A DNA stretch of 64,000 nucleotides from Boothiomyces macroporosus. Its lineage: Eukaryota > Chytridiomycota > Chytridiomycetes > Rhizophydiales > Terramycetaceae. The translations under genes were made by a program, and so were the position numbers. Location of the stretch: the NCBI GenBank assembly GCA_027604185.1, contig JADGKB010000024.1, positions 1 through 64,000 of the forward strand, read 5' to 3'. The notes beneath the pieces were generated by a model that saw nothing but the letters and a program-made list of their open reading frames with translations, did not search any database and was not told the DNA's origin. Positions 1 to 64,000 of the stretch are shown here, piece after piece. The number at the start of each line of letters is the position of its first letter. The stretch's first letter is position 1.

Positions 1-141
1 ATGGGTGGGATTTAAAGGAGAGAAATTATACATGTCAGCAATTTTTTTGTTGTACGTTTTTAAATTTGTTCAACTTTGAAACCCCCCAATAAAATATTTT
101 AGCATAAAGTATTTCCATCCAGTTACCGATCCCCGTCGGAA

Positions 142-177
142 ATGGAAAAAATTCGTCTTCCAAAGCTAAAACTTTAA
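142..177 (+). other. Short upstream ORF of the NAPE-PLD-like gene
   Basis: An ATG at 142 opens an 11-codon frame that ends with TAA at 175-177. The last A of that stop is the first A of the ATG at 177 used by the main gene (TAATG overlap). This geometry could support stop-restart translation, but no 5' end of the transcript is known, so the uORF may lie outside the mRNA. Confidence 0.3.
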
Positions 178-1300
178 TGACGAAAATCACGAAAACGAAT
201 GGCAGAGAATTTCAAATTCCAAAGCCTACAGTGCCGCCATCGCACCATAATCCAAATGGAGGATTCATCAATCCTTGGAGCAGCTTTATTGCAGCATCTT
301 TTTCTGATGGATTCAAAATGATGAGAACGCTCCTTACGACTTCACCTAAACCAACCGTGAATGAACTTCCAAAAGTAGTAGACGTAGATTTCAAGAAAAT
401 CAGAGCAGTTAATGACGGAGAAGCCAAAGAGACAATGCTGGTAATCATTTTTAACGCAGGCAACTTGGTTGGGGCATGCTGCAATGCTGGTATCAGTAAA
501 AGGCTCAAACGTACTGTTTGATCCGTGTTTATCAGAAAGATGCTCACCAGTGTCTTTTGCAGGACCAAAGAGACTCGTTCCTCCACCTTGCAAATTTGAA
601 GTAACCATAATTAACCCAGGAACTACCGAATGTCGATGTAGTTGTTATCAGTCATAACCACTACGACCATTTGGACTTGCCTGTAATGCAGAAGTTGGCA
701 AAGAAGGATACCTGGTTCTTTGTGCCGTTGGGAAACAAAGATTTGTTGGTAGAATCTGGAATTGCAAATGTGGTCGAGTGTGATTGGTGGGATGAATATC
801 AAGTATCGAATGACAGGTTTGATATAAAGATTGCTTGCACTCCTTGCCAGCATTTCACTGGTAGATCTTTGACAGATAGATTTAAAACCTTGTGGAGCTC
901 ATGGGTTTTAATGTCTGGAGAGAAGCGCTTCTTTTTTGGTGGTGATACTGGCTATAGAACTGTTAGAGAAGGAATGGATGAAGAAACAGCACCAGTTTGT
1001 CCTGCGTTCAAGGAAATTGGTGAAAAATACGGACCATTTAATCTTTCTGCTATTCCAATTGGTGCATATTCTCCAAGATGGTTCATGTCTGCTGTGCACT
1101 GTAATCCAAGGGATGCCGTGGACGTTCATGTAGATATTAAATCTCAAAAGTCTGTGGGTATGCACTGGGGAACTTTTATCTTGACAAACGAGCCAGTCAA
1201 TGAACCTCCTATTAAATTATTGGAAGAAATGAAAAAACGAGGGCTAGATCCAAACGCTTTTCATGTAGTTGATATCGGAGGTAATGTCGCTGCTGTGTAG
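177..1300 (+). CDS. NAPEPLD: NAPE-hydrolysing phospholipase D-like metallo-hydrolase
   Basis: Exons 177-440, 460-600 and 620-1300 give 361 residues, close to the usual length. Both introns are exactly 19 nt, and splicing restores the alignment at TWVGHAAM and at the zinc site. The family cleaves N-acyl-phosphatidylethanolamine to N-acylethanolamine plus phosphatidic acid on membranes. Visible marks are the metallo-beta-lactamase motif SHNHYDH near residues 146-152, GGDTGY further on, GAYSPRWFMSAVHCNP, and the late MHWGTF motif. The family's characteristic FDPCLSERCSPVSFAGPKR stretch is present. The ATG at 177 was chosen because an upstream ATG at 142 is out of frame. No signal peptide is evident. 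Substrate preference is inferred from the family. Confidence 0.92.
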
Positions 1301-1527
1301 TGGGCGGCTTGCAAATCACATTGTGCGGCGAAACTTGAATTTTGTCAACCAACCCCAATAAATTCTTTCAAAGTTATGGGTCGCGGCAATGTCTGTTTTT
1401 AATTTAATATAGAATTACTGTGCAGGGCCCTAAATATCTGTTGCTGTTGTCTGTCTTTCAAGATCAGTCACACGCCACTTCAATATATTTTGGCGAAGGA
1501 GGGCCGTGAAATTTGACAAGTTAAGAA

Positions 1528-1802
1528 ATGCCATCTGCTGAATTCGAAAAAGGTATCTCTAGGTCTAACCGGTAGCCGCTGAAGACGCAAAGAACTTGCC
1601 AACCAAGCCATCAAACGACGACCTCTTAACCCTCTACGCTTTGTTCAAGCAAGCTACCGTTGGTGATTGCAACACCGACCGCCCTGGAATGCTTGACTTT
1701 ACCGGAAGAGCTAAATGGGACGCATGGAATGCAATTAAAGGAACTTCCCAAGCAGACGCTGAAACAAAGTACATTGCTAAGGTCAAGTCTCTTCAAGGTT
1801 AA
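1528..1802 (+). CDS. ACBP: Acyl-CoA-binding protein
   Basis: Exons 1528-1552 and 1576-1802 encode 83 residues, the normal size for this cytosolic four-helix protein. It binds medium and long acyl-CoA esters and delivers them to lipid synthesis and beta-oxidation. The 23-nt intron is removed to join MPSAEFEKA to AEDAKNLP. The acyl-CoA signature is clear: [19 protein letters not shown], then [11 protein letters not shown], then [13 protein letters not shown]. It follows the NAPE-PLD-like gene by 227 bp and converges on the methyltransferase gene 71 bp downstream. Confidence 0.97.
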
Positions 1803-1873
1803 ATAAACAATGATTGTAATTCTACCCACAATTCAAGTTGCGCCTTTCCTAGAACCCAGATACTATTTATTCA

Positions 1874-3274
1874 TTACTTTTTTGTTACAATTATGGCCAT
1901 GTTTCTGGGACTAACATCGGGATCAGCCATTGCAATTAAATCCACATTAAAGTTATTTTCTGACATGTAGATACAACGATCTGTTAAGATGAGGGACTCT
2001 ATCACATTGGCCAGCATGGTTCTTAGTGTCCATATTGCAGCTATCTGGCTTTGAACAGAAGCGTACCACTCAAATGTGCCAAGCACCAGGCCATCCTCTA
2101 ATTTTTGTTCGCATCCTAATCGTTCAAGTGCGGCTTTGGTATACGTTACTGGGTTTGTGCACGCCTGTGCCCCCAGCTTCTTTATCGCTACTTCCCCGTT
2201 GGTAGATTTTATAGCGTCAGATTGGTCTTGAGAGGTAATAACTATCTTGTTATCCACAAGTAATTTTTGCAAAACTGATCTGTAAAATAATCGACGCAAT
2301 GACTCTTTGATTGCTGGGTAATCTTCCCATCTCTGTGCAGCTTGACTATGTTACAGCCAGTTTTACCATGATACCATTCTGTTGTGAAGACCAAGCTGAT
2401 ATGGTTTTAATGGACTGGACAATGGGAAGCCTACTAAATCGCTTTCATTTGAGCTTTCAGTCAGTAGCTGATAGCAACCTACGGTGAAAATACTCTTACA
2501 CCCAAGATTAACAAGCCCAGCTACATTTGCTTTTGTATACTTTTTAAAACCATCAAGCATGGAGACAGCCAGGTTACCGCAAGTATGTAGCCCACAAATT
2601 ATCCAAGTCTTGTTTGTAACATCTGGAAAACTCGATTCTACTTTATCAAATATTGCTTCAAAGCCATCTTGGATTGAAATCTTTCCAGTCATGAACCTTA
2701 ATACTCCTCTGACTTGCTTCTGATGAAGGGAATACAGATTCAGAATCCTTTTCGCCCGCTGTTCACCGCCAGAGGTTTGCAAGATATCGCTATCCACAGC
2801 AATAACATTATATCCATACTGATAAGCTAATACTGACGACAAATATCCTTGTCCAGCGCCAAAATCCAGGATATGTGTAACACCATTCTTTACACAAATA
2901 TCATCAATATACACCGCAGTTGATTTTACTTCGGCAATCTTTTTCTGCTTCATCCCAATTTCTACTTCCTTGTCCAACTGACAATATTTTAAATCGTTTG
3001 ACGGAAATCTATTCAAACCCAAATTTGTTGCTTTATGGATAAACTCCTTTAACGAATCTGGCCATGACGGATCCACTTTGCCTTTTGCTACTATATCACA
3101 GAGAGTTTCCAGTCTCTCAAACTGGAGAAACTTCCAATCATCAGGAAATTTTGTATTCCAATAATCAGTAATTAAAAAATCAATCGCAAAGAAATCCGAT
3201 AGCCAGGAAAATTCCTGTATGAAAGCCTTCAATTCATCGATGGTTTGAATTGTTTGCGATAAATTTTTAGACAT
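1874..3274 (-). CDS. METTL25/RRNAD1-family methyltransferase
   Basis: Exons (transcript order) 3274-2367 and 2345-1874 encode 459 residues; one 21-nt intron is removed within NRMVSC-QAAQRW. The SAM-binding loop ILDFGAGQGYLSSVLAYQ is followed by VIAVDS (acidic ribose contact), and the family motif GLHTCGNLA and the NLGC strand are present, as in METTL25 and METTL25B (Methyltransf_32). Human members have been linked to ribosomal protein or rRNA methylation; the substrate here is not known. The start codon lies only 28 bp from the divergent start of the DHX37 gene. Confidence 0.82.
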
Positions 3275-3302
3275 TTTGGAATTTTTTTTTTCAAAGTTAA
3301 TT
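3275..3302. promoter_or_regulatory. 28-bp bidirectional promoter spacer (METTL25-like / DHX37)
   Basis: The whole space between two divergent start codons is 28 bp. It is a T-tract followed by CAAAG and a short A/T stretch. The same T-tract to C(GC) to A-tract layout recurs in other divergent spacers of this window. Promoter function is inferred from position only. Confidence 0.45.
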
Positions 3303-6300
3303 ATGAAAAACAAGAAAATAAAAGGAGCTGGATTCAATGCCAAAGCTAGATTAGGACATTCTAAAGGAACCGGAGCCCAAGTACCCGAAATGCTTTTACC
3401 CGGAGAGAAAGGACCGTCAGGACCGACAATCGAATTGCCAGAGAATCCAAAGGTTGTTAAAATGAATGCAAAAAAGAAAAAGAGAATGGAAGCCTTCATT
3501 GCTAAACAGCTGAAAAAAGATGCTCGTGTGGGACTGTATGAGAAGCTCGCTCAGAATTCTTTTTCGTCAGAATTATTACGATCCAGCAAGAAATTAGGGA
3601 CAGCGGTAATCATATGCTAATACAGAAATTAAGCGCAAAGGAGAAATTGGTGCAAGCATTGAAAGAAGAAAGAGCTGGAGTGCCGCGTACAGATTCATCT
3701 GTCGCATTGGTGAAAGAAGTAGAAGTTGCAGATTGGGATACGGCAATGGATGAAGAGGAGCTGGATTTGACAGATAAGGAAATGGATTTGGTAGACAGTC
3801 AATTGTCCGAAAAAGAACAAGGATTATCTTTATTGGAACGAGCATTTGGAAATAACAAGGCGCCTGAAGTTTTTGAATCAAGTCATCATGGTGCAACTAA
3901 AGAGACAAAGGAAAGCAGCTTTGGTAGTGCGCTTAAGCCTACCTTGGGAAGCGCTCTAAAACAGCCGTTTGGTGGAGCTTTAAAAAGCCAACCAGGAAGT
4001 GCTTTAAAAAGAAAAGATAAAACGACAGACGACAAAGAATCGAAAAAGCCAAAGATTGAAGACTCTTCAGATGAAGAAGTGACTGAGGAACAAACTTTGT
4101 GGGCTGCAAATGTTGTTGCGGGGGAAAAATTAAAGCAATCGACAAAATCTGAAGAGCCAAAAAAGACGATACTCAAGTTTAATCCGACTCCGATTACAGA
4201 AGAAGATAAATTATCTTCATACCATGTGCCAGTGAGTAGAACGGAAGAAATCCAATTGGCAAGAATGTCCTTGCCTGTGGTTGGTGAAGAACAACCTATA
4301 ATGGAAACCATCATGGCTAACGACGTGACTATATTATGTGGTGAAACTGGGTCTGGAAAAACAACACAGTAATTGAATATTGAATATAGAGTACCACAAT
4401 TCTTATACGAAGCTGGATTTGGAGATAAAAAGCATCCTAAATATCCAGGAATGATTGGAATTACTCAACCCAGAAGAGTTGCTGCGGTGAGTATGGCCAA
4501 GAGAGTTGCGGAGGAAATGCAATTGACAAATGGCCAAGTTTCGCATCAAATTAGATATGATAAAGGTCAAACTGGTGTAAATACACGTATCAAGTTTATG
4601 ACTGACGGTATTTTGTTAAGAGAACTTAGCTCAGCAGCCGAGTTGAACGCTGAATCGAAAAAAGGGTCAGATCTCCTGCTTACTTCATACTCTTGCATAA
4701 TAATTGATGAAGCCCACGAAAGAACTATTGGAACTGATATTCTTATTGGCTGGCTCACTAGAATCGTCGCACTTCGAAATTCTGGTAAAATCAAAGGCGT
4801 CAAGCCTCTTAAACTGGTGATCATGTCCGCAACTTTACGAGTCGAAGATTTTACTCTTAATACGACATTATTCCCAAAATCCCCTCCTCCGGTCATAAAA
4901 GTTGATGGAAGACAGCACAAAGTCGTTGTCCACTACAATAAGAAAACTCCAGAGCTTGATTTCATGACTGAAGCATTTAAAAAGATTGTGAAAATACACA
5001 CAAAGTTGCCGCATGGTGGTATCCTCGTGTTTGTCACTGGACAACAGGAAGTGCAGATTCTATGCAAAAAGCTGAAGAAAATGTTTCCACAACAAAATGA
5101 AAAGGATAATAAGCCTCAAAACAACAAGGAAATTGAAGAAATAGGAGATATTTATGGCACAGATGATGTTGATGCCGCAAAAGCAGATGGCGACTTTGAG
5201 TGGGACAGTGCTGGTGTGGATGATTTTGAAGAAATGGTTAAAAATGAAGAATTATCAGATGAGGAGGAAGAAGAAGTGGAAATATTAAACGGAACTGTTG
5301 AAGATGAAGAAGTCGAAGCCCATCTACCAAGGAATGCACTGGGCGAAGCTCTAAAGAAGGTTCCTCTTCATGTTTTACCATTGTACTCTCTTCTTCCCAC
5401 ATCAGAGCAGATGAAAATCTTTGCGCCTGTACCAGAAGGCTCTAGACTGGTCGTAATTGCAACAAACGTTGCGGAAACTAGTTTGACCATTCCTGGGATA
5501 AAATATGTCGTGGATTGTGGAAAAGCAAAAGAAAGAAGATATGATTCGCAAACTGGTATCCAGAATTTTCAAATTGCCTGGACCTCACAGGCATCAGCAG
5601 ACCAAAGGGCAGGTCGTGCTGGTAGATTGGGGCCAGGTCATTGTTACAGGCTTTTTTCATCTGCAGTATTCCACAACTACTTTGAAAAGTTTTCCAAACC
5701 AGAGATTCTTCGAACTCCCATACAAGGTGTTGTATTGTCGATGAAAGCAATGGGAATGAATCAAGTTGTTGGATTCCCATTTCCTACACCTCCAAACAGG
5801 GATCACCTGAAAGATGCGGAAACCCTACTCAAGTATCTTGGTGCCGTTGGGGATGACTTGAAGATTACCCAAGAGGGAAGAAAAATGGCTAAATTCCCTG
5901 TGCATCCTAGATACGGTAAGATGTTGGTTGTTGCCAGTCAATATGGGTTGGATATTTTACCATATATTGTGGCAATTGTTGCTGGAATGAGTGTTGGGGA
6001 AATTTTTGTTCGAGATTTGGATTTGCTAGTCGATAAGAAAGATGATGAGGAAAGTGATGACTTTGATGACAATGAAAAGGAAGAGAGAAAGAAAAAGAGA
6101 GGGCAATATTACAAGAAAATGCAGGTAAGACTTGTTCTGACAACAGAATTTTTCAGGTGTAAATCCTACTTCTGATTTACTAATGCTTTTGAGAGCAATT
6201 GGTGCATACATTGCAGAATCAAAAAAGAGTGCAAACTTGGAAAAGTTTTGTGAGGCAAACTACTTGCGACCTAAAGCTATGGACGAAACAGTAAAGCTGA

Positions 6301-7274
6301 TGAAGCAGTTGATGAATATTGCAAAATCTTGCTTCAAGTTTCCATCAGAATTAGACATTACCCTGGCTCCACCAACGGCTAAACAGGAAGCACTAGTTCG
6401 ACAAGCACTGTTGACCGGATACGTTGACTGCGTCGCAAAGCTTGACGAGAAGGAAAGTGGATTTGGTAAACATGCTGTCCCTTGTTATTCGACAATTTGG
6501 TCCCTTCCAAATGAACAATTTGTCATCCACCCATCGTCATGTATATTTAGAAATAGACCAGCACCAAAATGGATTATTTATGATCAAGTACAGGGCAAAC
6601 AACAAATATTTGGGCCAGATGGTGAATTACTGCAATTAAGAGACAAAAGTCAAAACATTGAAAAACGCTGGCTTAAAGGTGTGACTGTGATAAATGAAAA
6701 GTGGTTGTTTAATCAGGCAAAGAATTTGCTCAACCACGGCAGTTTCCTTGACCAGCCAGAACCAAAGTATGTCAAAAAAAGAGACTGTGTTCAAGCTTAC
6801 ATTACCCCAACATTTGGGCCCAAACTGTGGCAGCTTCCTATCACTGAAATAGATGTTGAAGACACAAACTTTTCAGCTTGTTGGTTTGCCAAAGCTCTCC
6901 TGGAAGGTGTAGTTGACTTTGGATTACCGCAATCCAAAAATGCATTTTACAAACTGGCACCACATCTGTTGACTAAACCTGGCGTACTAAGCAAATCTTG
7001 GGCTAAAAACCAGCCAAGGGTTTACAATCTATTAAACTCGCTAACCAAAGAAGAGGTCGTTTCCCAATCTGATCTAATAGAAAAATGGTAAGTCATAATT
7101 AATTCCAGGTCTGAAGATTCGAAATTCTTGCTAGAGCCGTACTTGCTTTGGGTCCCAAAAGATTTTCATACTGTAATCACTCAATATTGGCCGCCAGCAG
7201 ATATTCGCGGGAACACGATAAAGGAAAAGGCTGGTTTGATTGAGGCAATCACTAAAATTATTGCTGATGCTTAA
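3303..7274 (+). CDS. DHX37: DEAH-box RNA helicase DHX37/Ecm16 (Dhr1)
   Basis: Exons 3303-3605, 3626-4368, 4390-6124, 6147-7087 and 7109-7274 encode 1295 residues. Introns are 20, 21, 22 and 21 nt. The protein is a U3 snoRNP-associated helicase for 18S rRNA maturation in the nucleolus. An acidic, lysine-rich N-terminal third includes GSALK repeats. The helicase core shows GETGSGKTTQ (around 340), DEAH near 455, SATLR, the TNVAETSLTIPG motif and QRAGRAGR, then helicase-associated and OB-fold domains with PRVYNLLN. The second intron cuts directly after the Walker A loop, between TTQ and VPQF. A strongly acidic insert sits between the RecA lobes, as in Ecm16. Confidence 0.95.
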
Positions 7275-7312
7275 TATATGTGTAATTTTCTAAAAATATT
7301 TTTTCATCCAGA

Positions 7313-8023
7313 ATGGCTCCTTTCTTTGGGTAAGTAACCATCAGATCTTGACCGATCACTGAGCAGGACTAATGCCATAGCAAAATCTATTCATATGCAA
7401 ACAATCCTCGTGTCCAAAAGGCCTTAATTGCTGCTAAATACAACAAATTGGATGTTCAAGAAAGTATAATTTCAGTCGGAAAGGAAAACACTTTGCCTGA
7501 ATTCCTTGCAAAGTTCCCATTAGGAAAGGTACCTGCATTTGAAGGAGCGGATGGGTTTACAGTGTACGAAAGTAATGCAATTGCCTACTATGTTGCAAAC
7601 CAAGAAGGAACCCAATTGTTGGGCAAAAACGAAAAAGAAGCCGCATTGGTTCAACAATGGGTTGTATTTGCTGACAACGAGTTTTCTCAAGCAGCTGCAG
7701 CATGGCTGTACCCAATCTTTGGTATTGTCCCGTACAATGAAGAGGCAACCAACAAAGCCAAGGAAAACGTCAAGAAGTCTTTAACTGGGCTCAACAGACA
7801 TTTGGCCAACAAAACTTTCCTTGTTGGAGAACGTGTTACCTTGGCTGATATCGTCTTGGTGACCTGTCTCTATGACTTTTTTGATTTAGTCTTTGATCCT
7901 GCATTTATGGCTCCATTCAAGCACGTACAGCGCTGGTACGTTACTGCTGCTAACCAACCGCACTTTAAAGCAGTCCTTGGAGAAGTTAAGCTTTGCCAAA
8001 AGATGAAGGTTGCCAAAAACTGA
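7313..8023 (+). CDS. GST-only eEF1B-gamma paralogue
   Basis: Exons 7313-7329 and 7381-8023 encode 219 residues. The protein matches the glutathione-transferase half of translation elongation factor 1B gamma (LPEFLAKFPLGKVPAFEGA, ESNAIAYYVA, ERVTLADIVL) and stops just before the linker where the neighbouring full-length gene continues. It lacks the C-terminal eEF1G domain. The first intron is 51 nt, unusually long here, and sits after the codons for MAPFFG, the same place as in the paralogue. It is a tandem duplicate of the gene that starts 191 bp downstream. It may retain GST activity or act as a shortened gamma subunit; this is open. Confidence 0.88.
7330..7380 (+). other. 51-nt first intron of the GST-only eEF1B-gamma paralogue
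   Basis: This intron begins GTAAGTAACC and ends GGACTAATGCCATAG. It is more than twice the usual length in this window, and its position matches the 50-nt intron of the next gene. Branch-like CTAAT lies close to the acceptor, as in the tiny introns. Confidence 0.85.
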
Positions 8024-8214
8024 TTATCATCCATCAATAAACCATCATCTCCAAAGTTACCAAATATAACCGCCTTTGACAGTAATAACCAGCAGTCCCT
8101 TTCTCTAAGGTGATTAGTAATATGATTTCACTGATTCATTTGACAGTTTTGCTCAGCCACACCTCCTATGGAAAAAAAGCGAATTCAGTTTTTTTTTCTA
8201 CTATCAGATCTCAA

Positions 8215-9512
8215 ATGGTTTTCGGGTAAGTGCGATTCGCTTTGAATGATTATCAAGAGCAGAACTAATCCTTAGAAAAATCTACACCTATCCAAACAAC
8301 CCACGTGTTCAAAAGGCTTTGATTGCTGCCAAGTACAACAACCTTGAAGTTCAAGAAAACATTGTCGCCATTGGAAAAGACAACACCACCCCAGAATTCC
8401 TTGCCAAATTCCCACTTGGAAAGGTCCCAGCCTTCGAAGGTGCTGATGGATTCACCCTTTTCGAAAGCAATGCTATTGCTTACTACGTTGCCAACAAGGA
8501 AGGAACCCAACTCTTAGGAAAGACCCGCAAGGAAGCTGCCTTGGTTCAGCAATGGGTCGCTTTTGCTGACAATGAATTTGGACCAACTGCTGCTGCTTGG
8601 TTGTACCCAATCTTAGGCTTCTACCCTGTCAACGAAGCTGCTACCAACAAGGCTAAGGAAGATGTCAAGCGCACTCTTTCTGCTCTCAACAAGCACTTGG
8701 CTACCAAGACTTTCCTTGTCGGTGAACGTGTTACCTTGGCTGACATTGTTTTGGTTACATCCCTCTTAAGATTCTACGAATTAGTTTTCGACAAATCTTT
8801 CTTGGCTCCATTCAAGAATGTCCACCGTTGGTTCACTACTTGTGTAAACCAACCACAGTTCAAATCTGTCCTTGGAGAAGTTAAATTCTGTGAAAAGATG
8901 CGCGTTGCTGATGCTTCTGCTGCTCCAAAGGCTGCTGCTCCAGCTAAAGAAGCTAAGCCAGCAAAGGAAGCTAAACCAGCTCCAGCCAACGAAGATTTGC
9001 AAAAGGCTCTCGATGCTGAAGCTGCCAAGCCAAAGGAAAAGAACCCATTAGACCTCTTACCAAAATCTTCCTTTGTCTTGGATGAATGGAAAAGATTCTA
9101 CTCCAACAACGACACCAGACCAACTGCTGTAGACTGGTTCTGGAACCACTTTGACCCTGAAGGTTACTCTATTTACAAAGTTGACTACAAGTACAATGAT
9201 GAATTGACCCTTGTATTCATGTCTGCTAACCTCATCGGAGGATTCTTCCAACGTCTTGACCACATGAGAAAATACCTTTTCGCATCTTTGGTCGTTTTGG
9301 GTGAAAACAACAACAGCAAAATCACTGGTTACTTTGTAGTCCGTGGATCTGAAATTCCATTCGGAATCCAAGACACTGTTGACTATGAATCCTACAACTT
9401 TGAAAAGGTTGACCCATCCAACAAGGCAGTCCGTGAACGTGTCAACGCTATCTTTGCTTGGGACGAAAAGATTGATGGAGTCAAGTTTGCTGATGGTAAA
9501 ATCTTCAAATAA
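8215..9512 (+). CDS. EEF1G: Translation elongation factor 1B gamma (full length)
   Basis: Exons 8215-8225 and 8276-9512 encode 415 residues. Domains in order: GST-like N-terminal half to about residue 205, an Ala/Lys/Pro linker with repeated AKEAKPA units, then the eEF1G C-terminal domain (KNPLDLLPKSSF, NDTRPTAVDWFWNHFD, DHMRKYLFASLVV, FGVxG-type region ending KIFK). It anchors the eEF1B exchange complex that recharges eEF1A with GTP. The first coding exon is only 11 nt and the intron is 50 nt. The coding sequence is more C-rich at third positions (ACC, TTC, AAG) than its neighbours, as expected for a very highly expressed gene. Confidence 0.97.
8226..8275 (+). other. 50-nt first intron of eEF1B-gamma
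   Basis: The intron starts GTAAGTGCGA and ends GAACTAATCCTTAG. With its paralogue it is one of only two introns of about 50 nt that I could place with certainty. It may carry expression-enhancing information, as 5'-proximal introns of translation genes often do in fungi; that is inference. Confidence 0.85.
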
Positions 9513-9713
9513 ATTACTCATTTCACTTTGCAATTTTGTTTTCCAGTCACGCTTGTATCGCAGTACTATCGATATACAACTCATGATCCATACAACTGCT
9601 ATGCTAAAACATCAGCCGTCTCTCGATTGTTTTTGAGGCGCCCACTTTTATTGTTCTCTAATCAGATGGCTTAAAATTGGGCGAATTTTTGTGTGACATC
9701 AGATGAGCTTAAA

Positions 9714-10282
9714 ATGGGAGAGACTTTCAACCGCAATTTAATTAAAACCATGGTCTCTGAAATGCAATTTCCAATGACTGATATCAGCCTGCAAGTAGAA
9801 ATACCATCACCATACCGATTCCGCCCATTAATGAAAAGCGACTACCAACCATTCCTGAAATTGCTCTCCCAATTGACTTCAGTCGGCAATATCTCTGAAT
9901 CCCAATTCGACAGTATATCTTTCTAATCGTAGATCAATTCGACTGGCTAGTAAACCACAATGATACCCAAAGAACTCTTGTTATTGAAAACACCGAGAAT
10001 AACCAGCTTGTTGGTTCAGGCAGTATCATTGTTGAAAGAAAGTTCATTCACGAATGCGGTATGGTCGGCCATATTGAAGATATCGTTATATGTGAATCTA
10101 CTAGAGGCAAGAAACTTGGCAAGTGCTTGATTGATCAACTTGCGCATATAGGAGAAACTATGGGGTGCTACAAAGTATTGCTAAGCTGTGCCGAAAAGAA
10201 TGTTGGCTTCTATGAAAAGTGTGGATTAACGAGAAAGGAAGTCACCATGGCTCGATATTTCATAGTATACCCTTCTTCGTAA
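9714..10282 (+). CDS. GNA1: Glucosamine-6-phosphate N-acetyltransferase (GNAT family)
   Basis: Exons 9714-9912 and 9933-10282 (20-nt intron) encode 182 residues, the usual size. The enzyme makes N-acetylglucosamine 6-phosphate from acetyl-CoA, a step toward UDP-GlcNAc for chitin and glycoproteins. Visible: YRFRPLMKSDY near the start, HIEDIVICESTRGKKLGKCL (acetyl-CoA loop), the strand YKVLLSCAEKN and VGFYEKCGL, all typical of Gna1. The intron falls inside SQFD-NQFDW. The stop codon is 8 bp from the convergent stop of the next gene. Confidence 0.93.
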
Positions 10283-10290
10283 TAAAGATT

Positions 10291-11307
10291 TTATTCTATT
10301 TGATTTAGTATCTTTTGTGCTAGCAAGCTGGTGGACGTTGGTGTCATTGGAGAAGAGTTTATCTTGTCCAACTTGTCACGGAGTTGTTTAGTCAAGTGCT
10401 GCTTTGATCCTGGTGACTCTACCGGAATACATTCAATCAAAAGAGGTAAAAGCCGAATGAATTTCTGTCGAAGCTATCGTAAACGCAAATTTACATTGTG
10501 ATCTTGAATTCTAGTGGTTTCCCTCATAGTGATATCAAACAAAACGGTAATGTCGTTTGTATAAAAGAAATTTGGGAATTGAATCGAAAGCGAGGTTAAT
10601 AAATCAACCATTAACTCTTGCATGTAGGCAGACTCTACCATTATATCATTGTACCTTCGCGGTTATAAACAAATATCATTGCCAGTGAAATCTCCTTTCG
10701 CCAATGGCCAATTTCATCAGATCCAAATACATTCAACAGTGTTTGAGAGATATCTCCGCTCTTTTTGGAAAACTGGCCTTGAAGGACAAGCAACAGTACT
10801 ATAGCTGAATTTGTATATTCCTCATTCTGGTAATATTGATCATACACTGTTTGGCAGACTCTGGTAATATATTTCGAGTTGAATATTTCCAATTCGCTGT
10901 TTGTCAGCTCATGACACTGAAGTAATTCGACAAGCAGCAAGTGCGACAAATGGGATTCACGAGGCGAGTTGATATCAACTAGCACCGTGAACCAATCCTC
11001 ATCGCACAGTTTTCGATAGATATTTGGCACCACATGCCCAAGCGATAGTAAAATTGATAAATGCGCTGAAACCTGGATCAAAAACCAACTACATTTGGAT
11101 ACAATTCGTTGGTGATCAACTTGATATCGTCAAAAATATCGAATTCATGAATTTCCTGAATAATTATTTCCAAATGGCGAAGCGAAACATTGTACTGTGA
11201 AACCAGATCCAATATTTCAATGAAATCTTCTCTAGACGATCTTTCTCTATATTTCTGTAATTCTATTGTTAGAATTGCTTACGATCCAGCAGCTCTTGTG
11301 GATCCAT
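10291..11307 (-). CDS. SPIN90/Ldb17/Dip1-like protein
   Basis: Exons (transcript order) 11307-11283, 11262-11093, 11072-10655, 10634-10495 and 10473-10291 encode 311 residues; introns are 20, 20, 20 and 21 nt. The sequence is an all-helical, armadillo-like protein. The stretch around FYTNDITVLFDITMRE followed by RQKFIRLLPLLIECIP resembles the leucine-rich domain of SPIN90/WISH and yeast Ldb17/Dip1, which activate Arp2/3 to seed linear actin filaments at endocytic sites. Identity rests on that motif from memory, so it is moderate. The start codon is 16 bp from the divergent VPS60 start. Confidence 0.6.
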
Positions 11308-11323
11308 TTTTTTGCAACAATTT
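11308..11323. promoter_or_regulatory. 16-bp divergent spacer (SPIN90-like / VPS60)
   Basis: Only 16 bp separate the two divergent ATGs, the shortest such spacer in the window. It consists of a T-tract, GCAAC and AATTT. Both 5' UTRs must be almost absent or overlap the opposite gene. Confidence 0.45.
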
Positions 11324-12037
11324 ATGAATCGCATTTTCGGGACTTCGAAACCACAGCAACCAAAGCCAACGGTTCAAGATGCGATAAATAAGGTACTTTT
11401 ATTTCATACCAGACCGACGAAAGGGCGGATGCGGTCCATGTCAAAATAAGAAAATTGGATGCAGAGCTAATGCGGTACAAGGATCAGATGCAGAATATGA
11501 GGGAAGGGCCGGGAAAAAACGCAATCAAACAGAAAGCAGTTAGAGTATTAAAACAGAAAAAGCTTTACGAAACACAGTTGGAGTCTCTGCAGCAACAGTC
11601 ATTCAATATGGAGCAAGGTTCCTTTTACTTACGCGTAGCATCAATGACCACAGAGAACCTAAAGAACACAATGATTACATTCGACGCTATGCAAATAGCA
11701 AACAAGGAATTGAAGAAACAGTACAAGAATATCAATCTGGACAAGATAGAAGTAGATCTTGGCTAATGGTAGAAAGTACAAGATGAAATGGAAGATTTGC
11801 TGGAGCAAGCGAATGATGTTCAAGAAGCATTAAGTAGAACCTATGGAGTTCCAGATGATATTGACGAAGCTGATCTTGAAGCGGGTAATCTTTCTTAATG
11901 CAGAATTGGATGCCTTGGGTGATGAACTGCTCTTGGAAGAAAGCGAGCCAAGCTACCTACAAGAACCTGAATTCACCGCTCCAAGCGTACCTGGTGGATT
12001 TGTCAGTGAAGCTGCCCCAACTGGTAGATTAAACTAA
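11324..12037 (+). CDS. CHMP5: ESCRT-III protein VPS60/CHMP5
   Basis: Exons 11324-11392, 11413-11751, 11773-11884 and 11904-12037 encode 217 residues (human CHMP5 has 219). Introns are 20, 21 and 19 nt. This is a late ESCRT-III subunit acting with Vta1 and Vps4 in multivesicular body sorting and membrane scission. The N-terminal stretch [16 protein letters not shown] and paired basic helix ([16 protein letters not shown]) are followed by the acidic C-terminal region [20 protein letters not shown] and [19 protein letters not shown], all characteristic of CHMP5. Confidence 0.96.
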
Positions 12038-12056
12038 CGTAGAAAACAAACCAGTG

Positions 12057-12877
12057 TCAGTACCTCAATAGGAATGTACTTTTATAAATAAACTCCAAGT
12101 TTAAATATTTATTACGACAGGAATTGAGATAGGTTCCAACGATTATAGACTGTCTCTTGTCAGTGAAAATTACCTTTTGCATCTTCTTTTCTTTTGAGCT
12201 CTCTGTAAACAACACATCGCGTACTACAGTCGCTTGTTGAACGATCCTCTCCAAAGTACTATCCGGTTTCCCGCCGTTGGCAGCTATATTAGCAATGATT
12301 ACAAATAATATAGTTGTTGAATGATATAGCTACTGATTCTCGTCTATCTTGAGACAGATAATGGGACATTGGAGAAGAGGCTGGATCTGGATAAGCAATT
12401 AGTGCGATAATATCTTGCAAGGTGTCATTATATTTTGGATTAATCGACGAGAACACTCCCAATTCTAATTAACAATAGATTACCTGTTTGCGCATACATC
12501 AAAGCTTTAGATGCGTCGTTTCTAGCATACTCTATAAACTGCTGGCACGTCAAGATGAAATTAATTTCATTTGATTCTGGTGTCTTATTTCCCAGCAACC
12601 CTGGGAAATTCTCGTTGCAAAATGCAACTGCCTCTTTAATTTCTCCATTTCTAATCATTGTAGACATAATTTTTCGTGGTTCGAGTGAACTGGTTGGATC
12701 TTGAGATGACAAGTCCACTTCCATGTCGTTATTGATTAGCTGACAAGCAGATCCAAACGCTGCCGCTGTTTCTGAGAAGCACGAATGAACCAAGTAATCG
12801 TAAATCATTTTCTGCATTATCTTCTGTTCTGGCTGTGGTTCCTGCTCGTATTGCTCCATAGCGTCGTCAGATGTCAT
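12057..12877 (-). CDS. LisH-CTLH domain protein (GID/CTLH complex, Gid8/RanBPM-like)
   Basis: Exons (transcript order) 12877-12484, 12464-12303 and 12283-12057 encode 260 residues; both introns are 19 nt. A LisH motif (MIYDYLVHSCFSETAAAF) is followed by a CTLH segment (IRNGEIKEAVAFCNENFPGLL) and a CRA-type helical end (RNDASKALMYAQTELGVF, AYPDPASSPM, LERIVQQATVVRDVL). Proteins of this type build the GID/CTLH ubiquitin ligase. A further in-frame 20 or 24-nt intron (GTAATTTTCACTGACAAGAG) near the 3' end cannot be excluded, so the last 40 residues are uncertain. The closest subunit (Gid8 or RanBPM) is not decided. Confidence 0.8.
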
Positions 12878-12963
12878 TTTTAGCTAATTCAAAAATTAAA
12901 AAGTTGAAGGGGATGATATTTGAAAACCAAAAAATCTCATTCTCAGGGTCAAGAAAATCAAAT

Positions 12964-15900
12964 TTATTGTATGGCGGCCTTCTCCACCAACAGCGGGTCG
13001 ATCGTAATACTTTTCGAAGTATTTTCAGTCTAAGATTAGCCAAAGCTTTACCTTGTAAATACCCACCAACCGATCTGCCAACTCAAACATATTATTTCTC
13101 AAAGAGATGATGATGAACTGTCCATTGCGCGTTCTTTCTTTGATGTAATTAGCAACGATCGACACGTTTCTGAAATCTAAAGCAGCATCAATTTCATCCA
13201 TCACATAAAGCGGGGTAGGTTTGAATTGATGAAGTGCAAATACGAGAGCCAGTGAACTAAGAGTCTAATTTAGCACAAAATAACCTTTTCGCCACCAGAA
13301 AGATTGGAAATATTCTTCCAGCTCTTTTTTGGAGGCATAACAGAGAATAATACACCCTCAGAAAACGGATCCATCGAATCTACAAGTTCTAGTTCAGCAT
13401 TTCCTCCCATTGTAATGATTTGATACATTTCCTTAAGATACTGGGAGATCTTGGTGAAGCCATCCATGAATGTGGTCAAACGCTCCTTGCGCAAAGAGTT
13501 ATATTTAGCCTTGACCGCATCTCGCTCCCCAGCAGCTCTTTCAACCTCGTTACTCCTTTCGGTGAAGATTGCCATTTTTGCCTTGTATTCTTTAATTACA
13601 CCAAGGTTGACTTGACTGTCTTGCTTTTCAGCTAAATTAGTGCAATATTACACTCCAGTTTATCCAACTGACTGACTAGAGCCTTCAGGTTCATTTGTTC
13701 TAGCTCATTTTCAGAGTAAGTAACCAAATGCTCTTCCTTATCTTCCCCAGTTGAAAGCATTTCTAGCTGTCCTTTTTGGAACTCTACCTCCTTAAGTATT
13801 GATTTGTTTTTGTTGAACGACTGTTCCATTTGTTTAAGTTCAGTAACCAACTCCAGTTGTTGGGATTTCATCTTATTCCTTGAATTGATTTTCTCGGTGT
13901 ATTCTTGTTTCAATTCGTTCACTTCATCTTGTTTTGTTTCAATAGACTAGTTTAGCAAAAATATACATGCTCAAGTTCAGATAATTTTGATTTGATTGAC
14001 TGCGTTTCCTGGAGCTTTTCTTGATATTCTTCTTGTTGCTTTTCAATTTCCTTTTCGATTTCTTCAATCTCCAGAGTTTTCTTTTCAATATTCTTTACAA
14101 GTTTCAATCGTTGTTTTTCTTTGGCTGTTTTTTCCCCGTACATTTTTGTAACTTGAGATTGCAACATTTCAATTTGCTCGTTTAGAGAGTCCACTTTGTG
14201 TCTTTGTGTCCTTAATCTAACTCCACCAATTTCCATGATCGTTTCATGTAGTTTTTTGATTTTATCTTGGATCACTTGGGCTGAAGCTTTGATTGGGGCT
14301 AGTTCAGTCTCCAGCTTTTTCACGATTTTCTTTAGTTCATTAAATCGGTCCACATCTTGTTTTTCAGGTTGGCTATTTTGGAGCGCTAGTTTTACCGCAT
14401 TTTTAGCATCTTCCACTTGGTCACTTAAGGATTTAATATCCAAATCCAACTTGCTCTTTTTGTTTTGCAATTCCTGTACTGTTTGCTGGGCTTCCTGGAT
14501 ATCATCCTGCAGTTGTTCCAACTCTTTTGTGTTTCGTTGATACACTAGCTCTGCTTCTTGCAATTTTTCTTCTAGATCTTCAATACTATTCTGATCTAAA
14601 GGAGCTTTAGAAGATCTCATTCCACCCCTTTCCACTCGATTTCCACCACCACTCATTGTACCACTTTTATCAATAAGCTGGCCAGTGAGAGTAACAACAC
14701 GATATCTCTGCTTGCCATAAGCGATGCGATTTGCCTGTTCAAGATTATCAGCAACAAGAGTGTCTCCAAGAGCTTGATAGAATGCAGGCAGATATCGGCC
14801 TTCTGACTTGATGAGATCAAACAATCTTGGAGCATGTTCAGGAGTTGTGATCTTTTCCAGATTGAACTTTCGTAATTTATCCAAACAGATAAAAGTAGCT
14901 CTGCCAAGGTTGTGTTTTTTCAAAAATTCGATGCACATTTGCCCAGCTTCAACCGTTTCTACCACAAATGAATTTAAGGCGCCACAAGCTGTACTTACTG
15001 CTACATCAAACTTGTCGTCGATAGTTCCAAGATCTCCTAATCTACCACAAATACCTTGAATTGTACCTTTTTGCTTTTGCTTCATGAGCTCCTTGTAAAT
15101 ATTTCCACGTTCTTTAAAAGATTTTAGATACTCTAGTGTATCAGCATGTTTGGTCTGCAGTTGAATATATTCTTGTTTACTTGTTTTCACAGTGGCTTCT
15201 AATTGTTTGACCAGTTTTTGTTTCTCTGAAAGGTCCTTTTCGCTCTTTTGTAGATTCTTTTCAGTAAGTTTATACTCCTCCTTTTGATTTTCTACATTTG
15301 AAAGCAAAGTTGATAGCCTTTGATTGCTTTCTTCAAGTAAAACTTTGCCGCTGTTGATCTTGGTGTCTAGCAAATCCAATTCAGAATTAAAAGTATCAAG
15401 TTGAGATTGCTTGTCATTAATCTTTTCAGACCAAGGCTGAAGTTCCACTTGGAGCTGTTCAATTTCCTGTTGATAAACCAAAGTTTTGTCTGACAAGCTT
15501 TCTTGCATTTCTTGTAACACTTGACTTTCTTTGCCAAGTCTTTCCTTCAGCTCTTCAATTTCTTTGTTTGTACGGCTAACATCTTGTTCAAAATTGCCAA
15601 TAAAATTATCAATATCTGTCTTTTGATGTTTATCTTCAGAGAATGACTTTAACAGTTTCCTCTTTCTAGTTTGCGAGTGCTTTTCAAACTCTTTCAGCTC
15701 AATTTCTTGCTTTTCTAGGGAAGACAATATTTTGTTTTGCTGCTTTTGCTCTTGCAATAGAAAAGTCAATTCTTGTTCAAGTTCTTTTAGTTTTGTCTCT
15801 AATTCTTGGTTTTCTTGGCTTTCTGATTCTTGGATCTTCTTTAGTTCGTTTTGCTTGATTTTGTTTTCAGCCTATGGTCAAGTATAATTTACAATACTCA

Positions 15901-16712
15901 TTTCCAATTCAAGACACTCGCGCGTTAGGAGTAGCTTCTTTAGCTGGCAGATTGTATTTTTCAAATTAGTGATTTTGTTTTCCCACTGAATGTACTTGAT
16001 TGCTTCCTCAGTCTTTGATTGAAGCGAATTAGTCTCACTCTTGATGTGCTTGAATTTCACTAGTTGTTCGTCGTACTTGTTGTTTAAAATGTCCAACTGT
16101 CCAACTAATTCTTCAATTGGTTGCTTATAACTGGTTGTTCCTATAATATCTTCAAGATATTCCAATAAACCGTCTTCATTTTCATTTTGGCCTTTTGGTT
16201 TCATCAAACTGATCGATTCAACTTCACCTTGCAAAATCAGAAATCTTTTATGGTCAAGATCGATTCCGTAGCTCTTTAGGAGAGTTTGTACTTGGGTGTA
16301 GTTGGAAGTCCTTCCGTCAATATGGTAGGACGATGATTCCTTCCCATCTCCCTTTTTCACAGTTCTTGAAACGACAAAACTATTTACAATTTCATCATGA
16401 TCCTTTTCGACAATCTCTTGAAAATGTACTTGCACTGAGCATTCCTTCAAATTGGGAAACTTTGCAGAGTTGTGAATCAGGTCTGATAATTTCCCCTGCC
16501 TGAGTTTTTTCGCTTTGAATCCAAAAACAAATAATAATGAATCGATTACATTGGATTTCCCGCTTCCATTCGGTCCAACCACCGATGAAAAAGATTTATG
16601 GAATGGTCCGATCTCCACTTGTCCAGCGTAAGACTTAAAATTGATTAAAACCAACTTTGAGATGATTAATCTCTTATTTTGATCTGCGTTAGCATTTCTT
16701 ACCTCCCAGCAT
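12964..16712 (-). CDS. SMC4: Condensin subunit SMC4
   Basis: Exons (transcript order) 16712-16703, 16683-15893, 15871-13967, 13946-13652, 13631-13285, 13264-13052 and 13029-12964 encode 1208 residues. Introns are 19 to 22 nt. The ATPase head halves show VVGPNGSGKSNVIDSLLFVFG near residue 40 and LSGGEK (signature) plus LYVMDEIDAALD (Walker B) near the C-terminus. Between them lie long coiled coils and a hinge (GRLGDLGTIDDKFDVAV). The preceding QNFKSY-like motif (INFKSYAGQVEIGPFHK) places it with SMC4. The start is the ATG at 16712; its exon is 10 nt and is followed by a textbook 19-nt intron. The alternative N-terminus lacks an ATG. It drives mitotic chromosome compaction. Confidence 0.95.
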
Positions 16713-16960
16713 TTTTCAGATTGAATGTCCGAAGTTGAAAAAATATCAGAGAAATTCAACTAACAAAAAGTATGAAGTCAATAGAAAAACAAATTATTTG
16801 GTAATGTTATTGAAATTGAAATTCGGATCCTGGACTTGCATTTTCTATGGATGCTTCCAAAGAAATGGAAATATTCTTTCTTGGTATAGATCTTTAAATT
16901 CCCTAGTGATCTATCACTGTTGTTTTTAAAAGTGTAGTGAAAATTCCTTGTCCGAATCTA

Positions 16961-17514
16961 ATGTCGTTGTTGTATACATCCCAAAAACAAAAGAGAAAAC
17001 CAAGGCCAGAACTAACCGATGATCAGAAACAAGAAATCAAAGAGGCGTTTGAACTGTTTGATACGGACAAGGACAACGCTCTCGATTACCACGAGCTCAA
17101 AGTAACTTTTACTAACTCAGGTTGCCATGCGAGCGCTAGGATTCGACGCAAAGAAACCAGAAGTCTTAAAAATACTGCGAGATTTTGATAAAACCAACCA
17201 AGGGCTTATCCAATTTGACGATTTCCAAAAAGTCAGTAAGTTGTCTTTTATTGTAGTGACGGAAAAGATCTTGGATAGAGATCCAATCGAAGAAATCCGC
17301 AAGGCGTTCAAATTATTTGATGACGATGGAACAGGAAAGATTAACTTGCGCAACTTGCGAAGAGTTGCCAAGGAAATTGGAGAAAACATGGACGACGATG
17401 AGCTGCAAGCGATGATTGACGAGTTTGATCTTGATCAAGATGGAGAGAGTAAATATCACTAATCTAGTCAATGAACAAGAGTTTATCAACATCATGACTG
17501 ATGCTAATGACTAA
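16961..17514 (+). CDS. CETN: Centrin
   Basis: Exons 16961-17101, 17121-17235, 17257-17448 and 17468-17514 encode 164 residues with four EF-hands. Introns are 19, 21 and 19 nt. The basic leader ([19 protein letters not shown]) is typical of centrin. EF-hand loops start at [36 protein letters not shown] and DLDQDGEINEQE. Centrin is a calcium-binding protein of basal bodies and centrosomes and also joins nuclear pore and DNA repair complexes. The 21-nt middle intron has no in-frame stop, so retention would add seven residues before the third EF-hand. Confidence 0.97.
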
Positions 17515-17565
17515 GTAATATAATTGAATTTTGAACGATTTATTGTAAAACGATTTACTACGGAT

Positions 17566-18810
17566 TTAATGATCTACGGCAACTGTATTTGGTCTTACTA
17601 AGTGAACGTGTCCATCTCTGGCGTGTTGACGAGGTTGCCCCATCCATTGTGAGGCTTCACATTGAGCAAGCGGTTTAGGATCATGTTGGCGTCTAGTGGT
17701 AGACAAAAAGTCTCTATCGTCTGCAGTTGGAACATAAACGTTTCTTGGGCTGAAATCTACAACTCTAGACTGCTTGCCAGGTGACATGTAATCACTCTTG
17801 TTTGTGCTCTTTCCTTCAAACTTGCTCATATTTGGAACATAGGTTGGTGTTGGGTGAATATAACGTTCTGGTTAGTAAACTATTACCTGCTGTCTTTGGT
17901 ACATAAGTATTAGAATAAGTAGTATCTCCGTTAAATTCTGCAGTTGATGGTGTGTACTTTGCGCGGTGACGTTGATATCTCGGCGGGATTTGCCATGCCT
18001 GATATGCATCTTTAGCGGTAGAACTTCCTTCAAACTTGCTATTGTGGTCAGTAGTCAAGTTTTGCGGGGCTTTTACTAATTCACGGGTTGGCTGATGGGC
18101 AACATAGGATGCATCAGTGGTGGATCTGAAATCACTACAGTTATTATCAAATTACCGATCTTCTGGTCCTCTTGGTGGCGCTGCAATGGTTTTTCGTCTG
18201 GTAGGAATGGAAGTTACTTGCCATGGCTTGTAGTCTGCTCCTTGTGTGGATACACTATCCATTTTGTCTTCAGATTTGACATATGGCTGTTGTTTGCGAA
18301 CATACTTTGCCGGTAGTTCCATTTCAACGTAGTCGCTCTTGGTGGTTGTTGTTCCATCAAATGTACCACTAGTACTTTGCCACTTTGGCTGCTGTCTTCT
18401 TTTTGGAGGAGTTACACCTGGCCATGGTTGGTAGTTATCTCTTTGAGTAGTTAAAGATTCGAGCTTTGCAGTGTTTGGTTGGTAAGCTGGTTTCACAATC
18501 TGCTATTAGAAATATGTACCTGATAACGAGGACCAAGGGCGTGCAATACGAATTTTTCACGACTATGTTATTTAAAATGTACTTTTCGGTACTGCCATAA
18601 AAGTCGCCGCCAACAGATAATTCTTGCGGAGCAGGTTTTCCTCTTACTACTTGAGTAGGGTAAGATAGAAAATGGTCGCCATACTCTATCAATTAGCTAA
18701 TTAAAACCAGTATGCGCGTCAATGTGCGCGTCTGTCAAGTGAACTGGTTTGCATAATTTGTGTCTTCCACATGTGCATACATTGCAGATACATTTTTCCT
18801 CGTGTCCCAT
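17566..18810 (-). CDS. Stabilizer of axonemal microtubules (SAXO)-like protein
   Basis: Exons (transcript order) 18810-18708, 18685-18583, 18562-18520, 18499-18156, 18134-17887 and 17867-17566 encode 380 residues. Introns are 22, 20, 20, 21 and 19 nt. The N-terminus CICNVCTCGRHKC matches the cysteine cluster of SAXO/FAM154 proteins. It is followed by spaced repeats of the Mn-type (YQPWPG, DYKPWQVT, AYQAWQIP, KSDYMSPG) that contact the inner microtubule wall in axonemes. Its presence supports a flagellated stage. It converges on the centrin gene, 51 bp between stops. Confidence 0.85.
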
Positions 18811-19041
18811 GATAGCTTTTGAGCAAAGTGCAAAGATTGTTTTGCATGGAGCACTATCCATTGTTAGCCAACATGTGACAATTCATTTATCAAAGGTTTC
18901 AAATATACAAGCTAAAGCTTGTGCTAGTGCGCAATCACAAACAAGAATTTATTCTAGTGAAATTAACTTTCATTATCGCTCAATGGTGTTGACATGACGT
19001 GCAGGAACATTACAATGAAAATCAAAGACGAAAACGCCATT

Positions 19042-20160
19042 TTATTGAACAATAGGATCCACATCAATATTTTCAGCTTCTTTGAGTGCTTCTACAGGTG
19101 GTTTATAGTCGAATCTAGGGTGAGTTGTCAATTACCGCCAGACCAATGCATCTTCGCCAACAAACACGAGATTGTTGCTATTATAAGATCAGATTACCAA
19201 TTTCTCGAAAACGCAGTGCATTTGATAGATTTAGAAGATCGTTTGTGAGATATTTCTGAAACTAGCGACCCGTCCAGCAGCGAATAAATGTTAACAAGAC
19301 CTGTTTCCGTCCCCACGCAAAAGTATTGAAGCTGGGCACTTGGGTAAATACAGCTTACCTGACATCTAATCTGCATTTGTTTCTATCTCCTGTATTAAAT
19401 GTGTGTATAATTGATTCAGTCTCCAAATTCCAATATACAATTTTTCCATCCACAGATTTAGTCAGAACATTTCCACCAACAAACTGAATAGAATCTAATT
19501 AGCTAAGCCGTACCAATCTCGCTCGCATGCGAAATAAAAACAGTGTTGAATTCCAAATTACGATCATTCAAATTGATTTTGTACAGGGATCCGGACATGT
19601 TTCCTGCCACCAACCAAGAACCAAATTGATCAATCGCCTGATTTAGAAAGGTTATACAATTCTGCTTGCGTCACATGGTATACTATGCTTAATTGCTCCC
19701 TGGAGATCCCAGATAAAGATTCCTTCATCTGAGCAAGTAATCAGAGTTTTCTCCCTGGAAATTATATCATAAATTGGCCCTGAATGTCCAGTAAATGTTG
19801 AAAGCTCTTCTGATTCTGCAACACTTAATATATGAATCGATCCGCTGATATCTCCCACTGCCAACCAGATATCGTATTCCACTTTGATCCAGCAGCAGCA
19901 AGTCTTTGTGAATAAACGATTACCAAATTCTGATCGCAGTTGAATTGCGACATGATATCCAAGTGAGTCCCGCAGTGTTCGTTATCATAAATATTTGCTT
20001 GTTTCCCTCCAATCACTGCCAACAAGTTGGTTGGATTATAAATATCTTTGATTTCAGACTTGAAAAAACAGCATTCGATTAGGCATTCGCCGTGGTTTTC
20101 TTTTATTAATCGAGAGAGATGGAGATTCTCAAGAAATGTCCTTTCGTCCTCCACTGTCAT
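19042..20160 (-). CDS. EED: EED/ESC-like WD40 subunit of Polycomb repressive complex 2
   Basis: Exons (transcript order) 20160-19924, 19903-19658, 19637-19514, 19494-19359, 19338-19198, 19177-19136 and 19114-19042 encode 332 residues. Introns are 19 to 21 nt and two end in AAG. The blades follow EED: an N-terminal strand with LLAVIGGKQANIYDNE, then WLAVGDISGSIHI, LTKSVDGKIVYWNLE, QYFCVGTETGLVNIY and the last blade CTAFSRN...EDALVWRFDY, which parallels the human SFSRDSSIL...DDASIWRWD region. EED binds trimethyl-lysine and stimulates the EZH2 methyltransferase. It is about 100 residues shorter than human EED, mainly at the N-terminus and in loops. Confidence 0.75.
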
Positions 20161-20473
20161 TTCCAATTCAAATTAGAAAAAAATAAACACCAGTGCAACC
20201 TACAGCGAATGATCATTCGAAAAACCGTTCGCCTATCCGCTTCGACTCCTTATCAGTATAAACAAACAATTCAGTTTGAATCCGTTTAATTGTATACCCA
20301 ACTTGACATTAGCGAAATTCTATATCTAACGATTCGAAAGGAATTCCGCCTATCATTGCGACCCTATTTATCTGCCATAGTATTTACAACAATTAGCACA
20401 ATGATGTCATCTCAGTCACGCCAAATCTTTGTGGGGACAAGTTGTATTCAAAAACAAATTTGCTGATACACGA
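20161..20473. other. Intergenic region between EED and CDC14
   Basis: This 313-bp stretch lies between divergent start codons. An ATG pair at 20401 and 20404 opens a 22-codon frame that is out of register with CDC14. A 5' CDC14 exon may lie here but I could not place a convincing intron. Nothing else recognisable. Confidence 0.5.
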
Positions 20474-22215
20474 ATGCAATTTACATTTCATAGCACTATT
20501 CAATCACAGGTGGAAATATCCAGCGAAGCAAACGAACTTGCAAACGCGAAAGAGTTTATCAAAGGTATCTCTAGAGTTGACTTAGATAAATTGTTTTTCG
20601 TATGCCTATCAAGAGCACCCCAAGATACTGACAATATTCATTTCTTTACTGTTGATGATACGTTTGTGTATACCAATTTTTATGCCGACTTTGGCCCATC
20701 AAATATGGCACATGTAGTTAGATTTTGTTACTATATGCAGGATAAATTCCACGTAATGATTGGTTGATTGTAGAATCCTCAAACCGCAAACAAGACTCTG
20801 TGTTTATATTCTTCTTTTGAAATCGATAGGAGAGCGAACGCGGCATTCTTGTTGAGCGCCTATATGGTAGCTTGTATTAATGTAGATGATTGTACACCAA
20901 AAGACACCCGAAGATGCGTATCAATCGTTACTGGGAATCACTCCGCCATTGATTCCTTATCGAGATGCTGGATATGGACCGGCGACATATCACATCACAG
21001 TATTAGACTGCCTTCGTGGATTAAATAGAGCAATGCAACTAGGGTTATTTGATTTGCAAACTTTTGATTTAGAAGAATACGAATTTTATGAAAAGGTAGA
21101 GAATGGGGATTACAACTGGATTACAAACAAGTTTGTTGCCTTGGCGGCACCAAAAGACGATTTGCAAGAGCAGGGGATCACTATTAGCAGATACTCTCAA
21201 CAAGGAAAGCCCTTGTTTTCAGCATACAGAATGACGCCGCTAATTCATTGGATGCTGCAAAATAACGTACGCACGATTATAAGATTGAATAACAAGACGT
21301 ACGATAGAACAAAATTCCTTAAAGCGGGTATCGAGCATATAGAATTGTATTTCCCTGATGGTTCCACCCCTCCAGATACTATTTTGAAAAAGTTTTTGGA
21401 GATATGCGAGACCAGACCAGGTATACTGGCTTTAAAGATAGGACCAATCGCCGTTCATTGCAAAGCTGGATTGGGACGAACTGGGTCGCTGATTGCTGCA
21501 TATTTGATGAAGCATTACAGACTAACTGCATGTGAAATCATTTCATTTATGAGAATTGTCCGTCCAGGTAGTGTCGTTGGACCCCAGCAAAACTATTTGC
21601 AAGCGTACTTTTTCATTAAATTAGAATCCAATCAAAATTATGGAAAATGACACCTGCAGTAAAGCTTACACCGTATATTTCTTGTTGGGTCCACCCAGAG
21701 CCTTTAACGAGATTTGGACAAGTAGTTGTCAAGGCTGCACAGCCGTTAGTACAGGAACGCATTGCTTCTGGATCAAAAAAGAGATACGAATCATATGCTC
21801 CTGGAGATATGAGAGCTTACAGAACTGCAAATGAGGTCGAAGAGTTTGAAAAACAAATTCTGAAAGAAAGGAGTCTGGTATCTACCAAGCAGATTGAAGA
21901 ATTATCGATCCCTGTCCAACCAAGAAAGCATTTACTTTCAGAAGAGGTAATATCAACTAATTAAAGGAAAAGAAGCATGTTCCGCATTCCTTTTTGCAGC
22001 AAAACCATATCCCTACCCCAGAAATCAGTAATAACAGGTACCATTTACGATCAAAATCCGCTAACCAAGCATTCACCACTCCTAATCGGCCTCGCCAGTT
22101 TGTAGGATTTGAAGCTGATTTAATTGTCCAAGAAAATCAAGAAATATTTGGGTTTGTAGATCAATCAGGGGAGATAGAGGCTGGGCATTACAAGCAGAAA
22201 AGATTGGCACAATAA
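20474..22215 (+). CDS. CDC14: Dual-specificity phosphatase CDC14
   Basis: Exons 20474-20752, 20774-20866, 20886-21420, 21442-21604, 21625-21946 and 21967-22215 encode 546 residues. Introns are 21, 19, 21, 20 and 20 nt. The catalytic loop AVHCKAGLGRTG and the upstream FDLEEYEFYEKVENGDYNW, RLNNKTYDRTKFL and FPDGSTPPDTI segments are diagnostic. The non-catalytic domain A is present (FYADFGPSNMAHVVRFC). CDC14 reverses CDK phosphorylation at mitotic exit and also serves basal bodies. The ATG at 20474 is the first in frame; the open frame extends upstream without an ATG, so the true N-terminus may include another exon. The C-terminal tail from about 440 is basic and disordered. Confidence 0.95.
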
Positions 22216-22245
22216 GTTTATATTTAGAATAAATATGGCTGATTA

Positions 22246-22989
22246 TTAGATCCTTCTCTTTTGGAATTTTTGCGGTGCAGGTTTTGATTTCTTTGACGTC
22301 CCTTGAGCTGGTCTAAAATTCGAATACAAATCACTCTTTTTCTTTTCCGGCCCTTTACTCTCCACTAGATTAATCAGAAGTACTTAATTCTTTGTAGCTG
22401 GGAAGTTTCAGCAGCACTTGTGGATCAAAAATATCTTTTTTGAATTCTGTCCCGTATTGATCCAACTCCATAAATTCAATCATCTTGTTCATTATACGCG
22501 GGTTTCTAAATGCATGAGTATTGCGCAAGCGCTCATTAAAGTACATTCCTCTTTCCATCAGATCTGTCCATAATATAATCTTATTCTAATGTTAATTTCA
22601 GGTACAAGTAATTCTTCAGAAGGCTCTTCCGTTACATTAGGTATCTTGTGGTGCTCCAGTAATCCTTGTTTTTGGAGGATATGCTTTACTTTGAACGCAT
22701 TGGTATTTGGATCCTCATATTTGTTCAGCTCTTCCTGGATTTCCATTGCGAAATTCTGATATTCCAGCTCAAAAGGATCGAGCGACTCTTGGGTTTGTGC
22801 TGAATTGTCGGCATCGAATTTTGAAGTTGGTGACGATTTAAAACTGTCCTGGTTCGTTTGTGGAGAGTCTTTATTCTGAACGGAAATGTTCTCTTTCGGA
22901 TCACTTTGAATTGGCATCTCCATTTTTATAGGCGATTGTTTCCTTGTATCACTCTGATCTGAATCCGAATCGTACTGAACCAGCTTCAT
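22246..22989 (-). CDS. SAP30BP: SAP30BP/HCNGP homologue
   Basis: Exons (transcript order) 22989-22606, 22585-22384 and 22364-22246 encode 234 residues; introns are 20 and 19 nt. The HCNGP core is clear: KIILWTDLMERGMYFNERL, AFRNPRIMNKMIEFMELDQY and GTEFKKDIFDP, matching human FRNPSIYEKLIQF and GTNYPKDMFDP. The N-terminal half is acidic and disordered. Human SAP30BP has been reported to work with RBM17/SPF45 in splicing short introns, which is notable in a genome of about 20-nt introns. It shares a 25-bp divergent promoter with PRKRIP1, another spliceosome-associated protein. Confidence 0.85.
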
Positions 22990-23014
22990 GATTTCTCTAG
23001 AATTTTTTCAAAAA
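22990..23014. promoter_or_regulatory. 25-bp bidirectional promoter spacer (SAP30BP / PRKRIP1)
   Basis: Two spliceosome-linked genes diverge from this 25-bp spacer. It contains GAATTTTTTCAAAAA, the T-tract/C/A-tract layout shared with other divergent spacers. Function is inferred. Confidence 0.45.
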
Positions 23015-23555
23015 ATGGTTAGGGAATCACAAGCAGAAAAAGCCGTCAGATTTCTGGAAGAAACGACACCAGAGGAAAGGAAAAACTTTCTAAAGGAAGG
23101 AATAGTTGTAGAAACTGTTGGAGAAAGAGTCTCAAGAGCTCCAAAGTCAGTAGCAGCGAAACAGGGAGAAAAGATTGAGAAGCTGTTTCAAAGGATTGAT
23201 ATCCCAGTTGATTTACCAGCCAATTACAAAGAGGAGGCACAGCCAGGTAACTCCTAATAACATAGATTATGTGCATAATATTCCGGTACAATCTTCGGGA
23301 TCTGGACATGGGGATAATTCAATTTACAGAGTGCTGTTCAAAAAAGATCATTCCAAGGGGAAGCTGATGGATATAGAAGCGGAAATTGTAAGCGGTGATT
23401 AAATATAGCGACAAGAGCAAGAAGATTTCACACAAAAGATTGAACTGAACAAGAAACTGGCTGCTGAACGGACCGCAAAGAAACGGGAAAAGAGACTAAA
23501 GAAAAAGACAAAGCTGTCCAAGAAAGATTTAAAATCATCTCTAGTGGATTCTTGA
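23015..23555 (+). CDS. PRKRIP1: PRKRIP1 homologue (spliceosomal C-complex protein)
   Basis: Exons 23015-23246, 23266-23387 and 23409-23555 encode 166 residues; introns are 19 and 21 nt. The family hallmark runs from VHNIPVQSSGSGHGDNSIYR through a long basic helix (IRQEQEDFTQKIELNKKLA, AERTAKKREKRLKKKTKL), matching human GSSAGAGSGEFHVYR and EEQTAKRRKKRQKLK. Human PRKRIP1 is a long helix seen in catalytic spliceosomes. The stop codon is 6 bp from the convergent stop of the hydrolase gene. Confidence 0.85.
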
Positions 23556-23561
23556 TGTAAT

Positions 23562-24311
23562 TTAATGAATAATTTCTAATATCTTTTTCAATGTCTTTTC
23601 TACATGTGTCCATTCTTTGGATGTTGACAGTCGATGGTCGCCATCGATTAGCTGGACGTGAACATTTCCTATTAAATTTTGCGCGAGAGTTTCAGAGTCG
23701 CTGTAGGGAACATCGGTATCGTGTAATCCATGAATTAGCTCTACATGGCAGTCGCCAACTGGATAGTTCTGAATAGTCAGCGATAAAGAATCTTCAAGTA
23801 GCTTGTATGAATACTCGTATGGCTCTTTAGAGTACTTTGATGGCTTTCTGAATACCCCTGACTGTTTAATCTCCTCTAATTGGCTGTCTGTTAGTGAGTC
23901 CAAAATGCGCCTAGTAAACAAATATGCAGAGCCAAGGCCTACAAATCCTTTACATCTGTTTTCAAGAAACAAATCATTTGCAGCAAGTAAGCCGATCCAA
24001 GTTCCCATACTACTTGCTACAATGTAAACATTCTGTTGAGGTTGAATCGAATCGAATATTGCCTTGGTATCGTCTACCCAGCGCTGAAGCGTGGCATCTT
24101 TTAAATTCCCGATGCTCTTACCATGTCCATAGTGGTCGTAAAGAACCAAGTTGATTTTCTCCATGGAAGACAGAGTTATCAGGTTTTTTGCTTTGATTGA
24201 GTTTTCAAAAGTAGAATTATACCCCGGGATATAAACCAAAGTCTTGTTTGAGAATCGGTTAAACGTCTGGATTGAAATTCCTTGAAGCACTGGCGGAAGT
24301 TTTTGAAGCAT
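23562..24311 (-). CDS. ABHD10-like alpha/beta hydrolase
   Basis: A single exon of 249 residues. The fold shows LVYIPGYNS (oxyanion strand), LYDHYGHGKS, the nucleophile elbow VASSMGTW, the acid in HGLHDTDVP and the histidine in DGDHRLS. These match ABHD10, a mitochondrial depalmitoylating and acyl-glucuronide hydrolase. The elbow has Ala in place of the usual first Gly of GxSxG. No clear presequence is present, so cellular location is open. Confidence 0.8.
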   Translation of the reverse strand: MLQKLPPVLQGISIQTFNRFSNKTLVYIPGYNSTFENSIKAKNLITLSSMEKINLVLYDHYGHGKSIGNLKDATLQRWVDDTKAIFDSIQPQQNVYIVASSMGTWIGLLAANDLFLENRCKGFVGLGSAYLFTRRILDSLTDSQLEEIKQSGVFRKPSKYSKEPYEYSYKLLEDSLSLTIQNYPVGDCHVELIHGLHDTDVPYSDSETLAQNLIGNVHVQLIDGDHRLSTSKEWTHVEKTLKKILEIIH

Positions 24312-24339
24312 ACTTTTCGCGTCCTTTCAGTTGTCAAAA
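24312..24339. promoter_or_regulatory. 28-bp bidirectional spacer with TTTTCGCGTC
   Basis: Spacer between the hydrolase and the LRR-IQ gene. It contains TTTTCGCGTC, which also lies directly in front of the NPHP4 start codon. The core TTTCGCG resembles E2F and yeast SBF/MBF sites. The regulatory role is inferred. Confidence 0.4.
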
Positions 24340-27300
24340 ATGGAAGATGAAAACCAAATTGGAGATACTGGACAAGATAATACTTTGGACAGTGTAGAAA
24401 ATAAGAGTGCTTCCGCTGAAATTGATGCTGGGATGGACGCGGATCCAATTAAGCAGGAAATTGAAAAAGAGCTGAATTCAATAGTGGAGCAAGAGATTAA
24501 TCAGTCGGAAATAGGCGAAGAGCTGTCTGTGGAAGATCTGATTGATAAATTTAATCAAATCAACCAGTCCGGGATTGTCAAAGAAGAGGATATCCCAGAT
24601 ATCCCAATTCAAGTAATATTTCTTAATGAAGGCCCTGAGTTCTTGGAACGACTTGGTTGACCATATTTCTCATCAGACAAAGCCAAATGAGTTTGCTTTA
24701 GAAGAAAGTCAAGAGAACGACTATGAGGAAGCAAGGGATACATCAGGATTGGAGAAATCAAATAAAGCAAACAAGAGTGAATTCACAGTAATATCCTTTT
24801 TAAATTTTAGTCGGAAAATGAGCGGAATGTGGTAGAAGAGAAATCCAATATTTCTAAATCAAGTACCAAGGACCGTAGGGATGACATCTTGAAGAGAAAC
24901 AACGAGTTCAATACAGTTTCCGGTAAAAAGCTACTACTAGAATCAAAAGCTACGAAATTAGCAGTAAGTACTGATGTGCAAGTTGACAGGCAAGCAGGAA
25001 CGCACTCTCGTTCCAAAACCGATTCAGAATTACAGATGAATTTGGATTATAAAGACGGTAAAGGAGAATCGAATGCGAGCTTAACCAAGACTTTGTCAAA
25101 GGATTTGTCTTTTCATTCAAGATGTCAGTCCACAACATCTTTAAAATCCTTTAGGAAAAAATCACTGAAAACACCATTACTAGAGGAAAGTATAGAGATT
25201 GACAGAGCAGCTTATCTGCCGAAAATCATATCAGAAAAGGTTGTCGATGAGAGTGAAGTGGAAGAAAACGCTGGTGAGCATCCAAAGGAAGCCGGTTCTG
25301 CTTTGGATATCAAACAAGGTGGCGAGGAACTTACTATTGAACAACCCAAAAAGTTTGGAATAACTTCACCGAATAGTAATTTATTTTCCAATGTCGGGAC
25401 ACCAAATGATGGAACAGATAGGAAAGGACTAACTACTCCTGGCAAACCCAAGGTTCAATTCACTGAGAATATCACACAAAAGGAGGATAATGTCTCCCAG
25501 GATGTGTTGGATAAACGATCTGCTGCCTCCAGTGCAAAAAGCAGAGTCACTCCGAAAAGTGCAAATACTAGCGAAAGTGGAAAAAGTGTAGATTCAGACT
25601 TGTTAGATAGATTAGGAGATGAATTTGATAATGATATTTTCACAGATTACATCGATACAAGCAAAAGCGCCAAGTCCAAAGGGCAGGTTCGAAAAGGATT
25701 TGTTAAAGTTCAACCAGCAACACAACCACAAGAAACAGTACGGGATTTGAAACTTAAAGGAATTAAATTGAGTACAAATCAATCCTCAAGATCGGCTTCT
25801 CCCAACAAGGAAGAGACTACTGTGCAAGAAGAACCTGTCATTGTTGAATCCATCCCCCAGAAACGATTTTCAATTGAGCTCACTGATAATTCCGCGATGC
25901 TTGACAATATATCTATGGAGTTGAAAGAAAGACTGAAGGAATTTGAACTAAAACAGCATCAAGAGGAAGAAATTTTGAAACATTTAAACAAATTAAAAAG
26001 TGAAAGCGATTTTAGCTACAGATTTACAAAAGCGAATAAATATCAAAAAGATATTCTGCAAGGCGATGTTAGTATTCCAGCAACAATTCCAGTTAGACCA
26101 TTTAGCACAGTTCCATTCTATTCCGAAGAGGCAGAAAGACCTAGAATTTCTCATCGAGCATACTCTGATACTGAAATCGAGGCAAGACCATCGAAATTCG
26201 AAAAAAAGACTCTGGACTTGGGACATTTAGAAGACGCAAAATTTAAAGTACTAAATGCGATAGTAAACAAATTACAGACCGAATTAGATATTCTGAAAGA
26301 TAGAATTAAAAAACAGCAAGATTATCAAAATAGTAAAAATTTCCAGTTGGAATCAATCAAATCCTCCAAATCGATAAAAAATAGAGATTTGAGGGAACTA
26401 AGGATAGAGATGCCGTTATTGCAGGAAAAGAAAAGAGCTCTAATTCAGTATCTACAGGAAGAGTTTCGAATGCAATTTTCCAAAGAAAGGCTTCGCAATA
26501 ACCACCTCTTGGCTACGGCATATGAATATAGACAAAAATTCATCAGGAGAAATGCCGCTTTAGAAAGACACTGGGAAGATAATGTGGCATTAAAAGATGA
26601 TGTGCTGAAAAATTTGAAAGGGGTGCAGGGGTTGAGAGATGAAGTAATGGTGGAGGTAAATAAAGCCCAAGACGATGTTGATTTCCTCAAAGCAGCTTTT
26701 GAAAAGCTCAATACGGAAGTGAACTTTAAAAGAGGTGAAAAGAAGCAAATGATAAAGAAAAGAATGGTGGCAGATAACTCGGTGCATATCAAAGAATTGG
26801 AGCTGCTCGAAGTCGCACTGGAACGAAGAAGAGCCAACGGAGGAGCAGCTAAATCCATCAAAGAATTGGATAGTGTAGATCTTGAAGATTTTAATCTAAC
26901 TAGGGTAATTTCTACTAACTCAGCTTCCTCTTGCACAGCTAGATTCGAAAAAAGTGAAATTCGTCAATGTAGCCAAGAATCAGTTGGTGCATTTGAACGC
27001 ATTAGGGGCTTTTTCTGAATTGGAAGCAATTGTATCTGATGTAAGTATTTGTTTATATAGTTCAACCAACTGAAACAAGTAAATTTCAAGGACATGGCAC
27101 ATTTGAAAGCGCTCTCGGTTGCTTCAAACAATTTGACAAATCTAGAAGTAAAACAAATTAACAACAGGGGCTGAGTAGTCGCTTGCACTATCTAAATGCA
27201 AGTGCAAACAAGTTGACTACGCTCAAAGGATTAGAAGGTGCACCAAACATCCGTATTTTAATAATAAGCAGTTCAAAAATTAAGGATATGGCATCAATCA

Positions 27301-30061
27301 AATACCTGAAAAATTTGCTTTATTTGGATCTATCAAACTCTCAATTATCAGAAGATTCTGTAATTCAGCTGTCATCTTGCAATCTGCTACAATGCTTGGA
27401 GGCAGGCAATAACCACTTCCGCATGATTCCAGATATTCCAAATTTTGCCTTGAATGAGTTGCATCTCACTAAAAACATCATACAGCAAGTTAACAGAATG
27501 TCGTGGCTATTCAATTTAAGAGTACTCAATTTATATGATAATCAAATATCGGACATCTCGCCGTTGGCAACAATACCGTTTCTTAGAGAGCTGTATCTTG
27601 GGCACAATGTCATAAAAGGTATCCAAGAACTGATTAGACATTAAAAACGTATATCATATTGGTGTATGCCAGAATTTGGAGATATTAGATTTGACTGGTA
27701 ATCCTGTAATGTATGATCATTCATTTCCTGTCACTGTAGGAATGCTGTTTCCCAATATCAGAGTAAATACAATCTAAAACAGACTCTGAATAATACTCAA
27801 ATCAATTTAAATCAACATAAAACAAAAAGAATCCACACATTATTTAACGTCTTTGCTGCAATCAACTTCTACAAGGAGGTTAAAACTCAGTTAGCATACT
27901 TTATTGAAGACCCGAAAGAGTAGGTGAGCACTAAAATAGTGACACATCTGAGATGATGAAAATATGGAAAGACTTTGCCGCTTCCAAAGACAAAATGATT
28001 AGGAATTACATGGGACCTTATTTTTCACCATACTTGAAATATCTAACTAGTAAATCAGTTGGTTCAAAGTTTGACCCAATGTCAAATTTGGCTGCCCAAG
28101 AACGACGTCTATTTTGGTTATCCGATGCAATTACAGATATTCTTAAAGATACGGAAATAATGCCATATCCTACATTGTATTTTTTATTAATTTTAGCGAT
28201 GGATCAATAATTTACTACCTTCATCAGTTGGATTTTAAGATAAAAAACTATAAGGTTACCTACATTCAGGCTTTATGGAGAATGAAAATGCAAATCAAGA
28301 AATACTTGGTGCTCAAGGAGAGTAATTAAATTCTAATAGCCAGAAGTCCTGAAAATTCAAAGACGTTTGCGAAGCTATTTTGCTTGTATCGAACCAAGAA
28401 GGCTATTACGAAAGCTCAAGAAAGAAAAACTAGAATTTGATGCTGCAGTTATGATCCAAAAGAACTGGAAAAGTATTTTCTACTAATTGAAGGATATATT
28501 CTTAGAGGAAAGTTGGAAGAAATGCGAGTTGAACACAAAAAGGAGTTGGAAGAGCTAGCAATTACAGTAGTCCGGCCAGTTCCGGTGTCAGAACAAGATC
28601 ATGAGCATTCTTTAATGGAGAAGGACATGGCAGATATTGATAAATGGTTGGCAGAGGAAGACGAACTAAAGTTTGATAAGAAAATGAAAAAGTACCTGGA
28701 AAACGAAGCCCTTATGCACTATCCTGGAATGAAGAAGAGGAAACCTCCTAAAAAAGATAGAAAGAGGTATAGATCTTCGAGTAGAGCGTCATCTTCTCAT
28801 GTGGTGCTTGATAAAATTGTAGTTGTAACTGCAGAAGGCGAGGAACAAGATTCGGAAGAAGAAAGAATAGTGGATCTAGAGTATGACTTGGATGAAAAAG
28901 ACACTAGCTCTGGATCTGAGACTGGTTCAGAGCCACCTAGTCCTCCAATGATTGATTTGCACCATACAATCCAGTTGGCTAAAGAAAGAAATGATATAAT
29001 GATCAATTTAAATCGCCAAGTACTTGAGAGTTAATTTAGTTCAACAAATTAGTAAACAATTTGCCACCAACGGGCCATTTGGCTAATAATGATCCAATGG
29101 TACCACAAACACCACTCAAAACTACAAACGGAAGAATTGGTGAGTCCCGAAATGGCGATTTGGGATTCTATAATGACTTTCCTCCACTCAAAACTACAGC
29201 TGGAAGAGCTGGCGAAGCTCTGCACGGTGAATCTCGAATGGCGGAATCTCGAATGGCGGAATCTCGCCTTGGTAACTCTAGAGTTGGTGAAACTGGTCTG
29301 CCCAATGATTTTCAATCCACAGTTGGTGATGGTAAAGCTGTAGCATCTGAAACGATGCTTAATAGCAACCTTTTGACTGGTCTAAAAGATCAATTTGAGA
29401 GTAGAGCAAACGGCTCAACAGTCCTAGATGCCACAAGTTTTGATTCTGCAAGTAGGTACACTGATGCAATCAGAGATAAAGACGAGCTGCAATGGTAAAT
29501 ACTATGTTAAATTAGGGCACAATATGGACGAAAACCTCCTTTGGTAAAGCCTTTTGGGGAGAAACAGCCTATATTACCTATCCTAACTGGAAATGTCCAG
29601 CAGACTCCCAAACCTCCTAAGGAGCACAAAATGATATTTGAGTGGGATATTCATCCAGGAAATGTTGCAACAAAACTAATTGTAACTTGAATTAATCCTA
29701 GCCAACAGAGAGGGGCGAATCTATTCTGCAACAGCCAGCCCCAATTCAGTACACTGGGACTGGCGCATTTCCAGCACAAAGAAATTATATCAGCACAGTA
29801 ATACTAACTAACGTAAAGGAGCCCCAATTTAAACCGCCTGTTACACTACTTATTAATAACTATGTTGTATCTAAAATATTGAGACCTAAAGCGCCAAATG
29901 TGGATCCAAATACAATCCATAGATTAGAACCACGTCAAAGAACTAAAAAAGGCCAGTATGAAACCATGCTTGACCTGATTCCTTCACAAATTGTTCCTCC
30001 CGCGTACGGTTCGTACGAACTTCCCAAACCTGGACCATTGCCATCAATAGCAAAGAAATAA
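24340..30061 (+). CDS. Large coiled-coil, leucine-rich-repeat and IQ-motif protein (LRRIQ-like)
   Basis: Sixteen exons: 24340-24612, 24632-24787, 24811-26904, 26924-27040, 27061-27147, 27168-27618, 27638-27762, 27783-27919, 27940-28176, 28197-28321, 28344-28472, 28493-29019, 29040-29494, 29516-29681, 29702-29797 and 29819-30061. They join to 1805 residues without a frame break; the introns are 19-23 nt. Order: acidic disordered region, long coiled coil (about 500-830), about ten leucine-rich repeats (VKFVNVAKNQLVHLNAL to LDLTGNPVMYDH), a helical region, two IQ motifs (IQRRLRSYFA and IQKNWKRYILRGK) that should bind calmodulin, an acidic stretch and a disordered tail. It resembles LRRIQ/ciliary LRR proteins, but no exact orthologue is claimed. 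The 21-nt intron at 29798 has no stop and may be retained. Confidence 0.8.
29229..29266 (+). repeat. 15-bp tandem repeat within the LRR-IQ gene
   Basis: About 2.5 copies of GAATCTCGAATGGCG, encoding repeated ESRMA units. It lies in the disordered C-terminal region. Confidence 0.9.
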
Positions 30062-30371
30062 AGCTATAGCCAATTGCATTATCAGTTCTTCGGCTTTTCA
30101 GTAACTTTTGTGTTTTTTTTTGTTGTGAAACGTTGCACTGAACTGAGCAAGGAAACCAAAATCTTTCCAGGTCCATTCGCCTCCTTTCCGGATGGAGTGT
30201 GAAATATACATCCACAAATCCAACTCTACTGATTTGTGGATGTATATAGCAGCCTCATCAATCCATTGAAAGGTCCCACGAATGGAAGCCCCTTGAAATT
30301 ATGTTCCATTTTCTGATGTGGCGGCAATATAAAAGGAGCCAGTGGCCTCATTCAGCTGTTAAATTTATACA
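30062..30371. other. 310-bp intergenic region
   Basis: Between two genes on the + strand. It holds a T-tract near 30115, a perfect 17-bp inverted repeat at 30204-30247 and A/T-rich promoter-like DNA. No coding region was recognised. Confidence 0.6.
30204..30247. repeat. Perfect 17-bp inverted repeat with a 10-nt loop
   Basis: The arms 30204-30220 (ATATACATCCACAAATC) and 30231-30247 are exact reverse complements, separated by CAACTCTACT. The hairpin lies 125 bp before the start of the four-helix membrane protein. It could be a dimer-binding operator, an RNA stem at the 3' end of the upstream transcript, or a small-RNA hairpin. Confidence 0.85.
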
Positions 30372-31125
30372 ATGATAGACTTTGAAGACCTTTTGCACTA
30401 TGGAAACGTTACTCTGCGCATATTAAAGAGAGACCCTTACTCTTGCTTTTTAATGTTGGTTTCGCTTTTCTGTTTCTCATTCAACATTGTCTCAATTTCT
30501 GGAAGTTGGGTGGAATATTTCCAGTATGATCCAAAATTGTAATTCGCCATTAATAGTAGGAACAAAACCAGTTATTACAAAATGGGACTGTTCAATTCGG
30601 CAACTAACGAACATTGGTATTCCTATCCACATGACCTGTGTGTCTTGAATGCTGAAGGTGATAGTGATAAAACTGAAGTTTGCGATGCTCGTATGGCTAA
30701 TGGTATTTTACTTGTATTTTCTGTATTCTTTTCCCTGTTCGCTTTCCTTCTCTTGGGGTTGATTGTTTCCAGAACTCTTTTGGATTTCAGAGCGAAGCAG
30801 GCAAAGAAACTTTCCATTGGTTTCTTTGGACTGAATGGTAATGATTGTTTCTAACGCAGCCGTAATTAACTTGGTGTGTATGTCTGTAGGTATTGGTGTA
30901 TTTGGAGGAATTATTTTCCCTCATGTTGGAAGTGCCATATATGGAGTTGGATTCAAATTCGCAATCGTTTCTCTGATATTTAATACCGCATTGGCTGTCG
31001 CAACATACTTTTTGGTAGATTTTCAAGGTGACGTTGCAACACTCCCACGATTTGGAAGTGTTGGCAGAACTGCCAGAAGAGAGAACGCAGAACAGGTTCA
31101 AGACAAGGGGGACAGCTACTTTTAA
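30372..31125 (+). CDS. Four-helix membrane protein (claudin/SUR7-like topology)
   Basis: Exons 30372-30538, 30560-30837 and 30860-31125 encode 236 residues; introns are 21 and 22 nt. Four hydrophobic spans are visible: CFLMLVSLFCFSFNIVSIS near residue 20, ILLVFSVFFSLFAFLLLGLI, AVINLVCMSVGIGVFGGII and KFAIVSLIFNTALAVATYFL. A first extracellular loop of about 65 residues starts GSWVEYFQYD and includes two cysteines. The layout recalls SUR7/PalI and claudin-like proteins of the plasma membrane, but no signature proves the family. The C-terminal tail is charged. Confidence 0.75.
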
Positions 31126-31201
31126 ATAAATTTATAGATTTTATTGATTCAAGGTCGATTTCAATTAGTTTTACTTTGATGAAGTTGGAATTTATTAACA
31201 G

Positions 31202-31935
31202 TTAAAGTGCTTTCTTGTTCCTAGCGCAGCTAGTATTTTCATCTAACGAAGGAGCAACGTGTGGGAAAGACATTTTCTCTTTCAAGTCTTCAATGTACTC
31301 ATTTTTGACCCCTTTGGTAGAATAAAAGACACACTTGCCTGACTGTCTAGCAGCCCCTGTCTTTTCGCAGAATGTCTTGCAGTAGTCGTAAGGAGGCGAG
31401 TACAAGTGCAAAGAAACAGAAGGCCTATTGGTAGGATTTGTGACACGGTGCAAACCAATCTTATCTACCATTAACAAAGAGCTTACCGTGCATATAAGTA
31501 ACTTGATTTTCATAGAACAAGGATTCTCTTGAAGGAGTTAGGTTTTTAGGAGGTGCAGACAAATCAGAGTTTTCAGGCCAGTTGTAGAGCGACTCCAACA
31601 GCTCTCCGTCCAGCACTTTGAGAACACAGTGACTGTTTGAGTGGTCGTGAATAGGGCTAGTGTCAGTTAAAAAACTACCTTGAAGCGCCAGCATCCCAGC
31701 ACAGGATCATCAAATTGAATTTACCGTTTCCGTCATCAACCAAGTTGCGTGTGTAGCGATTGTGATCGACCAAAGCATACTTTTTCCAGTCATTGCAGTT
31801 TGACTGGTAGCTGGCCATTAAGCGTTGGATTTTTGGCACGTCGGCGTCCTCAAGACCGTATTCACCCATTTCTTTATTAATAAGGGTAACTAGTTCTTCG
31901 AGAGACTTTGGAGCAGGTTCAGTTTCAGCGTTCAT
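31202..31935 (-). CDS. CDO1: Cysteine dioxygenase
   Basis: Exons (transcript order) 31935-31679, 31656-31487 and 31464-31202 encode 229 residues; both introns are 22 nt. The enzyme oxidises L-cysteine to cysteine sulfinate with O2 and non-heme iron. The metal ligands appear in [10 protein letters not shown] and in IGLHRV. The cross-linked Cys-Tyr cofactor residues are both present (Cys of SHCVLK, Tyr of HLYSPPYD). The final 25 residues extend a little beyond the usual C-terminus. It suggests taurine or sulfite metabolism from cysteine. Confidence 0.95.
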
Positions 31936-32158
31936 ATTAAAGAAATAGTCAACTGATTTTCAGAATGTTATAAAAAGTGGCTGCAGGCGAATCTGATTGG
32001 TTGATTTTCGTGGGGTAGGTGCGGATGACCATGCGTTACTCAACTAATTGGACCCAAATCGTCATGATGGCTCACAGGGATTTCAATATCCACCAGAAAA
32101 ACTCAAGCATAATCGACTAAATCTAAACCGTATAACAAAGCAATTTATTTCATTAAAA

Positions 32159-34367
32159 TTATTCAAAACCCATATTAATCCTATACTCTCTCATTTCTTC
32201 CGCTGTAAGGTCTTCCATCTTCTCATTTGAGCTCATAAACATTGATTCTCGCATTTTTACCTTTGGATCCATCATGTCTGTCTTAGAAATTCTTACCTTT
32301 AATATTTGGAGTTGGGATTTCATCAAAAATGTTATCTGGATTTATATTTTCCTGTCGAGACAAGTGTGCCTTTAAATATGGCGTTTGGGCCCATTTTGGC
32401 ACTTTTTGTTTCTTTGGTGTTTCCAAGTCCTCATCAGAATCTTCCTCCGAGCTTTGTTAGAACGAGAATACCTAGGTATATCTGGCAATTCACCTTTAGG
32501 ATCTACAATTGTTGGATTTACTTCTTTTTCTTGGGGTTTTGGGGGAAGAGCTGGTTTCAGTTTGCTGGTAGGCTGTTTTGATTTATCCCAATATAACGGC
32601 AGTTTCTTGTTAGAGAAAATCTTACTGGCTTTTCTTTAGGCACTGCAATACTGCTCACTAGAGGCTTGGAAGTCAGCAAGGGTGGGCCGATTTTCTTTTT
32701 TAATAGCTCATCTAGTTTTGACTTTTCCATTGGCTTCTTGATATGCAAGTCTTCTGCCTTTGGCAATTCCAGTGGCCTCCTGATTATTGGTTTCTTTTCC
32801 TCTTCTTTTTTCTGCAAAAGCCTTAGTCTTTGTTCTTTCTGCTGTTGTTTTTTCAACTTTTCTTCTGCTTCCTAATATGAGTAATTGGTTACCCTTTTCG
32901 CAGCTAAAGCAGCTTGCTGTAACGCCTTGACTGGTGGAGGCTTTGGTTTAGCAATTGTTTTCGGCTGTTGGGTGATAAACGTGCTGATACCGCTTTTAGC
33001 CTCAACAAGTATAGGTTCTTTAGTTGGTAAGAAGGTCGATGCATTGCCTTTGTATATATTTCCGCCCACTTTAATTGGCAGCTCCAATTTTCGAATAGGT
33101 GGTGCAACTTTGGGAGTAGGATCACTTTTAGAAGTGTCTTTTGCGTGGGACTTTTCCAAAGTTTGCTCATAAAACGACAGTCTAGTTTCCTTTGAAATAT
33201 TATTCGCGCTGGAAAAGTCGATGCTCATGTCGGCATCCAGAATCATATCATCATCACTTATATTAGTATCTATGGAAGTATGGTTTTTTGGTGCTATTGG
33301 GGAGAGCGAGTTAAATATAGGCCTAGAAATATTATCATCGATAATCATAGAGTCTCTAGTAATACTTTTGGTCGAATCATCAGTCTTTTCAGGAAAATCT
33401 GTTATTGGCTTTTCCACTGATATTGGAGGATCAACTTTTAATATTGGCTCCTCTTGTTCGTTCCTTGTGTTTTCCTGTGGTTTGATTGGCCGTTCTGTCA
33501 GCGGTTGTACATTTTGTGTTTGAATTGGGGCTTTTGCCGCAGCAAGAGGGAGCGTCAATGGTAGCTGTTCAGTATTCTGTACTGGATTGATTTGCTCCAT
33601 TGGCTTATTCAGTTTTGCTAGATTTCTTTTTGCAGCCAAATCCTTGCGGATCTGTGCTAGTGATAATCCGTCTTGGTCCAACTTTGGTTTTGTTTCCTTT
33701 ATTGGCGAACTTTTAGGATTCTTGGAATCTTCTTTTGTTTGATTTCCAGAACCATTCGATTCGATGATTTCTATTGAAGTATTTTTTGAATTCATATGGG
33801 AATGTGAGCCAATCTCTGTTGCAGCTCTATCAGATGTTGATGATAATTTTGTTGGTTGATTAGGGGCCACACTTGCTTTTGGCTTGAGTATTTGGCTTAA
33901 ATCTGTCGATGATTTGAGAATATTGCTAATATCTACCTCTCTCGAATCTTTAAGAATGACTGATTCATTAAAGGACATTTCAACATCCGAAGCGGGTTGG
34001 TCAACGATAGAAATATCCTTAAATCTTTTCTGATTCCTGTCGTTGTCTATTTCATCCAATTTCCTCTTCTGATCGTGCAAATCTTCATTATATTTCCCTA
34101 ATCCCGCATCGATTGAAATCGTCGATGAACGCATCAACTTTGGAACTGTCCGGTTAAACTTTGTGCGATCGTTTGCTTTGGTTAATTCTGGTTCCTTTTG
34201 TGACTTTTCTACAACATTTTCTGTGGTTATTTGATCTCTTTGTCTATATTAGTGATTAAAAACTTTTCGTTCAGCCATAGTAGTTCTTTCTCCAAGGCGA
34301 TGGCAAATTGATAGGCGCCCATACTTATCAGGTTGTTTATTGTTGTTGCAGTGTCTTGAAAAGTCAT
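32159..34367 (-). CDS. INCENP: Inner centromere protein INCENP/Sli15
   Basis: Exons (transcript order) 34367-34264, 34243-32893, 32871-32626, 32605-32472, 32451-32297 and 32277-32159 encode 702 residues; introns are 20, 21, 20, 20 and 19 nt. The short N-terminal helix (ALEKELLWLNEK) fits the CEN domain that binds survivin and borealin. A long disordered middle is followed by a basic helix (EAEEKLKKQQQKEQRLRLL). The IN-box is clear: ELPDIPSSEEDSDED, VPKWAQTPYLKAHLSRQ and INPDNIFDEIP, which wraps and activates Aurora B. It is the scaffold of the chromosomal passenger complex. An extra 30-residue helix (SSNEKMEDLTAEEMREYR) follows the IN-box. Confidence 0.9.
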
Positions 34368-34408
34368 CTCAAGATTAGTCAAAAAATCAAAACTGGAAAA
34401 ACAATTTA

Positions 34409-35314
34409 TCAAAAAATCCCGTCGTTAGCTACCCATTGCTTGAACTCTTCTATCAGCGTGACCGGAATACCGAACGTTGTCTGCTGCTTTCCATCTTTTT
34501 CAAAGCTGATTATACAGTTAAAAAACTCTTCTCCGGTTCGCAGGGTAAGCCAAATCTTTAGTTTGTTCTTGAACTCTTTTTTGTTTTTTATATCTACACC
34601 CAGATCTTCAAGCACTCTATCGTTAATCCAACGTACTTTTTGTATTTCACGGTTTCAAGCTTGGTGTCAATCAGTGCAAGATCAAAAAGTGCAAAAGGCT
34701 CCTCATCTTCGTCTTTTTTGTGTTTCTTGTTTGACTCATTGCTGGATTCTGCCTTTCTCTTCTCAGGTCTTTTGAATCCTTCTTTTTCTAGCTCTTTAAA
34801 CCACTGCACAAATGTCTGAGCGAGCTCTTCTGGGATCAAGTACTGTCTTTGTGAGTTTCCATTTGGCAGACAGGGTTTTGGATCCAAATTTACCAACCGG
34901 CAATTTTCTTTTAAAAAATCTGCCAAAGAATACCTCACTCGCTTTTCTATAGTGGCGTCAGATTTGAATGAAGGATAGCCTTTCTTTATAACCTCTTTCC
35001 ACACTATTAGTTTCCTATTATCGTCTTTTGAATCGTCGTTTTCATCCCTTTCTTTTTGGCGAACAAAATTCAAAGAGTCTGTCCCAAATTCCTTTTCAAA
35101 AGCCTTTATATACATTTCATGATACTCCTCTGGCAGCGCTCCTACGGTCAAGTTTAGTTACCTGACGCTCGAAATCCCTGTCTGGCAATATTTACATCTT
35201 CAATTTTATGCTCAGTTTTAAATGATTTGAAAAAGGTGGAGAAATGAGCAGTTGCGGTAGTCTTGAATGTAGGATATTTGGTTCGAATAACTTCCGTCCA
35301 AGGTCTAGGTTTAG
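34409..35314 (-). CDS. Protein with repeated WxEVI..YPSFK units (5' end unresolved)
   Basis: Exons (transcript order) 35314-35162, 35141-34637 and 34616-34409; the two introns are 20 nt. The sequence carries two copies of a module of about 75 residues: PWTEVIRTKYPTFKTTAT and VWKEVIKKGYPSFKSDAT, each followed by a helical LxxFLK segment. A lysine-rich acidic linker (KRKAESSNESNKKHKKDED) separates them from a third, degenerate part. I do not recognise the module. There is no ATG in frame for the first exon. A 51-nt intron (35315-35365) would join it in frame to the coiled-coil gene upstream, giving one 495-residue protein. Confidence 0.6.
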
Positions 35315-35354
35315 CTTATAAAAAAGAACGAAATTGAATAGCAAGAGACAATTT

Positions 35355-35987
35355 CTAGTTTTGACTTACTTCCAGCCTATTTTTGGAGATGGCGGAGCCT
35401 GCACTTCTGGTTCTACTTCCACTTTTGCTATCCTCTAATTTTAAGACTGCGGTTACTCTAAACTTCATATCCTCCAACCGAAGGGATTCCCTTTTCTTCT
35501 CCCGCTCCCGTTCAAACTCGCTGATAGTTGCTTTCTGCTTCTCTATAGTCTTTTTGTAGCTCTCCAATTGGCTTTCGAGGGACCTGAGGTTGTTTTCATA
35601 ATTCCCGATATCAATATCCTTTTGTTTCAAAATATTCTCTGCTCGCTCCAGATTCTTTTGTAACTGTATAATAGTGTTATCTCTATTCGTAAGCGTCTGA
35701 GCCAAGTCGTCTGAAGTTAACACATGATTACTTATTGTATGCTTCATCGATCCAACTTGCCGATTCCTATCCATTTGTACTTGGTCGATATATTCATTTA
35801 ATTTGTGTACCTCTGTTTCATGTCTACAACAAACTCTTGGTGCTGGTGGTGGTGGTAATTCCCAGCCAGCTCTGTGAATAGGAGGAGGAGGCAACCTTGG
35901 AGGATACGCCCAGCGGTCTTGATGTCGCCTGTGGTCCATATCTTCTGGTCTGTGATGGCCATGATGTGGAGTGTGGTTTGGAAACAT
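35355..35987 (-). CDS. Proline-rich N-terminal and coiled-coil protein
   Basis: A frame of 210 residues starts at 35987 with a His/Pro-rich leader (RPEDMDHRRHQDRWAYPP, then PPPPIHRAGWELPPPPAP) followed by a continuous coiled coil from about 60 to 180 and a Ser/Arg-rich end. It may stop at the TAG at 35355 or be spliced at 35365 into the WxEV-repeat exons downstream; frame allows both. No family is recognised. Confidence 0.6.
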   Translation of the reverse strand: MFPNHTPHHGHHRPEDMDHRRHQDRWAYPPRLPPPPIHRAGWELPPPPAPRVCCRHETEVHKLNEYIDQVQMDRNRQVGSMKHTISNHVLTSDDLAQTLTNRDNTIIQLQKNLERAENILKQKDIDIGNYENNLRSLESQLESYKKTIEKQKATISEFEREREKKRESLRLEDMKFRVTAVLKLEDSKSGSRTRSAGSAISKNRLEVSQN

Positions 35988-36294
35988 TTTGGCGTAAAAG
36001 TTTGTGGGAAAGAATTGTATGAAAAATCTTTCACTCTAGATGACGAAATACGGATGGAAACGTGAATACTTTAATCTTCTTAAAAGAGTTTATTCAAACG
36101 AGATCCGATTTCTCGCCTGAAGATGGCAACGAATTCAGCTTTTGTTTGGAGCAATTTTTGCGTGCTGGGTACTTGTAGTGTTCTGGTTAATTTATCCGCC
36201 TTTAAAGAAGTTTTTGGAAATCTTTTGAGACTACAAGTAGAATTTCTTTGGCCAATAGAATTATTCCCTCAAGTCTATTTTTTTTCTCTTCAAA
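35988..36294. other. 307-bp intergenic region
   Basis: Between the divergent coiled-coil and copper-ATPase genes. An ATG frame at 36123-36365 runs into the ATPase coding region in another frame and lacks any recognisable feature, so it is not called. A T-tract lies just before the ATPase start. Confidence 0.5.
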
Positions 36295-39200
36295 ATGAAA
36301 TGTGGATGCAAAACCGATGTCTGTCAATGCTCGGAAAGTTTAAACCAAAACAACTGCGAATGTAATAATTGCAACTGTCATTACATTTCCATTCAGCGCA
36401 AACAGGGATTTCTGATTAAATCTGTGATTTTATCCCAACCACACACATACACTTTTGCTCATACCCTCGAGGATTGCAAAGGGATAGATAGGAAAAAGTG
36501 CACTCGTCATAGGAATATGATTATCGCGGATTTGCTAAGTAGATTGAGCGGTGTGTCTTACTTGAGGAGTGTAACGCTGTCCAGCAACGATCTTGGACAT
36601 GGACCATATATTAACGTATTATCATACTAATCAAAGATTGATATGGTTTTTACTAAAGAACTGAGTGCGGAGATGGAAGAGTATATCAGTAGACAGCTTA
36701 AAGTTGGAAAATATGAAGTAATTCAATCAGAACCGGATATTCCAGTGACATTTGAAACATCTCCGGTGATTGAATCTCACCCTGTGCGATTTGAAGTTGG
36801 GTTGAGTGGATTGTCGTGTGAATCTTGCGTCCAGAAGGTAAAATCTGCTTTGGGGCAGCTTCCTGGGATAGAATCTTTCAATGTTACCTTGAAAAAACTT
36901 GTTGTAGATTTCGATGGAAATCTTCTTTCTACTCAAGATATCGTAACATCAATTCAAAACCTCGGATATAAAGTGCTTCAGAAAGATTCCAATTCACAGC
37001 CTGACTTGGAAATTGTGGTCCACAATCAGGAGAGTGAATATCATCGATCAACGTTTGTTATTGGAGGCATGTCTTGCACATCATGTGTAGCATCCATTGA
37101 AGCGAATCTGAAAGCAATTCCAGGGATCGATGAAAGCACATTATCTGTTACCTTACTGCCTCCTCAAGCTGTTGTTACTCACGATATCCGAACGTTGTCT
37201 ACTGTCGATATAATTCACAAGATTGAAGAAATGGGATTTGAAGGAGCGTTAAAAAGCTCTGTGGACCTAAAGTCCGAAATTCCAAATAATGCCACGTTGA
37301 CAGCAAGGATTGGCATCGAGGGAATGACATGCTCTTCATGTGTTAACTCTATTGAATCATTTTTGAAAGAGCAAGGAGGGATTCTCAATGTAAATGTCAA
37401 TTTGCTAACAGCATCAGTAAAATATAAATTAATTTAGGCTACAGTTGAATATGATTCAACTCAGATTGGCATAAGAGATATATTAAACTTGATCGATGAA
37501 GTTGGATTTTCTGCCAAGCTTCTCCTTGAAGACTCTTTTGCTGGTGATGAAGAAAACAAAGAGTTGCTTAGCTACCTAAAAGACACAAAGCTAGCTTTAT
37601 TGTTTGTAATTCCGGCGTTTCTCATTAGTATGGTATTTATGATGGTTCTTCCAGGCAATCACCCTATAAATCGACTGCTAATGAAAGATCTGGTTCCAGG
37701 GCTGTCTCTTGAAGATGTAATCATGCTTTTACTCTCTACTCCTGTTCAACTCTGGCTTGGTAGAAGGTTTTACTATGGTGCATGGAAATCCATTTTTTTC
37801 TTGAAAACTGCCAACGTAAGTGATAACTAATTGAGATGGATGTGCTTGTAGCTTTGGGTACCACAATCTCCTACCTGTTTTCTATCTACTCTCTCGCTTT
37901 GAATATCACTTTTGGAAGACACTTGGTTCAACAATTTTTTGAAACATCCATATTTTTGATTTTCTTTATTCTACTTGGTAAGTCGTTGGAAGTATTTGCA
38001 AAAGGCAAAACCACTGATGCAATCAAGCATTTACTAACCCTTACCCCAAATACCGCCCTGTTGGTGGTTCCATCAGAGAAAGATCCTAGCAATACAGTAT
38101 CTGAACAGACTATTGATATTACTCTGGTACAAGTAGGTGATATTTTAAAAGTATTACCTGGAGGACGATTTCCAACTGATGGGCTTATTTTTCACGGAAA
38201 CTCATATGTTGATGAGAGTATGTTGACTGGAGAAAGTTTGCCTATTTACAAGACAAAAGGTGCTACAGTATTTGCTGGTACCGTAAACCAATCGAATGTG
38301 ATACTTATTAAGGTTGTGAAAACTGGGTCAGGTAAATTTCCTTTTATTTAGAAACTACCCTATCGAGAATTATCAATCTTGTTCAAGAAGCTCAATCTTC
38401 GCGAGCTCCAATTCAAGTATATGCTGACAAGATTTCAGCAGTCTTTGTTCCAGCAGTTCTAGTCGTTTCCGCCCTTACTTGGCTAATATGGATGTCAGCA
38501 TTTGAATTTGGGTTTGTTCCAATTTCAGCACTGCCTGTAGGAAGATCTGTCTTGCTGTTTGCTACTGAGCATGCAATTTCTGTGTTGGTGATTGCCTGCC
38601 CCTGTGCGCTTGGGCTTGCTACTCCAACAGCAGTAATGGTTGGTTCTGGCGTTGCCGCTACTCTTGGGATATTGATTAAGGGAGGGGGAGCGGCTCTGGA
38701 ACTATCATACTCGATTAAAACGATTGTTTTCGATAAAACAGGGACTCTGACCATGGGATCTCCACAAGTAACTGATTCACAGTGTTTTGAGCTCATTCAA
38801 TATTCAATTAATTCCGAATTTAACTTTTGGAAGTTATTGGCGGCTCTAGAAAGTAACAGTGACCATCCACTGGGAAAAGCAATCTGTAGTCACTTTAGAA
38901 GCCATTTTGATAACCAGCAGAGCAATGATGAATTCACTCTCTCTGAAATCTCGGAAAAGAGTGGGCGGGGTCTCACAGCAACTGTAAAATGTGAAGCCGG
39001 CGAATACAATATATACGTAGGAAATGAAAAGTGGATACAGACTAACAAATGTGATAGCAATAGTGAACAATACAAGTCCATGATCGACCGGTGGAAATTG
39101 ACTGGAAAGTCAATTGTGATGGTTGGAATGAAATCATCTGCAATCCCTAGTGTAACAGGTCCAGTTGAAGGGTCGGTTATCGGAATCATAGGGATAGCGG

Positions 39201-39793
39201 ATCAAATCCGTCCTGAGGCTCCAAGTGCAATAGCTGCCCTGCAAAAGCGTGGTCTAGATGTTTGGATGCTCACTGGTGACCATGACACTACCGCAAGAGC
39301 GGTTGCATCACAACTAGGAATCCCTCCGAATCACATCATATCCGAGGTCCTACCAGAAGAGAAATACCAGAAAGTCAAGGAGCTGCAATTGACATCGAGT
39401 GGAAAAGTTGCGATGGTTGGTGACGGGATAAACGATTCTGTTGCCCTGGCACAAGCAGACATTGGGTAAGTTAATACTGAAATTAGAATCGCCATTGGAA
39501 CAGGGTCTGACATTGCAATAGAAGCAGCCCAAGTAATCCTTGTAAAGGCAAACTTGCTTGATGTGCTGACACTATTAGATCTCTCCAAAAGAACATTTAA
39601 CCGTATTAAGCTAAACTTTGGATGGGCATTTGGATTCAACATAATTGGAATTCCATTGGCTGGTGGTGCTTTCTACTATTGGGGGTTGTCCTTAAGCCCC
39701 ATGTTTGCAGGATTGGCGATGGCGTTGAGTTCTGTTTCGGTAATCACTAGTAGTCTGCTATTGCGGTTCTATCATCCTCCTCAAACCCAATAA
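36295..39793 (+). CDS. CCC2: Copper-transporting P1B-type ATPase (ATP7/Ccc2) with Cys-rich leader
   Basis: Exons 36295-36615, 36637-37416, 37438-37815, 37836-38331, 38352-39465 and 39487-39793 encode 1131 residues; introns are 21, 21, 20, 20 and 21 nt. Three heavy-metal-associated domains carry LSCESC, MSCTSC and MTCSSC. The core shows the CPC ion site (VIACPCALGLATPTAV), TGES, DKTGTLTMG, SDHPLG, GDHDTTA and GDGINDSVALAQAD. It pumps Cu(I) into the secretory pathway. The first exon adds a metallothionein-like leader (CGCKTDVCQC, CECNNCNC) and a degenerate domain before the first CxxC. The intron at 37816 ends in GAG. Confidence 0.94.
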
Positions 39794-39843
39794 ATCCAAC
39801 TTGAAAAATTTAAAATTTAAAATTGAACAAATCTGCACCAGTC

Positions 39844-40160
39844 ATGTCTATAAGCGAAAGGTAAGCAGAGTATAACCAAGATTTGCAACATTAGAGGCGA
39901 AGCGAAATTCAAAGAAACCCACAACATCTAAACCTGTATCAACTCAACTCACATCAAGGATTTCAAAAAAGACAGAAAAGAAACCCTCACCAAAAAAACC
40001 TATTGCAGATCGACTAGGACCAAAGAATGTATTTGAGAGGCTTGGACCGACTCTGTCAGACCGGTTAGGAAAAACTATAACAGAAAGGCTCGGTGATAGG
40101 GTTAATGATCGTCTCGGTCCCCGTCGAAATACTCGTACTAGTAAATTCAATAAAATTTAG
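39844..40160 (+). CDS. CHTOP/UIF-like mRNA export adaptor with RLG repeats
   Basis: Exons 39844-39860 and 39881-40160 encode 98 residues; the intron is 20 nt. The start MSISERFATLEAKR resembles the UAP56-binding motif MSLNERF of human CHTOP. The rest is a basic linker plus five RLG units (DRLGPKN, ERLGPT, DRLGKT, ERLGDR, DRLGPRR), comparable to the RLG-type repeats of CHTOP. Such adaptors link the TREX complex to NXF1. The identification rests on two short motifs and small size, so it is moderate. It sits 50 bp after the ATPase stop and 40 bp before the CRT10-like gene. Confidence 0.6.
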
Positions 40161-40200
40161 AATAATTTTGTAGCGACTAAACTTTTCCTTTTTTGCAGAG

Positions 40201-41854
40201 ATGGAGTACCAGACGCTGGACTACATTCCCGAATCAATGAGATTACAATTAGATTTAAGCGGTACAGATAACTTAATCGAAATAGGCGTCTTACAGTGGA
40301 AAATGAATTTGGTCCAGGTGAGCGATAACCGCACATATGTTGCTGTGGGGTGTTTGATCAAGGTGTTTAAAAACTATCAACTGGTGGAGATAATTCAAGT
40401 AAGTCAGTCTTGACCAAGCAATCAGATGAATTGAACGCAATATTAATCGGTCATTTTGGGGAGGATGAAGTGTTGGCGAGTGCCGGAGACAATGGGCTGA
40501 TTTCAATTTACCATACTAATGACTTGGCATTAAAGCCGATACAACTTATCAATGACGAATCAACTTGGGGATTAGCTATATGCCAAAAGTTTTCGTTGAT
40601 CGCGGTATCAGACAATGGATACAAAATTACGATATGGAATTTATCTACCTCAAACAACGTTCTTGGAAAGCATAAAAGGATTCTTCGAGGCCATGAACAC
40701 AATATCCCATGCATCAACTTTTCAGGCGATGGGAAATATTTAATATCTTGCTCGATAGATAAAACAATGAGAATCTGGAATGTATCTACTGGGGAACAAA
40801 TGAATACTATATCTGTAAATCCAGAATGGAACTGGAAGTGTAGCTTTATCAACTTGAAAGACGTTAAATTAATATCAGACATGGATAAATTATGGGAAAC
40901 GATCAAAAAAGAGTCAGAAAATCCATTTTCAAACAGGCAGCCCTCTTTTCAAGATGCACTGCCGTACTTAGAGAGACTCTATTTACTCTTCATGGAAAGA
41001 GATATTGCAAGGAGCATTGTGATGGACAGACAAAGAGCAAGTCAGAGGGGGACCGAAGAAGAGCAACAATCAGAGGAATTACAAGAGGAAACACTTGAAG
41101 TCATATCTGTGACTTCAACAGAGTCTCTTAATTCAAGTTGCTCCGACATGGTTAATTCGGATGCATCATCGGAAAACAGCGAAAATATCAACCAACCAAT
41201 GGCAACTGAAACCGAAAGAAGCACCAGCAATTCCTCAAACTCATCCTCCTCGTATCATACTGCAGAAGATTTGCCAATTGAAGAGTCGAATCAGATGGTA
41301 GAGGATCTGCCTGGAAGCAATATTGAAATCAATATTGAAGATGCAATGGATGATCAGAATTCCCAGTCAGATATAGAACGCTCAGAAGAATTCAATGGTG
41401 CGTCGATAGGACAGCTGTATGCTTCCTCTGAAAATTATGTGTTGTTATCGACAATCAAAGACTTTTATGTTGTTTCTCCTTCTCATGGGACAGTGTGTTG
41501 TATTCCAAATCTTTTTCCCAGATATCACTATGACCCGGACTTGAATGGAATGGAGAGAATTTCAATTGTAGAATGGATTCCAGAACTCTCGTTGGCGGTA
41601 GCATGCTCGCAGAGAGGGAAAGTAGCTCTAATCCGACTAGTTCGCAGTGAGAAACGAATTGGAATGGTAATAATACACTAATTTAGCATGTAGAACAATG
41701 GATCTCCATACCTGCTGAAAGCCAGCCAATTCTTGGGGTAACTGTTAGTAGGTATCAGTCCAGTTTATGTACTCATCAGTTGCTGATAGTATGCTATGAT
41801 GGTTCGATACGTATCGATAGGATATCAAGACCTTTGAAATCAGATTTATATTAG
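40201..41854 (+). CDS. WD40-like protein, CRT10-related
   Basis: Exons 40201-40398, 40419-41666 and 41687-41854 encode 537 residues; both introns are 20 nt. Beta-propeller blades are visible (LASAGDNGLISIYHTND, ISCSIDKTMRIWNVSTG). A long acidic, Ser-rich loop at about 250-370 precedes the final part, with MERISIVEWIPELSLAVACS and GKVALIRLVR, which recalls the fungal CRT10 family linked to ribonucleotide reductase expression. Assignment is from motif memory. The stop codon lies 4 bp from the convergent TMEM138 stop. Confidence 0.6.
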
Positions 41855-41858
41855 CATT

Positions 41859-42436
41859 CTATTTGGATGGCATTAGTTTAATGCTCTTTTCTTCAAACCA
41901 ATCTGAATAGTAGTAATATTTTTCATCACACAATCTCACCACCCCTTGCTGTATATAAAAATAGTACATTATTGATGCTAGCGTTAAAGCCGAATACCTG
42001 TACGGTAAAGGAAATCTAGGAAATGTCTGGCATTTGACTTTGGTTGATAGCACACAAAATTATAGTCGCATGCGAATAAGTCCAGCTACAGTCAAGTATT
42101 GCTTACCACTGTTACTATCCTGGCTATTATAACTATGAAAAAATAAAATAATCCAGCAGCCATTTCGACCATAAACTCGTTATACAGTAATCTAATCATT
42201 CCAGCCCTAAATGGGAATGTATATGTAAACCGAAATATAAAGCAAGTTATGTTGAATATGAGAAACAATATTTGTGCCCTGTTTTAATTCGTATCGTACA
42301 TGTATATTATCACCGAGTAATGCACAACATTATGCATCAAATCACCAAATATTGTAATTAAAAGGTCCACTAAGGCCAATGCTACAGTTGTAAGTATGAA
42401 AAACAGTGGTGCTTTAAATATTTTAGTTTTATTCAT
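41859..42436 (-). CDS. TMEM138: Transmembrane protein 138 (ciliary)
   Basis: Exons (transcript order) 42436-42300, 42278-42107, 42085-41998 and 41977-41859 encode 171 residues (human 162); introns are 21, 21 and 20 nt. Four hydrophobic segments are present: FFILTTVALALVDLLITIF, AQILFLIFNITCFIFRFTY, a third ending FYFFIVIIARIV, and the C-terminal IMYYFYIQQGVVRLCDEKYY. The last parallels human [20 protein letters not shown]. TMEM138 functions in vesicular transport to cilia and is a Joubert-syndrome gene in humans. Its start codon is only 17 bp from the stop of bystin on the same strand. Confidence 0.85.
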
Positions 42437-42453
42437 TAGACGCGTAAACAATA

Positions 42454-43799
42454 TCAAAAGTCTATTTCCATGTCAGGGTCTGGTTTCATCTCTCCACGAC
42501 AGACAGAATTCTGCAATTCTCTGCGAACCTCAGCAGTTATTTCGTGATGGGTCTTGTATTTGAGCAAGTCTAATATCGCTTCCTTTTGTTCTGGTGTCAT
42601 ATCTTCTTTGTATCTCTGAGCAAATACGAGAAGGGATTGATGCCAAAGAACAGGCAACTCTCTATCGTCTTGCTTGAAGCGTAAAAAGTGGAAAACCAAC
42701 GAGTCTATTACCTTGAACGGAAGGGCATACTTCTTGTCCAGCAGAACTCTGATGAATAAACTATTTGGACCTGAAATTAGATCATATAAACCTGTATAAT
42801 CCATTTCAGCAATCTTCAAAAGTGCGGCGGCAGAATGTAGGACAGGAACTGATATTTTTATAAGCACTGATCCAATGATTGCCGCTTCTCTCAATGTGCA
42901 TGTGCCAGATTCTAAAAGAGGTAGGAGAAATCCTTTAAAGAACGCTGCTGGTTTATAGAGGGATTTTTTCAATGCCATGTACAGGTGAACATTCAACTTT
43001 TTTGTGTCTTGAATATCATTTCTAACTCTTTCCAAAAGGATAATGTTGAAAAATCTTCAAGTCAGAAAAATCATACCTTTGAGCCATCTTTGCTTTCAAA
43101 TTGGAAGTGAATATTCTTGTTGCTTGATAAACGGCCTGTGGAGTCCAACTTGCTGGGTCAGTAATATACAAAACTTCTTCCCAATCGCGCAAGGTAGGAA
43201 TGATTTTGAATGTTTTTGGGAGCTTTCCAGATTTGTAGCGAGACAGCAACATCCCAACTCTATTGTCAAATTAATACCGTACTTTGTATAGACCTCCACT
43301 ACTTTGGGATTGATTGTAGGCTCTTTGGCAGATTCATTCGAGTCTGCATTTGCTTGCGCCGCACTAATTTTGTTCATAATCATTTCTGACAAATTAAGCT
43401 TTTGGCGAGGTTCGTTGGTCATAAACTTTTCAATTAGAGCTTGATCCGCCGCATCGATATTCTTGATTAAATTTCATTTACCAATTCGTTCCCTTCGTCC
43501 CAGTCTTCGTATTCTTCCTCGTCAATTTCTTCTTCTGCGTCGTCTTCTTCAATGCTTTCAAAAACTTTTGGGTAAGAAGCCTGGGTTTCGTTTTCCTGTG
43601 CCAATTCATTTTGTTGCTCTTTGGCCATTTGAAGAATTTTCTTTGAAGTCTTGGCATCAACCACAGTTGATTCTGGAGCCTTTTCCTTCTTTTTTCCTTT
43701 AATTGGTTTAACATCTCGCTCTACTGATGCGTCCTTACTTAGTTGAACATAAAGCGGGTCATGACGAACGCTCTTGGTTGATTTGCTATCTTTTGGCAT
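42454..43799 (-). CDS. BYSL: Bystin/Enp1 (40S ribosome biogenesis)
   Basis: Exons (transcript order) 43799-43482, 43461-43283, 43259-43077 and 43054-42454 encode 426 residues; introns are 20, 23 and 22 nt. The acidic, disordered N-terminal third is followed by the bystin domain: [55 protein letters not shown] and [17 protein letters not shown]. Enp1 is a late pre-40S factor, complementing the DHX37 helicase elsewhere in the window. The start is 28 bp from the divergent Rtt109-like start. Confidence 0.96.
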
Positions 43800-43827
43800 T
43801 CAATTTTTCAAAAAAAAAAGAAAAAAA
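43800..43827. promoter_or_regulatory. 28-bp bidirectional promoter spacer (bystin / Rtt109-like)
   Basis: The spacer is CAATTTTTC followed by a long A-rich tract. It has the T-tract/C/A-tract layout shared by other divergent spacers here. Function is inferred from position. Confidence 0.45.
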
Positions 43828-44781
43828 ATGGAGGAATTTGTGATTCACCACTTGCAGGAAAAATTAGCTGCCACTGTTACCCTATCCATTGGAACTCTAA
43901 TCAACAGTTCCAAATCAACATTAGGTGGATCGGACTATGAAAAAACGGATTATTTAATGGTGATCTCAAACCAAAATATCTTGTGCTTTGCAGCCTTGTT
44001 CTCTCACTACAAAAACGACAAACATCAGATGCTATATCTGAATAAAATCGACACTAGTGGGTATAGCCAAATACCTGGCTTGCCTAGGACTGCAATTCAG
44101 GGGTTGATTGGTTTTTTTGCAGCGCTAAACCCGATTCAAGTTCATGTATACTGCGCTACTTCAGAGCAGTATCTATTCCATTCAAGTTCCAGTTCAAAAG
44201 ACAAAAAAATCTTGGCCGATCGCCAGTTAGTTGCCTGGTGGTTGAAGACTGTGGATGTCTGTCCAACTCAAAAGAATTATATCTATGTTCCTGGAGAAAG
44301 TCTTGTTACTATAAAGAAAATGCTACCTTCCAATACGAATTGGAATTGGGGATTTGCAATAGACAAGGGGGATTTGGCAGAAAAGTTACCTGCATTCGAA
44401 GACGATTTAATAACAAAAGGTCTCCAATACTCAAGCCCTGGCGCTACTGTAGCAGAATTAATGGAGGTAATGGACTGTATGGAAAGTGCTGGAGGTGTGC
44501 GCGCTGTTGTAACAGTGCATGTAGATAGAATTGCCTCAAAGATGGAGATTAAAGAACGCAAATACTCAGCAATGACTGAATATTGTGGAGGCCTTCTCAA
44601 GCATAGTTTTGCCTCAGAGGGCGATGCGAAAAAGTCGACTATCAACTTTCTGAACGAAAACGAGTTGAAGCTGACTGAATTAACCATTTCCAACAATGAA
44701 AAGTCGGTATCAACAGAAAGCAAGAGGAAATCAGAGAATATATCCGATATAACGAACCTGATCAAAAAGAAAAAGAAATAA
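43828..44781 (+). CDS. RTT109: Rtt109-like histone H3 acetyltransferase (KAT11)
   Basis: A single exon of 317 residues, one of the few intronless genes here. The central part DRQLVAWWLKTVD, YIYVPGES, WNWGFAI and the segment LPAFEDDLITKGLQ fit the fungal Rtt109 pattern (RxLLxWWxK, then P-x-F-x-DDPKxR). Rtt109 acetylates H3 K56 and K27 with Asf1 or Vps75 during replication. The DDPK region reads DDLI here, so activity should be tested. The C-terminus is lysine-rich, as in Rtt109. It ends 10 bp from the convergent kinase gene. Confidence 0.65.
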   Translation: MEEFVIHHLQEKLAATVTLSIGTLINSSKSTLGGSDYEKTDYLMVISNQNILCFAALFSHYKNDKHQMLYLNKIDTSGYSQIPGLPRTAIQGLIGFFAALNPIQVHVYCATSEQYLFHSSSSSKDKKILADRQLVAWWLKTVDVCPTQKNYIYVPGESLVTIKKMLPSNTNWNWGFAIDKGDLAEKLPAFEDDLITKGLQYSSPGATVAELMEVMDCMESAGGVRAVVTVHVDRIASKMEIKERKYSAMTEYCGGLLKHSFASEGDAKKSTINFLNENELKLTELTISNNEKSVSTESKRKSENISDITNLIKKKKK

Positions 44782-44791
44782 AAGTGATACT

Positions 44792-46383
<1,592 letters not shown>

Positions 46384-46418
46384 CTTTGAATTTTCTGCCT
46401 GTTGAGATTACAGCCAAC

Positions 46419-46429
46419 TTTTGCGAAAA
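46419..46429. promoter_or_regulatory. TTTTGCGAAAA element upstream of the NDR kinase
   Basis: The exact reverse complement, TTTTCGCAAAA, occurs at 51585-51595 between the divergent OTU and CSC1 genes. A core-promoter or cell-cycle-factor site is inferred. Confidence 0.35.
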
Positions 46430-46535
46430 TGAGCCGCATTAGCTAATTTGTTGGTGAGAATAGAACCAAATAGAGATCAATAAAGCTCCTTTCATTGTTT
46501 GCTATTTTTTCTACTCATTGTCAAGTTTGGTTTTC

Positions 46536-48004
46536 ATGGGTTGCAATAATTCAAAGTCAGCACAAGTACATCCAGAAGATACGGAAATAATCTCATTTAA
46601 TGGTAAGACGGAAACGCCTACACCTGTGCTTACCCAAGTGGATACAAACCATCTTCGACAATTCATAAAAACCAAGCATGAGGCAGTCGCATTATCCACC
46701 AGTACCAGTCATAATTTCAGGATCTCTTCACACAATAAAGAGTTGAAAGTATTTTGCTTTAAACATAGGATCCCACGCTGCTGGGTAAGAGATATAAAAT
46801 TCACGAATCTACCGGATCATTGGAAGAATTAAATGAAGCACAAGTACAGATATACCTAGTCACTGATAGAAGTATAAGTGAACTACACGATCATATTGAA
46901 GAAAAACCAGTCCTGAAAAGGAATCCTACTGTAGATGAGCAGGAGGACATGGAGATTAGGAAAGTTGGTATGCTATCTGGAGCATCGTCCATGGCATTCC
47001 AGATCCCAGATAATGTGGTGGACGGACCAATTACCTACAAAGATGCGTATACGTTGATCAAGAAAGGACAGCAAAGCAACACGAAATCGTCAGACCCAAA
47101 TGTCAAAACTTTGGAAAAGGTTTGGACTTCAAATAATTCCATCTGCTTTGCCCCTCTCATATTTTCAGCAGCAGGCTCAATTCATACCAATCAAACTAAT
47201 GAGACGGATTCTGTTCTAATGGGAGAAAAGGAAGAAAGGCCACTTCGCAAATCATTCACTACCTATAAAATGAAGAACGAAACGTTAATGGAGAACGCTA
47301 GGGCTCCTTATGCACATGAAAATGTTGCCAATATTTTGGATTTGAAAGGCAGAGGTGATCCAAGCAACTATACCTCTGCCCCATTCCCAGTTGAGTACTT
47401 TGCGAATAAGCTCACATCCTCTGACCAAAAACAAGCTTTGCAAAATGAAAGCATCAGCGATATCAAGAAAAGGTTGACGGAAACTATCTTTAATGAAGAA
47501 ACACTCGGTACTAATTCAAAGGATTCCGTATCTGCTTCGAAAAAGAGTCCAGCAAGTTCAGAGTTCAACAATTCAAATTATAAATTTGAACATAATATTT
47601 CCCCACTGTCCAACCAAATAGATCAAAATCTTTTAGTGAAAGACAAACAAGAAATCAAAGACATCTCCGATATTTCCAGTGCATATGGACCTAATCAAGC
47701 ACTGGAAGATAGTATTCCGGAATACATTGCCCATAGCAGTTCTGTATCCCAAGAGCTAGACTATAGCGAAGTGGGCACCTCTGGTGATAAGAAAACGAGC
47801 ATCGTATCTTTAATATATCTCCCAGAAACTCCTAAACAGCCACAGAACCCAAAATCGCTGCCAATATTGTACGGCTTTCAAGACCCAAGGATAGAAACTA
47901 AAAAAGATACTTCTGGAAGTGGAAATAATGCTGAACCAAAGACAGATGCATATATTAAGCCTTCTAGAAATGAAACCCCATCCGCATTTCCGCCTAATCT
48001 GTAA
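46536..48004 (+). CDS. Disordered protein with N-myristoylation motif
   Basis: Exons 46536-46748 and 46769-48004 (20-nt intron) encode 482 residues. The N-terminus MGCNNSKS fits the N-myristoyltransferase consensus (Gly2, Ser6), and Cys3 could be palmitoylated, so membrane attachment is expected. The rest is low-complexity and polar, with scattered Ser/Thr, acidic stretches and short motifs such as DIKKRLTETIF and PPNL at the end. No family is recognised. It may be a scaffold or signalling adaptor at the plasma membrane or flagellum. Confidence 0.75.
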
Positions 48005-48099
48005 AGTACTCTCCTATCGTTGCGTCTGGCGATATGCTAAAATAAATTGTAAATATCAAGCATACGGATTTCAAAAAAAATATTTTTTTCAATTTAAAG

Positions 48100-48586
48100 A
48101 TGTTGAGAGTAACCAGTTACTAACCTAGCATGGCTTAACGCATGCGAAAATATGGCATGAAGTGGATGCAAAAGACAAAGTATTAGGGAAATTAGCCCAG
48201 AGGATTTCTATTGCATTGAGGGGGAAATATAAACCAAACTACAACCCAGCAGGTACAAATTCTTAACGGTAGTGGATTTCGGGGATTATGTAGTAGTCAA
48301 GAATGCAAGGTATGTCGCAATGACCGGGAACAAGGAAACCCAAAAGGAATATAAATGGCACTCTGGATATCCTGGTGGTCTGAAGACTGTGAAATATGAT
48401 AAATTTATCGAAAAACATCCAACTGGCCCAATCAGGAAAGCCGTATGGGGAATGCTACCCAAGAACAACTTGCGTAAAGTGTTAATGAACAGACTGCTGA
48501 TTTTCCCTGATGAAGATCATCCACACAAGGCAAACATTTTCAAGTGCCATGATCCAGCAGATCCGTTATACGAACAAACTAAATAA
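48100..48586 (+). CDS. MRPL13: Mitochondrial ribosomal protein uL13m
   Basis: Exons 48100-48108, 48129-48252 and 48273-48586 encode 148 residues; both introns are 20 nt. The first coding exon is just 9 nt (MLR). The bacterial-type uL13 signature is clear: [50 protein letters not shown] and [13 protein letters not shown]. Placement in the mitochondrial large subunit follows from this bacterial type; no classical presequence is visible. Confidence 0.93.
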
Positions 48587-48650
48587 AGTATTCATTTTCC
48601 GCAATTAAATATCCTGTTGTCCAGATTTTTTTTACAGCGAAATTACAATC

Positions 48651-50603
48651 ATGGAGGATGCAAAACTGTATTTGAAAAATCAAATTGTTCAGGCTATTGA
48701 TTATTTCGACTATGATCTAGGAGAAATGCTGGCGGAGCGGCTACTATCGTTTGATCCTCATTGTCCGGATTCGCAGTTCCTTTTTGCCAAAACATTGTAC
48801 CTTGGAGGAAATATCAAAAAGGCATTATCAGTAATAGATTCTACTTGCAAGCATACACAGTCGATTATTCTATATGGAAACTGTTGTCTAAAGCTGGGTA
48901 ATTATCAGGAGGGGGAAGTAGCATTAAGGAGATGGCTGGATTGCAATCACACAGAATCACCCTCCGCTGTAGCAGCAGTATACGCCCTCATTGGTAATCT
49001 TTGTCGGTTTGATCAAGATTAACACAGGCATGTTGGAAGAACTGCAGAATCTACATCATCATTTCTGGATTCCATAAAACACAATCCATTTTATTATACA
49101 TCCTATATCGGGCTAAGTGATTTGGGTAATATGAAGTTGATAGAAGGTGTGCCCTTGAAAATATCAGACTACTTGAACATTCAAAAGATTTTGAACAAAC
49201 GAGAGTACATTTATTTAACAAAAGAAAGCCTACAGTTACCAAGGAACCAGCAGTTTCAAAAAAGGTAACTAAGCGTTGATGTTAGAGGTCAAATGATGGT
49301 AAAGTTATCAAACCGTCAAGCAGGGAACCACTGGCTTCGAAAATGACAGTGGAAACCAGAAAGCGCGTCCAAGTAAACAAACCACCCGTGAAGGTACTTG
49401 ATTCTTAATCAAAGAAACTTGCTGGGGATTTTGGGATTAAGCTTGAAAAAGAAAATTACTCTATTGATGACCTAGTGTTTGTTGCGCAGAAAATCTTGAT
49501 GGCGTATAATGCAATGTCTTTATACCGATGCAATCACTCGCTGGAAGTATTGAACAGTATTCCTAAGGAGCATTTGAATACCGGTTTTGTTCTCTCAATT
49601 GTAATATTTGCTAATCAAGAAAGCAAAATGTCTTTATGAACTCCAAAGATACCGACAGGTTGCACAGCTTTAACTTCAGGCTGCAGATGTCTTTAGAGAA
49701 ATAAGGTTACTATTGCTAATTGCTAGGATACTTGACCCTTTCAGATTTAAAGACATGGATATATATGCAACTTGTCTTTGGCATCTGAAAAGAAAGGTTG
49801 ACTTGTGCATTCTTGGAAAAGAATTAGAAGGCACAAATAGACTTGCGCCAGAAACTTGGTGTGTCATTGGAAACTATTTTTCGTAATTGTTACTAAAGTA
49901 GATTGTTGGCTGAACACGATTCTGCCATTGAAGCTTGCAAAAGAGCAATTCAACTTGATCCTAATTTCACTTATGCTCATACTTTGCTAGGTCATGAGTA
50001 TTTGGCCAACGAAGATTTGGAAGCATCAATGAATAGTTTTAGACAAGCTATGAGAATCAATGCGAGACACTATAACGCCATGTATCATTTAGCTTAATTT
50101 AGATACGGATTAGGATTAATTGAACTTAAACAGGAAAAATATCCCGTTGCAGAGCATTTTTTCAGAATGGCACTACAAGTAACTCCAGAAAATACTATAT
50201 TATTGGATGTCTTGGGACAGGCTATTCAAAAAGAGAAAACAAGGAACGACGAGGCTTTAAAATTATTTGAAAAGGCTTTGGAGCTCGCGCCAGAGCACAG
50301 GGTATATCTCTGGCATAAGGCCACTCTACTATTTGAAATGGGTAAATACAATGAAGTCCAAAAGATCTTGGAATACGAAATATCAAATACCAAACCTGAC
50401 ACTCAGGTTCTTTTTCTTTTAGGTCGAACCTTTGCGAAACTCGGTGCTAAACAAAGTGCAATCAAATACATGACACTGGCACAAGATTACCAAGAACACA
50501 AGTCTAGCAGTATTATTAAAGACTCGATAGGTAAATTGAGTTCATTGTAGAGAAACTATTTAGCAAAGAAGAAAATTTGGAAGGAACAAATGAGTTTCTA
50601 TGA
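48651..50603 (+). CDS. CDC27: Anaphase-promoting complex subunit APC3/CDC27
   Basis: Exons 48651-49006, 49028-49264, 49288-49393, 49415-49600, 49620-49658, 49680-49705, 49727-49882, 49902-50081, 50103-50530 and 50551-50603 encode 588 residues; introns are 19 to 23 nt. The N-terminal TPR dimerisation domain (YFDYDLGEMLAERLL, CLKLGNYQEGEVALR) is followed by a shortened linker and C-terminal TPRs: FRFKDMDIYATCLWHLKR, TWCVIGNYFS, FTYAHTLLGHEYLANEDLE and ARHYNAIYGLGLIELKQEKY. These are diagnostic of CDC27. The linker is far shorter than in animals. Exons of 26 and 39 nt occur. The last 20-nt intron is inferred; without it the protein ends at 50550. Confidence 0.95.
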
Positions 50604-50645
50604 GTATTGTATTTTGTAATCTATGCTGGAATAACAGAACTAAAA

Positions 50646-51576
50646 TTAAATAAAAAAGTACTTGTAATGCTCACCAAGTCCATAAGAGTATCTATGATAT
50701 GACAACTGTAATGGTGGACAATTTTCAAATTCTTGTCCCAACTTTACTACAATAGAGTCCATTTGAATTACATGTATCTGCAGCTGTAACGCCTGGCAAA
50801 TAGCTTGTATTTCACTCTGTCCTCCCCAAACTGCTCCAGTTGACATTTCTTGGCAATAACTGTCAAATTCATCAGGCATTAAAAAGAACTACCTTCACTC
50901 AGCATTTCCCCGTTTTTGTTGGTTAAAAAGGGGATAAAATCGTCTGCATGGCTGCGCATGTATGTTGTAGCAACGTTCCGTAAATCTGCATATGTGTATG
51001 AACTTTCTGGTTTGTGCAATCTAATCTGGTCCGCAATTGCATTAAATAAACAGTGTCCGTCAGCTTTAATCAAAAATCAGGATATAAAATACCTGTTTAA
51101 TCTTTAAGTTTAGGGGTTCAAGATAACGTTCAATGGATCTCATTTCCAATTCCTTTTTATCTGGCATTAATTCTGCCTCCTTGGCAGCTTCAGCACGCAT
51201 AGCTTCAAATTCACTTTCTCTCTTTTCCTAACCTAAGTTATCCTGTCACCTTTCGCCTTTTTGCTTTGCTTTTCTTTGCGCTTTGTGGTTGAATTTCCAT
51301 TTCACTTACTCTTTCCTGAAGGGCTTCCACTTCACCTGCATTGGCCTTTTCGCCGTCAGCGATGCTCTCTTGTGCAAGTTGAAGCTCCTTCTCATGTCTT
51401 TGTTTTAATTCCAGTTCCATGTTTACAATTTGTTGGTCAATTTCCTTCTTCTTACTTTTGCTTGCAGAACCCTTCCCCACGGATTTCTTCAACTGCATTA
51501 TTTCGCCCTGTAATAATTTAAGCTGAATTAACTGGTGATTTACTTCTTTTTTGTGTCTGCTCAAGATTTCCTCCAT
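50646..51576 (-). CDS. OTU-family deubiquitinase (OTUD6-like)
   Basis: Exons (transcript order) 51576-51250, 51227-51093, 51070-50893 and 50872-50646 encode 288 residues. An N-terminal coiled coil (RHKKEVNHQLIQLKLLQ) precedes the OTU domain: NLKIKQIKADGHCLFNAIAD with the catalytic Cys, YMRSHADDFIPFLTN, GAVWGGQSEIQAICQAL, and the catalytic His in YSYGLGEHY. This matches OTUD6A/B. The first intron is 22 nt and ends in TAG. The second (51071-51092) and third (50873-50892) restore the conserved frame only if they end in TG rather than AG. Confidence 0.88.
50873..50892 (-). other. Putative GT-TG intron in the OTU gene
   Basis: The intron GTAGTTCTTTTTAATGCCTG (20 nt) joins GEMLSE to DEFDSYC, which aligns with TPEEFQKYC of OTUD6B. 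No AG acceptor nearby gives the right frame. Confidence 0.6.
51071..51092 (-). other. Putative GT-TG intron in the OTU gene
   Basis: A 22-nt intron, GTATTTTATATCC then TGATTTTTG, joins NLKIKQ to IKADGHC, aligning with EIKQIPSDGHC of OTUD6B. The only nearby AG puts the next exon out of frame. Confidence 0.6.
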
Positions 51577-51598
51577 TTTCAGTTTTTTCGCAAAAAGA
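51577..51598. promoter_or_regulatory. 22-bp bidirectional spacer (OTU / CSC1) with TTTTCGCAAAA
   Basis: This spacer separates divergent ATGs. It includes TTTTCGCAAAA at 51585-51595, the reverse complement of the element before the NDR kinase. The regulatory role is inferred. Confidence 0.45.
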
Positions 51599-54281
51599 AT
51601 GAGTTCGCAAAATACACTAGTTATTACGGATGATTCATTTCAGGGTATTGTGCTGTGGATACTTATACTGGTCGTGGTTTGTACCGTATCAATGATAATG
51701 TTTGAAGTGGTCAGACGCAAACCAAGTCTCCGGAAGATTTATTACAGCAGAATTCAATACGCCACTAATACTAACCTATCGATACCTTATGGAATATTTG
51801 AATGGCTCAAGACCGTGTTTTTGACACCAGAAAGTGTTCTACTACGAGAAATCGGACTGGATGCCATTATGTTCTTGCGGTATTTGTATATATGCTTCTG
51901 GATATTATTATTTACATGGATATTAGCGGTTGTAGCACTGCTCCCTATAAATATAATCCAACCATCTACAAATGGAACGAATGAGACCATCGAATTAAGC
52001 GGTGGAACCTTACTTGAAGTTTCTGCGAATGGACTGTCAAATTTATCCATCACCAAAATTCCTGACGGTTCTAACTTATTATGGATTCATGTGCTATGTT
52101 GTTATCTCATATCAGGACTTTGTTATTACCTGTTTTACGGAGAGTATAAACTGTATACCATGTACAACATAAAGGTGGCAAAAAATGAATCTGGGGTTGT
52201 GGAGAATCTACAGCAGCGAACAATTTTGATCACAAACTTAACACCAGAGTTAAGTAGCAAATCTAAGTTGACCAAATGGTTCGAGGATTTAGATATTGGT
52301 GAAATTTCGGAGATTAACATGAATACTTCTCAGGATTATCAGCTCTTGCAAAAGCTTCATCAGCATAACAAACTCTTGAGAAAACTTGAAAGCGCTTACA
52401 TGTACTGGGCGATTCAGATTTACAAGTCTGTGGAAAAAGATCGTCGATGGGACAGGTGGACCAAACTAAGTCCTCAAAAGCTAATAGACATTCATGAAAC
52501 ACCCATGTCTGATTTGTATAAAGAAAAGGCTGCAAAGAAGCGCTACACCTGTCGACCACTGTTTTATGAAGCAGCTGAAGGAACAATTAAAAGATATGAT
52601 GTGATTAACTCTCTTACATACAAAATTAATATTCTTGAAAGCGAAATAGATAACCTCCGAAACCAAACTACACAGCTGGGGCAGCAGATGGAATCCAGGA
52701 GCAATTCGAATTTATCTGCAACCTTGAATAGAATCTACAAAGATTTGGAAAAGTATTCAGTATCAGCCTTTGTTACGTTTAAAGATCGAAAAAGTGCAAT
52801 AATGGCACGCCAACTCTTGCTTCATTCTGCACTTGATACAACCACTATGTTGGTTACTCAAGCACCAGTTCCAAATGATGTAATATGGGATAGCCTTTCC
52901 AGAACTTTGTTTGACAGACTGATTAAAAGGAATGCTGTGCTACTTTTAGTGTGGTGTATTTGCATATTGTGGGTTATTCCGACGTATTACATTTCAACTA
53001 TTCCATTACAACTGATGAGAATTCCTGCCTGGCAGACATATATGGAGAACTCCCCAGACATGGCTCTGTTCATTACTAGTTGTATATCACCAATTTTAAT
53101 CCTGATTAGTACCGGAATTATGCCCTATATTCTTGATTGTATTTTGTCTTTAAATTAGATTTATCCTATCTTGGTTGCTGGGATTCCTTGACAGAAATCC
53201 AGGAGGCTACACTATCACAATACTTTTACTTTCTCTTATTTAATGTTCATTTTGTGTACACGATTATTTCCTCTGCTTGGGTGACATCTTCTGAACTCTA
53301 TCTCCACCCTCTTAGCTGGGTGGAAAATGTCGCAAATTCGTTCCCATCTGGATCTGCCTTCTTTATCAACTACGTACTATACCATTAATTCTAGCTAATT
53401 CTTAATTTATCTGTATTTTCTGTGGAACTCCTGCGTCCAGTACCGGCACTGTACTATCTATTCATGCGTCTATTCATTACCACACCCAGGGAATTCCTTG
53501 AATTGTCCAACATAAACAGTTACTTGAATTATGGTAATCACACCTAACTTTAGGCTGGATATATCCATTTCAAATCTTAATGTTCCTAATAGTGATTTCA
53601 TATGCTGTAATTTCCCCTCTTGTCCTTCTTCCAGGCGTAGTATACTTTGCTTTTGCATACGTAGTGTACAAAAATCAGTTGATGTATGTGTATATCAAAC
53701 CGGTTGAAGGACAAGGGAAATACTGGAAAATGGCATTTGACCGATCTGTGGTTGGAATTGGATTGTTTCAATTTTTGAGTGCCGGAATATTATCAGCGAA
53801 ACAAGCAGCCTACCCGTCAATTCTAGTTGGAATATTGATCCCCATTACTGTATATTTTCACTCAATTTGTGAAAGAAGCTTTGGAAAGCAAAATCTAATC
53901 CCTCTGGAGCTTCTTGTTAAACCACCTGAAACTGTTGAAGAAAAACTTGAAAACACTGATAGTATTCAAAACAGCCCACCAATTCAAGTGGAAGTTGAAA
54001 ATACTCAGTCTGTTGATGAAATTGATCCCCAAGTCAAGGTGCTGCAAATCAAATCACCAACCACGCCGCTATTTCCTTCAAAGGATTTGGCAGCTATTCA
54101 GGCAAAGTCAGATGATTATAGATCTCCTTCCAAGTCTTTAAAACTAACCAGACTGTGGATCCCAGAGTATATTAGTCATTTGATAAATGCAGAAGAACCA
54201 GATAATTTGGCAAATGTGGAAGAAAACCAATTGTCAATTACAGACATGAATTGGACCTCCATTCAGAACCTTCGTCCTTAA
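51599..54281 (+). CDS. CSC1/TMEM63 (OSCA) mechanosensitive channel
   Basis: Exons 51599-53138, 53159-53373, 53395-53533 and 53554-54281 encode 873 residues; introns are 20, 21 and 20 nt. The N-terminal helix (GIVLWILILVVVCTVSMIMF), RRKPSLRKIYYSRIQYA, the cytosolic RNA-binding-like domain (RTILITNLTPELSSKSKL, SAFVTFKDRKSAIMARQLL) and the repeated membrane core (PNDVIWDSLSR, ISPILILISTGIMPYILD, FPSGSAFFINYLILN, YAVISPLVLLPG, YKNQLMYVYIK) follow the DUF221 order. These proteins are osmotically or mechanically gated cation channels. The tail after 780 is acidic. Confidence 0.94.
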
Positions 54282-54317
54282 TTATGTTTATAAAATTTTA
54301 AAAAACTTGACATTCTT

Positions 54318-56087
54318 TTATTGCTCAAAACTAAGATAGGATTTAGGAACAAACCCTTCCTTTCCATCTTCATATTTGCAGTGAGTCCATCTATTTTAAA
54401 TAAAACCTACCCATCTCCATTTTCTTTCACTAGAATTAGTATATCTCCAGAGTTCACACTCATCTCTTCGGGTGAGTTACTATCAGCTACAAAATCATAT
54501 AAAACTTTCAATTTCCTAACATCCCCTGGAGAATTGGTTGAAGTGGCAGGAGCTTCTTGTGAGTTTGACCCATTCGAAGGATGTGAAAAAGACAAATTTG
54601 GTGCATTTGAAATGGATCCATTTGAAGGGTGACTGTTCGAGCCACTTGGGGGATTAACGGAGCTGGAACTAATCCCCGCCTCAGACATATTCTTTGGACT
54701 GCTTACAAATGCTGGGGCTTCTGGTGCTGGCTTTCCATCTATTTTTGCAACATAGCAATGCAGACGATGTTTTTGAGTCAACAGTTGATTTAACTTCACT
54801 TCCACATCGTTTAACTGATCACTAGTACATTCGAGTATTTTCAAAGGATTACCCTGAGTTAGAACTTCGTACAGAGTCTTTGTATGCTCCTTTTAAAATA
54901 TCTACACCTTGTCTCTGCTTCTCTACTTCAACAATTTCCTTATCCAACAGTTTAATTTTTTCCATGGCTTTCTTTTTACCTAGTATAAGGAATTCTCACC
55001 TTGTTTATCCGGCAATTTTGTGATTTCACTTTCACTCTCATAGTCTAACCTCAATTCATCTCGACTTGAACTACGAAGTGCCAATTTCTTAGAGTGAACT
55101 TCAGAAGTATCAGCAATACTAAAGTCCAAAGGAGGTTCCAAACCGGTTTTAAGTGACTTAATCAGAGCATCATGATCCAACGAAGAGCGAACAGCATCAT
55201 TAACAGCAATAGCTTCTCCAATAATTGCTTGCTCCTTTGGCAGAACAGCACTGGAAGTAGCTAGAAGTCGAAGAAACACTTGTTGTACAAAACTGATCCG
55301 AGAATCGCTATCACACTTCTGAACTTGCTAAATTATTAATGAAAATATACTGTTAGATTTTGCGGCAACTGATCAAAATAGTAACTATTTTTAAATTTGT
55401 TCAGCTCAATCACTGATTCGCGATAGCATTTTACCGCTTCTTGAGAAGCCAATATTTGTTTATCATAATCCATTTTGATTTTATCCATATCCTTCTTTGA
55501 CATTTTTAAATCTTTCAAGCTCTTCTTATATTGGGCAGTGCAAGTATCCAAATCTTTTAACTCCCGTTTGTAATTTGAATAATTCTTTTCCATCATTGCA
55601 ATCATATCCGTCAATTGGTTAGCTCCCCTCTTTATCTCTTCAAATTTCAAAAGTAAGAAAATTATTACCTCTTTAAATACACCTTCAATATCTTTTGAAG
55701 TTGTCTTTATAAGTTTCCTTTCATTCAAAAATATTTCAGCAGTTTCAACACGCAAAGAACCAAGCGATTCGTAAGAATCTAACATTTTCTCCCACGATTT
55801 AATGGAGGTGCTAGATAAAAATCAACAAACCTTTCTGTAACGGCTTTGTAAAAAGGGTATTTCTCAGTTTTCTCCTGGAGTTTCTTTATCTCCTCTTTGT
55901 ATGGTTTCACTGCTCGTAAGAGTGCTTTGCCATATTCCAATTCTGCATTGGAAACAATTTTCAAAAACTCATTCATAGAAATGAGTTGTTCGGCCCCGAA
56001 TTCGCAATATTTTTCTAGCTGCTTCACTTGATCCTGAATTAGAATACGCTGTACCCATAGATCTTTTCCAAAGCTCAATGCATCCAT
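54318..56087 (-). CDS. F-BAR, HR1 and SH3 protein (TOCA/CIP4/Bzz1-like)
   Basis: Exons (transcript order) 56087-55831, 55810-55351, 55327-55000, 54979-54873, 54853-54411 and 54390-54318 encode 555 residues; introns are 20, 23, 20, 19 and 20 nt. An F-BAR domain occupies about 1-290 (MDALSFGKDLWVQR; long basic coiled coil). A linker, an HR1 hairpin (MEKIKLLDKEIVEVEKQRQ) and a C-terminal SH3 (KVLYDFVADS, SVNSGDILILVKENGDGW, GFVPKSYL) follow. Such proteins bend membranes and recruit WASP. The segment VIIFLLL in the F-BAR coil is oddly hydrophobic and coincides with a possible 21-nt in-frame intron at 55648-55668. Confidence 0.88.
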
Positions 56088-56189
56088 TTTTGTGACTGTG
56101 AGTGTTACGTCAAAATTTTTAATCAGTAAATATTGATGTCTACACAGCAAAAACGTGCAAAATAAAATCAGAATATATGTTTCTTATTA

Positions 56190-59100
56190 TTATCGGCTGA
56201 CATAGCAAACATTAATTTGAAGGCACTCTTCGATTTCATCCAGTTCGTTGTTCATAAATATTAAGATCTCTGCGTCTCTAAGCACTTCGCATGGAAGAAA
56301 TTTCAGTCCAATATATTGGGTTTCTCCTCCACTCAGTTCTAGTCGATCTTGTTTAAATTGAACAAGATTAGGTTTGTCTGTTCTCATAGCGAAAAGTTTT
56401 CTATGCAGAAATGGATTTGTGTAGGATACGCGCTATGAATTAATTCGCAATGTACCTTATTGGATAACTTTCCTTTTTCGATTTGAATATCAAATGATTT
56501 GGTGATAGGAGGAAGAGAATAGTGACATACCACAAGCCAACTATGGAGGAGCATACCCGTTTCATATTCTATGTAAGTATGATATTACCCACTATATTGA
56601 TTAGCGAGCGGTTTTCTATAGAAGAGTAGGGGGGAAGGATGATGGGAATCTCATTCAACATATTCGCTTGTAATTGAATCAGTCCAGGAACACCAACCAG
56701 GAATCTGTTAGGGTTACTAGGAAAGCATAGAACGTTTTTTGCGCTTGGGCTTCCACGAATTAGCAGGTGCATCCTGTTAGATTGCCCATATATGCAATTA
56801 ACATCCACACGCTTGACAGTGTGAATGCACAGCTTCCAAATTACAGCTACGTTTGAACAATACTTATCTTGATAGAGCACAAAAAATAGATTCTGTACAT
56901 CTATTGCATTTCCAGTTTTAAATTTAAACAGTAGCTCCAAGTAAGAGCTCTTGTTATTTCCTGGGTGAAGCACAGTTGTACAGTTAACATTCGGATGACT
57001 GCATTTCATGTAAAAATCTCCTTGGATATGTACCAATGTATCGCGAATAAGCTGGTAAACCTCCGGTTTTTCTTCAACAAATGCTTGCTGGAGAATTTGA
57101 TTTTCATCATAAAATAATTGATATGATTTCTCAATAAAGTAATTCTTGTAATTGATGATCAATTCCAGAAATTGCAAGTCCTTTCCCTGGGAATTCTTGA
57201 CTGACACCAAAACATATTTTGGAATGTTTTCTTCTGAATCATAATTAAAATAAGATTTTGGCTCTTCAAATGTTTGAAAGTAGAATGGAATAAAAGATTT
57301 CTCTCTGCCTTTCAAGTAGATTTGATAATAATTGTTAAATTTTGGATAGATCGATGTTTCTATACCTGTTGTCTTTGACATTTTGAAATATTCAATTTCA
57401 TCCGGATCGCTTAAAATTCTTGATTAATGATGTCCATACCTAAGATCCTTATCATCCCAATGAATCTCCAGATTTTGTTCGGTTTCATAAGGATTATCAA
57501 TTTCGTACTCAACATAATAGCCTTGGCCCAATGAGACATCCAATTGTCTGGTTGTTGTCAATTGTTTTCGTATTGCTTTTTGAACATAGTTATTTTTCTT
57601 CATTTCACGCATCTTTTGGATGATGTTTAATGTATCCCTTTCGATGTGCATCTTGTTCGATACTCTTTTATCATTGCTTGTTGATTGTTCTCCATTTATA
57701 CCTGCTAAGCGCAAAATTCTGTGTATCTTTGATGTGTCGTTGTTCAATGGTTGTTCTGGCTGTGGGAGCTCTGTCTTGATTTCAATCGTTTGTTGTACAA
57801 TTTTCCGTGTTTCCAAATCAATTTCTACAAACTAGGGTTAACTCATGTTACTGGTTTAGGAGTGAACGTGTTAGAATGTAGATCATTGATCAAGTCTTTT
57901 GAATTTGCATCAACTTCTTCAATTGCAAAGTTGTAAGCTCTTAAAAACAGAGTTCCAATTTCATATCCTGGTTTCAATGACTACATTAAAATAAAATTAC
58001 TTCATCAATAACTCTAACTGCAACTTCATAGTCACACGATACTCCAAGGGAGTCTTGTAATACCAACGGCTTTAATCCAATCTCTGCCTGACCAAGATAA
58101 AACTTGGAATCTGCATCCCATAAATCTACAAAAACTTTCTTACTTCCAAGATAATAAGCAATACTATTTTTTCCATAGCGTATATTGTCCGATTCAACTT
58201 TTTCGTTTTTAAGGATAAAGTTTGCTGTAACTCCTGGCCTTTCGTCATCTAAATTAAAAAGAAATTACATTTTGGCCTACCATCCTGACCTACGGTGTAA
58301 AAGATTCCCAACGGCTCATCATCCACATCTGGCCCGTAATTTGTTGTGGTAAAAGAGTTAATAGTGTTGGCTGTATTTTCCCTAAAGTGATAGGGGGTCG
58401 AAGAACATCTTTGATGAGAATTTTTTTGATATTCAGGGGGTAGTGTTCCTTTATATACTTTAAGATTGTCCGTTCGAAAGCAAGGGAATGTATAAAATTG
58501 GAAACTAAACGAAACTACCTCTGGAACAAAGCCATTCTTTGTCTTTTTGTATCCTTCATTGAAACTGATACCCATTAATTGTATTTTAACATTTTCGCCT
58601 GCTCTGTCGCTTGAATTCAATACAATTGGCGAATGTATTTCGTCCACTGTTTGATGCACTAGTTTCGGTTTGTTACCCATTCGATCCAAATATAATTCGA
58701 ATCCAGCCTCAAGTAACCTGGACTTTGAGCGCCTGCTAATGGAAGGCTTTCTGAGAGGAACTGGCATTTGTTGAACAATACTTCCAGTGCGAGATCTGCA
58801 CGATGACACTTCCAAAACTTCTTCTACATCTTCCTCTAAATCCTTTTTTTTAGTCTGTGTTTGTATTTCTGGGGCGGGATCAGCAATTTCTTTTCTCTTT
58901 TCGGTAACCTCAGGTGTCAGTTGCTCCACTGGTAAAGGTGGTAGGTTTTTTTCAACTTCCTCGGTTGGTGCAAGATTCAAATGTTTGCTTTTTTCTTTTA
59001 CCTGGTCAATGGTATATGATACGCAAATATCATATTTTCCTCCCTCTTTACTTGAGTTATTTCGAAAAATGAACGTCGAGGCCGGATTTACATTATTATA

Positions 59101-60589
59101 AATGTCAAATCTCTGTACAAATGGTTTGTCTAAGATAAAAATTTACCTACCGCTTTCATATTTTGTCAATGTTGAATACCCCAACATTACGAATTGCTCG
59201 ATTTCGTTTGCAATTTCCAAAGAAGGGTCATTCTTATTTGAATTGAACTTTTCCATAAATTTTGCTAGTGATCCCTTTTCTTCGGGAGGTTTATTGATTT
59301 CGAGGGTCAATTTATATTCCAAAATCATAACCAAGGGAATCAATTCATTGTGATATCTCTCTAAAGTCAAATTCCCATCAAAGATTAAATCAGATTGATC
59401 ACTGTCAGAGTCCTTGGTTAGAAATAACGAACTGAAGGATACAATGTGATAATTAATGGAGGACTGACAAATTCATAAGAATTGTGGAAGCCAATATGCA
59501 ATCTCCTCTCGCTAACAATAGGATTTTTCAAATTGCCGTCAGAATCAAATACCATTTCATTCGAATGAGCATCATAGTAAACATCTCTGAAGTTTGAAAG
59601 CAATTGGTCCTCAAATGCCTTTAACCCGTGTTCAAAAGTCAACTTCATCTATCTTAGAAGTAATTACATTTGAAATGTTAACTTTTGATTGCATTTCTAG
59701 TGCAATTCCTTTGACGGTACACCTTTTTACGCCTGGAACGATACTGCTTGATGCTAGAAATGTATTTTCTTTCCAGAGTCTATGTTTCTGTCTGATATCA
59801 GGTCTTTCAATCAAGTAATATTTCAATGATGTTCCTGGGCATATTGTCATTGCTGAGTAACCAGATAGCGAATCGAGTAAGGTGTGAGATATAAAAGGTA
59901 ATATCCTTGGCGTACCAATAAATAGCGGCGCACTCTGATTAAAAGATTTTTACGTTTTGTGATCGTTTCCATGAAAATCTTCAGTACTGCTGTCTTTAGA
60001 GCTATTTATCCCCCCTCGTTTATGATTAAACAAATAGATTATAGTCCATCCTCCAGATAAATCCTCATTCTCTTCTGACCCTTCAACTCTAAAACTGGTT
60101 TCAAACACCGCGACAATGTGTCTACTAGCAGAATGAGTATGAAAGTAAATGCACTGAGTTAATATAGAGCACCTGATCGCGTAACTCTAGATTCAGTTTA
60201 TTTCCTATCAGCATTGCTCTTTGATTATCTATTCCATCCGCATTTTTAGTATCTTTTCCTTTTATCTTTTTGATCAATGGAATAGGTTTTTCTGACTTCC
60301 ATGTTTTGCCAAAAAAGGTACCAGATTCAATATCAAACAGTGAAACAGAGAGCATACATCGGATAGATGCGTTTGTCCTTGAAGCTTTGTAGAGTATTTT
60401 TTGTGGCACAGGTATTCCTTGGATCGAATCAAAAACAATCTGAAATGTTTGACTGGTGGGGTTATCTGTATTCTTTAGTGTTTTGAAATTAGCTTTGTAT
60501 TCACCATGATTGATTATTGTCAGTGGTAATACGTTGGAGTTTTGTAGCAGTCGTTGATGCCATTGCTGAGTATCCGTGTTTGCCAACAT
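56190..60589 (-). CDS. NPHP4: Nephrocystin-4 (NPHP4), ciliary transition zone
   Basis: Exons (transcript order) 60589-60173, 60153-59954, 59932-59668, 59648-59433, 59412-59151, 59129-58269, 58248-58001, 57980-57852, 57831-57440, 57418-56589, 56568-56456 and 56432-56190 join to 1391 residues (human 1426). Introns are 19 to 23 nt. The match extends along the whole protein: LFDIESGTFFGKTWK, PLFIGTPRILPFI, VSFSFQFYTFPCF, VFVDLWDADSKFYLG, KRVDVNCIYGQ and the C-terminal GGETQYIGLKFLP. NPHP4 sits at the transition zone gate of cilia. The intron at 59933 ends in GAG. TTTTTTTCGCGTC lies directly before the start codon. Confidence 0.95.
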
Positions 60590-60884
60590 GACGCGAAAAA
60601 AACCAATAGGAAAATATACAAATAAATCCTAATTATATACATATTAATCTTTAGTTATCAATGCTTTTCAATAGGAAATTTAATTGAATCCGTAATCTCA
60701 ATTTTCTTTGCCAAGCCACAAGGGTATAACTTAAAAAAGAAGGCTGACGAATTTCGAAAAAAGAAATCTTTGGTTTCGCCAACAGTGCTTTTAGAATTTC
60801 TTTTCAAACATTATAAAGCTGTCAAAACCAATCAATAACTTAGTGTGCAATCTTAAAACACACCCAACGAAATTAAAATAACAT

Positions 60885-61273
60885 ATGCCCGCCTTGATTC
60901 CTACAGTACTGGAATCTGTTGATGATGCTGAACCAATAGCAGTTTGCACAATCTATTCACCACCGCTTACCCACATGTTTTACTTCACGGTAACTATTAC
61001 TAATCTAGACGGGTAGTAAAAGAGGGTGGTTGGGGTAGCACCTCTAGTGAAGGCCTCATCTGGGGTCCCAGAGGTGAAGGTTTGAATCCCACCTTTGGTT
61101 ATGATGCAGCAAAAGCTTTTCTATTGTCTGTATCTTTGAATAATTTAAAGATCTCTCCTAATGCCGATTTGGGATGTATCTATGTTGCTTCAAGACATGT
61201 TCCTCTCTTTGTTTTTAACTCTACCATTTTTATTCAGTTTGTGGATATCCATGAAATAGCTGTCCGGGATTAG
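60885..61273 (+). CDS. Small hypothetical protein with a 20-nt internal exon
   Basis: Model 60885-60989, 61009-61028 and 61048-61273 gives 116 residues. Both introns would be 19 nt (GTAACTATTACTAATCTAG and GTTGGGGTAGCACCTCTAG). The frame closes only if both are removed, leaving a 20-nt exon between them. The second intron lacks the usual CTAAY. The product begins MPALIPTVLESVDDAEP and later reads GLIWGPRGEGLNPTFGYDAAKAF; no family is recognised. The alternative is that the region is not coding. Confidence 0.35.
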
Positions 61274-61463
61274 TACTTTTGAATTAATCTAGTATTGTAA
61301 TGCTTCTAAATCTAGCGGAAGAAATGCAGTGTGATTGCGTAGTTGGGGTTCCTTCTAGTTTGCAGGCTTGCTGCATGTCGTTGATCTCGATGGGGTTTGA
61401 ACCCGCAACCATTTTCCAAAGTGAATCACTTTTATTTTTTGGGTTCAAAATCTAGAATAAAGA

Positions 61464-61798
61464 ATGGTAGTAAAACGTTTACCAACAGCACACTATATTC
61501 CTAACGCAGCTGAGTAATGATGAAGTGACCAAGTATTGGAATGAGTACGAAAACAAAGATCAAGCAATCAAAGGTCAACAGCGCTAATGTAGATATTGTG
61601 GGAATGTTTGAAAATTACAATTTCCAGCTACACCCAAAGAATGCTCAGGTTCAGTACACACTGGAGGACTTTGAAAAGTACTTTGATAACATTAAAGATA
61701 TTGGATTATTAGTGTTGGATTCAAATTCCGGAACTTATCTGCCGATATCAAGAAATACAATTAAAAAGATGGTTGGTGGATCTAATTGTAGGCTCTAG
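61464..61798 (+). CDS. Small hypothetical protein with an ATG-only first exon
   Basis: Exons 61464-61466 (the ATG alone), 61489-61573 and 61593-61798 encode 97 residues; introns are 22 and 19 nt. The second intron GTCAACAGCGCTAATGTAG is convincing and joins DQAIKD to IVGMFENYNF. The product is polar, with a C-terminal part reading KDIGLLVLDSNSGTYLPIS. No family is recognised. The first exon model is the only one that opens the frame, but a longer unspliced 5' end in another frame exists. Confidence 0.5.
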
Positions 61799-61854
61799 AC
61801 TATCTGGCAAACACCAATTGAAATAAACAAGAATTTTTTTTCAAATTAGAAAAA

Positions 61855-62097
61855 ATGTCTTTAAAACTCGTTCAGAAAACACTAACAGAAAAGCCAAAAG
61901 AAACAGAAAAGAAAAAAGTATTTAAAAGGGGAGCATTCAAATCAATCCAAAAGAAGAAACAGAAAAGACGGGAAGCAGTTCCAGAAATAAAGGAAACTGA
62001 ACCACAAAATATCCTGCAAAAGAACATAGAAACTCTGCTTCAATTAAAGAAAACTGAAAAAGAAAAACAAGTTGCCAAATTAGCTGTAAAGGAATAA
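61855..62097 (+). CDS. Small lysine-rich protein
   Basis: A single exon of 80 residues with about 30 percent Lys (KKKVFKRGAFKSIQKKKQKRR) and a C-terminal amphipathic helix. The composition suggests a nucleolar or RNA-binding factor but no family is recognised. A T-tract/CAAA/A-tract element like those of the divergent spacers precedes the ATG. It ends 4 bp from the convergent stop of Met22. Confidence 0.55.
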   Translation: MSLKLVQKTLTEKPKETEKKKVFKRGAFKSIQKKKQKRREAVPEIKETEPQNILQKNIETLLQLKKTEKEKQVAKLAVKE

Positions 62098-62101
62098 ACC
62101 A

Positions 62102-63132
62102 TTATTTATGCAATACTTGCTTGACAGCATTCAATACTTGGTCATGAATCTTTCCATTGGTCGCAATAATCCCTCTATTGCTCTTTAATGTTCTTCCTTG
62201 AGAGAAATCCAACTCTTTTCCATCAATATCAGTTACTTTGCCACCAGCTTCACTCACCATCAATGATCCACCAGCATCTACATTAGTAATAATTACGATC
62301 CCAGATCTTTTCTTGGTAATCAGCCCTAGTTGGTATTCTAAGATATATTCCAGCATCGCCTCTGGCAATAACGGCGTATTTGCATTGAGAATCCATTCTG
62401 ATTGGTTTGTTTTTGATATTTAGTAGCTCTGCAATTTTAAACGTATCTGATTGATTGGAGTGAGCAGCTTCTACTGATTCGCAAAAGCTGGTATCACTTG
62501 GAGATTCAGCATCAGCAACTTTAACTCTAGTTTCTTTGCTGTCTTCAAATGATCGCTATGTTAGAATCATTTACTTCAAACACACCTTGGTGCTTTACGG
62601 CAACCATTAATGACCCTCGTTGTGAATTTGGGTCATTGATATTTCTTGGCAAGTTAGGGCATCCTTGAATAGCTACTTTAACTTCTCCGTTAACAATCAG
62701 CGATAAACAAACAGCAAACTGTTCTCCTCGCAAGAATCCTTTTGTTCCATCAATAGGATCTAATGTCCAGAATCTTCCTTGTGGACCTCCTTTGTAATTT
62801 CCTAGATCGATCGCATCCAGAATTTGCTTGGTTGATAATGGGGTTTCCACTACTGAATTCGTCAATTCAACCACTTTATCACATAGCGATTGATTTTCCC
62901 TCAAATCCTTGGAATCCTCTTCGCCGACTATCGGATCATTTGGAAATGCTTGATGAATAATGTGGTTAACCACAGCTTGAGCTCCGAAATCCGCAACAGT
63001 TACTGGTGAGGCATCTTCTTTAACCAGCGTCTGGGATTTGACCAATTTATTAAATACCGCCTGGCACAATTTACTGGCTTTGATTACGGCTTCAATTCCT
63101 TTTGCTCTTTCACCAGCGTATAATTTCAACAT
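62102..63132 (-). CDS. MET22: 3'(2'),5'-bisphosphate nucleotidase (Met22/Hal2)
   Basis: Exons (transcript order) 63132-62575, 62555-62297 and 62277-62102 encode 330 residues; both introns are 19 nt. The enzyme removes the 3'-phosphate from PAP, the by-product of sulfate activation, and is the sodium and lithium-sensitive target of salt stress. Metal-binding motifs are present: PIVGEEDS, DPIDGTKGFLRGEQFAV and EKIWDHAGGSLMVSEAGG. SPVTVADFGAQAVV gives the N-terminal substrate region. The start is 43 bp from the end of the next gene on the same strand. Confidence 0.95.
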
Positions 63133-63175
63133 GGAAAAATTTAGAGAGATGAAAATCAATTTAAAAAAAATAATA

Positions 63176-64000
63176 TTAAATAACAAAACCCCAAACTTCA
63201 AGAGTAGCAATATTGTATTCGGTTGAGCTTGATAGCATTTCATTGTTGAATGTCTCGCATTTTTCAGAGTGTCCGTTATTTAGTTCATCGTCGATCCACA
63301 ATCCAAACTTTCCATGGCTATATCAGCAAAACTTACCCGCCTCCAAAGGCAATACAATGTGCTTCAGATAATACGTAGTAATCATTCTTTCCAGTCGCGT
63401 GGTACACTTGAATGTCTTCTCCCTGCATCTTCCAAAGGAAACTGGATTAGTAAATGGTACCTGCTACCATTCCCATAGTATCCTGGCTGTATATGTAATT
63501 CTTCAGAGGAAAAAGCACCGAATAACTGTCCATTTGTGTCTTTAATTACTACCAAACAAGGGCCCTTTTCTGCGGTATTGTGATATAAAGTATGAATGCT
63601 GATTCCATGATTTTCCAGTGAATATAATAATGTGACATTGGAAGCTTCTTGCAGTATAGGAGGCAAGTGGTGGTGTAACTAGCATAAACTATTAATTGCC
63701 TTTTTGAGAATATCCAAACTAAAGCTAGGCTTCTCATACTCTATTACTTCTTGATGGGTAGGTATATATACATTCTGCTGAGTATAATCTTCGTGTAAAA
63801 CTTCTGGAAAGTCAAATTCTTCCAATTCGGAAGCATCGAATAAAACCAGTTTTTTTGATTCTGGCTCTTCAATATTTGGGACTCGTTAATATCTATTTAC
63901 CTGCTTCAGGAGGCGTCTGTACAACTGGTGATGTTTCTGGCGAACCAACAGGACTTGTTGAAAGACCAGCCAAGTCATATATAAATGAAAGAAAGTTTTC
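63176..64000 (-). CDS. TLDc domain protein (OXR1/NCOA7/Restriction of telomere capping-like), partial
   Basis: Exons (transcript order) at least 64000-63901, 63881-63700, 63678-63461, 63441-63337 and 63317-63176; the 5' end lies outside the window. The TLDc domain is clear: LPPILQEASNVTLLYSLEN, LVVIKDTNGQLFGAFSSE, YYGNGSSFLWKM, VYHATGKNDYYV, CIAFGGG, FGLWIDDELNNGHSEKCETF and the final ATLEVWGFVI. TLDc proteins act in oxidative-stress resistance and bind V-ATPase. Introns are 19 nt except 63679-63699, where a 21-nt GC-AG intron is needed to remove an in-frame TAG. The first visible intron ends in GAG. Confidence 0.88.
63679..63699 (-). other. Putative 21-nt GC-AG intron in the TLDc gene
   Basis: The minus strand reads AAG then GCAATTAATAG and TTTATGCTAG before the next codon TTA. 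Removal keeps frame and deletes a TAG that otherwise interrupts the TLDc coding sequence. No GT donor in the region gives the right frame. Confidence 0.6.

Follow-up and report, generated by a model that had tools for sequence, protein, structure and literature searches.

The genes in the 64-kb window (the whole stretch of Boothiomyces macroporosus DNA analysed, 64,000 nt) are interrupted by segments of mostly 19-23 nt, which raises the question of whether these are spliceosomal introns and how a spliceosome could act on them. An earlier note on this DNA had proposed near-universal spliceosomal introns of this size, about 140 in number, and had argued that a normal spliceosome should not fit them.

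Introns of the window and protein continuity

Introns were predicted with a hidden-Markov gene finder, independent of the earlier reader, in which GT and AG ends are compulsory, so that the intron boundaries rest on homolog junctions. With a peaked length prior, the finder placed 160 introns in the window, 148 of them 19-23 nt long, which is close to the number in the note; after retraining, 150 of 162 introns fell in this range. All seven introns that the note had quoted (441-459 to 62278-62296) were recovered to the base, and the two eEF1B-gamma introns that it had set apart stand out as apparent exceptions here too. The retrained models contain a false intron at 45997-46017, which cuts out the conserved residues VRLVQKK, and the intron at 49706-49726 was missed by all gene-finder models. 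An Rfam search of the 64-kb window gave zero matches, and ARAGORN with the bacterial code found no tRNA in it. The introns considered individually are the following.

441..459, + strand: 19-nt intron, gene that we take to be a NAPE-PLD-like metallo-hydrolase; gene finder, exact
601..619, + strand: 19-nt intron, same presumed metallo-hydrolase gene as 441..459; gene finder, exact
7330..7380, + strand: 51-nt intron (exception), eEF1B-gamma-like/GST gene; GTAAGT and ACTAAT; gene finder
8226..8275, + strand: 50-nt intron (exception), tandem paralog, same position as 7330..7380; GTAAGT and ACTAAT; gene finder
11885..11903, + strand: 19-nt intron; gene finder, exact
17102..17120, + strand: 19-nt intron, centrin/CDC31 gene; gene finder; homolog alignment crosses junction gap-free
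17236..17256, + strand: 21-nt intron, centrin gene; gene finder, homolog alignment
17449..17467, + strand: 19-nt intron, centrin gene; gene finder, homolog alignment
19495..19513, - strand: 19-nt intron, gene 19042-20160 (presumably WD-repeat-like); gene finder, exact
20565..20585, + strand: 21-nt intron, Cdc14 phosphatase gene; gene finder, homolog alignment
20753..20773, + strand: 21-nt intron, Cdc14 gene; gene finder, homolog alignment
20867..20885, + strand: 19-nt intron, Cdc14 gene; gene finder, homolog alignment
21421..21441, + strand: 21-nt intron, Cdc14 gene; gene finder, homolog alignment
21605..21624, + strand: 20-nt intron, Cdc14 gene; gene finder, homolog alignment
21947..21966, + strand: 20-nt intron, Cdc14 gene; gene finder; junction outside homolog coverage
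23247..23265, + strand: 19-nt intron; gene finder, exact
45099..45118, - strand: 20-nt intron, NDR/Cbk1 kinase; homolog alignment; 35-residue insert here in Polyrhizophydium protein
45318..45338, - strand: 21-nt intron, NDR kinase; homolog alignment; translation GLIILIL in deposited B. macroporosus protein
45425..45444, - strand: 20-nt intron, NDR kinase; homolog alignment
45608..45627, - strand: 20-nt intron, NDR kinase; homolog alignment
45674..45694, - strand: 21-nt intron, NDR kinase; homolog alignment
45914..45933, - strand: 20-nt intron, NDR kinase; homolog alignment
46018..46038, - strand: 21-nt intron, NDR kinase; homolog alignment
46214..46234, - strand: 21-nt intron, NDR kinase; homolog alignment; translation RLVAFDN in deposited B. 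macroporosus protein, 7-residue insert unlike RLVAFDN in Terramyces protein
49007..49027, + strand: 21-nt intron, Cdc27/APC3 gene; homolog alignment
49126..49146, + strand: 21-nt intron, Cdc27; homolog alignment, junction 2 residues from the edge of the aligned homolog segment; GNMKLIE kept in deposited protein
49205..49224, + strand: 20-nt intron, Cdc27; gene finder; junction outside homolog coverage
49265..49285, + strand: 21-nt intron, Cdc27; gene finder; junction outside homolog coverage
49394..49414, + strand: 21-nt intron, Cdc27; outside human homolog coverage; 7-residue insert in Boothiomyces sp. JEL0866
49601..49619, + strand: 19-nt intron, Cdc27; homolog alignment
49659..49679, + strand: 21-nt intron, Cdc27; homolog alignment
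49706..49726, + strand: 21-nt stop-free intron, Cdc27; 7-residue insertion relative to human CDC27
49883..49901, + strand: 19-nt intron, Cdc27; homolog alignment
50082..50102, + strand: 21-nt intron, Cdc27; homolog alignment; 7-residue insert here in Terramyces
50531..50550, + strand: 20-nt intron, Cdc27; homolog alignment; 7-residue insert here in JEL0866
62278..62296, - strand: 19-nt intron, Hal2/bisphosphate nucleotidase gene; gene finder, homolog alignment
62556..62574, - strand: 19-nt intron, Hal2 gene; gene finder, homolog alignment

Across five conserved genes, solved homologs cover 25 of the 29 predicted junctions, and all 25 are gap-free (counts read by eye off printed alignments). 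A 30th intron in these genes, the one seen as a 7-residue insertion, was counted apart from the gap-free junctions.

The deposited proteins of B. macroporosus carry 7-residue inserts that equal translated 21-nt introns in three places, and the JEL0866 and Terramyces proteins add four more 7-residue inserts, different in sequence, each at the junction of a window intron. Given their positions, these inserts indicate that the deposited proteins contain retained 21-nt introns. In the six deposited Boothiomyces and Terramyces proteins examined, exons are skipped or translated introns are included. Mis-joined exons aside, all 478 residues of HK103_003329 are found in order within the protein of the window, and the deposited B. 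macroporosus kinase and Cdc27 are likewise close to their counterparts here. The DNA thus comes from B. macroporosus or a strain nearly identical to it, with two deposited proteins as the basis for the species name. Kappamyces has a 9-residue insert at one shared intron position.

Intron lengths across the genome

The predominance of 19-23 nt introns extends beyond the window and does not depend on a peaked prior. When GT and AG were the only motifs supplied and the length prior was flat from 12 to 400 nt, 96 of 377 introns in a 264-kb sample were 19-23 nt long, compared with about 5 expected; learned splice-site matrices with a flat prior of 10-400 nt raised this to 269/463 in the same 264 kb. 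In a 304-kb sample (2% of the 15.2-Mb assembly; contigs C1-C20, C24, C40, C60, C80 and C100), learned motifs and a flat prior gave 361/475 at the middle of three gene-start settings and 364/500 and 337/441 at the other two. The commonest length in the 304-kb sample is 20 nt, below the mode of more than 40 nt that the note had named as incompatible with its claim.

A count that is free of gene models agrees with these runs. The pattern GTAAT-N(2-32)-CTAAYNNNAG has 591 matches in the whole 15.2-Mb assembly versus 252 for the reversed pattern. Among the 100 matches listed of the 591 (contigs C1-C7), 73 are 19-23 nt long, and the remaining 27 scatter over 17-18 and 26-47 nt, no single length having more than 3. 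Judged by the 304-kb sample and the genome-wide pattern count, nearly all introns fall within a few nucleotides of one another in the 15-25 nt zone, as is characteristic of uniform ultrashort intron sets. The genome sample has 2.0 introns per kb of CDS, and extrapolation from the 304 kb to the assembly gives a total of about 25,000-25,500 introns.

Splicing signals and machinery

The introns share one layout over their 19-23 nt, a GTAANT donor followed by a branch-like YTAAY motif and a YAG acceptor; they thus have the GT...AG ends and the branch-like motif near the 3′ end that mark U2-type introns. A good branch motif (score 8 or 9) is present in 425 of the 510 introns of 17-25 nt in the 304-kb sample. 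In 399 of these 425 introns the distance between the 5′ end and the presumed branch A, assigned from the motif, is 13-15 nt; in 365 of them, this A and the 3′ end are 5-6 nt apart. An AG intervenes between the branch motif and the acceptor in 28 of 409 introns, and a strict rule of the first AG after the branch therefore fails. Depletion of internal AG is not clear (220/502 introns versus a shuffled mean of 231).

Judged by the snRNAs and protein families searched, the splicing machinery looks ordinary. The genome encodes U1 (68.8 bits, slightly below the Rfam cut-off of 69.5) with a 5′ end, AUACUUACCUG, that equals the consensus, as well as U2 (two matches, recognition sequence GUAGUA as in the Rfam consensus), U4, and U6 (ACAGAGA, again as in the consensus), all of them expected for U2-type splicing. 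The Rfam model for U5 found no match in the genome and was silent in control genomes too. Protein-family matches were present for SF1, U2AF65, U2AF35, SF3B1 and Prp8, among at most the 120 best listed of 8000 candidates scored in each search. The U2AF65 match reaches 342.8 bits (cut-off, 310.3) once five introns of 19-21 nt are removed, versus 230.7 bits for the best and 31.1 bits for the second piece of the unspliced gene; the helix-hairpin domain of SF1 gains nothing from splicing (113.8 bits spliced, 114.6 unspliced). These matches, together with the U1, U2, U4 and U6 RNAs, speak against the view that a normal spliceosome should not fit, as does Stentor, which has 15-16 nt introns and, in the part of PMC9505925 consulted, U1, U2 and U2AF proteins.

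Competing readings and significance

The YTAAY motif at fixed spacing and the gap-free homolog junctions are the behavior of spliceosomal introns, and we infer that the segments are removed from transcripts. With a probability of roughly 0.94, they are ordinary U2-type GT-AG introns that have been shortened to a near-minimal, near-fixed length across the B. macroporosus nuclear genome. Insertions introduced by sequencing or assembly, or gene decay, would also leave meaningless extra segments that break the frame, and 356 of 502 segments do have a length indivisible by three; we rejected this explanation as scarcely credible, given the shared motif at constant spacing, the single length mode, the conserved genes affected, and the 7-residue inserts of relatives' deposited proteins at window positions. 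Equally improbable is that the segments are DNA-level elements eliminated from a somatic genome, like the internal eliminated sequences of ciliates, and not introns of RNA. Their uniform short length and constant ends would suit such elements, but the branch motif and the encoded snRNAs with matching recognition sequences led us to reject it; moreover, the species' deposited gene models treat the segments as genomic sequence, and fungi are not known to have a soma of this sort. A further reading, that the tiny introns are just one class and many longer introns escape the methods used, draws on the two clear introns of 50-51 nt, both with GTAAGT, on a possible 65-nt intron at 35305-35369, and on 48 of 109 longer calls that have no tiny intron or gene boundary inside. 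Most of these 48 lack the motif, however, and under the peaked prior, which put 12 longer introns in the window, the other 9 are without homolog support, leaving the eEF1B-gamma pair as the convincing ones. A scan of 30-300 nt for GTAAGT plus YTAAY chose 3 candidates, namely this pair and one forced artefact, which is not above the 1-4 chosen with each of six scrambled donor hexamers; GTATGT, GTAAGA, GTAAAT and GTAATT yielded 1, 2, 3 and 5. With no second, longer class above control level in this donor-plus-YTAAY scan, we consider a large hidden class improbable, and the two apparent ~50-nt introns suggest that longer introns are still spliced.

Under intron definition, each tiny intron would be removed from RNA as a unit, its 5′ site being read by U1 and then U6 and its branch site by SF1 and U2. 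Because 13-15 nt is far below the usual footprint of the A complex, U1 and U2 would occupy the intron sequentially and not simultaneously. The length mode would be the point where deletion bias meets a lower limit imposed by the distance from the 5′ site to the branch. A bolder reading, which we consider less likely than not, is that a conventional spliceosome processes the ~25,000 introns by a length-measuring early assembly (branch A at 13-15 nt, relaxed U1 pairing with the +5 G lost, U1 and U2 in turn), which arose within Rhizophydiales by shrinkage; the latter is suggested by inserts of 35 residues in Polyrhizophydium, 9 in Kappamyces and 7 in Terramyces. A modified spliceosome that leans little on U1, with a fixed ruler from 5′ site to branch and full U1 pairing needed for the rare longer introns, would account for a donor +5 position that is G in only ~16-18% and T in 44-48% of introns, for GTAAGT at the start of just 27 of the 510 introns in the 17-25 nt range yet of both 50-nt-class introns, and for a spacing below 13 in only 15/425. 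We regard it as rather unlikely, since U1 RNA with a consensus 5′ end is encoded, secure long introns number just two, and other lineages, too, have a weak +5 G.

Among known systems, the note had compared these introns with those of Stentor, a nucleomorph and Paramecium, and had omitted the mikrocytids Mikrocytos mackini and Paramikrocytos canceri, whose introns are 16-17 nt long (224 in 179 genes; excerpts of PMC10245619). Mikrocytids are alike in their uniform, near-minimal spliceosomal introns of narrow size range. They are intracellular parasites with a reduced spliceosome of 17-19 proteins, in which the excerpts name U2, U4 and U6 as identified and no U1 (PMC10245619), whereas Boothiomyces is a chytrid with 19-23 nt introns, about 25,500 of them by extrapolation, and with matches for U1, U2AF65/35, SF1, SF3B1 and Prp8. 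The closest in length and narrowness is the chlorarachniophyte nucleomorph, likewise intron-dense (18-21 nt, >800 introns in ~300 genes; excerpts of PMC10245619), but that is a relict nucleus and the Boothiomyces introns lie in a 15.2-Mb nuclear genome. Stentor and other heterotrichs share ultrashort, uniform introns and U1, U2 and U2AF proteins, and differ in being ciliates with still shorter introns (15-16 nt; excerpts of PMC9505925 and PMC10245619). The tiny introns of Paramecium (20-33 nt) and Nyctotherus (21-29 nt) have a similar lower bound; according to the part of PMC2633312 consulted, both avoid stop-free lengths divisible by three and Nyctotherus yielded no branch motif, whereas the Boothiomyces motif is sharp and its stop-free introns are not depleted (61 of 146 21-nt introns versus 67.9 by shuffling, with detection biased against such introns). 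The density of 2.0 per kb of CDS is of the same order as in other chytrids (mean for Chytridiomycota of 3.93, two species; excerpts of PMC8476143, which regard the mean intron length in Cryptococcus, 63 bp, as relatively short). In line with the note, none of the papers listed in literature searches on fungi and chytrids points to a fungus with a comparable uniform 19-23 nt set.

Uniform ultrashort introns are reported from ciliates, a relict algal nucleus and rhizarian parasites, and Boothiomyces adds a fungal system. The garbled deposited proteins of Boothiomyces and Terramyces could mislead phylogenies and studies of gene content. A chytrid with U1, U2AF, SF1 and ~25,000 tiny introns, and one that is probably culturable, offers a system in which to study how 20 nt can accommodate U1 and U2. 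Because related chytrids may have longer introns at some of the shared positions, this system also suits the study of how introns shrink, for which erosion by deletion has been proposed in reduced genomes (excerpts of PMC10245619).

Length distribution of the introns

The Boothiomyces macroporosus assembly (Chytridiomycota, Rhizophydiales, Terramycetaceae) comprises 15.2 Mb in 216 contigs, and the window is C24:1-64000. Introns were called with a generalised HMM gene finder, whose training set consisted of long open reading frames only. With GT/AG as the sole splice signal and a length prior kept flat from 12 to 400 nt, a setting free of short-intron training influence, the gene finder called 377 introns; 96 are 19-23 nt long, versus about 5 expected under a flat distribution. 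Splice matrices learned from this no-motif run, with the prior kept flat (10-400 nt), returned 269/463 introns at 19-23 nt in 264 kb and 361/475 in 304 kb (25 pieces), counts that are partly short-intron-influenced because the matrices were initially trained on short introns. Other gene-start settings on the same 304 kb gave 364/500 and 337/441.

Outside 19-23 nt, the flat-prior calls form a thin scatter, with a few at most per length; of the 109 calls of at least 24 nt, 61 enclose a gene boundary or tiny intron predicted by models built with a peaked prior, and 48 enclose neither. Under the peaked prior itself, 502 of 550 introns are 19-23 nt long (19 nt, 107; 20 nt, 191; 21 nt, 146; 22 nt, 46; 23 nt, 12). 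A search of the whole genome for GTAAT-N(2-32)-CTAAYNNNAG, made without a gene model, found 591 matches; the reversed pattern gave 252. Of the 100 forward matches that were listed, 73 are 19-23 nt long. The 304-kb gene-finder sample and this genome-wide count show that the earlier note was right to propose a 19-23 nt intron class, and that the class extends beyond the window.

Matches to the intron pattern or to RRM domains recur on three contigs: on C2 at 280991/323587 and 293983/336579 (both 42,596 bases apart), on C20 at 74251/119318 (45,067 bases), and on C3 at 201949/223567 (21,618 bases). These recurrences suggest segmental duplications or assembly duplication.

Exon continuity and inserts in deposited proteins

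Five spliced window genes, with 29 predicted junctions in all, were compared with solved homologs.

Predicted introns in the window genes compared with solved homologs
centrin/CDC31: 3
NDR/Cbk1 kinase: 8
Hal2-type nucleotidase: 2
Cdc14: 6
Cdc27/APC3: 10

The homolog alignments span 25 of the 29 junctions, and none of these 25 shows a gap; the remaining four (one in Cdc14, three in Cdc27) fall outside homolog coverage. An additional Cdc27 intron, 49706-49726, was revealed as a 7-residue insertion relative to human CDC27; being a 21-mer with no stop codon, it had escaped the gene finder. U2AF65 scores 342.8 bits (cut-off, 310.3) once five 19-21 nt introns are removed, versus two pieces of 230.7 and 31.1 bits unspliced. 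The score of the SF1 helix-hairpin domain does not rise on splicing (114.6 unspliced versus 113.8 spliced).

Deposited proteins carry some of these segments in translation. In the B. macroporosus kinase, RLVAFDN and GLIILIL are exact translations of introns 46214-46234 and 45318-45338, and GNMKLIE in the Cdc27 protein (HK103_003326) is the translation of intron 49126-49146; both models also omit real exons. The Terramyces sp. JEL0728 kinase has a differing 7-residue insert, RFTKINN, at the position of intron 46214-46234. Seven-residue inserts are also found in the Cdc27 proteins of JEL0728 (YRMLNDS) and Boothiomyces sp. JEL0866 (KVLYHSL, placed to within one residue, and GICYLKL). These 21-nt segments have the appearance of introns: they diverge in sequence, sit at shared positions, and have conserved exons on either side. 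The Batrachochytrium kinase is without inserts at the kinase junctions, as is that of Gorgonomyces at the junctions covered by its shorter protein. At one kinase junction, Kappamyces protein P0014 has a 9-residue insert, whose residues would be compatible with a 27-nt GT-AG intron, and at another, Polyrhizophydium protein P0016 has a 35-residue insert; the two suggest that longer introns (27 nt and 105 nt) may occupy the same kinase positions.

Exon skipping or translated tiny introns were seen in the public models P0002, P0003, and P0123 (B. macroporosus), P0124 (JEL0866), and P0004 and P0125 (Terramyces). The F-BAR/SH3 protein at 54318-56087 has two matches at E <= 0.001 among 8000 candidates scored, one from Boothiomyces sp. 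JEL0838 and the other HK103_003329 of B. macroporosus, all 478 of whose 478 residues are present, in order, in the window's protein. With the Cdc27 correspondence, this identifies the source as B. macroporosus or a strain nearly identical to it.

Intron anatomy and longer introns

The donor site of introns 17-25 nt long reads GTA(A)NT; at +5, T is preferred over G (44-48% versus 16-18%), and GTAATT occurs in 61 of 510 versus 27 for GTAAGT. The branch-like motif is chiefly TTAAT, CTAAT, TTAAC, or CTAAC. A good motif is present in 425 introns: in 399 of these, 13, 14, or 15 intron nt precede the presumed branch A; in 2 the number is 12, in 11 it is 16 or more, and in 13 it is 9-11, the last being probably alternative motif picks. 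In 365 of the 425, 5-6 nt follow this A. Intron GC content is 30%, phases 0/1/2 number 190/161/118, and a density of 2.0 per kb of coding sequence extrapolates to about 25,500 introns in the genome. Stop-free introns make up 61 of the 146 of 21 nt (67.9 expected), so that stop-free 3n introns are not depleted, in contrast to the depletion in ciliates described in PMC2633312.

The loci of longer introns, clear or candidate, are as follows.

7313-8023: first of two tandem eEF1B-gamma-like genes
8215 onward: second eEF1B-gamma-like gene
35305-35369: candidate 65-nt intron, donor GTAAGT, acceptor GCTAAACCTAG

In the window, the tandem genes alone contain long introns that are clear cases, one of 51 nt and one of 50 nt, at the same position and both with GTAAGT and ACTAAT; the first gene, as modeled, matches GST (glutathione-transferase)-type domains only. 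The segment 35305-35369 is a possible 65-nt intron. When introns of 30-300 nt with GTAAGT and YTAAY were sought, three were chosen, namely, the two eEF1B-gamma-like introns and one forced artifact. Six scrambled donors, used as a control, gave 1-4 calls apiece, and the alternative donors GTATGT, GTAAGA, GTAAAT, and GTAATT gave 1, 2, 3, and 5.

Splicing machinery and interpretation

Rfam models identified two U2 genes, both with GUAGUA, a U6 carrying ACAGAGA, a U4, and a U1 snRNA whose 5' end reads AUACUUACCUG and whose score, 68.8 bits, is slightly below the gathering score of 69.5. The U5 model had no match in the assembly and matched nothing in the controls either. The two U2 loci, L030 and L031, are diverged (142.2 and 135.4 bits), with a similar branch-recognition region and a differing 3' half. 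The genome also has matches to SF1, with helix-hairpin, KH, and zinc-knuckle domains retained, to U2AF65, to U2AF35 (split over four pieces), to an SF3b1 domain, and to the Prp8 domain RRM_4.

A search of literature that was mostly open access listed no report of such introns in a fungus. Uniform ultrashort introns as a kind are already known: PMC10245619 gives 16-17 nt for mikrocytids, 18-21 nt for the chlorarachniophyte nucleomorph, and 15-16 nt for heterotrichs, and Stentor splicing factors are described in PMC9505925. The human A complex spans 79-125 nt, according to PMC8363638. The sequence evidence is best explained by taking the tiny introns as spliceosomal introns of the U2 type that sit at a functional floor, and the splicing inventory of their fungal host looks conventional. 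What is new is their occurrence in a fungus and the sharp 13-15 nt spacing together with consensus snRNA recognition sequences.
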